IMG/VR virus record: IMGVR_UViG_3300032770_001054
Coordinates: 1 to 23,950 of that record
Source of the DNA: a virus
DNA length: 23,950 nt
Strand: one strand, 5' to 3'
Positions 1 through 23,950 of the stretch are shown piece by piece. The notes below the pieces were generated by a model, which worked only from the letters and a program-made list of their open reading frames with translations, was not told the origin of the DNA and ran no database searches. Numbering within the stretch: position 1 is the stretch's first letter; the number at the start of each line of letters is the position of its first letter. The position numbers were made by a program, and so were the translations under genes.

Positions 1-546
1 TCATTGGCGCCGGGCGCGCAGGACGCCCGTCACCACCACAGCCGCTGCGGCCATTCCCGCAGCCCAGCGTGTGCCGGCGTTTTCCATGGGATCCTTAATC
101 CAAAGCGGCAGCATGTCCATTCGTAGATTCGAAAAGGCGAGTAGCAAAAACATCGCGGGGCCAAAGAAAGCGATGTTGCGCAACCAGATCTGCGCCGAGT
201 GGTCCACGCGCACCCCCATGAATCGGCAAAGCATGTTGAGCGCGACCATTGCGCTCACACCCCAAAGAATGCTCCGGTTAACGGGGCAGTCGCGATGGAT
301 CACCGCTAGGATGAGGATGCCCGCAGTCAGCGCGTAACTGAGAACATCCTCGGAGACTCTAATGCGATCGATCCATGGCGGCGGCCCCGCAGCCAGGGCC
401 CAGGCGCCGATCAACTGCATGACCACGCCGTTACAGAGCCAGATGGCAAAGAACGCGTTCTTGCGGTGAAAACCCTGGTTGAAGTAGACGAGTGACAGGG
501 CAAAGAGTACGGTAGCGTCTAATGCCCAGAATGTTAAGCTTCTCAT
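1..546 (-). CDS. Polytopic membrane protein, unknown function
   Basis: This 181-aa protein is complete: its TGA occupies the first three bases of the window. It has about five or six hydrophobic segments separated by short charged loops, starting with a helix near residues 7-24 and ending in an Arg-rich tail, so it should be an integral inner-membrane protein with a positively charged cytoplasmic C-terminus. A strong ribosome site (GGAGG) lies about nine bases before the ATG. The start is separated from the regulator upstream by 230 bases that carry a plausible promoter with two inverted repeats, so it looks like a separately controlled gene. I do not recognise a family. It may be a phage-carried moron or the first host gene beyond the prophage. 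Confidence 0.7.
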   Translation of the reverse strand: MRSLTFWALDATVLFALSLVYFNQGFHRKNAFFAIWLCNGVVMQLIGAWALAAGPPPWIDRIRVSEDVLSYALTAGILILAVIHRDCPVNRSILWGVSAMVALNMLCRFMGVRVDHSAQIWLRNIAFFGPAMFLLLAFSNLRMDMLPLWIKDPMENAGTRWAAGMAAAAVVVTGVLRARRQ

Positions 547-776
547 CGCCGGGGGCCTCCTTCATCGTTGTGATTGCTCCCCGGCCGGGAACGTGGTTAA
601 AGCGGCCACGGCATCATCGGTCATCAACCCCTTCCCATGCGCGGGACAGCATGGGCACGAGGTTAGGTCCGAACCGGAGAGCTGTAAAGGTTTTAGATGT
701 TATTCCGAGCGTTAACCATAAACACCTTTGTGGTTGTTAACATTGTTAAATTCGTTCTGAACGAATCCAGTCAAAA
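547..776 (-). promoter_or_regulatory. AT-rich promoter/operator region with two inverted repeats
   Basis: On the minus strand a -35-like TTGACT (769-774) is followed after 18 bases by TTTAAC (745-750), a four-of-six match to the -10 box. The spacer contains a perfect palindrome, ATTCGTTC-T-GAACGAAT (750-766), the classic place for an operator. A second inverted repeat, GTTAACC (711-717) with GGTTgTTAAC (732-741), lies just downstream. The stretch 700-780 is clearly more AT-rich than its surroundings. The ribbon-helix-helix gene directly upstream is an obvious candidate ligand, by position only. Transposase-binding sites at a phage end are an alternative reading. I see no gene in 547-710. Confidence 0.5.
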
Positions 777-1085
777 CTATAGGTTCCGTGTCAGGTGCAG
801 CCTTCGCACGAAGAACTCGAGAGGCTCATTGCCGCCCTCCTGCTCGTACAGGTCGAGCACGCGATTCAGCACGATGCCGACCAGCTCCGACCGCCGCCGC
901 AAGCTGCGCTGGCACCAGGTCTCGAGCATGCGATATCGGCTGAGTGACAGCCGCGTGGCGACCGTGATGTCGACCTTCTCGTGTTTGGGCCTCAGAGCCC
1001 ACTTGCCGAAATCTGTCGGCGCTGGTGAACTGGAATCGAGCATGTGATCCTCACTGACGCGCTTACGAGGCATCTCCTGCGTCAC
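777..1085 (-). CDS. Putative ribbon-helix-helix DNA-binding protein
   Basis: The protein is about 102 aa. After a charged, disordered N-terminus of about 40 residues comes a short beta-strand-like stretch (VDITVATRLS) and two helices (LSRYRMLETWCQR and SELVGIVLNRVLDLY). This is the layout of a ribbon-helix-helix repressor or antitoxin-type dimer. The GTG at 1085 overlaps the fibre gene's TGA (GTGA) and has GAGG four bases upstream, which favours it over a TTG at 1088 or an ATG at 1073. Translational coupling makes it the last gene of the late operon. A promoter with a perfect palindrome follows immediately downstream, so control of the next gene or of itself is plausible. The family assignment rests on secondary-structure pattern only. 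Confidence 0.6.
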   Translation of the reverse strand: MTQEMPRKRVSEDHMLDSSSPAPTDFGKWALRPKHEKVDITVATRLSLSRYRMLETWCQRSLRRRSELVGIVLNRVLDLYEQEGGNEPLEFFVRRLHLTRNL

Positions 1086-1714
1086 CAAACCTCAACCAAT
1101 GCCGTTGTCCCCGCGCCGGACGCCGTCAGGTACAGATTGGTGGCGTCCCAGGGTGTCGCCGGCTGAAACCAGATCGAGCCGCTGGAGGTCATCTGGATGA
1201 CCGCGCCTACCGGCTTGCGGCCGAGCAGATGGGCTACGGTGAAGTTTCCGCTTCCTGTGCCAGCAGCGCTCACCGAGCCGAAGATGCGCGTGGCGGCCAG
1301 CACGGCGGTGACGGTGCCGGCGCCGGTGGTGATCTTCCCGATCAGCGCGTCGCCGAGCGCTGAACCGACCGGGCTCGTCTGGTAGTAAAAACCCGAAGCG
1401 GCGTTGTAGAAGAGATAGACCGTCGCGCTCGGGGGCGCCGCCGGAAGCAACGGTGCTCCGGCCGGCGCATATCGCAGTCCTTGCGCGTAGAGAATTCCCA
1501 CCCCGAGCCCGGGTGCCAGCGTCGACGAGACGCTCGGCGTGAAACCCGACACGACGCCGTTCATTCCCAAATCACCGAACTGCAAGTCCGAGACAAAGGC
1601 GACTTTGGCATCGAGCAGGCTCCAGTTCGCGTCCTGATCGGCTTCGTAGGCGGTCAATCCGTGCTGCGACTGGATCAGTCCTTTTCTCGGTAAGACGGTG
1701 CGTGTGACGGCCAT
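1082..1714 (-). CDS. Tail fibre / receptor-binding-type protein
   Basis: This 210-aa protein is at the distal end of the tail cluster. The N-terminus (residues 1-35) has the form seen in tail-tip attachment regions (LPRKGLIQ...HGLTAYEADQDANW). The middle is Gly/Ala/Ser-rich beta sequence. The last 50 residues form a compact domain with H-LGRKPVGAVI, a Trp, WDATNLYLTASG and a C-terminal VEVW. That C-terminal pattern recurs in the 89-aa protein at 11256-11525 among the head genes. A GAGGAACC ribosome site precedes the ATG. Position after the hub and the beta-rich composition support a short fibre or host-recognition protein; the receptor is unknown. Confidence 0.6.
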   Translation of the reverse strand: MAVTRTVLPRKGLIQSQHGLTAYEADQDANWSLLDAKVAFVSDLQFGDLGMNGVVSGFTPSVSSTLAPGLGVGILYAQGLRYAPAGAPLLPAAPPSATVYLFYNAASGFYYQTSPVGSALGDALIGKITTGAGTVTAVLAATRIFGSVSAAGTGSGNFTVAHLLGRKPVGAVIQMTSSGSIWFQPATPWDATNLYLTASGAGTTALVEVW

Positions 1715-1724
1715 TTTGGTTCCT

Positions 1725-1850
1725 CAATGCGTCGGTTCGTCAGTCTGTCAGCCAGTTGATGGTCAAAGGGCCGAAAGTCGAACTCCGGAAATAGAGATGA
1801 TCCGATCCTCCGACCACTCAATCACCCAATCCCTCAATTACCGACGTTCA
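1725..1850. repeat. Intergenic word-repeat array
   Basis: The gap between the fibre gene and the 160-aa tail protein carries degenerate words of the type found at most gene junctions here (GTCAGTCTGTCAG near 1740; CACTCAATCACCCAATCCC near 1815-1835). No start codon with a ribosome site other than that of the fibre gene lies in it. Confidence 0.5.
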
Positions 1851-2316
1851 CGCTCGATCGCATCGCGACACAGTAGACCTTCACCGTGCCCTGATTCTGC
1901 GCGGCGTTCCCGGCGAAATAGACCTGGCACGTGACCAGGCCGGTTGCGTCGTTGATGTCCAGCTCGTAGGGCACGACCAGCAGGCTACCGGTACCCAAAT
2001 CGTTGTTCGCCAGCGCCGGAAAACCGGCCTGGCCCGGCACGAATCCGGCCGCCGGCTGCCGGCTGGAAGCGAAAATCGGCATGAACACACATTCGTTCCG
2101 CTGATATGCGTATCCGTCCACCGGGCTCACCGGCGCGGGCACGGTGTTGCCGGAAGTATAAAAGCCCATGTAGATCACCTCCGCGCGCACGGCGGCAAAC
2201 TTGGCATTGTGCGAAATCTTGAGGAGCGAATCGTCCGTTAGCGGCTGCCCGCCCGCAATCGCCGAATCGGCCAGATCGAAGAATCCGGGCACGGCGTTCA
2301 TCGTTAGCTGACTCAT
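1834..2316 (-). CDS. Hypothetical tail-tip protein
   Basis: This 160-aa soluble protein has no signal peptide or membrane segment. The N-terminal half is mixed (FFDLADSAIAGGQPLTDD, then ISHNAKFAAVRAEVIYMGFY). The C-terminal half is beta-rich (SLLVVPYELDINDATGLVTC, then QVYFAGNAA). It lies between the hub gene and the fibre gene and has a very good ribosome site (AGGAAGGGA) six bases before the ATG. Position and composition suggest a minor tail or fibre-associated structural protein. I do not recognise the family. Confidence 0.65.
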   Translation of the reverse strand: MSQLTMNAVPGFFDLADSAIAGGQPLTDDSLLKISHNAKFAAVRAEVIYMGFYTSGNTVPAPVSPVDGYAYQRNECVFMPIFASSRQPAAGFVPGQAGFPALANNDLGTGSLLVVPYELDINDATGLVTCQVYFAGNAAQNQGTVKVYCVAMRSSVNVGN

Positions 2317-2373
2317 AATTCATCCCTTCCTGAGCTCACGATCACAGGCAACGGAGAACTGAAAGCTGACCCC

Positions 2374-5300
2374 TCAGTAAATTGTGTTGCCCGGCGTTCC
2401 ATCGGGATTCCCTCCCTTCTGGGCAGCCAATGAAACAAACATATATTCGCCGCGCTCGGTTCCGGTCGCCTGCTGCCACTCCGGAACGTTGAGCGTTGCC
2501 GGCGCGATCTGATAGGGCGTGGGGAGATTCAAAAACCTCGTGTCGAGCAGCGAGAACCCCACGCGCCCTTGCGCGTAGTCCGGCCGGCGATTGACGACTT
2601 CGCAGGTGATATTGACAACGCCCAGCCTTCCCGTCTGGAAATCCACCAACAGCGGATGAGTAAGCGACACCAGATCGCCAAGTTCGACCGCGAGCGACGC
2701 CAAGTGCGTCTGGACGTTATATACCGGCGGCGCAAAAGCGTGCCGGCGAAAGATCCGGTCCGCGAGCATCCAGGAGCGCATCGTCGCCCCATAATTGGTG
2801 CGCAAGCCGGTCGCCTCCACCTGCTGCTCGTAGACTTGCTGATAGCGCTGGAAAGAAGTCTGCTGTTGATAGGTCAACTGACCGTCGTAAGCGCGCGCCG
2901 CAGTCGAGCAGCCCAGATTATTCACGTCCATTCGCGCTGTAACCATGTTGACGATCGGCTGGCGCGCCGTCTCGGGGATGCCGATGATATTGCTCGCGGT
3001 CAAGTTGAACACCGATGTCTGATAGGGCAGCGGTTTCATGGGTTTGAGCCGCAGCCTGCCGTCCGCGCCGACAATAAGATAAAGACCGAGCGGCTTCAGG
3101 ATCTGATCTTCGATGAACTGCTTGCCGTCAATAGGGCGCGTGATGATGAACTCTAAGAAATCGCCGGAGAGCTGCGAATCGCGCAACGACAAAAACTGAT
3201 CAACATCGATGTACTGGCTCGGATTGATCAACGTGGAGTCATCGCCCGGGGTGAAAATCGCCCAGCCGGACGGCGGCGGCAGCGGATCGTAATTCTGCTG
3301 CTGAGCGTAGACGGGAGTGAGCTGGTTGAGGATGAAATTCGAATTGCGCAATGAGGGGTCCTGCCCCACCCCGAGCTCGTTTTGCAGTGCCGCCAGCAGA
3401 ATATCGATGGGATTGCCCTGAACGAATCGCGGATTGTCCTCGGATACGGGAAACCCGTTGGCGCCCGCCGCCGGACCCGCCGGTTGCGACGCAGTCTGGC
3501 CCGGGGACCATTCGCCTGGTCCGCCGGCCCACCAGATCTGCTGCCCCTGAATGAAGCGCTGGATATCCGCGCAGGTCAGCGTGATCATGCCGCTCGAATC
3601 CCAGCCCACCTGGGTGATCTGGAGCGTGTGCAAAGTGACAAAATCGCCGATGCTGAGCGAAGGGAAACCCATTTGGAATTGCACCACCTTGCCGATCAGG
3701 GCGTCCTGCGCCGCAAGCTGCTTCAAAGTGCCGCTTGGGTCAATGCACTTGACGGTCATCGCTCCGACCGAGGACGTTCCTTCCAATTCGTTTGCCGTCT
3801 GACTCGATCCGGTGGGAATCTGCATCGTCTCCAGAAGCGTGGCTGTGTTCGACATGGTCAGTAACAGGCCCGGATACTCGGATACCAGCCAGAACCAGGC
3901 GGTGGCGGCGAACATCGGCCACACCTGGAATTCCCAGGGCAGGGCGCGTGCAGCCAGCGAATAGCCGACCAAGCTGCCGTCGCCGGTGGTGGCGCGGATG
4001 GTACGCTGTCCGGCAACCAGGGTCGTCAGGAGGGCGTCGGTGCTGGTTCCGAGGTTGTGGAAGTAGGAAGAGAGCCCGGGGATGCCGTAGAGCTGGGTAA
4101 GCGCCAGGATCGCGCCCCAGGTCCCCTCCTGCCACACTGAAAGGGGCGATCCTGAATAGCCGCTCGGCGAATCGCTGTAAGGCTTGAAACCGGAGAAGGG
4201 CGCCGGCTGCTGATAGGCTTCATTCCAGGAGTCGGCGACGTTCGAGAGCTGAATGGTCTGATTGCTCAGCAGGAAGTTTTGATAGAAGAACTCGATGCAC
4301 TGCAGCGCGATATCATCGCGCCCCACGGCGTGCGCCCACGTCGCCGTCCACGTTCCGGACACGTCCAACGCCTGCGACGTGTCGAGATTGTTTCCGGTAA
4401 CGCCCTGCGCGAAGTGCCCGGGCGTGCCGCCCGACGGCGCGACGTAGAGCCGGTTGATCAGATTGGTGGCGAGCGTGGCGGCGATTGGCCCGGCTTCGGT
4501 GGCCGTGTTCTGCAGCGATTGCGCCTGTGCGGGGGTGATCGTCCCGGTCTTCTCTAGTGCTACGGCTGCCACGGGCAGCACGCCCGAGGCGCGCATCAAG
4601 GCGAAATAAAGATCGACCTGATGTTCGGTCGAGACCGCAGTCTGCAGGCCGGGGATGAACTGATAGCCGGGATCGGCATAACCGCCGTAGCCCAAATAGA
4701 AGAAGCCGTTCGTCAGGTCGCTTGCCGTTGATTGCAGGGTGAGCAGAAAGTTGATCATGGCCTGCAGGCTCAGGGCCGGCAAGTAGTCCCGCGACAGACT
4801 CATATAGACGCAGTAGGCATAACAGACCCACGCCATTGCCCCGGCGCGGATGTAAGCTTGATCGACGACGCCGTAGAACACGTCGTAGCTGAAGCACAGC
4901 GAGTTTGCGGGCTGCGGATTCCCCACGCTGACATTGTCGACATACATCGTCATGCCGGCCGAACCCAGCGTGACCTTGAGACCTGTCATCGAGGTCAGGG
5001 TGTCCCCGGCGAGGCTGGCGATCAGGGATTGAACCGCCACCAGGGTCACGCGCCAGTCGGACGATCCCGGGCCGATGGGAATCGTGATCTGGTGCGCGGC
5101 ACTGTTATATGTCGCGGGCGCCGCGGCGTTCGAATTCACCTGAACCTCGGCCACCTTACCGGAGGCGGTAGTCACACTGATATCGACCTGGAACGTGCCA
5201 TCGCCCTCGTAGTGCTCGAAGCTGACCTGCGAGTCCCTCGAGTCCGGCAGTGCTGAGCCCGTGAACGTGAAGACGGCGTTGGCAGCGTTCGCCGTAAGCT

Positions 5301-6660
5301 TGATCACGTTGCCCGTGCCGTAAGGCGGTTCTTGTGGACTCATGCTGCTGGCGGCAACGTTCGCAACCGTTCCGTTCGCCGCCGCCCAGCGCGCGGTTAA
5401 GCCATCCTCGGCATTTTCAAGAATTGCGGCTGGCAGATAACCAGGGCTCTCAAGCAACGCATTGATCTGGGCGATCACCTTGGCGGCGGCGCGAAAGTTC
5501 CCCGAGGCTGAATAGACCAGGATCGCCAGCGCGCAGTCGTAGATATAGCTGCGGTTCTGCAGCGCGGCGATATTGGTGGTGGCCGGGTCGGGCACGTACA
5601 GCGGATCCGAGGACGGCACCACAAAGGAAAGCGGCAGATCGGCAAAGGCGGACTCGTTCGCCAGCGACGTGTAAACCAGCGTCGGCCCGTTCACCGGGTC
5701 CTGATAGAGGACGTGAACGGTCACGGTCCCCGGCGCCGGAACCACGCTTGAACCGGCGCGCGCGTGATAGGCGTCCTGGACGATAATAGGAATGTTGTCT
5801 TCCTGCAGGTACTCGATGTCTGTCCTGGAATAGATCCGTCCGAAGTAGCTCGCGAGCCTGGGCCCAATGCCGGTGTTCGAGTGGGCGATCCAACCGGCGG
5901 GCAACGAAGAGAAAGCTGCCCCCGGCGACGGCTGCGGCACCGTGGAAGGGTACAGCGCTGCAATCACGAGCCCGGGCCCGACGACCTGCGCCGCCCAGTA
6001 ACCGTTCACGCCCTGTTGAACCAGCAGAGACTGGAACTGCGAAGGGCTCGGCGTCTGCCCGGCGCACGGTCCTGAGCTCGGCGCCCCGGTTCCGGGCGCG
6101 CTGGATTGATAATAGAACGCGTCGGTGATAGAGAAGATGTCCACCCGGTAGCCGGTGATGGGCTGAATCGGATTAAATAGGTACCCATAAAGGGTCATCC
6201 CGGGCAGCACGGGATACGTGCTGCCGCAAATGCTGGCGCCGTTTGGATTGGCGGCGAGCGCCGATTGATAGGCCGCACTAATCTGCTGGCTGGTAACCGG
6301 GAGAACAGGCACGAACAGGCTGCCTGTCGGCAAGGTGATCGCCGAGTAGTCTACCGGAAAACCGTCGGGGCCGGTATTGGTGTCGAGTGGCTGGCCCGCT
6401 GGCGGGATCATGGCAAGATTCTCGAAGTTCATCTGATCGAAGTCAGAAAGTTCTTCGACCGACAGCAGTCCACATTCTTCAAGAGCCGGCGAAGTCGGGA
6501 TCAGCTGCGAGCCGGAGGCCGAAGACGCCGGAAACGCCGTCGAGTTCACGTTTGCCTGCCAGTTACCTGACTTTCCGGACTGCCGCGAAAACAGCCACGA
6601 CAGCGTCTGTTGCGTGTCGCTGTAGAAGTCGCCGGGGTAATAGTCCTGTACGGACGCCAT
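2374..6660 (-). CDS. Giant tail hub protein with embedded glycosidase-like and sugar-binding-like domains
   Basis: The 1428-aa protein sits in the tail-hub (Tal-like) position, after the distal-tail candidate. Residues 1-360 are beta-rich. From about 367 (NRSYIYDCALAILVY) begins a helical pattern typical of six-hairpin (alpha/alpha) glycosidase folds. It is interrupted at about 415-585 by a beta-sandwich resembling a carbohydrate-binding module (ending YVDNVSVGNPQP), then continues through CFSYDVFYGVVDQAYIRAG (about 587), TEHQVDLYFALMR (about 675), DSWNEAYQQP (about 807) and VWQEGTWGAIL (about 841). Residues from about 935 to the end look like a hub (GDFVTLHTLQITQVG; LGLYLIVGADGRLRLKP). The inferred role is to anchor the tail tip and bind or cut a surface polysaccharide. 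The fold call is by pattern; catalytic residues are not assigned. Confidence 0.7.
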   Translation of the reverse strand: MASVQDYYPGDFYSDTQQTLSWLFSRQSGKSGNWQANVNSTAFPASSASGSQLIPTSPALEECGLLSVEELSDFDQMNFENLAMIPPAGQPLDTNTGPDGFPVDYSAITLPTGSLFVPVLPVTSQQISAAYQSALAANPNGASICGSTYPVLPGMTLYGYLFNPIQPITGYRVDIFSITDAFYYQSSAPGTGAPSSGPCAGQTPSPSQFQSLLVQQGVNGYWAAQVVGPGLVIAALYPSTVPQPSPGAAFSSLPAGWIAHSNTGIGPRLASYFGRIYSRTDIEYLQEDNIPIIVQDAYHARAGSSVVPAPGTVTVHVLYQDPVNGPTLVYTSLANESAFADLPLSFVVPSSDPLYVPDPATTNIAALQNRSYIYDCALAILVYSASGNFRAAAKVIAQINALLESPGYLPAAILENAEDGLTARWAAANGTVANVAASSMSPQEPPYGTGNVIKLTANAANAVFTFTGSALPDSRDSQVSFEHYEGDGTFQVDISVTTASGKVAEVQVNSNAAAPATYNSAAHQITIPIGPGSSDWRVTLVAVQSLIASLAGDTLTSMTGLKVTLGSAGMTMYVDNVSVGNPQPANSLCFSYDVFYGVVDQAYIRAGAMAWVCYAYCVYMSLSRDYLPALSLQAMINFLLTLQSTASDLTNGFFYLGYGGYADPGYQFIPGLQTAVSTEHQVDLYFALMRASGVLPVAAVALEKTGTITPAQAQSLQNTATEAGPIAATLATNLINRLYVAPSGGTPGHFAQGVTGNNLDTSQALDVSGTWTATWAHAVGRDDIALQCIEFFYQNFLLSNQTIQLSNVADSWNEAYQQPAPFSGFKPYSDSPSGYSGSPLSVWQEGTWGAILALTQLYGIPGLSSYFHNLGTSTDALLTTLVAGQRTIRATTGDGSLVGYSLAARALPWEFQVWPMFAATAWFWLVSEYPGLLLTMSNTATLLETMQIPTGSSQTANELEGTSSVGAMTVKCIDPSGTLKQLAAQDALIGKVVQFQMGFPSLSIGDFVTLHTLQITQVGWDSSGMITLTCADIQRFIQGQQIWWAGGPGEWSPGQTASQPAGPAAGANGFPVSEDNPRFVQGNPIDILLAALQNELGVGQDPSLRNSNFILNQLTPVYAQQQNYDPLPPPSGWAIFTPGDDSTLINPSQYIDVDQFLSLRDSQLSGDFLEFIITRPIDGKQFIEDQILKPLGLYLIVGADGRLRLKPMKPLPYQTSVFNLTASNIIGIPETARQPIVNMVTARMDVNNLGCSTAARAYDGQLTYQQQTSFQRYQQVYEQQVEATGLRTNYGATMRSWMLADRIFRRHAFAPPVYNVQTHLASLAVELGDLVSLTHPLLVDFQTGRLGVVNITCEVVNRRPDYAQGRVGFSLLDTRFLNLPTPYQIAPATLNVPEWQQATGTERGEYMFVSLAAQKGGNPDGTPGNTIY

Positions 6661-6679
6661 GACGGTTCTCAGTCTTCAG

Positions 6680-6819
6680 CTATCAGTTCCCTGTTGTGGA
6701 TCGTGGTTCGTCGATCGTCGTTCGTTGCTCCACCATCTGGCATATGATCGAATGAAACCGAGAACTGAGGATCGATCACTTGTTCCAATCGACGATCGGC
6801 AATCGAAAATCGAAGATTG
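6680..6819. repeat. Intergenic paired word-repeat (inverted arms)
   Basis: Words based on TTCGTCGATCGTCGTTCG (about 6706-6725) on the left and CAATCGACGATCGGCAATCG (about 6786-6805) on the right are near reverse complements sharing the core CGATCGTCG/CGACGATCG, so the gap can fold into an imperfect long hairpin. It lies between the hub gene and the 59-aa gene. No coding frame with a ribosome site is seen. Confidence 0.6.
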
Positions 6820-6999
6820 CTATGTCCCATAGGGGGCAACTCCATACAGTCCGACGCCGAAGCCGCTCAATCCGACTCCAGTCGCCTTGACGGAGAAGCT
6901 TGCCAGGATCACGCCGAAATCCGGGATTTGCAGAATGTAGAGTGGCTGCTTCTGTAGCTGCGCCAATGCGACCTGCCAGGTTGTATTGCCTTGAATCAT
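6820..6999 (-). CDS. Small tail protein, 59 aa
   Basis: An ATG at 6999 opens a 59-aa frame ending in TAG at 6820: MIQGNTTWQVALAQLQ, then KQPLYILQIPDFGVILASFS, then a Gly-rich end (GVGLSGFGVGLYGVAPYGT). It is bounded on both sides by word-repeat arrays, as real genes here are, and sits between the distal-tail candidate and the hub. Its ribosome site is weak. The middle resembles short beta elements of tail-tip proteins, but I cannot name a family. The reading frame and position are the main evidence. Confidence 0.55.
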   Translation of the reverse strand: MIQGNTTWQVALAQLQKQPLYILQIPDFGVILASFSVKATGVGLSGFGVGLYGVAPYGT

Positions 7000-7084
7000 T
7001 GGTCAGTTACCGGTTCTCGGTAGCCGGTTCTCGGCAAGCTTCGAAGAATGCGCTTGAACCGGCAACCGCCAACCGGAAACCCTT
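7000..7084. repeat. Intergenic paired word-repeat
   Basis: The left array (GGTCAGTTACCGGTTCTCGG, 7000-7019, then GTAGCCGGTTCTCGG) and the right array (GAACCGGCAACCGCCAACCGG, about 7054-7074) are complementary around GGTTaCCGGTTC/GAACCGGcAACC, giving a hairpin between the 59-aa gene and the 127-aa gene. Confidence 0.6.
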
Positions 7085-7468
7085 TCACGTCGTTACCTGC
7101 CTGAACTTCACTTTGAAGCTGTACTGGCCCGCAGACTTGTAGTCGGCGGTCCAATCCGTATCTTCCAGCCAGTAATTGGTGAACGAGGCCACCGAGGCGT
7201 CCGGATAGTAAGCAAATTGCCCGCCCGCGAGGGCGTAAAGCATGAAATTGGACCATGCCTGTACGTCCGAACCAATCGCGACCCACTCCATCTCGAACGT
7301 CAGAAAGATATCGATACGCTCCAGCACGGACTCGCGGATCCCGCTGGAGGCGATATTGTCGTGACGCGTCGCCTTGAACTCATACGCCGGCACCTTGCGC
7401 GGATAGCGCTGGAATGAGAGCGTCAACGGTCCGGTACCGGGATCGTAGATGATTTGCGGATACGCCAT
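7085..7468 (-). CDS. Distal tail protein candidate
   Basis: This 127-aa protein lies between tape measure and hub, the usual place of the distal tail (Dit) or a tail-completion protein. The sequence is beta-rich and aromatic: QIIYDPGTGPLTLSFQRYP, then KVPAYEFKATRHDNIASSGI, a central RIDIFLTFEMEWV strand pair, and a C-terminal GQYSFKVKFRQV strand. The pattern of residues 1-60 (a tag-like opening, then RESVLERIDIFLTFEMEW) suits a beta-barrel that contacts tail rings. Length is shorter than classical Dit proteins (about 200-250 aa), so it may be only the N-terminal ring domain. The ribosome site is modest (GAGAT just before ATG). Confidence 0.6.
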   Translation of the reverse strand: MAYPQIIYDPGTGPLTLSFQRYPRKVPAYEFKATRHDNIASSGIRESVLERIDIFLTFEMEWVAIGSDVQAWSNFMLYALAGGQFAYYPDASVASFTNYWLEDTDWTADYKSAGQYSFKVKFRQVTT

Positions 7469-7477
7469 ATCTCGAGG

Positions 7478-7576
7478 CAGTAGTCTGTGGCTAGTTAGTC
7501 ACTGGTCTGCTGCTCGACGGGTCAAGTAAGGTCTTCCGGCCGCTAGCCACTCGCCACCAGCCACTAGCTACTGCCT
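7478..7576. repeat. Intergenic paired word-repeat
   Basis: Left words GGCAGTAGTCTGTGGCTAG (7478-7496) and right words CTAGCCACTCGCCACCAGCC (about 7543-7562) followed by ACTAGCTACTGCC are complementary (GTGGCTAG/CTAGCCAC; GGCAGTAG/CTACTGCC). The block fills the whole gap between tape measure and distal-tail candidate. Confidence 0.65.
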
Positions 7577-8329
7577 TCACCCGCCTGCGTACGGCGATCG
7601 CTGCGTCCTCGTGGCCGTCAGAGTTACGCCACGCGCCACTCCCTGATTCAGTGTGTTGGCCAGCCAGTTCGCGGCCTCAGACTCGCCCATGATCGCCACG
7701 GTCAGACTGCCGCCGGGCCGCGCTGAAGCTCCCGGCGCGAGCACTCCCGCACCAGTTCCAACGCTGGCGCCCACACCGTAGCCGGCTCCATAACTGCCTC
7801 CGCCGTACCGAACACCCGCCCCGATTCCGCCCCCGGAAACACTTGCGCCGATTCCGGCAGCCACCCCCCCGATGCTTCCCCAGAGGGCTGCAGACTCGAA
7901 GGCGCTGGCTGCACCGGCAGCATCACCGACGGCGAGCAGATAGAATCCAAGGGCGCTCGCGCGCAGTGCCTGCACAATGGACTCGGCGGCGATGGAAGCC
8001 GTGGTCGATTTCAGAGTGCGATCCAGCGCCTGGCTCATCGATTGCGAGTAGACCAGCGCCGTACTGATGTTGCGTCCTAGACCGATGGCAAAACGGTCGA
8101 ACGTCAGGCTTGCCGCTTCCCCCAAAGTCATGAGCGCAGCGTCCACCGCCGAACTCTGGCTCAGGAATTGGCTGCTCCACTCCGCCTGGCCTCTCTGCAC
8201 TTGCGTGAACTCCGAGCGGACGGATTCCATCTGCTCGGTCGTCCTGCTGCGAAACCTCTCCAGTGCTGCCTGCGCCTGCGATGGATCCGCATTCACGCGA
8301 AATAGCAAGCCTAAAGAACCTTGCGGCAT
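7577..8329 (-). CDS. Short tail tape measure protein
   Basis: The protein is about 250 aa (ATG at 8329 chosen over a GTG at 8338 because GAGAG sits just before it). Residues 15-75 form a coiled coil (ALERFRSRTTEQMESVRSEF, then TQVQRGQAEWSSQFLSQSSA). Helical, weakly hydrophobic segments follow (DRFAIGLGRNISTALVYSQS; ESIVQALRASALGFYLLAVG), then a Gly-rich stretch and a C-terminal helix (EAANWLANTLNQGVARGV). Position directly after the tail-assembly chaperone and the coiled-coil plus hydrophobic layout identify the tape measure. At this size it is far shorter than usual (600 to over 1000 aa), implying a very short tail or a reduced gene. A short repeat-filled gap separates it from the chaperone. 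Confidence 0.7.
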   Translation of the reverse strand: MPQGSLGLLFRVNADPSQAQAALERFRSRTTEQMESVRSEFTQVQRGQAEWSSQFLSQSSAVDAALMTLGEAASLTFDRFAIGLGRNISTALVYSQSMSQALDRTLKSTTASIAAESIVQALRASALGFYLLAVGDAAGAASAFESAALWGSIGGVAAGIGASVSGGGIGAGVRYGGGSYGAGYGVGASVGTGAGVLAPGASARPGGSLTVAIMGESEAANWLANTLNQGVARGVTLTATRTQRSPYAGG

Positions 8330-8337
8330 ATCTCTCA

Positions 8338-8408
8338 CAGTCCGGAGTCGGTCCGTCTCTCAGTCCGGAGTCATTCGGTCTTCGACTCCGGACCTCGGAC
8401 TGAGCGAC
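8338..8408. repeat. Intergenic paired word-repeat
   Basis: CAGTCCGGAGTC occurs twice (8338-8349 and 8361-8372) and is answered by GACTCCGGAC (8384-8393) and CGGACTG (8396-8402). This gives a strong potential stem between the chaperone's shifted-frame stop and the tape measure start. It could also work as a terminator or attenuator, but there is no U-tract. Confidence 0.65.
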
Positions 8409-9015
8409 TCAACGACTACCTTTCCGCATCTGCTCTTCCCGCCAGCGCCACAGCGCCACCGCAGCGGCGAAGTCGAATTGCACCGCCACGAGCGGCGGCG
8501 TGACGTCCAGAAGCTCACTTGGGCGGCAGTGCCACGTCTCCGCAACCTGCGCGACTCGCAGCAGGTGTTCCGTCTCGACGAAAGCTGGCGAGGTCGCCGG
8601 AATCCGAAGCGACCTCGCCCACCGCCCATCGAATTACAAAGCTTGCGTCGTCCAGATCGAGGAGATCGGGCGAGATTTCACCCGGCCCCGGCTCGAGTGC
8701 GAGGCGCGGTTCAACGAAGACTTCGCTCAGCAGGGGCACCATCCATTCCGCCAGCGCGCGCAGGTCCTCCACGGTCTGAATCCGTGTATGGCCGCCCTCA
8801 AGCTTCACGGCAATGCTGGCCGGCAGGAGACCTCGGAACAGGAACCACATCGGGCTCGGACGGCGCAACAGGACCTTCAGGCCGGACTTCGGAAGCACGA
8901 CGTGCTCGGGCTGGCCGCGCAGCCGTGCTGCGAAAATAAAGTCATCGGGAGACGCGACGCCGTTCTTTGCCTTTGGCGCTTCGCTGACTCCCGGAGTTGA
9001 ATTCTGAGTTTCCAC
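8409..9015 (-). CDS. Tail assembly chaperone, frameshifted long form (G-T type)
   Basis: Behind the stop of the short form, another frame runs to a TGA at 8409-8411. It reads VETEHLLRVAQVAETWHCRP, then SELLDVTPPLVAVQFDFAAA, then VALWRWREEQMRKGSR. This looks like real protein, while the short form's tail (RRDGTPAASRAGCG...) does not. The frame is open only after a TAA at 634-636 of the 8000s (8634-8636), so the ribosome must shift +1 (or -2) between 8633 and 8517. A UUU C heptad-like site at 8583-8580 allows tRNA-Phe to slip from UUU to the better-matched UUC. The joined product would be 201 aa. Long-form chaperones in siphophages bridge tape measure and tail tube. Confidence 0.65.
8515..9015 (-). 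CDS. Tail assembly chaperone, short form (G type)
   Basis: This 166-aa protein starts at GTG 9015 with GAGG five bases upstream. The N-terminus is disordered. The core reads FIFAARLRGQPEHVVLPKSG, LKVLLRRPSPMWFLFRGLLP, then DLRALAEWMVPLLSEVFVEP and DLLDLDDASFVIRWAVGEV, which is the form of tail-assembly chaperones lying between tube and tape measure genes. Such proteins coat the tape measure while the tail polymerises and are absent from the mature virion. From about residue 146 the frame becomes low-information, consistent with the normal product ending shortly after a frameshift site. Confidence 0.7.
   Translation of the reverse strand: METQNSTPGVSEAPKAKNGVASPDDFIFAARLRGQPEHVVLPKSGLKVLLRRPSPMWFLFRGLLPASIAVKLEGGHTRIQTVEDLRALAEWMVPLLSEVFVEPRLALEPGPGEISPDLLDLDDASFVIRWAVGEVASDSGDLASFRRDGTPAASRAGCGDVALPPK
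8580..8583 (-). promoter_or_regulatory. Predicted +1 programmed frameshift site (TTT C)
   Basis: In the chaperone gene the zero frame reads AGC TTT CGT CGA. Skipping the C after TTT gives TTT/GTC GAG ACG GAA, the start of the conserved-looking second half. Phe-UUU to UUC repairing is a chemically favourable +1 slip because tRNA-Phe carries GAA. The exact site is inference. Any +1 or -2 slip between the upstream TAA (8634-8636) and 8517 would also join the frames. Confidence 0.45.
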
Positions 9016-9017
9016 TT

Positions 9018-9142
9018 AAGCCTCATTGGAGCGATGGCAAGTAGCGAATAGGGAGGGGCCGATACCTGGCTTGTGTCTATTCGCCATTCGCTGCTCGCTA
9101 CTCGCCTGGTCGCCATTCGCTGCGCTTTTCATCATTCGTCTT
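9018..9142. repeat. Intergenic paired word-repeat
   Basis: Left words GGCAAGTAGCGAATAG (about 9037-9052) and right words CTATTCGCCATTCGCTGC, then TCGCTACTCGCC (about 9076-9107) are complementary (TAGCGAATAG against CTATTCGC; GTAGCGA against TCGCTAC). The element fills the gap between tail tube and chaperone genes. Confidence 0.65.
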
Positions 9143-9754
9143 TCAGATCTGCCGGTAGAATTGCGCAACTTGGTCGCCGGGAGCTCGCGTGAGCATGGCC
9201 AAGCCGTCAAATCGCACCTTATACGTTGCCTCTTTGGACCGCGTGAAACCGATCTGAAACGGATCCTTGGCGTACGCGTTGTAAAGGCACGCAACCATGA
9301 ATTTCCCGGGCGAACTGAAGCCGCGACGCGGCGAAATCAAAGCTACCGCAGCCTTAGGAATCGTCACCAGCCCACCGACGGTGATCTCCTCGTAGCTTTG
9401 AGCCCCTGGCGGCAGGCCCGTGTCAGTACCGGAACTGTAGTTCGCCTGGGCAAGGCTGGCGGCGATCTTCGCCAGCGCTGACTCCTTTAGCGTCACTTCC
9501 AGATAGGCGGACTCCCCCGTCATCACGGCATCCACCGGCGCGGTCTGCTGATCGATGGCAATCTCTTCGATCTTGGCTTCCATGTGGAAGGTGGCCGCGC
9601 CGTCCGAGGCGCCCATGGCCAGGGGCGACCCTCCCAAGGGATTGCCATTCGCATCCACGAGCAAGCGTCCTCCGGACGCCGGAACCGCGACGTTGTACCA
9701 GAGCATGCCCGTACCCTGATGAATATCCGGAACGGTTACCGTGAAGCTGGCCAT
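9143..9754 (-). CDS. Major tail tube protein (siphovirus type)
   Basis: This 203-aa beta-rich protein has MLWYNVAVPASGGRLLVD, an acidic strand pair (TFHMEAKIEEIAIDQQTAPV followed by DAVMTGESAYLEVTLKE), and the tube-like ending ARDPFQIG-type motif (KDPFQIGFTRSKEATYKV then RFDGLAMLTRAPGDQVAQFY). A long beta-hairpin loop surrounded by Glu/Asp strands and a repeated fold of about 200 aa is typical of non-contractile tail tube proteins. It is followed by the chaperone and tape measure, the canonical order. The ribosome site is excellent (AAGGAGG six bases before ATG). No sheath gene precedes it, so the tail is predicted to be non-contractile. Confidence 0.75.
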   Translation of the reverse strand: MASFTVTVPDIHQGTGMLWYNVAVPASGGRLLVDANGNPLGGSPLAMGASDGAATFHMEAKIEEIAIDQQTAPVDAVMTGESAYLEVTLKESALAKIAASLAQANYSSGTDTGLPPGAQSYEEITVGGLVTIPKAAVALISPRRGFSSPGKFMVACLYNAYAKDPFQIGFTRSKEATYKVRFDGLAMLTRAPGDQVAQFYRQI

Positions 9755-9763
9755 GCCGCCTCC

Positions 9764-10297
9764 TTACATCTCCTCAAGCACAAAATCCACATTCAGCGTT
9801 ACGCGCACCACCGGCGTCTGGATTTCATCTAGCGTTACAACGCTGTAGCGGTGCGAGGCCACAAAGACTTCTTTCACGGTTCCTGCGGCGCTCGGCGACG
9901 TCGTGCCCGAGGGGACGGTCTCCTGAGAAATCGGCAGCGCCGTCTCCCAATCGCTCTCCGATGCCGTCGTGATCACCATGTCCAGCACGCGCGCGTAATC
10001 CTGCGCGTTGTCCTGCGCGCTCTCCTGGTCGAACTGGCCTGCATCGAGGACCAGAGCGACGCGCGGACGGGATTGGCGCGTGCCCATTTCGTCTTCGCCG
10101 AACTCCAGTTCGTCCAGGCTCACCGTCAGCCAGGGCAGCGCCGTCCGCAGGCCCGGTCCCTTATGAAATTCGCCGATCGGCGGCAGCGCCGGGCTCACGA
10201 TCTCGATCGCCGATGCTTGATCGCGTTGGATCAACGCAATGCACTGGTTCAGCAGCGGCTTGGCGAATTGCGCGTTCCATGCTGGCTGATAGGTCAT
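9764..10297 (-). CDS. Tail terminator / neck protein (Mu gp37-position)
   Basis: The ATG at 10297 (MTYQPAWNAQFAKPLLNQCI) is preferred over an upstream in-frame start at 10354 inside the neighbouring gene, giving 177 aa. Residues 15-45 form a helix with LLNQCIALIQRD, followed by LPPIGEFHKGP, a strand LPWLTVSLDELEFGEDEMGT and helix QDNAQDYARVLDMVITTA, ending in strands (VVRVTLNVDFVLEEM). This alpha/beta layout and the position between the DUF1320 gene and the tail tube match tail terminator or neck proteins. It lies ten bases upstream of the tube gene and five bases after the 113-aa gene, so translation is probably coupled. Confidence 0.6.
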   Translation of the reverse strand: MTYQPAWNAQFAKPLLNQCIALIQRDQASAIEIVSPALPPIGEFHKGPGLRTALPWLTVSLDELEFGEDEMGTRQSRPRVALVLDAGQFDQESAQDNAQDYARVLDMVITTASESDWETALPISQETVPSGTTSPSAAGTVKEVFVASHRYSVVTLDEIQTPVVRVTLNVDFVLEEM

Positions 10298-10301
10298 GGT
10301 T

Positions 10302-10643
10302 CTAGTCCCCAGTCGGCACGGTATTGGCGTCCGCGATTTCAAAGCCGAAAGCACAGGCGAGGCTCGCGATGCGCGATTGCATTCGGTTCAGAGCGGAGGT
10401 CACCGCTCGATCGCTGTCTGCCCCAATGTGCCGCGCTTTTCGCGAGTCGCGGAAGCCTTGCCCGCCACTTAACCGGGAGGGATGGTGTTCGAAACGCGGG
10501 TGCCGTATGGCCATCTCGCCTCGCCGAGTACCCGCCTCCCCACTCTGCCCGCTACCGGCTGCCGCATTGCCGAGTCCGTCGATGAAGGCGCTCAGGCCCG
10601 CATCGAAGTTCGGCGCATCGTCTTGGAAGTTCAGTCCCAGCAT
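10302..10643 (-). CDS. Hypothetical neck/tail-completion protein
   Basis: This 113-aa protein lies between the DUF1320 protein and the tail-terminator candidate, where siphophages often encode a head-closure or HK97 gp10-type protein. The start reads MLGLNFQDDAPNFDAGLSAF, then a Gly/Ala-rich linker. Residues 40-75 are His/Arg-rich (MAIRHPRFEHHPSRLSGGQG), and a C-terminal helix contains SALNRMQSRIASLACAFG. Gaps to both neighbours are short (about 20 and 4 bases) and GAGAGG precedes the ATG, so it is probably expressed. I cannot assign a family. Confidence 0.6.
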   Translation of the reverse strand: MLGLNFQDDAPNFDAGLSAFIDGLGNAAAGSGQSGEAGTRRGEMAIRHPRFEHHPSRLSGGQGFRDSRKARHIGADSDRAVTSALNRMQSRIASLACAFGFEIADANTVPTGD

Positions 10644-10664
10644 TCCGGGCCTCTCTTGCCTGCC

Positions 10665-11213
10665 TTATGTTCCCCGGCGGTCGAACTTCCCGAACACCTG
10701 GCTCGAACCGGTCTCAGCCGCAGTCTGGCCATAAGGCTGATCGCCGCCGGCGATGGCTTCGAGCCCCGGCCGAGGGGTTTCGGTGCGCGCCAGCGAATCA
10801 AAGAGATGATCGTAAAGGCCGCTGGCGGTTGGACGCCCGCTCTTGTCGCGCGCGTTCAGCTCATTGAGAAGATCACCATAGTGCGCGAAGCAGTCCTCGG
10901 CCAGTTCACGCGCTGGGGCAACACCGAAACTGGCCAGCGTCTGACCAAGTTGAGCCGCCGCCCCGTATCGATTGATCCGCTCGAGCACGTTCCCGGCGTC
11001 CGCCGGCAGGGCCGCCATCCACGCCGCAAACGATCCGTTGAACGGCGCGGCTTGCACGGCCTCGTTGAACCGGCGCTCCAGCACCGCATCGATGTCGCCT
11101 GCGACGTCATCGATGTAGGTCTGAATCAGGCTGTCCGGCGGATTCTGCTGGGGCGTCCCACGCCTGAACGTCGGAAACATCCCCGCGACTTCGTTGACGG
11201 TTGTGTAGGACAT
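10665..11213 (-). CDS. DUF1320-like head-completion protein (Mu gp36 type)
   Basis: This 182-aa protein opens with SYTTVNEVAGMFPTFRRGTP, then SLIQTYIDDVAGDIDAVLERR, and a central LERINRYGAAAQLGQTLAS. This is the pattern of the Mu gp36/DUF1320 head-tail connector proteins: an N-terminal Tyr-x-x-x-Glu-hydrophobic start, a D-x-x-I-D helix and a helix with N-x-x-G/A-A. These dock to the portal and complete the neck. Its C-terminal 50 residues are Pro/Gly-rich and probably flexible. A GAGAG site precedes the ATG. It lies between the small head proteins and the neck genes. Confidence 0.7.
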   Translation of the reverse strand: MSYTTVNEVAGMFPTFRRGTPQQNPPDSLIQTYIDDVAGDIDAVLERRFNEAVQAAPFNGSFAAWMAALPADAGNVLERINRYGAAAQLGQTLASFGVAPARELAEDCFAHYGDLLNELNARDKSGRPTASGLYDHLFDSLARTETPRPGLEAIAGGDQPYGQTAAETGSSQVFGKFDRRGT

Positions 11214-11255
11214 ACTGCTCTCGCTGACGCCGCGGCACGCGGCGACGGCTGGCGC

Positions 11256-11525
11256 CTAGTACTGAACGTACGCTGCGCCCGACGTGGCTCCTCCTGAGCC
11301 GACCGTGATGTAAAGATTCGTCTTGTCGGCCACCTGGGTTTCTCCCCAAAGCCCGCTGGCTCCGGGATCATAGAGAACGCTGACGGGCATTGACGGCAGC
11401 CCGTGCGGCACCACGTTGGCTCCAGCCGCGAGGCCTGCGATCGTCAGCTTGGCCTGCCGGATGGGCACGCCTTGCATTGTCTGGGTCAGATATGTGTATT
11501 TCGGTGTTACTGTTATTGCTGCCAT
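11256..11525 (-). CDS. Small head-cluster protein with fibre-like C-terminal domain
   Basis: The 89-aa protein reads MAAITVTPKYTYLTQTMQGV, then PIRQAKLTIAGLAAGANVVP, then HGLPSMPVSVLYDP, a Trp, DKTNLYITVGSGG and AYVQY at the end. The last 50 residues share the order H-G/L-x-x-P-V, Trp, D-x-TNLY-hydrophobic-T-x-x-G, aromatic end with the fibre at 1082-1714. It lies after the capsid genes and before the DUF1320 gene, which suggests a virion-surface decoration or head-fibre subunit. The ribosome site is near-perfect (GGGAGGTGAGG). A paralogue or recombination origin from the fibre domain is inference. Confidence 0.6.
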   Translation of the reverse strand: MAAITVTPKYTYLTQTMQGVPIRQAKLTIAGLAAGANVVPHGLPSMPVSVLYDPGASGLWGETQVADKTNLYITVGSGGATSGAAYVQY

Positions 11526-11556
11526 TCCTCACCTCCCACGAGTTCAGGGATTGACA

Positions 11557-11793
11557 TCAGCGCTTCGTCCGCTTCGCTGGCGGAGCCTCTGCGGACGGGC
11601 CCGCCAGGAGCGTGACTTGCCCGCTGGTGAAGCTCTCCGCCGCCGTGGCGTCGAGTTCGATCGTCCCGGACGCGTCCACCGATATCTCTCCGCCGTGACC
11701 TGCGCTCTTCGTCTTGGCTTCGTCCGAACCGCCTTTCGGCGCGTAGAGGACCTGGTTGTGCTCGATCGGTCTCAGGACTGTGAATTTCGCCAT
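11557..11793 (-). CDS. Small structural protein downstream of the capsid gene
   Basis: The protein is 78-79 aa. It begins MAKFTVLRPIEHNQVLYAPK, has a basic, Gly/Ser-rich middle (SDEAKTKSAGHGGEISVD), and ends in a Lys/Arg tail (PPAKRTKR). Tandem ATGs lie at 11796 and 11793; the second is better spaced from the GGGAGG ribosome site. The gene is placed where Mu carries the small gp35-type head protein, between capsid and connector. A short beta domain followed by a charged tail fits a minor head protein, but no family is recognised. Confidence 0.6.
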   Translation of the reverse strand: MAKFTVLRPIEHNQVLYAPKGGSDEAKTKSAGHGGEISVDASGTIELDATAAESFTSGQVTLLAGPSAEAPPAKRTKR

Positions 11794-11807
11794 CATGCCT
11801 CCCGCCC

Positions 11808-11876
11808 GGGTGTTCAGTTCGGAGTCGTTCAGTCCGGAGTCCGACTTCGGACTGATTGACTGCGGACGGGCTGACC
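11808..11876. repeat. Intergenic paired word-repeat / hairpin
   Basis: CAGTCCGGAGTC (near 11838) is followed after two bases by ACTTCGGACTG, with more copies of TTCAGTTCGGAGTC at 11814-11828. This gives a tight hairpin between the major capsid gene and the 79-aa gene. The words match those of the 8338-8408 element. Confidence 0.6.
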
Positions 11877-11877
11877 C

Positions 11878-12816
11878 TTATTGCGTCGCGTTCAAGAACA
11901 CGTACCCGGCCAGCGGCGCCACGATCTGGAGGTCGTCATAGCGGTGCACTTCGATAACGTCCGCCATGCGATTCTCCACGCGATAGCGCTTGGTCAACGT
12001 CCCGCCGAGTTCCGGCGCTCCGAAGAGCCAGCGGAAGGTGTAGCCCAGCGCCGGCTCGCGCAAACGAGGCTCCTCCGGGACATAGGCCAGCAGCGCGTTT
12101 TTGCCCCACACGAAGTTGAGGCTGGGCGCCTGACCCTCGTTCGCGGTGTCGTATTCGGCTCCCAGGACCCAGAAATTGTCCACATCGAAGGCGCTCTTCA
12201 GGTGATCCGCCTGCAGCACGCCGACCTGCGTGTACTTGAACCGGTCGATGATCCGCGGATGCTGCCGCAACGTGGAATAAACCGGGTAGCTCACCGCCAG
12301 CGTGTTGGGCGTCTGCGCGATGGCCTGCTTGATGATCGTTTTCTGCGCCTCCACGGCCGCGATCGGGTCAGAGTTCACGAAGTCGGACCATTGCGATGTG
12401 CCCGACAGTGTGACGTTGGGGACCGTCGAGTTCGAGCCCATCACCAGGTTCGCGACGCGGATCTCGAAGTCCAGCAGGATGGCGTCCGTCAGATTCTCCA
12501 CCGTGTTCACTTCCAGATCCGTGCCCTCGGAATTGGCCGCCTCTTCGTCGGAGATCGCGTCCTTCAGCGAGTGATCGTCGCAGAAGTACGGCGAGTTCGA
12601 GAGGGACCAGGGCGCGATCTCGCGCGCTTCGGCGCGAGCGTGCCGGATGGTCTCGTACTGCTTGAATTTTTCCTTGCCGAATACCCAGTAGCGCCCCGAC
12701 TGCTTGCGCACCGGGGTGACCGGGAACAGGCGCTCGCCAAAGTAGTCGTCGTTCTGATAACCGACGCTTACGTTGTTGAGGGGCTGGTCGAGGTATTGAA
12801 GCGAAATATCAGCCAT
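11878..12816 (-). CDS. Major capsid protein
   Basis: The start is at ATG 12816 (MADISLQYLDQPLNNVSVGY), giving 312 aa. GAGGAAG lies six bases upstream, while an earlier in-frame start at 12855 falls inside a repeat array. Features seen are FGERLFPVTPVRKQSGRYWV, an E/D-rich loop near residue 80-105, the helix PIAAVEAQKTIIKQAIAQTP with PNTLAVSYPVYSTLRQHPRI, IDRFKYTQVGVLQADHLKSA and GYTFRWLFG near the end. The block with STLRQHPRIIDRFKYTQ, LLAYVPEEP and GYTFRW is typical of a capsid family of about 310 aa seen in transposable and related phages (HK97-like fold). It lies just after the decoration gene, as in many such phages. Confidence 0.8.
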   Translation of the reverse strand: MADISLQYLDQPLNNVSVGYQNDDYFGERLFPVTPVRKQSGRYWVFGKEKFKQYETIRHARAEAREIAPWSLSNSPYFCDDHSLKDAISDEEAANSEGTDLEVNTVENLTDAILLDFEIRVANLVMGSNSTVPNVTLSGTSQWSDFVNSDPIAAVEAQKTIIKQAIAQTPNTLAVSYPVYSTLRQHPRIIDRFKYTQVGVLQADHLKSAFDVDNFWVLGAEYDTANEGQAPSLNFVWGKNALLAYVPEEPRLREPALGYTFRWLFGAPELGGTLTKRYRVENRMADVIEVHRYDDLQIVAPLAGYVFLNATQ

Positions 12817-12824
12817 TTTCTTCC

Positions 12825-13039
12825 TCAGTGACAAGTGACAAGTGACGAGTGACAAGTCAACTCATCCGAAACAGGCGCCCGGGCGCGCCGGGCAATTGAA
12901 GCCATCCACCGCCGGCCGCCCCGTTCCGCAGAGGCCGCGCGGCTTCCGCTGGCGCCTGCGCCAGACCCTGCGCAGGTTCAGCCAGCCGCCGTAACGCTTG
13001 CGAGTGACTCGCTCGTCACTTGTCACTCGCCACTCATCA
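12825..13039. repeat. Inverted-arm repeat flanking a 120-bp island between capsid and decoration genes
   Basis: The left arm (12829-12863) is built from GACAAGTGAC and GACGAGTGAC words. The right arm (13005-13039) has CGTCACTTGTCACTCGCC, largely the reverse complement. Between them (about 12866-13000) lies non-repetitive, GC-rich sequence with a minus-strand open frame (RRLAEPAQGLAQAPAEAARP, then LRNGAAGGGWLQLPG) that has no usable ATG or ribosome site. It may be a decayed small gene or a cargo of the repeat. Confidence 0.6.
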
Positions 13040-13525
13040 CTACACTTTGGTCTGAGCGAAATTCAATTCCACTTGCACCACGTCGTTCAGGTTGCTGACG
13101 TTGTGCAGCGCCATGCCCACCGGATAAACCGTGGTGCCGGCGGCTTCGCTCACCGCCTTCACCCGGCCGTAGACGTCCGCGATGTTCACCAGCTGGCCCT
13201 GATTGATGGCTCCGGCCGCAATGCAACGCGCGATCCCGTTCACCTGCAGCGTCAAGCCGCGATTCTGCAGGTTGTACAGCGTGGGTGGCGTGCCCGTCAC
13301 AGTGGACGGATTCGTGCCCTGCGGCACGAAGTAGTTCGGCTCCACGAAGTGCTCCACCGTGACGCCGAGTACGCCCGGCGCGTTGGCCGCGGCGGGCAGC
13401 GCGGCGAACTGCTGCGATTGCGTCGACGGATTGGCCGTCGATTGCACCAGCGCCGTGAACTTGCAGATCCTCACGTTCGCGTCCGCCCGAAACCCGAGTG
13501 TCAGTCCGTTGGTTGCTCCTGCCAT
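13040..13525 (-). CDS. Capsid decoration/cement protein (DUF2190-like)
   Basis: This 161-aa beta-rich protein begins MAGATNGLTLGFRADANVRI. Its C-terminal half (GLTLQVNGIARCIAAGAINQ, GQLVNIADVYGRVKAVSEAA, YPVGMALHNVSNLNDVVQVE) has the short-strand, Gly-turn pattern of DUF2190/cement proteins, which stabilise the capsid at three-fold sites. The ribosome site (GGAGGAGAAA before ATG) is among the strongest here, as expected for a highly expressed virion protein. Its stop is close to the repeat element that precedes the capsid gene. It lies between the protease/scaffold gene and the capsid gene. Confidence 0.65.
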   Translation of the reverse strand: MAGATNGLTLGFRADANVRICKFTALVQSTANPSTQSQQFAALPAAANAPGVLGVTVEHFVEPNYFVPQGTNPSTVTGTPPTLYNLQNRGLTLQVNGIARCIAAGAINQGQLVNIADVYGRVKAVSEAAGTTVYPVGMALHNVSNLNDVVQVELNFAQTKV

Positions 13526-13811
13526 TTTCTCCTCCAGTTGTCAGTCGTCAGTTGTCAGTTGTCAGTTGCTGAATGACACGGGCAACTGGCAACCAGGAAT
13601 TTTGGATTGCCGGTTGGCGATTTGCCGATTCGAGGCCGGCCGTCTTCATAGGCAAGCGACGAATGACAAGTGGCCCATAAGGGATAAATAGTAAGAAGTT
13701 CCTTACTCTCTTCTCGTCTGTCAGCTTACCTGCTCCGTGTCTCTTTCCCGTCACTGGCCACGTCCCTTGTCACTTGCACTCTCTTGCCACTCACCACTTG
13801 CCCACTGGTTT
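13526..13811. repeat. Long intergenic word-repeat region
   Basis: The 286-base gap carries GTCAGTCGTCAGTTGTCAGT (13541-13560 area) answered by GGCAACTGGCAAC (about 13583), and a second zone with TCACTGGCCACG and TTGTCACTTGCAC words near 13752-13800. A small palindrome AGTAAG-AAGTTC-CTTACT sits at 13690-13707. The open frames here are repeat-encoded. I see no gene. Confidence 0.6.
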
Positions 13812-14576
13812 CTACTGCATTGCCGTTTCGCCGCCCGGCTTCAGCTCCGGACGGTGCGCCGCCCGATAACGCGCTTCCAGCGCGGGATTCTCGCGAAACA
13901 GGGCCTTCAGGGCTTTGGCATAAGAGATCTTCTGCTCGCTCATGAGCAGGCGGGCGCCCAGATCCACTTCCTGGTCGACCGGTACCGACTCACCCGACCC
14001 GATGCCATCCGATCCCAGCCTTACCACCACCGCGGCGCGCTCCACATACTCGTTGAACTCCCGCGGCCGCTCCAGCGCATCGCGGAAGAAGAAGTGCCGG
14101 TCGCGCGGCAGAATCTTGCCTGCCGTCACCGCGCCGTCCAAGGCGCGCTCCGCGGTTTGAACGGCCATGTAGTCGGTCAGCGAGATCTTCTGATCGCGCG
14201 CCAGCTCGAGGGCGCGTTCCACCCGCAGGCGGCCGTCCCGCACCACCTCGCTCAGAATGAGGGCCCGCGATGCGGCCTCCTGATCGCGTGCCTGCGCGTT
14301 GCGCCCGTACTCCACGAGGCTCCGGATGTCTTCGATCGCCGCCCCATCCGCGCCTACCCGCTCGGCAAAAAGCCCGGAGAGCGCGGCCGCGTCAGTCGCG
14401 GCCTCGGCCGGCGCCGGGGCGGCTGCCGGAACGGCTCCGGCCAGATGTTTCTGGGCATAATGGCAGAAGTCCTCGTCGGTCATGTAGCCTACGAGTTCGT
14501 CTCCATAGAAAATCCCGTGATGTCCCGCGTGCGGCCCTTCCGTCAGCATGCGGATGCTGAGTCGTTTCGGTTCCAT
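13812..14576 (-). CDS. Nested scaffold protein (Mu Z type), internal start
   Basis: The in-frame ATG at 14576 (residue 236 of the protease, MEPKRLSIRMLTEGPHAGHH) is preceded by GAAGGAGAAACCGAC, an ideal ribosome site. It gives a 254-aa product covering the helical C-terminal half. Mu and relatives make their scaffold from exactly such an internal start in the protease gene. Helical and charged content with coiled-coil stretches near residues 330-400 of the full protein is as expected. Whether it is made is inferred from the site and from the Mu parallel. Confidence 0.65.
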   Translation of the reverse strand: MEPKRLSIRMLTEGPHAGHHGIFYGDELVGYMTDEDFCHYAQKHLAGAVPAAAPAPAEAATDAAALSGLFAERVGADGAAIEDIRSLVEYGRNAQARDQEAASRALILSEVVRDGRLRVERALELARDQKISLTDYMAVQTAERALDGAVTAGKILPRDRHFFFRDALERPREFNEYVERAAVVVRLGSDGIGSGESVPVDQEVDLGARLLMSEQKISYAKALKALFRENPALEARYRAAHRPELKPGGETAMQ

Positions 14577-15281
14577 GTCGGTTTCTCCTTCGGACGGGAG
14601 GGGCCCCGGTTGTGCCTGCCCCTCGGATGACGCGCTGGCGTCCACTCGGGGCGCCCCTGCGATCGACCCCAGATCGGTCAGCATCAGCGCCGGCAGCTCT
14701 TCCAGAAACGGATGATTCGTCAGGGCGCCGGAAGTCAGCGTCGCGCCTTGCGGCTTCCCGGTCAGCTTGTCGCGCGCTCCCCAGTCGATCGAAGGCGAAA
14801 AAAAGCGGTACTGCCCGCTGTGAATCAGGTCCTTCGCCTCGGGCGTCCATTCGACCAGCGCCGTCAGGCGGTCTCTGGCCTGCAGGTTGTGCCCGCCTTT
14901 GCCGTGGTCCGGCCCGGCGTGCCAGGGAGCCCGGTCCAGAAAGAGGTCGTGAATCCAACCCGCCGCGGGCACCGGCCCGCCGCGTGCGACCCCCGGGTCT
15001 TCGCTGGCGTGCTCGTAATCGATCACCACCATCTCGTTCCTGCGCTTTTCGAAGTTGCGCAACATCGTCTGCAGGTCCTCGAACCGGATGGCGAAAGTGT
15101 GGCCATCTTTCACCCAGGCGCCGGAGACAGCCACCGGCACTTCATAGAGATTCTTGCCGGCGCGCTGCACGGGCGTTCCCGCGGAGAAGAGTTCCCAGGC
15201 GAAATGACGGCTTGTCGGTTGTCCGTGGTCGGTGGCCCGCTCTTCGTAGTCTCTCAAAATCTGAACTTCGCCAGTGCCCAT
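13812..15281 (-). CDS. Prohead protease with C-terminal scaffold (Mu I type)
   Basis: The 489-aa protein begins at an ATG with a good AGGAGCAGGGAGCT site. Residues 45-210 match the Mu I protease pattern: VAVSGAWVKDGHTFAIRFED, EMVVIDYEHASEDPG, VPAAGWIHDLFLD, LTALVEWTPEAKDLIHSGQY, RFFSPSIDW, LTNHPFLEELPALM. The protease cuts the scaffold and other head proteins during capsid maturation. From about residue 236 the sequence becomes a helical scaffold with coiled-coil stretches (ARDQEAASRALILSEVVRDG, KILPRDRHFFFRDALERPRE). An internal ATG at 14576 with GGAG spaced seven bases should produce the scaffold alone. The first 20 residues (ATDHGQPTSR) are encoded by repeat words shared with the portal's tail. 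Confidence 0.8.
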   Translation of the reverse strand: MGTGEVQILRDYEERATDHGQPTSRHFAWELFSAGTPVQRAGKNLYEVPVAVSGAWVKDGHTFAIRFEDLQTMLRNFEKRRNEMVVIDYEHASEDPGVARGGPVPAAGWIHDLFLDRAPWHAGPDHGKGGHNLQARDRLTALVEWTPEAKDLIHSGQYRFFSPSIDWGARDKLTGKPQGATLTSGALTNHPFLEELPALMLTDLGSIAGAPRVDASASSEGQAQPGPLPSEGETDMEPKRLSIRMLTEGPHAGHHGIFYGDELVGYMTDEDFCHYAQKHLAGAVPAAAPAPAEAATDAAALSGLFAERVGADGAAIEDIRSLVEYGRNAQARDQEAASRALILSEVVRDGRLRVERALELARDQKISLTDYMAVQTAERALDGAVTAGKILPRDRHFFFRDALERPREFNEYVERAAVVVRLGSDGIGSGESVPVDQEVDLGARLLMSEQKISYAKALKALFRENPALEARYRAAHRPELKPGGETAMQ

Positions 15282-15450
15282 AGCTCCCTGCTCCTCGCGG
15301 CCTATTCCCTATTCATATGCAACCGGCAACTGACGAGTGACAACGGACGACTTCGCCACTCGCCACTCCCTGCGCTACTCCCTGTTCCCCTCGACCTCAC
15401 CGACGTCCAACCGACCACTGACCACGGACGGCGGACGACGGACAGCGGAC
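15200..15450. repeat. Paired word-repeat spanning the portal/protease junction, partly coding
   Basis: GTCGGTTGTCCGTGGTCGGTGG-type words (about 15212-15233), inside the protease start, are complementary (14 of 15 bases) to CCAACCGACCACTGACCACGGA (about 15408-15429), inside the portal's 3' end. The space between (15282-15374) is filled with GACGAGTGACAACGGACGAC and CGCCACTCGCCACTCC words. The element has therefore become coding at both edges, giving ATDHGQPTSR in one protein and AVRRPPSVVSGRLDV in the other. Confidence 0.55.
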
Positions 15451-16937
15451 GGACTCTCCGGCGGCAGCGCCAGTTCCTCGCGAATGAAGCTGCGCAAATT
15501 CTCTTCGCTCACCACCAGCCCCGCTTGCGCGAACTGGGTGAGCGCTTCCACGATGTCTTCGAGGCCGCGCGCCTGGACGTTGGCCGGCACCAGGCGCGGT
15601 ACCGGCGCGTCGTCGCCGAAGTTGTAGGAGACGAGCCGCCGTACGGTGCTGTTGGTGATGTCAAGCGCGATCTGGTCGGCGAGGTTCTGCAGCGCCAGCA
15701 GGAAAAAGTCGCCATGCTGCTTGCCCAGCGCGCGCGATCCGTGCTCCGACTGGCCCAGGTCCATGAACAGCGCCAGCGCCGCGCGGGAGATCATCACGTT
15801 GTGGTGCTCGATGCTCGGCGCCAAGTCGCGCACCCGCCCCTCATAGCCTACAATTCTGAATCCCGAGGCGGCGTCGCCCGGCGGCTCAACCATTCCCGTA
15901 GCCTCGTGCGCCGCCAGCTGGGTTACGAAGTTGTAGGCGGCGGCGCGGTCCTCGGCGGAAAACCCCGGCGCCAGCTTGAAGACCGGCACACCCAGGGAGT
16001 TGCGCTCGCACGCGATGGCGTCAATCCGGTAGAGGTTGCTCTTCACGTACCAGTGCGGGTACATGGGACGTTGCAGCGAGATACCCCAGAAGTTGGCGCC
16101 TTCCTGCTGGTAGGTGAAGACGCAGCACTTGTCCGCCGGCACCACGACATTCACGTATTGGCCCCCGCGGTAGCCATACTGCTCGAGCGCCAGCAGCGTT
16201 TCGCCGTCGGCCTCGGTGTGCCAGCGATAAAAGGTGATGGGCAGCCGCGCCGCCAGCTTGCGCAAGCGAACGCGGCCGCCGTCCACGGTCCAGACGTCTT
16301 CGTGCACGGCGCAGCCAAAATCGAGCATTAGCAGGGCGTTGCGCACCACGTCGTCCCAGTTCTGCGTGGCCCATCCGCCGGTCGAGGTTCGGAATTCCAG
16401 GCCGCCGAAGAGATTCGCTCTGACGAATTGCGCAATTTCCCGCCCCTTGGCGGCCGTCGCGCGACCAGCGCCGTTCGAAGAGATCGGATGATCGGATGAT
16501 CGGGTCATCGGTTCATTGTCTGGTTGATCGCCCGATGGCCAGATCACCCGATCGCCCGATGGAACGACTTCCCACTTCGCGCTCAAGACGGGCAACTTGC
16601 ACGCCGCCAAAGTCGCCCTCACCTGCGCGTCCCCGCGCCGCATCTTTTCGTAAATCGGCAGCGCGTTGCGTCCGGCCAACTCCCCGTTGTACTCGCCCAG
16701 GTCCTCCAGGAATCCGCTGACGATCGGCGTGCCGGGAATACCCAGCGTGAACGCCGTCGGCCGATGCTCGCCCGGCGGCGGCGTAGGAGGAGGTACCGGC
16801 GCGCTGGCTCCTGGTAAGAGCCAGGGCGCCGGTCCTCCGGGGGGAGGGAAACCTATTTCACGATCGCGTGTGGCCAGCGCCGTATCGAGCCGCGCGGCGC
16901 GTGTGGAATTTCCGTTCCTGTTGACCGGTCTGCGCAT
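15375..16937 (-). CDS. Portal protein, DUF935 family (Mu gp29 type)
   Basis: This 520-aa protein begins with a disordered Pro/Gly-rich 55 residues. The DUF935 core has LPIYEKMRRGDAQVRATLAA, KLPVLSAKWEV, FVRANLFGGLEF, DDVVRNALLMLDFGCAVHED, FTYQQEGANFWGISLQRPMY, ACERNSLGVPVFKLAPGFSA, FMDLGQSEHGSRALGKQHGD and the long helix FFLLALQNLADQIALDITNS. Twelve copies form the DNA channel at the capsid vertex. Length is close to Mu gp29 (about 512 aa). Residues about 126-152 (VIWPSGDQPDNEPMTRSSDH) are encoded by an in-frame word-repeat array, and the last 25 residues derive from another. No ribosome site stands out other than AAGGA. The next gene is the protease, so Mu F is missing. Confidence 0.85.
   Translation of the reverse strand: MRRPVNRNGNSTRAARLDTALATRDREIGFPPPGGPAPWLLPGASAPVPPPTPPPGEHRPTAFTLGIPGTPIVSGFLEDLGEYNGELAGRNALPIYEKMRRGDAQVRATLAACKLPVLSAKWEVVPSGDRVIWPSGDQPDNEPMTRSSDHPISSNGAGRATAAKGREIAQFVRANLFGGLEFRTSTGGWATQNWDDVVRNALLMLDFGCAVHEDVWTVDGGRVRLRKLAARLPITFYRWHTEADGETLLALEQYGYRGGQYVNVVVPADKCCVFTYQQEGANFWGISLQRPMYPHWYVKSNLYRIDAIACERNSLGVPVFKLAPGFSAEDRAAAYNFVTQLAAHEATGMVEPPGDAASGFRIVGYEGRVRDLAPSIEHHNVMISRAALALFMDLGQSEHGSRALGKQHGDFFLLALQNLADQIALDITNSTVRRLVSYNFGDDAPVPRLVPANVQARGLEDIVEALTQFAQAGLVVSEENLRSFIREELALPPESPSAVRRPPSVVSGRLDVGEVEGNRE
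16482..16562. repeat. In-frame word-repeat hairpin inside the portal gene
   Basis: The left arm (GATCGGATGATCGGATGATC then GGGTCATCGG, 16482-16511) and right arm (GATCGCCCGATGGCCAGATC then ACCCGATCGCCCGATGG, 16526-16562) are partial reverse complements built from 8-9 bp words. It adds about 27 residues to the N-terminal third of the portal without breaking the frame. Confidence 0.75.
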
Positions 16938-16947
16938 GTCCTTAACC

Positions 16948-17062
16948 GGGGCCAGGGGTCGGGGTTCGGGCTCGATCCGCGATTGGGGTCCAACCTGTAA
17001 GTCCCTGTAGCCCGTCTCCGTCCTGTTTCCTGGCCCCTGATCCCTAATCCCTAGTCCCCGCT
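16948..17062. repeat. Intergenic paired word-repeat
   Basis: GGGGCCAGG (16948-16956) is answered by CCTGGCCCC (17029-17037), followed by CTGATCCCTAATCCCTAGTC words. It lies between the 41-aa gene and the portal start. Confidence 0.6.
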
Positions 17063-17064
17063 CT

Positions 17065-17190
17065 TCAAAGCTTCCTTGCGATGTCGCCGGCCAAACTCTT
17101 TCCTTGAGAAATCAGGCGCGACCAGTACACTCGCGCCACAACGACTCCGGCCACGAATGCGGCCGCAATTTCGACCAGTTGTGTCAACAT
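17065..17190 (-). CDS. 41-aa single-span membrane peptide
   Basis: An ATG at 17190 with GTGAGGATCGT directly upstream opens a frame to TGA at 17065. It reads MLTQLVEIAAAFVAGVVVAR, then VYWSRLISQGKSLAGDIARK, then L. Residues 5-23 are a hydrophobic helix and the remainder is amphipathic and basic. This is the layout of tiny phage membrane proteins (lysis regulators, antiholins, superinfection proteins). It lies in the terminase-portal cassette with the holin. The ribosome site and intact frame are seen directly; the role is unknown. Confidence 0.55.
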   Translation of the reverse strand: MLTQLVEIAAAFVAGVVVARVYWSRLISQGKSLAGDIARKL

Positions 17191-17214
17191 ACGATCCTCA
17201 CGTTTAAAGTCGAG

Positions 17215-17823
17215 TTACCCAGCTACCAGTGAAGGGTGATTTGGGCGGCCGGGAAACTCGCCGGATCCGCTTCTCCCTCCTGACCTCGCTCGCTCGATCG
17301 CCTTGGCCGCGCAATCAGGGCACATGCCGTGTGTGAAATCAGCCTCCGAATGGGCGGCGACGTAGGCCTCGACTTCATTCCAGTACCCGCGGTCATCGCG
17401 AATCTTCTTGCACCAGGCACAGACAGGAATCAATCCCCGCAGCGTCTTCACGCTCGCGATAGCCTTCTGAAGTCTGGCTTCCTGCGCGTCTTCCAACCTT
17501 CTGCGGCTGCTCACCAGCAAAGCGACCACGACGAAGAAACTGAGTACGATCGCGCCGTTCCAGAAAGGAATGAAGGCACGCCCGTATTGGCACCCGGACC
17601 GCAGGTCCACCCCCAGAAGCGATCCCGCACAGACTGCGGAGACCAAGAGCCCTGCTGTCCTCCCTGCCGTCCAACTGGCCAGGCTCACCGGAAGCAGGCA
17701 GAGACTTGAGACGGCGACTTCGTCACCGGTCACGACGTCAAGAAGCGTCACGGCGCCCACCAGACTCACCGTCGTCAGGGCCAGCAAGAGCTTCGAGTTC
17801 TCCAGGCGCTTCCAGTAACCCAT
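17215..17823 (-). CDS. Four-helix membrane protein with C-terminal CxxC signalling-type domain
   Basis: ATG 17823 is preferred over a GTG at 17877 because AAAGG lies about nine bases upstream, giving 202 aa. Four membrane helices are visible (LLLALTTVSLVGAVTLLDVV; VSSLCLLPVSLASWTAG; AGLLVSAVCAGSLLGVDL; FWNGAIVLSFFVVVALLVSS). A short coiled coil (RRRLEDAQEARLQKAIASVK) follows, then LRGLIPVCAWCKKIRDDRGY and a CPDC. That last module (CxxC...CPDC around GYWNEVEAYV) is known from the C-termini of PAS/GAF sensor and response-regulator proteins. Here no kinase or cyclase is attached, so it is a sensor fragment carried in the phage cassette, perhaps a moron. It abuts the winged-helix gene. Confidence 0.65.
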   Translation of the reverse strand: MGYWKRLENSKLLLALTTVSLVGAVTLLDVVTGDEVAVSSLCLLPVSLASWTAGRTAGLLVSAVCAGSLLGVDLRSGCQYGRAFIPFWNGAIVLSFFVVVALLVSSRRRLEDAQEARLQKAIASVKTLRGLIPVCAWCKKIRDDRGYWNEVEAYVAAHSEADFTHGMCPDCAAKAIERARSGGRSGSGEFPGRPNHPSLVAG

Positions 17824-17889
17824 GGGTCGAAACCTTTTCCCACCCTCGGCGGCGAAGGCCTTGAATCGCCCGGCCACCGTATAGGAAAT

Positions 17890-18201
17890 TCAAAACGCCA
17901 CTCCGACATCGGGCGGCAGCCTTCCATCCAGCAGATCCACTGCCTTAGACAGCGCCCGAACGAGGTACAGCGAAATATCGGCCCGGCCGGGGCGCGGGTT
18001 GCGCGTCTCGATGTAGTCGCGACCGCCAAGGTATCGCAAGTGGAACCACAGCTCGGCGTCCGTCAGTGGATACCCTTGCCCGCGCGCCATCTGCGCGCGC
18101 AATTCGGAAAACGGGACCCACTCCAGGTTGCGATGAACCAGGATCATCAGGATCACGCCTCGCTGGACTTCATGCCGTACATCGCTGGTCAGGTCTGACA
18201 T
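17890..18201 (-). CDS. Winged-helix phage protein, third paralogue
   Basis: The 103-aa protein reads MSDLTSDVRHEVQRGVILMI, LVHRNLEWVPFSELRAQM, LTDAELWFHLRYLGGRDYIE and ends SKAVDLLDGRLPPDVGVAF. It aligns by eye with the proteins at 22304-22615 (same DV-x-x-E-x-x-R-G start and LTDAxLxFHxxYL) and 23268-23591 (same LLDGRLPP ending). The fold pattern (helix, turn, helix, wing, helix) and the GRxxxPG-like ending resemble the small VpaChn25_0724-type proteins of Mu-like phages. These have no known catalytic role and are presumed DNA- or protein-binding. Its placement after terminase is unusual. Confidence 0.65.
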   Translation of the reverse strand: MSDLTSDVRHEVQRGVILMILVHRNLEWVPFSELRAQMARGQGYPLTDAELWFHLRYLGGRDYIETRNPRPGRADISLYLVRALSKAVDLLDGRLPPDVGVAF

Positions 18202-18204
18202 TCG

Positions 18205-18255
18205 CGTTCCATTGACTCAATTGACTCAATGATCCAATGAACCAATCCCTCAATT
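18205..18255. repeat. Intergenic word-repeat
   Basis: Tandem ATTGACTCA words (18213-18232) followed by ATGATCCAATGAACCAATCCC and CTCAAT fill the gap between holin stop and the winged-helix start. Confidence 0.6.
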
Positions 18256-18759
18256 TTTCGCCGCCTGCTTCTCCACAATCTTGTTGAGCCGGTCCGCGTG
18301 AATCTGCAGCGTGTTCTGAATATCGTCCGTCGTGCCTCGGGTCTTTTCCCACGTGCGGGCGCCGGTGTAACCGAGGAAGGCCACGCCGAACAGCTCCAGG
18401 TAGGCCTCAGGAATCTCCATCACCATCAGCCCGCGGTGCGTCACCAGGTTCAACACGGGAAAGACGATCATCGAGCAGGCGATGCCCAGGATCATGACGT
18501 AGAGAAACGTGGGGCGCGCCCGGCGCACGTAGGCGTCTTCGCTCTGTGTTTCCGCGCGGATGTTCTGGCCCTGAACCTCCGCCAGAGCTTCGTCGCGCGC
18601 GGCCTCGATCTGATCGCGCTGTACTTCCAATTGCTGCGCCGCCTGCTGCATTTGCGCCTTCTGCTCCGGCGAGATATGAAACTGATCGATCAGGTCGCCG
18701 ATCGATTTGAGCGGATCGCCGCTCACGAGTCCTTTGAAGATTTGTGTGAAGCCACCCAT
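18250..18759 (-). CDS. Holin of the 3TM / gene-transfer-release type
   Basis: The 169-aa protein has a charged, helical N-terminus (IGDLIDQFHISPEQKAQMQQ and QRDQIEAARDEALAEVQGQN), then DAYVRRARPTFLYVMILGIA, CSMIVFPVLNLVT and a second hydrophobic stretch LELFGVAFLGYTGARTWEKT. The RRARPTFLY-type sequence before the first membrane helix and the hairpin-like membrane part are characteristic of the 3TM holin family first described in gene-transfer agents. It would form the membrane lesion that ends the lytic cycle. No endolysin is recognised nearby. The ribosome site is weak. Confidence 0.75.
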   Translation of the reverse strand: MGGFTQIFKGLVSGDPLKSIGDLIDQFHISPEQKAQMQQAAQQLEVQRDQIEAARDEALAEVQGQNIRAETQSEDAYVRRARPTFLYVMILGIACSMIVFPVLNLVTHRGLMVMEIPEAYLELFGVAFLGYTGARTWEKTRGTTDDIQNTLQIHADRLNKIVEKQAAKN

Positions 18760-18764
18760 ATATC

Positions 18765-18910
18765 ATTCAGTCAGTGGTTCGCTTTCGGCAGTGCGTCAGT
18801 TTGTCAGTACCTCAGTTCCACCCTGCCTGCTGCTTACCGCCTCCTGCCTCCTGCCTTGGTGCCGACCCCCACCTGCTGACAGCTATTCCCTATTCGCTAC
18901 CGCCTACTCC
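18765..18910. repeat. Intergenic word-repeat
   Basis: CGGCAGTGCGTCAGTTTGTC and ACCGCCTCCTGCCTCCTGCC words, then ATTCCCTATTCGCTACCGCC and TACTCCCTAC. The block ends at the stop codon of the 36-aa frame (18911). Confidence 0.55.
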
Positions 18911-19021
18911 CTACTTACGACCCGCTCCAGATTTCCCGCGTCCGCCCGCGCTCATGAGCCCAAGCCCGCTAGGGTCGCTTGCGGCTGCGAGCGGCGGGCG
19001 GTATACGGGATGAGGCACCAT
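18911..19021 (-). CDS. Possible 36-aa peptide
   Basis: An ATG at 19021 opens MVPHPVYRPPLAAASDPSGL, then GLMSAGGRGKSGAGRK, ending in TAG at 18911. It is Pro/Gly-rich with a basic end and no membrane helix. The frame exactly fills the one non-repetitive island between two word-repeat arrays, and other such islands are genes. The ribosome site is poor. I rank this as a plausible but unproven small gene. Confidence 0.3.
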   Translation of the reverse strand: MVPHPVYRPPLAAASDPSGLGLMSAGGRGKSGAGRK

Positions 19022-19027
19022 GCGCCT

Positions 19028-19225
19028 GATGCCAGGCCTTCACCTGAGCCTGAATGTCTCAAACCTGGCACCTGAAAGCTGGCACCAAAACTCTTCAGTC
19101 GTCAGTTCAGTTGGCAGTCGGCAGTTGGCGGTCGGCAGCTACTGAATCGTTCCGCCAAGGGACGACCTGCCACTGCCGGCTGCCTACTGCGTACTGCCAA
19201 CTGCCTACCGCCTACTGCCTACTGC
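19028..19225. repeat. Intergenic word-repeat
   Basis: AAACCTGGCACCTGAAAGCT and GGCACC words (about 19061-19085), GTTGGCAGTCGGCAGTTGGC with GGTCGGCAG (about 19110-19138), answered by GCCACTGCCGGCTGCCTACT and repeated TGCCTACTGCC words (about 19170-19228). The arms are complementary (GGCAGTCGGCAG against CTGCCGGCTGCC). Confidence 0.65.
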
Positions 19226-19495
19226 CTAACAGCTCCCCAGAGCCGCTGACGCCGACCAGATCTGGTCCAAGGTCGGCTCTCCTCTCTCCGGGTGCTCCTG
19301 CAGGTGCTCCTGCATCATCTCCAGCAGTCGATCGTGAGCCCGCTGCCGTTCGCGGCACACGAGCACCAACTCGCGCACCGCCCAGCTCAAACGGCTCATC
19401 AGCATCAGAAACCCGACGGCGACTACCACCACCGCCAGGACGATCATGGGGGCCAGAACGCCCTCCCACACTTCGCTAAGTTCACCGATAATCAT
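19226..19495 (-). CDS. Small single-span membrane protein
   Basis: The 89-aa protein has an excellent ribosome site (GGGAGGG, seven bases before ATG). Residues 14-34 (LAPMIVLAVVVVAVGFLMLM) form a membrane helix. A basic amphipathic helix follows (RELVLVCRERQRAHDRLLEM then MQEHLQEHPERGEP) and the end is polar. The layout, short N-terminus outside and helical cytoplasmic tail, recalls small lysis-cassette proteins (spanin or holin partner), and the 3TM holin lies downstream. It is the first gene after the terminase and the tandem hairpin repeat. No family is recognised. Confidence 0.65.
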   Translation of the reverse strand: MIIGELSEVWEGVLAPMIVLAVVVVAVGFLMLMSRLSWAVRELVLVCRERQRAHDRLLEMMQEHLQEHPERGEPTLDQIWSASAALGSC

Positions 19496-19606
19496 TTTTT
19501 GTCCCTCCCGATGAAATCACTGTCCCCCCGCTGCACACTTGCCTCGATTGATGAAGATGTAGACCGCTCCGCTTGCTCCGCTTGATTAAGCAGTGCGGCT
19601 CCGCGC

Positions 19607-19990
19607 CCTGGCTTGACGAAAACCTTTCGCCTTTCCGCGAGGCAGATGTAAAAGAATTAAGGAAAGAAGGGCTTGCCGCCCCGCCGGAAGGCCAGAGGCT
19701 TTCCGCAAGGCAGGCGGCAAAGCCGCTCCTGACCCCAACACCGCCGCTGCTTGTGACTCAACACCGCAATTTTCAGCTGCTCTTCCCATCGTCTCTTCGT
19801 CGTTCCGCGCCCCAGTCAGAAGACAAGTAAGGAGAGGAACGGTTTGCCACCGGGCCGGAAGGCCCGAGCCGTTCCGCAAAGCGGACGGCAAAGCCGCTTC
19901 TCCGCCAACACGCTCTCCACCTGACCGAATACCGCCGCCCGTTCCGATCGAACCCCGCGGCTTTTCAGTTTTTCTTCCCATCGCGATCTC
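19607..19990. repeat. Tandem hairpin element with GGAA tetraloop
   Basis: Two units start at TAAGG (19658 and 19828, 170 bases apart) and end at CTTCCCATCG (19782-19791 and 19974-19983). Each has a core stem closed by a GGAA loop (GCC-GGAA-GGC at 19683-19692; CGGGCC-GGAA-GGCCCG at 19851-19866). An outer stem changes in sequence but keeps pairing (GGAAAG/CTTTCC in unit one, GGAACGG/CCGTTCC in unit two). A third stem of GGCTTGCCGCC/GGCGGCAAAGCC type follows. Traces of a further unit lie at 19607-19650. No gene is seen in 19496-20034 other than this. Confidence 0.7.
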
Positions 19991-20034
19991 TTGTCTCTTG
20001 CTTGCCACTTGTCACCTGCCATTTGCCACTGCTT

Positions 20035-21663
20035 TTAAAACACCCAATCCTTCACTCCCGAGATCACCGGCGTGCCGAACAGCCGCCCGACTTCGGCGAG
20101 GTGATACGCGTCCGGCTGCGCGGCGGCAGCCTCGGCCAGGCAGAAGGCCCACCAGTGATCGGCATGACCGAAGCGCGTGTCATGCTCGGCGTCGAAGCGC
20201 GTCAGGCCCAGCGCGTTGACGCTCTTCTTCACGCTGCGGAACGATTGCCGGATGGCGTTCGAGTCCGCCAGCCGCACCTTCTGCTCCTCCATGCGGCGCT
20301 TGGCCATCACCGCCATGGCTTCCTTTTTCGGCTGCGTAAACTGCACGCCCTCGACCTGTCCGGGAAAATCGCGCTCCAAGGCCTCGAAGATCACCAGGCC
20401 CATGCCGCCCTTGTCGATTGTCAGGCGCTTGAGCTGCGGCATCAGGGCGCGCGCCTCGCGGATCTGGTCCGGGGTCGGCGTGTTCTTCATCTCGATCACG
20501 CCGCGCGTCCAGGTGACGTCGCCGACGAGCTCGTTGATCCAGATCACCGACAGGTCGCGATTGCGGGCGATGTCCCAGCCTGCGTAAAGCATCGGGTGAT
20601 CGGGTGATCGGGTGACCGGGTCATTGAAACGGGTGCCGCCGGCTTCCGATGACCCGATGATCCGATGATCCGATGATCCGATGGCCAGATCGACGCTGGC
20701 GTCTGAACTGACGCACGACTGGAACAATTCCGGCGAGATCCATTCCGACGCTTGCGTGACGAACTGGCAGCAATACTCCTGCAGCCAGGTATCGTCGTCG
20801 CAGCCGGCGCGGACCTCTTCGGGATCGAGCGGCAGTCCGTCCTCGACGGCCATGAAGATGTCGCACCAATGGCCGGACCAGGGACTGAGAGCGTGACGAT
20901 TGGCGATTGACGATTGCCCGTTCGCCGCTTTCGACGTTCCATTCTCGCCCCCTGCGGACTGCCGACTGCCGGCTGCCGACTGCACACGCACTGGCTGGCT
21001 CACCGGTTTGACCCCCGAGTCCAGTCCCAACTGTTTCGCCAGCTCGTAGAACTTCCCCTGCTGCCCGTTAGGCGTGGAGAGAATCCGCATCGCATAGCCT
21101 AGCGAGACCTGGCGATAGACCGCCGTGAAGATGGCCTGCGAGTCCTTGTGGAAGGCGAACTCGTCGAGCACCACGTCTCCGGTGTAGCCTCGCGCCGTGT
21201 CCGGGTTGGCCGCGAGCACGATGATCCGCGACCCGTTGCTGAACCTGATTTCATGCTGGAGCGCGGAAGTGCCGTCAAATGACCGGTTCGGCTCCCACTC
21301 GGCAGCCACTCCCTTGAAGCCGTCCACCCACGCCTTCGCCTTTTCACCCAGTTCCAGCGCCTGTCGCTCTGAGCGGGAGAGAAAGATAATGTTGCGCCGC
21401 GGGTTTCTCAGGCAGCGGTCTACGGCCCAGGCTGCGGAAGCCGTCGAGTATCCGATTTGCGCGCTCTTGACGGCAATCGCGAAACGCGCTGGGTCGGTCG
21501 CCCATCGCATCTGGTATGGCCGAAGCAAGCCGTCGAGGCTAAGATTTCTGGCGGCAACCCCGAGCGTTACGCTCGGCGCCTCGGCCTCAGGATGCGCCTC
21601 TTGCGGTTCAGGCCGGGGGGCGGTCGCGGAATCAAAGCTCGTGTTGTTGCGCTTACGCTTCAT
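20035..21663 (-). CDS. Terminase large subunit
   Basis: This 542-aa protein packages DNA into the prohead. The ATPase half has a Walker A-like KSAQIGYST (residues 66-74), which resembles lambda gpA's KSARVGYSK more than a classical P-loop. It also has VVLDEFAF (164-171) with D167/E168 and the coupling motif STPNG (196-200). The nuclease half starts GWDIARNRDLSVIW (D364), with KGGMGLVIFEALERDF and the C-terminal FGHADHWWAFCLAEAAA. ATGA overlap couples it to the upstream small-terminase candidate. Residues about 227-256 and 327-358 are repeat-encoded insertions between otherwise conserved regions. It is of roughly normal length even so. Confidence 0.9.
   Translation of the reverse strand: MKRKRNNTSFDSATAPRPEPQEAHPEAEAPSVTLGVAARNLSLDGLLRPYQMRWATDPARFAIAVKSAQIGYSTASAAWAVDRCLRNPRRNIIFLSRSERQALELGEKAKAWVDGFKGVAAEWEPNRSFDGTSALQHEIRFSNGSRIIVLAANPDTARGYTGDVVLDEFAFHKDSQAIFTAVYRQVSLGYAMRILSTPNGQQGKFYELAKQLGLDSGVKPVSQPVRVQSAAGSRQSAGGENGTSKAANGQSSIANRHALSPWSGHWCDIFMAVEDGLPLDPEEVRAGCDDDTWLQEYCCQFVTQASEWISPELFQSCVSSDASVDLAIGSSDHRIIGSSEAGGTRFNDPVTRSPDHPMLYAGWDIARNRDLSVIWINELVGDVTWTRGVIEMKNTPTPDQIREARALMPQLKRLTIDKGGMGLVIFEALERDFPGQVEGVQFTQPKKEAMAVMAKRRMEEQKVRLADSNAIRQSFRSVKKSVNALGLTRFDAEHDTRFGHADHWWAFCLAEAAAAQPDAYHLAEVGRLFGTPVISGVKDWVF
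20591..20684. repeat. In-frame word-repeat hairpin inside terminase
   Basis: The left arm (ATCGGGTGATCGGGTGATCG onward, 20591-20625) and the right arm (CCGATGACCCGATGATCCGA onward, 20646-20684, with four GATGATCC-like words) are near reverse complements with a loop of about 20 bases. They add about 32 residues (LAIGSSDHRIIGSS to RSPDHPM) immediately before the nuclease domain Asp. Confidence 0.8.
20897..20983. repeat. Second in-frame word-repeat array inside terminase
   Basis: CGATTGGCGATTGACGATTG (20897-20916) and TGCGGACTGCCGACTGCCGG onward (20953-20983) are typical words of the intergenic arrays. Translated, they give QSAAGSRQSAGG and NGQSSIANRH, within the linker between ATPase and nuclease halves. 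The two word types are not complementary to each other, so this is a composite array. Confidence 0.7.
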
Positions 21664-22295
21664 TGTGCTTGTGAACCATCAGCCGGACCGCCCGATTCGC
21701 TCTTCTCATAAGCCGGTCCTATCGGCTTCATGGGTGAACGCAGGCCCACAATCTCCGCAATGCGGTTGTAGACCTCCAAGGCGTCCATGGGATGCCCCTC
21801 TTGCTGGGCGGCAATCGCCTGCTTCGCAGCTTCCTGTGCCTCTTTCATCTTTCTGCGCCCGGATTCGACCTTCAGCCGCATCGCCTTGACTTGTGCCTCC
21901 AGGAGCTTGAGGCGCTCCCGGTTCATCTTCCTTGCTTCTTTCTCCCTCTCCACCGACAGCTTCAATTGATCTTTCGCATTCTGGTGTTTTTGTTCCTGCC
22001 CGAGGATCGTCTTGAGTTCGGCCACGGACGGCTTCGCCGGCATGTTCGTCAATTGGCTGAGGAGAAGGATATGAACCATTGCATAGGCGTCTGATTTCGG
22101 GTTCCCTTTGGCCTCCTCAAACATCTCCTCAACTTTTTTCTTCAGCTCAGCGACGATGTTGGAGTACATCGGATCGTCGGCCCCGTTTTTCACGTCGCCG
22201 TTTCCCTCGACCCGCGTCTCGTTCTCGTGCTGCTCGTCCTGTATCCGTCGATCCGGCATTATGTCCGATCCGTTCCGTTCCGCGTTTCCACGCAC
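21660..22295 (-). CDS. Small terminase candidate, coiled-coil protein
   Basis: The protein is 211 aa from GTG 22295, or about 199 aa from ATG 22259 (MPDRRIQDEQHENETRVEGN). After an acidic flexible start comes MYSNIVAELKKKVEEMFEEA, then a helix with ILLLSQLTNMPAKPS, and a long coiled coil (AKDQLKLSVEREKEARKMNR and beyond, to QEAAKQAIAAQQ), ending DALEVYNRIAEIVGLRS. The location, ATGA-coupled to the large terminase, and helix-rich layout fit a small terminase subunit that recognises DNA and loads the motor (Mu gp27/DUF3486 position). A specific DNA-binding domain is not obvious. Confidence 0.6.
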   Translation of the reverse strand: MRGNAERNGSDIMPDRRIQDEQHENETRVEGNGDVKNGADDPMYSNIVAELKKKVEEMFEEAKGNPKSDAYAMVHILLLSQLTNMPAKPSVAELKTILGQEQKHQNAKDQLKLSVEREKEARKMNRERLKLLEAQVKAMRLKVESGRRKMKEAQEAAKQAIAAQQEGHPMDALEVYNRIAEIVGLRSPMKPIGPAYEKSESGGPADGSQAQ

Positions 22296-22303
22296 GATCG
22301 AGC

Positions 22304-22615
22304 TCAGAGCGCAATTCCCGGCTCGGCAGCACTCACTTGACTTACCAGGTCAGCTGCCTTCGGCGTGCCACGGACCACCAGCAGCTCGAGATCCGCCCGT
22401 CCGGAGCGCAGCAGCTTCCTTTCCGCGTATCCACTCCCCTCGAGGTAATTCACGTGGAACTGCAACTGAGCGTCGGTCAGACGGCGCCCGGTGCGGCTCT
22501 GGATCTGCGAGCGCAGTTCATAGAACGGCATCCATTCCAGACCCCAGTCCACCAGGACTTTCAACAACTCGCCGCGTTCCGATTCCTGCTTCACATCGTT
22601 GGTAAGAGAATCCAT
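22304..22615 (-). CDS. Winged-helix phage protein, second paralogue
   Basis: The 103-aa protein starts MDSLTNDVKQESERGELLKV, continues LVDWGLEWMPFYELRSQIQS, LTDAQLQFHVNYLEGSGYAE and ends with a shortened wing (SQVSAAEPGIAL). It shares its first 80 residues closely with the 17890-18201 protein, so these two are the more recent pair. AGGAGAGTAGG precedes the ATG. It resembles VpaChn25_0724-type small proteins of Mu-like phages. It lies just upstream of the small terminase candidate and downstream of a coiled-coil protein. Confidence 0.65.
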   Translation of the reverse strand: MDSLTNDVKQESERGELLKVLVDWGLEWMPFYELRSQIQSRTGRRLTDAQLQFHVNYLEGSGYAERKLLRSGRADLELLVVRGTPKAADLVSQVSAAEPGIAL

Positions 22616-22626
22616 GGCCTACTCTC

Positions 22627-23271
22627 CTAGTCCTTCTCCGTTTGCGCATCGGCCGCTCCAGTCTCTGTCCCCGGTTCGATCGGCATCGGGGAATTCCCGC
22701 CGGTCGAAGCTTGGGCGCATCCTCCAGCGGTGCGCTCGCGACAGGAATCGCCGGGCGGCATGTCCCGCAGAGCCCGGGGCGTCAGACCCAGGCGGCGCTG
22801 CAGCAACTTGAGCCGCAGCTTCTGAACTCGAGTCCGGGCGCGCTGGATCCGGCGGCTGAGACTGTTCTGGCGCTCCTCCAGCCGCGCGGCTTCGCGGCGC
22901 AGGTTGGCGTTCTCACGCGCCAGCTCCATCCAGAGGGCAGCTTGCACGGATTCGGCGCCCGGCGGTTCCATCGGGGCCGCCGGCGGCGTGATACCGGCTT
23001 GCAGGGCCATGGCCGCCAGCCGCGCTCCACGTCTGCCGTCGCGGCCCTCCAGGCTCTTCATGAGCCGCTGGAGGGCGGCGGGCGGACGCGGCAGAGCCGG
23101 TTCCGCCTTGAACAAGTCCGGGCCGAACGGCAGGGCCATTGAACCGGCCGGTTTCCAGCCGGCTCCCGTCGAATCCCTCATCCGGCCGGGCCCCCCGATT
23201 TCGTCAGCCGATGGCATTGCCGCTTCCCCTGCGTCCATATCCTCCCCCTCGTTTTTGCCCGCCTTCCTCAC
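22627..23271 (-). CDS. Coiled-coil protein upstream of the terminase genes
   Basis: The protein is 214 aa from GTG 23271, which overlaps the previous stop, or about 203 aa from ATG 23238, where GAGGGGGAGG sits just before the start. The first 70 residues are Pro/Gly-rich. Then PAALQRLMKSLEGRDGRRGA, ALWMELARENANLRREAARL and EERQNSLSRRIQRARTRVQK form a long, very basic coiled coil with KLRLKLLQRRLGLTPRALRD after it; the end is disordered. Like the small-terminase candidate, it pairs with a winged-helix gene and has a flexible start plus coiled coil, so it may be a divergent copy of that module. No family is recognised. Confidence 0.6.
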   Translation of the reverse strand: MRKAGKNEGEDMDAGEAAMPSADEIGGPGRMRDSTGAGWKPAGSMALPFGPDLFKAEPALPRPPAALQRLMKSLEGRDGRRGARLAAMALQAGITPPAAPMEPPGAESVQAALWMELARENANLRREAARLEERQNSLSRRIQRARTRVQKLRLKLLQRRLGLTPRALRDMPPGDSCRERTAGGCAQASTGGNSPMPIEPGTETGAADAQTEKD

Positions 23272-23591
23272 GCTTGCCGCTCCCGGGGTTCGAGATAGAT
23301 TCCTTCGTCGGGCGGCAAACGCCCGTCGAGCAGATCGATCCCGCGCGCCGTGATCTTCACCAGGGTCATGGCGCCGTGCGTGTGCGGCCCGCGCGCCGTC
23401 TCCGTCTCCACCAGCCCCTTTTCAGCGAGGTAGGCTACATGAAAATGCAGCTCCTCCAGAGGCAGGGGATAGCCGAAGTAGTCCAGCTCCGCCTGCAGCA
23501 GCGGGAAAGTGGCGGTCTGCGGGTAGATCAGGTTGAGATAGAATATGATCTTGCCGCGCAGCAGCTCTTTTTGCCGCAACGAGGTGCTCAT
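23268..23591 (-). CDS. Winged-helix phage protein, first paralogue
   Basis: The 107-aa protein reads MSTSLRQKELLRGKIIFYLN, FPLLQAELDYFGYPLPLEEL, HFHVAYLAEKGLVETETARG, then MTLVKITARGIDLLDGRLPP and a short charged end. The helix-turn-helix with a GLVE wing and the final ITARGIDLLDGRLPPDEG pattern match small winged-helix proteins encoded between the DUF2730 gene and the small terminase of Mu-like phages. Its ATG overlaps the upstream TGA (ATGA), so it is translationally coupled. It is the most divergent of three copies in the window. Confidence 0.7.
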   Translation of the reverse strand: MSTSLRQKELLRGKIIFYLNLIYPQTATFPLLQAELDYFGYPLPLEELHFHVAYLAEKGLVETETARGPHTHGAMTLVKITARGIDLLDGRLPPDEGIYLEPRERQA

Positions 23592-23950
23592 CGGTCAACC
23601 TCCCGGCCGCCCGGGGGTGTCTTCGGCTCCAGCAGCTCGCCGACGCTGCGGTGCAGCGCCTTGAGCGAGATCAGCATCTCCTGGTGCTGGTAAGTCTCGA
23701 GCGAGTCACGATGTTCCACTGCGGCCGCCAGCCGCTCCAGGGCGTCGGCCTGCGTCCGCGACGCTCCCGCGAGTTGCGCCACGTAGTCGCGGGCGACCTC
23801 GAACGCGCTGTCGGTCTGGCGGCGCTTCACATCCATGGTGCGGTCGATCCAGTGGAAGGCAATCCGCATCAGCCCGTAAGACAGCACGATGAGGATCAGG
23901 ATGCCTGGCCCCCAAAGCACGACGTAATGCGAAAGGTCTTGCGGAATCAC
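23588..23950 (-). CDS. DUF2730-like membrane/coiled-coil protein, at window edge
   Basis: At least 120 aa are visible; the first codon in the window is a GTG at its last base, so the true start may lie further right. Residues 8-29 form a membrane helix (YVVLWGPGILILIVLSYGLM), followed by a long helix with coiled-coil spacing (AFEVARDYVAQLAGASRTQA, DALERLAAAVEHRDSLETYQ). This single-span, short-tail layout and position match the Mu gp25/DUF2730 genes that precede the terminase block. The function in Mu-like phages is unknown. Confidence 0.55.
   Translation of the reverse strand: MIPQDLSHYVVLWGPGILILIVLSYGLMRIAFHWIDRTMDVKRRQTDSAFEVARDYVAQLAGASRTQADALERLAAAVEHRDSLETYQHQEMLISLKALHRSVGELLEPKTPPGGREVDR

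Follow-up and report, generated by a model that had tools for sequence, protein, structure and literature searches.

The window, a viral record of 23,950 nucleotides analyzed at its full length, has prophages in Terriglobia as its closest relatives. It is a phage of soil Acidobacteria, and its bacterial host also carries the words described here. Between its genes, 20 gaps were delimited with our own choice of open reading frames. Runs of short degenerate words lie where the sequence is unconstrained, between the stop codon and the ribosome-binding region, and also in tolerant stretches of two proteins (Table 1). Where such runs form a hairpin, each arm repeats the same degenerate word of 7 or 8 letters.

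Table 1. Arrays and hairpins in the window. Period and arms, p values for period 7/8 words and for inverted arms; z, stem energy relative to dinucleotide shuffles.
Feature	Position	Strand	Tests or relation
Array AGTGACA, period 7, adjoins ribosome-binding region of major capsid gene	12827..12857	-	Mate 13012-13041; gap: period 0.002, arms 0.005, z=-6.3
Mate array, end of upstream (scaffold) gene	13012..13041	-	Pairs with 12827..12857
Conserved hairpin core between both capsid-gap arms	12874..12908	-	In relatives with and without arms
Array CAGTTGT, period 7, adjoins ribosome-binding region of scaffold gene	13535..13568	-	Period 0.002, arms 0.015
Further arrays, same gap as 13535..13568	about 13755-13805	-	
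Paired words CAGTCCGGAGTC, gap below capsid gene	11812..11870	-	Period 0.018, arms 0.005
Paired words CAGTCCGGAGTC, TRF period 23, not 7/8	8333..8411	-	Period 0.267, arms 0.005, z=-3.7
Paired arrays GCCACTA, period 7	7469..7576	-	Period 0.002, arms 0.005
Paired arrays ACCGGTTCTCGG / AACCGGC	6999..7084	-	Period 0.002, arms 0.005, z=-4.7
Paired arrays, TTCGCCA-type words	9016..9142	-	Period 0.002, arms 0.015
Arrays GATCGTC (6699-6725) and CAATCGA (6786-6813)	6661..6821	-	Period 0.002; arms n.s., 0.199
Arrays CCTGCCT, CTACTCC, CAGTCGG, CTGCCTA; more than one pair	18760..19225	-	Period 0.002, arms 0.005, z=-3.4
Arrays ATTGACTCA / CAATGAAC, period 8-9	18202..18249	-	Period 0.002, arms 0.040
Array TCGCCAC	15282..15374	-	Period 0.004; arms 0.169
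Extra array in end of portal gene	15413-15452	-	
Array CCCTAAT/CCCTAGT	16938..17059	-	Period 0.002; arms n.s., 0.164
Array CTTGCCA (20001-20030) and duplicated palindromic element	19496..20034	-	Period 0.002, arms 0.005
Period 7/8 words	1715..1833	-	Period 0.004; arms n.s., 0.607
Paired period-8 arrays GATCGGAT / GATCGCCC, within portal gene, frame kept	16482..16560	-	z=-4.5
Paired period-8 arrays ATCGGGTG / TCCGATGA, within terminase gene, frame kept	20591..20683	-	z=-3.2
Arrays TGACGAT and CTGCCGA, within terminase gene, mutually not inverted	20894..20983	-	Arms 1.0

Words of period 7/8 were significant in 14 of the 20 gaps at p<0.05 (12 at p<0.01), and periods 5, 6, 9 and 10 reached p<0.05 in 3. 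Inverted arms were significant in 11 gaps. Among 30 coding control segments, none was significant for period and one for arms. TRF arrays (period 7, 8, 14, 15, 16 or 21) covered 17.5% of gap bases vs. 1.4% of other bases. The match between arms was specific to the gap: it summed to 204 over 17 gaps vs. 136 (sd 10) when right halves were dealt to other gaps, and 0/5000 permutations reached the own-gap value. A sequence-only reading of this DNA had reported paired arrays in nearly every gap, with a left and a right array in at least twelve. That observation is largely borne out, as period and arms each recurred widely as just given, but both were found together in 9 of the 20 gaps, and the count of at least twelve was not confirmed. 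The proposed word length of 7-11 bp narrows to 7 or 8, since words of 9-11 bp were not confirmed. That each gap has its own words is true in part: words recur between gaps (29 bases are common to the portal and terminase arrays at 93%) and across host genomes. That reading also overlooked three arrays that lie within the terminase and portal genes.

The arrays follow a common grammar. In six array-bearing phage loci, arm identity at lag 7 was 0.42 (L006) or 0.51-0.72 (the other five), with other lags mostly at 0.15-0.4. The units of an array are exchangeable; across 59 arrays, their similarity is flat with distance (0.87, 0.86, 0.89 and 0.90 for spacings of one to four units). The variable word position is common to both arms (r=0.467 against -0.08, sd 0.04; 79 hairpins), and mismatches are concentrated by word position (846 vs. 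649, sd 17; 69 hairpins), with a single hypervariable position holding 3-4 bases in 58/69 hairpins. The word-position and unit-order sets excluded hairpins that had too few units or did not reach the threshold for period. A word of five fixed and two adjacent free positions was tried and rejected, the second most variable position not being preferentially adjacent.

Replication slippage had been offered by the sequence-only reading. In its plain form, short words would expand locally in tandem, at two places in each gap. This would account for the tandem period and for the unit numbers, which differ among relatives as judged by eye. However, inverted mates carry the same word, the period is fixed at 7/8 rather than spread, and similarity does not drop with distance. 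Simple slippage fails because exchangeable units share one hypervariable position in both arms. Plain slippage is thus largely refuted, and as the whole explanation we regard it as very improbable.

In the homologous gaps of array-bearing relatives we mostly found other words on both arms, and the arms were again paired; at some homologous sites, changed words flank a kept core. One set of gaps left out the gap 7085 to 2374 (which holds an open reading frame), gaps whose gene ends aligned poorly and gaps of at least 600 bases. No arrays of period 7/8/14 were found in prophages L032 and L034, which reside in array-poor hosts, and arrays were missing from most of L003. The earlier claim that architecture is conserved while sequence is not stands among array-bearing relatives but not in L032, L034 and most of L003, so the structure is lineage-specific. 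Of 116 loci from viruses or prophages, 81 had no array of period 7/8/14; scanning viral contigs for terminase yielded 80 loci, mostly distant.

Selection on intergenic RNA stems, by which an mRNA hairpin insulates translation or stabilises or processes the transcript, would let letters drift while pairing is kept. This explanation fits homologous gaps that repeat the architecture with other letters, and arms that fill the space from the stop codon to the ribosome-binding region. Stem energy was below dinucleotide shuffles (z<-2) in 6/20 gaps, the strongest being -6.3 at 12805-13039; in these six, the energies fit the RNA stems at gene borders that the sequence-only reading had named as one possibility. 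Against it, the arms carried no G·T excess (G·T 99 vs. A·C 121, p=0.157), a count confined to 11 phage loci picked for having arrays, and summed rows of later regions gave G.U 56 vs. A.C 51. Arrays also lie within two genes, relatives L032 and L034 have none, and polarity is the same on both strands (see below). No Rfam family matched the window at gathering score. By comparison, the inner capsid-leader hairpin (Table 1) had two-sided changes in 5/7 pairs, which is real covariation. Stem-like arms with no sign of RNA-level selection, lying beside a truly covarying hairpin, call for caution toward a regulatory-RNA reading. RNA-level selection on the arrays is not supported, selected stems are an improbable explanation, and the arrays behave like a fast-changing DNA-level repeat, not a conserved RNA switch.

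In bacterial genomes, array words are members of genome-wide families, with one word repeated at many places per genome and different words among the elements of one genome. The word GTGACAAGTGAC occurred 25 times in G003, 16 in G001 and twice in G005, and the main word of prophage L035 occurred 70 times in its own host (G005), 11 in G003 and 4 in G001; neither was present in G002 or G004.

Such dispersal could reflect mobility of a REP-like kind, in which HUH Y1 transposases (IS200/TnpA-REP type) act on single-strand hairpins. REP/BIME/REPIN with TnpA-REP likewise comprise palindromes scattered between genes, with more than one family in a genome and frame-keeping insertions in genes (PMC6006769). 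In G030, one array word (query range 1590-1840) recurred at about thirty further places. Across 199 Acidobacteriota genomes, compared without phylogenetic control, Y1_Tnp genes were commoner in array-word genomes (mean 5.27 vs. 1.88, p=1e-8), also among 3.5-6 Mb genomes only (5.93 vs. 2.53, p=3.8e-5); a logit model gave z=4.4 for Y1, and no difference was seen for IS110 (p=0.16) or reverse transcriptases (p=0.39, size-matched). The association was computed for array-genome sets without (29) and with (45) reversed-pattern hits, because these "controls" themselves hit array-rich genomes. Y1_Tnp was present in 40/45 array genomes vs. 85/154 others, in genomes that may be incomplete; the five array genomes with no Y1 match were G016, G121, G123, G143 (161 word hits) and G161. 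Unlike REP elements as presented in that source (PMC6006769), the arrays have arms of period-7 words and no fixed tetranucleotide foot: GTAG/GTGG, which in REP elements marks the 5′ foot of a hairpin, occurred anywhere in the arms of 35/132 hairpins vs. 30 with reversed arms. Nor is the transposase gene flanked by the repeats, as 30 Y1 loci were not array-rich: their 96,563 bases contained 5 arrays of period 7/8/14 (5.2 per 100 kb). We consider transposase-driven spread possible but unlikely.

Whichever strand is read, the arm richer in G precedes the loop on its 5′ side (108:23 with 1 tie, 132 hairpins), a polarity that inverted repeats lacking the heptad do not show (e.g., 45:64 and 57:46). 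If a telomerase-like enzyme extended the two 3′ ends of a break with templated G-rich repeats and the ends were then joined, a single step would yield an inverted pair that is G-first on either strand, and each unit would have one free position. However, elements of one genome differ in words, and there was no reverse-transcriptase match in array-rich G030 or in 25 of the 45 array genomes; such addition is highly improbable.

We give about an even chance to the arrays being a DNA repeat, dispersed and lineage-specific, that belongs to Acidobacteria and their phages, namely heptad hairpins resembling STRRs that are spread and homogenised by DNA copying. Their spread and mutual likeness would arise by copying at folded single strands, during replication or repair, possibly through fold-back template switching and unit exchange within and between arrays; any effect on mRNA would be secondary. 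Of the options in the sequence-only reading, copying that acts on structure gives the best fit. Several observations count against DNA copying: (i) in contig G003:C349, two hairpins of the host portion have opposite polarity; (ii) the arms mirror each other's unit order only weakly (19.7 vs. 17.7 when permuted, significant but in a set chosen on arm match; individually significant in 2/62 hairpins), which is less than recent fold-back copying predicts; (iii) several gaps hold arrays whose arms are not significant; (iv) phage words match those of their own host weakly, on host samples; and (v) array excess over host samples was 12-fold in L033, 47-fold in L035 and 1.2-fold in L031.

STRRs are tandem repeats of heptamers that lie between genes at scattered places of a genome, described first in heterocystous cyanobacteria as direct repeats. 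The arrays have degenerate seven-base tandem units, mainly intergenic, with the same word dispersed in one genome, but the nearest relatives of the window are Terriglobia prophages, not elements of heterocystous cyanobacteria. We therefore say that they work like STRRs, not that they are members. The literature searched yielded no description of inverted pairs whose arms vary at the same word position.

Bacterial heptamer repeats have so far been reported piecemeal, and their mechanism is unsettled. The grammar found here, i.e., a fixed period, a free position common to both arms, strand-invariant G-first polarity and other words on both arms at homologous sites, constrains any such mechanism, for which phages with several relatives are a fast-evolving test system. 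A more speculative and rather unlikely reading is a previously undescribed process that copies DNA in a register of seven letters, six of them copied and one free (sometimes eight in all). In bacteria and phages alike, it would build and rewrite paired hairpin arms, the G-rich one preceding the loop on either strand, and it would have left the heptamers of Acidobacteria, Nostoc (trnL P6b) and Beggiatoaceae (TAACTGA) as its traces.

In the Nostoc tRNA-Leu intron, heptanucleotide repeats of the P6b stem-loop fall into two classes (Class I, TDNGATT; Class II, NNTGAGT; PMC4476775). As in the arrays, the unit has seven letters with degenerate positions and occurs on both stem sides, length shifts by whole units, and one word class is replaced by another in place. 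As set out there, however, P6b is one locus of intron RNA with two word classes, whereas the arrays comprise many loci and words, in phage and bacterial chromosome, also inside genes (PMC4476775). The direct repeats TAACTGA, known from Beggiatoaceae, Cyanobacteria and Bacteroidetes, are likewise heptamers in gaps near start codons, but, unlike the arrays, they form one word in direct repeats with a single indirect set and seldom repeated single-base variants (PMC4679880). The reverse complement of TAACTGA (PMC4679880) contains TCAGT, near the commonest word core of the arrays (GTCA in 46/132 hairpins, TCAG in 42/132).

In the 20 gaps between genes of the window, delimited with our own choice of ORFs and predicted gene starts, a period of 7 or 8 reached significance in 14, 12 of them with p < 0.01. 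Inverted arms were significant in 11 gaps and both features in nine. The paired arrays of degenerate words that the sequence-only reading placed in nearly every gap are found in about half of them, and the periodicity in most. Other periods were significant in three gaps, and among 30 coding control segments the period was significant in none and inverted arms in one. Summed over 17 gaps, the arm match was 204 with each gap's own arms vs. 136 (sd 10) with the arms of other gaps (0 of 5000 permutations). TRF detected 14 arrays of period 7, 8 or 14 in the window (58 per 100 kb) and none in a shuffled copy; the terminase and portal genes contain three more arrays between them.

The 23,950-base record, a viral contig, carries minus-strand genes for terminase, portal, head protease and the major head protein (phrog_1005); its tail matches are weaker. 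Relatives of the capsid protein were found in five Terriglobia/Acidobacteria assemblies (loci L031–L035, 79–96% identity) and in viral contigs (L003–L005, 77–83%; L006, 50%). L033 and L031 are the nearest (nucleotide identity ~69–87% by piece). Three small genes (~103–107 aa each) look like paralogues, judged from their proteins, which cross-match the same places in relatives.

By eye, inverted arms recur in homologous gaps of L033, L031, L035 and L004, and partly of L003 and L005, usually with words other than those of the window; gaps of L032 and L034 are without inverted arms. The three in-gene array sites also carry arrays in L033, with different words. Part of the words and loops is inherited between homologous gaps: gap similarity on the diagonal exceeded permuted pairing for window–L033 (0 of 5000), L033–L031 (p = 0.003) and window–L031 (p = 0.015), and in one of six more distant pairs (p < 0.05). 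A ~60–75 nt block (CCGCCCGCCGCTCGCAGCCGCAAGCGACCC...) is conserved in a gap loop while the arms differ, and a palindromic element (CGGCTTTGCCGCCTGCCTTGCGGAAAGCC...), present twice in one window gap, recurs in the L033 counterpart of that gap. One gap of L004 holds a repeated unit of >100 bases containing CACAGAGA words in inverted arrangement. In the genus of the Acidobacteriota genome G030, 7 of 7 genomes match portions of the query; by eye, the homologous gap has other palindromes, and in G209 other arms surround a similar loop.

RNA stems, one of the suggested explanations, fit the stem energies of six of the 20 gaps, which lay below dinucleotide shuffles at z < −2; the coding segments, 40 in number, had a mean z of 0.03 and a minimum of −2.2. 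Selection for RNA pairing is expected to favour G.U. Array hairpins of phage loci did not favour it on the transcribed strand (mismatches: G.T 99, A.C 121). Because G.U is not favoured, arrays occur inside genes and some related phages (L032, L034) lack them, we infer that the arrays arise by a DNA-level process. One heptad hairpin (L255, in genome G161) departs from the general balance, with 11 G.T and 0 A.C mismatches.

In contrast to the array hairpins, a hairpin in the capsid gap covaries clearly. The window shares it with seven relatives, whether arms are present or not, and 5 of its 7 pairs have two-sided changes; 96% of cells pair vs. 39–59% when slid. The 36-nt element, GGCTTCAATT followed by a covarying 7-bp stem upstream of the capsid gene, occurs in eight distinct phages (window, L033, L034, L003, L035, L031, L032 and L004/L217) and is possibly a capsid leader RNA. 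A model trained on all eight carriers found nothing below E = 0.2 in the remaining loci searched.

Coordinates of features in the window and its relatives
Feature	Window	Strand	Relative	Remark
Conserved hairpin element	12874-12908	minus	L033 9295-9330 (36-nt element)	between two arms of capsid gap
Conserved loop block	~18955-19015		L033 ~3990-4065	
Palindromic element, two copies	gap 19496-20034		L033, homologous gap	
Small gene	17890-18201			
Small gene	22304-22615			
Small gene	23268-23591			
Repeated unit			L004	gap flanked by the counterparts of window genes 7577-8329 and 7085-7468

Host array densities (period 7/8/14) were estimated from samples of 186–400 kb per genome; the hosts are metagenome assemblies in which phage contigs are possibly misbinned. 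Arrays per 100 kb numbered 98 in prophage L033 vs. 7.9 in its host G003 (11 in the host part of its own contig), 80 in L035 vs. 1.7 in G005, and 19 in L031 vs. 16.6 in G001, whereas L032 and L034 had 0 and their hosts 1.0 each. The main L035 word has 70 copies in G005, 14 of them on the 24.9-kb phage contig. These data show that (i) array-bearing phages reside in array-bearing hosts, with words in common; and (ii) phage density exceeds host density in two of three array-bearing pairs. At least one such array was present in 35 of 116 viral and prophage loci, some being GC-rich coding repeats. Among 199 Acidobacteriota genomes, one word pattern occurred in 9 and another in 24, with up to 579 matches per genome; G177 reached 579 with a triple-heptad pattern, far above all others.

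Hairpin grammar was analyzed in 70 hairpins from 11 phage loci, picked for having arrays, and 26 from hosts G003 and G001. Unit similarity by distance was flat in 59 TRF arrays (0.87, 0.86, 0.89, 0.90) and dropped slightly in hairpin arms (0.74, 0.72, 0.67). Variable word positions correlated between arms (r = 0.467 vs. null −0.08, sd 0.04; 79 hairpins), and paired-unit mismatches clustered at one position (846 vs. 649, sd 17; 69 hairpins); the most variable position, selected as such, took 3–4 bases in 58 of 69. Variant order was weakly mirrored between arms (64 hairpins; individually p < 0.05 in 2 of 62). The G-rich arm preceded the loop in phages (56:10), hosts (20:5) and further regions (30:6), and overall in 108:23 with one tie (n = 132), a polarity identical when read on either strand. 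Non-heptad inverted repeats of G003 (45:64), G001 (57:46), G005 (77:61), G002 (95:106) and G004 (63:78) had no consistent polarity.

In yeast, template switching between inverted repeats is described as making arms alike (PMC8604942). Such switching would yield words common to both arms and joint change of the arms, and exchange of units would give flat unit similarity; by itself, template switching leaves period 7 and polarity unexplained. The main rival places a HUH Y1 transposase behind the arrays. Y1 genes were more frequent in array-bearing genomes and the IS110 control was not, but the association was computed without a tree, leaving phylogeny uncontrolled, and tests for the REP hallmarks, a GTAG/GTGG foot at the hairpin and a transposase gene flanked by its own repeats, were negative in the heptad hairpins and Y1 loci.

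Searches of the open-access literature, which covers few subscription papers, gave no title or opening of an abstract that reports hairpins of paired degenerate heptads in Acidobacteria or in the phages that infect them. Among the published cases found, the Nostoc trnL intron comes nearest: its P6b stem is built with units of the types NNTGAGT and TDNGATT (PMC4476775). A pattern survey gives raised values of triple heptamers (7n3) in some phyla (PMC4060949), prokaryote satellites made from heptamers are noted (PMC6749651), and the TAACTGA repeats (PMC4679880) have letters near those of the heptad hairpins described here.

What the first reader, a model, noticed from the sequence alone, without database searches (positions are those of the whole stretch)
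16482..16562. The same repeat type interrupts the portal gene in frame
An inverted pair of GATCGGATG-type words adds about 27 residues to the N-terminal third of the portal. It resembles the terminase element in sequence, with GATCGGGT/ACCCGATC arms in both, so the same family inserted twice in one phage, each time in frame.
Basis: partly seen in the sequence, partly recalled or inferred. Interest (0 to 1): 0.75.

Follow-up and report, generated by a model that had tools for sequence, protein, structure and literature searches.

The report
Word-repeat hairpin inside phage portal gene
A short DNA hairpin built from repeated 8-letter words sits in frame inside this phage's portal gene; related phages of Acidobacteriota carry hairpins made of different 7- or 8-letter words at the same spot, so these essential genes hold a loop whose DNA is repeatedly rewritten without breaking the protein.

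Summary
Window 16482-16567 is a tandem array of 8-nt words (GATCGGRT) in inverted halves. It lies in frame in a Mu-type portal and matches the arrays in the terminase gene.

The interpretation, one family inserted twice, is too narrow. The portal loop and two terminase loops are sites where related phages carry different 7/8-nt word hairpins. The closest relative found is a collinear element in an Acidobacteriota MAG (72-90% DNA identity). It has a TCGGGTG heptamer hairpin in the portal loop and ATTGACTC octamers in the terminase loop. 16 of 18 window arrays in the compared span lie outside the conserved blocks.

AlphaFold2 gives very low confidence to the inserts. In the terminase they are the only internal low-confidence segments.

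Across dozens of unrelated words the 5' arm is G-rich and the 3' arm C-rich (77 against 11); ordinary hairpins in control phages show no such bias (56 against 54). Two portal words of three tested are enriched in their own host genome.

Most likely these are permissive loops carrying non-functional hairpin cassettes, rewritten by DNA synthesis errors and/or copying between arrays and filtered only for an open frame. The writing mechanism is inferred. REPIN/RAYT-like transposition, a selected RNA hairpin and break-end word addition remain rivals.

Precedents are Rickettsia palindromic elements and heptamer STRRs; this matches neither fully.

The parts
15375..16937 (-). portal gene, 520 aa (PF06074 Portal_Mu), host of the insert
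   Evidence: Pfam E 9.5e-44
16482..16567 (-). in-frame octamer hairpin cassette in the portal (about residues 125-152); G-rich words first, C-rich words last on either strand
   Evidence: absent or replaced by other words in relatives
16483..16514 (+). left arm: ATCGGATG ATCGGATG ATCGGGTC ATCGGTTC
16528..16561 (+). right arm, degenerate CCCGAT words; folds back on the left arm
15410..15450 (-). heptamer array that encodes the last residues of the portal
   Evidence: array period 7, score 20
20035..21663 (-). terminase large subunit, 542 aa (Terminase_6N and Terminase_6C)
20588..20698 (-). in-frame octamer hairpin cassette between the ATPase and nuclease domains of the terminase; arms 20591-20621 and 20646-20690
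   Evidence: pLDDT below 50 at residues 329-353
20894..20983 (-). in-frame heptamer arrays (two words) in a second terminase loop, residues about 227-257
   Evidence: pLDDT below 50 at residues 230-258
12827..13041 (.). intergenic inverted pair of heptamer arrays AGTGACA / TCACTCGCC
13535..13568 (.). intergenic heptamer array TCAGTTG
   Evidence: different word at the same gap in L235
19108..19228 (.). intergenic inverted pair of heptamer arrays GGCAGTT / CTGCCTA
17021..17058 (.). intergenic heptamer array (CCCTAAT type)
6669..6817 (.). intergenic pair of heptamer arrays
7539..7572 (.). intergenic heptamer array (AGCCACT type)

Best explanation
The segment is a hairpin cassette of tandem 8-nt words, tolerated in a flexible loop of the portal and translated with it. 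It is one case of a wider process in this group of Acidobacteriota phages: intergenic gaps and a few permissive protein loops carry hairpins made of tandem 7/8-nt words. The words are rewritten in place (fold-back template switching and slippage during DNA synthesis, and/or copying from other arrays in the same cell), while the site, the G-rich-first hairpin layout and the open frame are kept. Shown: the insert, its in-frame position, predicted disorder, different words at the same site in relatives, the polarity rule, and the host dialect in two of three cases. Inferred: that rewriting is mutational rather than transpositional, and that the peptide has no function.
For: The same portal loop holds at least six different words in relatives: ATCGGGTG (window), GGGAACA (L085), TCGGGTG (L203), GTTTCGA (L234), AGCAGTC-type (L209, L233) and GAGACAA (L210). 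Terminase loop 1 has arrays in 11 of 22 relatives against 3 of 80 control segments; flanks 78-80% identical carry unrelated words. The collinear relative L235 has other words at the same sites, and 16 of 18 window arrays lie outside the conserved blocks. AlphaFold2 confidence collapses at the inserts. Word polarity 77:11, p 2e-13, against 56:54 for hairpins of control phages. Words matching the host: 10 hits in G010 against 0-4 in nine others; 50 in G120 against 0-8. In G001 the octamer is common (65 matches, reversed control 0) and built as forward array, spacer, reverse array. 11 of 35 arrays in sampled G010 DNA lie inside long ORFs. Template switching is known to create and maintain hairpins (abstract of PMC8794818).
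Against: No closely related pair (over 95% DNA identity) was found, so rewriting in place was not caught in the act; deletion followed by a new insertion fits as well. The register test between arms is only suggestive (outer register p 0.004, inner 0.43, duplicates not fully removed). Template switching and slippage alone do not predict the G-rich-first polarity. The G128 word is not enriched in its own genome. Why phage DNA is far richer in arrays than the sampled chromosome (G120: 1.0 against 0.012 per kb; G010: 1.09 against 0.15) is not explained.
Confidence: 0.5

Rival explanations
1. REPIN-like mobile hairpins moved by Y1 (RAYT/IS200-type) transposases of the host, which inserted in the loops and intergenic gaps.
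For: Inverted pairs with a spacer resemble REPINs (PMC3116915). All 23 genomes with dense arrays at the portal locus hold a Y1_Tnp gene against 3 of 7 with few arrays (Fisher p 0.001). Words are dispersed in the host.
Against: Array density does not track Y1 number (Spearman 0.23, p 0.22). Y1 surroundings show 0.21 arrays per kb, with none at seven of the Y1 loci of G120. Words differ from site to site and the cassette lacks a GTAG/CGTC tag by inspection. Genome size and kinship confound the presence test.
Confidence: 0.2
2. The hairpin is selected as RNA (transcript stabiliser, pausing or processing signal) or as DNA, so the structure is kept while the sequence drifts.
For: Strong folding in the portal and terminase cassettes; hairpins sit between genes that lie on one strand; structure is kept while words change.
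Against: Several portal loops with arrays fold no better than shuffles (L209 z -1.3, L233 z 0.7) and terminase loop 1 of the window itself has z 0.5. Many relatives lack the hairpin altogether. No Rfam match.
Confidence: 0.15
3. Break-end writing: both 3' ends of a break are extended with the same G-rich word, telomere-like, and then joined, giving G-rich array, spacer, C-rich array.
For: Predicts the polarity (77:11), the short spacer (median 19 nt), identical words in both arms and the outer-register agreement (p 0.004).
Against: Ku is found in only 6 of 30 of these genomes and is missing from G120, G003, G007 and G008, so a Ku-dependent version fails there (MAGs are incomplete). No writing enzyme was identified.
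Confidence: 0.1
4. Ordinary tandem slippage of low-complexity sequence, nothing more.
For: Heptamer and similar repeats are known to be common in some bacterial genomes (PMC4679880 introduction).
Against: Slippage alone gives no inverted second arm, no fixed polarity and no return to the same loop with other words.
Confidence: 0.05

Closest known systems
Rickettsia palindromic elements (Ogata et al. 2000, 2002; summarised in PMC10969869)
   Same: palindromic short element inserted in frame in unrelated protein genes and translated
   Different: RPEs are about 150 bp, in families that encode a conserved peptide; here the words change from site to site and phage to phage, arms are tandem 7/8-nt words, and the carriers are phage head genes
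Short tandem heptamer repeats (GGGAATC in Xanthomonas, GGGGAYT in Nostoc, TAACTGA in Beggiatoaceae; PMC4692102, PMC4679880)
   Same: 7-nt words in short arrays, mostly between genes; in Xanthomonas/Nostoc the G-rich repeats lie on the coding strand after a gene and on the non-coding strand before one, which agrees with the polarity seen here
   Different: those genomes use one dominant word; here many words per phage, 7 or 8 nt, inverted pairs with a spacer, and in-frame hotspots in essential genes
REPINs / REP-RAYT systems (PMC3116915)
   Same: short inverted pairs that fold into hairpins and are dispersed in a genome
   Different: no conserved 16-mer, no tag, no consistent link to a RAYT gene
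Borg tandem repeats in ORFs (PMC9879509)
   Same: mobile-element genes with rapidly evolving repeats that encode disordered segments
   Different: Borg repeats are direct, not inverted
Coding palindromes of Nematomorpha mitochondria (PMC6649704)
   Same: inverted repeats inside genes, gained and lost between species, template switching proposed
   Different: perfect arms up to 284 bp without tandem words

Membership tests
Rickettsia palindromic element-like (in-frame coding palindrome) | in-frame insertion in a protein gene, absent from homologues | tested here: met
   portal loop 8-17 residues in relatives without a long insert, 41 in the window; only one sense frame open
Rickettsia palindromic element-like (in-frame coding palindrome) | palindromic, hairpin-forming | tested here: met
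   RNA fold z -4.0 sense, -3.0 antisense
Rickettsia palindromic element-like (in-frame coding palindrome) | copies share a family consensus and a conserved peptide | tested here: not met
   different words and peptides at the same site
REPIN/RAYT | conserved REP 16-mers with GTAG or CGTC tag | tested here: not met
   absent from the 81-nt sequence by inspection; words vary
REPIN/RAYT | element next to a RAYT gene | tested here: inconclusive
   0.21 arrays per kb around 40 Y1 loci, none at seven G120 Y1 loci
Short tandem heptamer repeats (STRR) | tandem units of 7 nt, dispersed, over-represented between genes | tested here: met
   most window arrays have period 7 and 12 of 18 lie between genes or just touch a gene end; the portal array itself has period 8
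Short tandem heptamer repeats (STRR) | one or few words per genome | tested here: not met
   many words in one 24-kb phage
MITE | terminal inverted repeats and target-site duplication | not tested
   inverted arms present; no empty site close enough to read a duplication

The most novel reading that the evidence does not exclude
A dedicated, directional DNA-writing process in Acidobacteriota and their phages adds host-specific G-rich 7/8-nt words at both sides of a site, giving hairpins with fixed polarity, and phage core genes evolved permissive loops where such words are repeatedly written.
Probability: 0.25. Interest if true: 0.9.

Novelty: new variant of a known kind. Interest (0 to 1): 0.7.

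Why it matters
It shows conserved sites in essential phage proteins whose inserted sequence is replaced wholesale between relatives while hairpin layout, period, polarity and reading frame are kept. That makes the origin of short tandem-word repeats, an old open question in bacterial genomics, testable in a small genome. It offers a possible host marker, since two phage words match the host's own. It also warns that such peptides in databases are repeat-derived inserts, not conserved domains.

Tried and rejected
Rfam search of the window: no match. Portal N-part against C-part comparison as a test for recombination at the array: the script picked a wrong anchor in some sequences (L235), so it was not used as evidence; the identity step across the terminase array (79.5 against 87.7%) was not resolved from different constraint. 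Y1/RAYT proximity: no consistent link, although Y1 presence differs. Ku-dependent end joining: Ku missing from most word-rich genomes. Literature searches for repeats of this kind in Acidobacteria found no description in the held library. INPHARED phages hold only distant portals, all below 60% identity. Programmed bypassing or splicing was considered and dropped without a test, because the segment is open in the gene's frame.

Full report
OBSERVATION. Window 16482-16567 is an array of period 8 (score 32) inside the portal gene 15375-16937 on the minus strand (PF06074, E 9.5e-44). On the plus strand it reads ATCGGATG ATCGGATG ATCGGGTC ATCGGTTC, a spacer, then degenerate CCCGAT words. One arm matches the terminase array at 93% over 29 nt, the other at 84% over 31 nt. 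Shuffled windows give 0.1 arrays on average against 18; synonymous shuffles of the portal gene score at most 20 against 32. Of the three sense frames only the gene's own is open. The RNA folds well on both strands (z -4.0 sense, -3.0 antisense); as DNA the excess is smaller (z -1.8).

THE SITE IN RELATIVES. Portal relatives came from viral contigs and from 40 of 399 genomes of one Acidobacteriota class. In relatives without a long insert the loop has 8-17 residues; in the window it has 41. Related phages carry other words in the same loop: GGGAACA (L085), a TCGGGTG hairpin (L203), AGCAGTC-type words (L209, L233), a GAGACAA hairpin (L210), GTTTCGA (L234), and in L205 a different palindromic element. 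L005 has a decayed octamer array. Of 13 loops of 60 nt or more, 6 score at least 12 for period 7/8 against 1 of 66 control segments from the same genes (Fisher 4e-5).

TERMINASE. It has two inserts: octamers at 20588-20698, between the ATPase and nuclease domains, and heptamers at 20894-20983. In relatives, terminase loop 1 carries arrays in 11 of 22 cases against 3 of 80 control segments, nearly always with another word and often as an inverted pair. Flanks 78-80% identical bracket unrelated words, for example AGGGATT against GGAAATA.

A COLLINEAR PAIR. L235, from MAG G010 (a Terriglobia MAG by record title), is collinear with the window over most of its length at 72-90% DNA identity per block. 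In the compared span 16 of 18 window arrays lie outside the conserved blocks, which make up 70% of it, and most gaps with an array in the window have an array with another word in L235. L235 may be a prophage or a binned viral contig; this was not settled.

PROTEIN LEVEL. AlphaFold2 models give pLDDT below 50 to portal residues 129-159, between a strand and a helix (overall model modest, mean 51.7). For the terminase (mean 77.5) the only internal segments below 50 are 230-258 and 329-353, which coincide with the two inserts. The peptides therefore look like disordered loops.

THE WIDER PATTERN. The octamer is found in many genomes, about 22 of 54 loci in Acidobacteriota by my count of the titles. 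In MAG G001 it occurs 65 times against 0 for the reversed pattern, as forward array, spacer, reverse array, often ending in AAGTAA/TTACTT. Among adjacent octamer arms, forward-then-reverse is seen 43 times and the opposite twice, with some double counting of overlapping loci. Across all words in the phages, complementary pairs have the G-rich arm first 77 times and last 11 times; ordinary hairpins in unrelated phages split 56:54. These counts are not independent, since related phages are included. Array density is 0.75 per kb in the window, about 1.3 in the portal-clade loci and 0.05 in other phages. The element is richer than the sampled host DNA: G120 1.0 against 0.012 per kb, G010 1.09 against 0.15. 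The portal-loop words of G010 and G120 are enriched in their own genomes; that of G128 is not. Host genes also carry such arrays inside long ORFs (11 of 35 arrays in sampled G010 DNA), among them ORFs matching LeuA, OPT transporter and kinase families, though several lie near the ORF ends where the start is uncertain.

MECHANISM. The data fit cassettes that are tolerated where the protein is flexible and whose words turn over by template switching, slippage and copying between arrays. Template switching between imperfect inverted repeats is known to homogenise arms and to create hairpins (abstracts of PMC8604942 and PMC8794818). This does not explain the polarity. Extension of both 3' ends of a break with the same G-rich word would, but Ku is absent from most of these genomes. 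A REPIN/RAYT-like route is favoured by the presence of Y1 genes in all 23 word-rich genomes against 3 of 7 word-poor ones, and disfavoured by lack of dose relation and of proximity. I therefore give about one half to the tolerated, rewritten cassette as a whole and mark the writing step as inferred.

NOVELTY. In-frame palindromes are known in Rickettsia and heptamer word arrays in Xanthomonas, Nostoc and Beggiatoaceae. Borg repeats and nematomorph coding palindromes are further analogues. I found no description of conserved phage-gene loops holding different word hairpins, nor of the polarity rule across words, in the held library; most subscription papers are not in it.

Noticed in passing
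window 16783-16838: A separate near-perfect hairpin without tandem words (ACCGGCGCGCTGGCTCC / GAGCCAGGGCGCCGGT) lies in the portal's N-terminal, proline-rich region, seen by reading the sequence.
   Followed up: no
L236 and L205 (G008), portal and terminase loops: Both loops carry a different palindromic element (CATCCTGAGCGAAGCGAAGGATCTC ... GATTCTTCGCTTCGCTCAGAATGACA, read as HPERSEGS ... ILRFAQND), so more than one element class uses the same loops.
   Followed up: partly
L183-L194 (G001): Octamer hairpins in this MAG often enclose unrelated interiors with further nested inverted repeats and a shared AAGTAA/TTACTT cap.
   Followed up: partly
L087 29-370: The portal N-terminus holds an amino-acid repeat GARPLDSS.
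   Followed up: no
window 17215-17877: A gene among the phage head genes encodes a membrane-like N-terminus and a C-terminus with LIPVCAWCKKIRDDRGYW, which resembles sensor proteins; no Pfam match.
   Followed up: no
window 19666-19730 and 19837-19901: A 65-nt direct repeat at 82% identity in an intergenic stretch, longer than the word units.
   Followed up: no
L238 (G112), L204: A portal of the same group with a 44-residue loop and no word array in 16 kb of surrounding DNA, so a long loop does not require words.
   Followed up: partly

Follow-up and report, generated by a model that had tools for sequence, protein, structure and literature searches.

In-frame inverted arrays of 7-8 bp words in the terminase and portal genes of a Mu-like phage: probable miniature relatives of a mobile S23p-carrying element

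The window (the whole stretch of DNA analyzed) is a 23,950-bp IMG/VR virus sequence, which profile and PHROG annotation assigned to a Mu-like phage. Its minus strand carries the genes for TerL (Terminase_6N/6C), the portal protein (Portal_Mu), a Mu-like I protease and a major head protein (phrog_1005), and its nearest relatives are Acidobacteriota prophages and viral contigs. A membrane protein ORF lying within the structural cluster (17215-17877) had no counterpart in the related phages searched. Repeats were called with TRF and with our own array detector, whose threshold was loosened from a stricter initial setting. The genes and arrays concerned are the following:

20035-21663, minus strand: gene of the large terminase TerL, 542 aa (PF03237, 3.7e-15; PF17289, 1e-12; PHROG terminase large subunit)
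20591-20621, minus strand: TerL site 2, arm nearer the nuclease Asp, 3.9 copies of the 8-mer ATCGGGTG (plus strand)
20622-20644, minus strand: loop separating the inverted arms of TerL site 2
20645-20690, minus strand: second arm of TerL site 2, an array of the 8-mer TCCGATGA, inverted relative to 20591-20621
20894-20927, minus strand: TerL site 1, 7-mer array CAATCGN (coding strand), common to L081 and L084
20952-20983, minus strand: TerL site 1, 7-mer array CAGTCGG (coding strand); CAGTCGA in L081, AGAAGTC in L084
15375-16937, minus strand: portal gene, likewise carrying such an insert (PF06074, 9.5e-44)
16482-16567, minus strand: pair of inverted 8-mer arrays in a linker of the portal protein, at residues ~124-152 (fold z = -3.7)
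15410-15450, minus strand: 7-mer array coding the portal C-terminal tail (RRPPSVVSGR)
19108-19228, no strand: typical intergenic member, CAGTYGG array, spacer, inverted CTGCCTA array (fold z = -5.7)
18786-18915, no strand: intergenic cluster of 7/8-mer arrays (array detection)
12827-13041, no strand: intergenic AGTGACA array and inverted TCGTCAC array flanking a spacer (array detection)
6669-6817, no strand: intergenic 7-mer arrays, GATCGTC and CAATCGA (array detection)

The window has 10.0 period-7 and 3.3 period-8 arrays per 10 kb, where resampling under an order-2 Markov model yields 0.8 and 0.4, respectively; the remaining periods are close to background, except for 14 (a harmonic) and for 6 and 12 (codon-related). 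The window thus contains tandem 7-8 bp units above expectation, as LSSR/STRR do. About 19 of the 28 arrays counted fall in the non-genic 14% of the sequence. The gaps between the phage genes are filled with the same kind of words as the TerL inserts, and such words also occur in host chromosomes, in agreement with the earlier note, which had described the TerL segments as made of gap-type repeats. The length of the words had to be corrected: it is strictly 7 or 8 bp, instead of the 8-11 bp then given. Rfam gave no match in the window, and a known RNA family was therefore rejected as the identity of the arrays. A 65-nt direct repeat (82% identical, 19666-19730 and 19837-19901), located between TerL and the next gene, belongs to a separate repeat family.

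Within TerL, both TRF and our detector recovered the two repeat segments where they had first been noticed, at residues ~222-257 (site 1) and ~327-357 (site 2). In these calls the second arm of site 2 extends over 20645-20683 (4.9 copies) and the CAATCGN array of site 1 over 20894-20916. Site 2 (20591-20690) is indeed an inverted pair, and folds as a single hairpin (RNA fold z = -3.4). Site 1 has two arrays in direct orientation, each with its own word (CAGTCGG and CAATCGN), and forms no hairpin (RNA fold z = +0.1). Terminal inverted complementary arms, a trait of S23p/IVS-type elements, are thus present at TerL site 2 and in the portal pair and absent at TerL site 1. An alignment of TerL homologues revealed both segments as clean insertions between conserved blocks: site 1 is located between the ATPase and nuclease halves, and site 2 between 'SSDAS' and 'LYAGWD', immediately ahead of the nuclease aspartate, so that the linker positions proposed from the letters alone hold. 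The TerL proteins of L002, L004, L006, L013 and L021 align without both segments, L091 has only a short non-repeat sequence at the insert places and no arrays, and the site 2 array is absent in L002, L004 and L091; these empty and filled sites of TerL are seen at the level of protein alignment only. Non-repeat sequence of the same length, which would have spoken against insertion, was not encountered at these positions in unrelated phages. A TerL homologue with frame changes (L087, 1717-3110) lies beside a TTGCCAC-type array (VTSGEW...TCHLAL), and is possibly a terminase broken by such an insert.

Going beyond the earlier note, we found a third inverted pair, in the portal gene, as well as array-like segments in the protease of relatives, turnover between lineages and a pointer to an S23p element. 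The word in the portal linker is an 8-mer in the window phage and L001, GTGTCGG in L084, GAACAGG in L160, CAGTCAG in L089, an AAGAGAC pair in L090 and AGTTTCG in L081; no array was detected in the portal linker of L083, L087, L088 and L091. The array-like segments of the protease lie in linkers of L084 and L160.

At TerL site 2, all of the filled sites contain inverted pairs, with a different word in each case: ATCGGATC in the window phage, ATTGCCG in L081, ATTGACTC in L084, AGTTCGG in L082, GTCCGCA in L089 and ATTGAGTC in L090. The presence of this insert changed at least three times on the tree. In L082, a GGGAGTC pair within the nuclease domain forms a third insert of TerL. The window phage, L081 and L084 form a supported trio with ~90% identity of the TerL core, and different words at the same place in such similar proteins indicate that the inserts turn over fast. 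At site 1, all three retain the CAATCGN array. The array complexes of the window phage and L081 are homologous here and do not differ in length, but have become homogenised to CAGTCGG in the former and CAGTCGA in the latter. The spacers of different elements are unrelated, with similarity only between orthologous loci and in two self-matches; it is therefore the anatomy that is common, and not the sequence. On the same grounds, the dissimilarity extending to the flanks, one conserved mobile core sequence was rejected.

Whether these segments act as peptide or as RNA had been left undecided. The reading frame is kept in every intact homologue. Stop triplets occur in genic arrays at 1.48 per 100 nt on the sense strand and 3.29 on the antisense strand, compared with 4.06 in intergenic arrays; the depletion on the sense strand is significant in a Wilcoxon test whose rows are not independent (P = 0.025, n = 17). 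Since a 7-mer array reads all three frames in turn, this depletion reflects a real constraint. In an AlphaFold model built with a 33-sequence alignment, TerL residues 231-257 (bar one residue) and 330-353 have pLDDT < 50, while the core exceeds 90. These data support the view that repeats have invaded an essential gene and are tolerated as peptide: because stop triplets are depleted on the coding strand, the inserts of TerL and the portal are probably translated, and a peptide is favoured over an RNA. Strong hairpins at TerL site 2 and in the portal, with none at site 1, rule out a general role as RNA.

The arrays belong to the host lineage. The G001 host chromosome yielded 115 matches to a three-copy pattern, against 13 for the reversed control; the G001 and G002 host stretches were drawn from contigs already known to contain matches, and their absolute densities are therefore somewhat inflated. 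Of the arrays pooled from phages and hosts, 42% lie no more than 120 bp from another array of the same word in inverted orientation; re-pairing the arrays gives 3.6%. Array load in prophages tracks that of their hosts (rho 0.76, n = 9), in a correlation uncorrected for phylogeny and genome size. A search of the host for genes with arrays had been suggested in the earlier note. Twelve frames span arrays in 382 kb of host chromosome, and Pfam analysis of five of them identified an OEP efflux gene (L177) and an S23p gene (L182), but several others look spurious. In the host outer-membrane efflux gene (L177, 16083-17561), a 7-mer array codes the stretch directly after the signal peptide.

The first lead to S23p was one host frame with arrays on both sides, which encodes PF05635 (23S-rRNA-intervening-sequence protein), a four-helix bundle. 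The S23p counts in G001-G009 are 17, 20, 0, 9, 5, 19, 6, 1 and 2, and prophage array density follows the host count with rho 0.85 (n = 9, again without correction for phylogeny or genome size). Around 26 S23p loci, array density falls from 53 per 10 kb at distances of up to 150 bp from the gene to ~0-3 farther out. Arrays on both sides were found at 80 of 105 Acidobacteriota S23p loci, compared with 0 of 400 random positions. In this 105-locus set the 5′ word differs from the inverted 3′ word by 0.74 mismatches of 7, against 3.06 in permuted pairs and 3.46 in direct orientation, and each S23p copy has its own array word. The specificity of S23p for its word looked strong by eye and was dropped as a candidate, S23p similarity being a weak predictor of the word in a Mantel test (r 0.11, P = 0.0065).

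We also scored 199 Acidobacteriota genomes for matches to two word patterns or their reversed forms. At least three matches were present in 51 of 99 S23p-positive genomes, compared with 3 of 100 S23p-negative ones (odds ratio 34, P = 4e-16, Spearman 0.66; phylogeny and genome size uncorrected), and S23p-negative genomes of 5-8 Mb are also free of arrays. One array-rich genome, G095, has 29 pattern matches and no detectable S23p. S23p is likewise absent from the window and from seven related phage records, which may be fragments, and had no match on annotated phages. L251 (1441-3240) contains an in-frame fusion of a decayed S23p gene with an FtsX/MacB-like permease.

Plasmid-borne S23p of cyanobacteria and Azospirillum shows the anatomy array-S23p-inverted array in most of the 14 loci examined, the exceptions being L335 (direct arrays), L336 (one side only) and L344 of Gemmatirosa (arrays not inverted). 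Related plasmids provide empty sites for these units. In the case of Trichormus plasmid C and Nostoc linckia plasmid2, the site differs by a 423-bp array-S23p-inverted array unit. Its two flanks have the sequence GTAAT in common, which represents a target duplication of 5 bp, and no array is present in the empty allele. The presence or absence of the unit as one insert with this duplication shows that the S23p unit is mobile. Beyond the two arrays flanking S23p, the detector found no others in the same 49-kb plasmid stretch, which indicates that the arrays came with S23p. In L353, a different S23p element with a different word is located at the start codon of the next gene, and the site is empty in L352; L358 carries a decayed copy consisting of the left array and an S23p fragment. 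Target duplications are clear at one S23p site (GTAAT), ATG was seen at a second, the other sites are ambiguous, and TerL is too diverged for this comparison.

S23p elements were also observed between CRISPR genes (cas6/cas4; cmr2/cmr3) in the cyanobacterial plasmids L335, L338 and L342, which may be why a survey of CRISPR associations lists 23S rRNA IVP (PMC10910872). In a Nostoc plasmid (L343, L355) an S23p element lies between the ribonucleotide reductase beta and alpha genes; this site is empty in Calothrix NIES-4105.

Taken together, it is probable that the TerL and portal inserts are gene-less miniature forms of a mobile hairpin class whose ends are inverted arrays of 7-8 bp words and whose full-length form carries S23p. 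This reading builds on what is observed: clean, in-frame, lineage-variable inserts, arrays in the gaps and at the flanks of S23p, and an S23p-bearing unit that inserts whole. Because neither the window nor the seven related records contain S23p, we call the inserts miniature relatives and not members proper. In the proposed mechanism, the full-length element would consist of inverted arrays of one 7-8 bp word flanking a single small gene, S23p, and gene-less copies would move by the same route, mobilised by S23p supplied in trans. Insertion would be nearly random, and in essential genes only in-frame, stop-free copies in flexible linkers would survive; there they would be translated into disordered loops, after which they would drift and be homogenised through slippage.

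A local DNA process, in which 7-8 nt slippage and quasi-palindrome template switching make and homogenise inverted arrays wherever they are tolerated, with S23p as a passenger, is unlikely, but would account for part of the data. The equal length and different words of TerL site 1 in the window phage and L081 represent concerted evolution, the arms co-vary as words, no sequence is common to the elements, and neither Y1 transposase nor reverse transcriptase follows array load. What such a process leaves unexplained is the joint arrival of both arrays and S23p in a single 423-bp piece, accompanied by a target duplication and seen against an array-free empty allele, together with the strong association of S23p with arrays. 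Since arrays do homogenise, slippage and hairpin correction must also act on the elements.

We consider it improbable that the arrays serve a regulatory function, as protein-binding sites, terminators or RNA elements, with their presence in TerL a regulatory feature. Their hairpins are strong (z -3 to -7.6) and regulator binding has been proposed for arrays of Geobacter (PMC2700814) and Beggiatoa (PMC4679880); however, word, length and presence vary between phages with ~90% TerL core identity, TerL site 1 does not fold, and relatives manage without arrays. Very little likelihood attaches to REP/REPIN elements mobilised by a Y1 (RAYT) transposase: these too are short dispersed palindromes, but the arrays have no conserved sequence, and Y1_Tnp counts do not track array load (G150 has 131 array matches and no Y1, G008 has 8 Y1 and few arrays), for which reason Y1/RAYT mobilisation was rejected. 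A reverse transcriptase acting in trans was discarded as well, as PF00078 was not detected in the array-rich G001, G150 and G195, drafts that may be incomplete. Despite the metagenomic source of the window, an assembly artefact or chance repeats can be given hardly any credence, since independent assemblies place arrays of differing words at identical codons, the anatomy recurs in complete plasmids, and null models give 0.4-0.8 arrays per 10 kb.

To our knowledge, no function has been known for S23p since its discovery in split 23S rRNAs, and there is no accepted origin for the heptamer repeats of bacteria. The mobile-element reading ties the two together, with empty and full sites and a target duplication, and makes conjugative cyanobacterial plasmids a concrete system for testing movement. 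It is a serious possibility, which we put forward tentatively, that a transposase-less, S23p-dependent class with arbitrary-word inverted arrays as ends explains much of the unexplained hepta- and octamer repeats in Acidobacteriota, cyanobacteria and others, and that its gene-less copies keep adding disordered linkers to essential proteins, including phage terminase and portal. In phages, the data reveal a process at the DNA level through which essential machines continually acquire new in-frame linkers; the length and sequence of the inserted peptide in TerL and the portal are thus not conserved features.

Among known systems, Rickettsia palindromic elements (RPE) consist of palindromes that sit in frame within essential protein-coding genes and are translated as surface loops. 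The TerL and portal inserts resemble them as in-frame palindromes in the loops of protein genes, tolerated as peptide in essential ones. RPEs, here compared by description, are sequence families, whereas our elements have no shared sequence: the words vary by copy and only the inverted-array anatomy is common, so that the inserts are apparently not RPEs. With MITE-like elements the S23p-bearing form in plasmids shares precise empty and full sites, but conserved terminal sequences for a transposase are lacking, the words varying by copy and the spacers being unrelated.

The STRR of cyanobacteria are tandem hepta- and octamer repeats. TAACTGA tandem repeats have been described in Beggiatoaceae (PMC4679880), GGGNATC repeats in Xanthomonas and Nostoc (PMC4692102), and paired octamer/heptamer sites on opposite strands, at variable distance and with some arrays inside genes, in Geobacter metallireducens (PMC2700814). 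Our arrays share the 7-8 bp units and similar words (GGGRNTC, CAGTTRN), but those reports deal with regulatory sites or simple repeats and, in the portions of text consulted, make no connection with S23p or with insertions into the structural genes of phages. In both sequence and structure, PF05635 resembles bAvd, which serves diversity-generating retroelements as an accessory protein (PMC10053308); unlike those systems, array-rich G001, G150 and G195 show no reverse transcriptase (PF00078).

In a search that mostly covered non-subscription literature, so that priority is not certain, we found no paper beyond Coxiella on dispersed S23p with arrays, and none linking the heptamer repeats of Geobacter, Beggiatoaceae and Xanthomonas/Nostoc to S23p. 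Another close system is the 23S rRNA IVS with an S23p ORF in Coxiella, Leptospira and Brucella, whose mobility has been suspected since the 1990s; that of Coxiella is 428 nt long, has tandem heptamers beside S23p and terminal inverted repeats, and is excised from the transcript by RNase III (PMC4990558). The ~0.4-kb unit, the S23p gene, the terminal inverted complements and the tandem heptamers by S23p are all found again in the S23p units of this study. In contrast to the IVS, however, these units are located among or within ordinary genes, exist in many copies whose words differ, and have a gene-less miniature form, and the TerL and portal inserts, without S23p, reside in protein genes and not in 23S rRNA.
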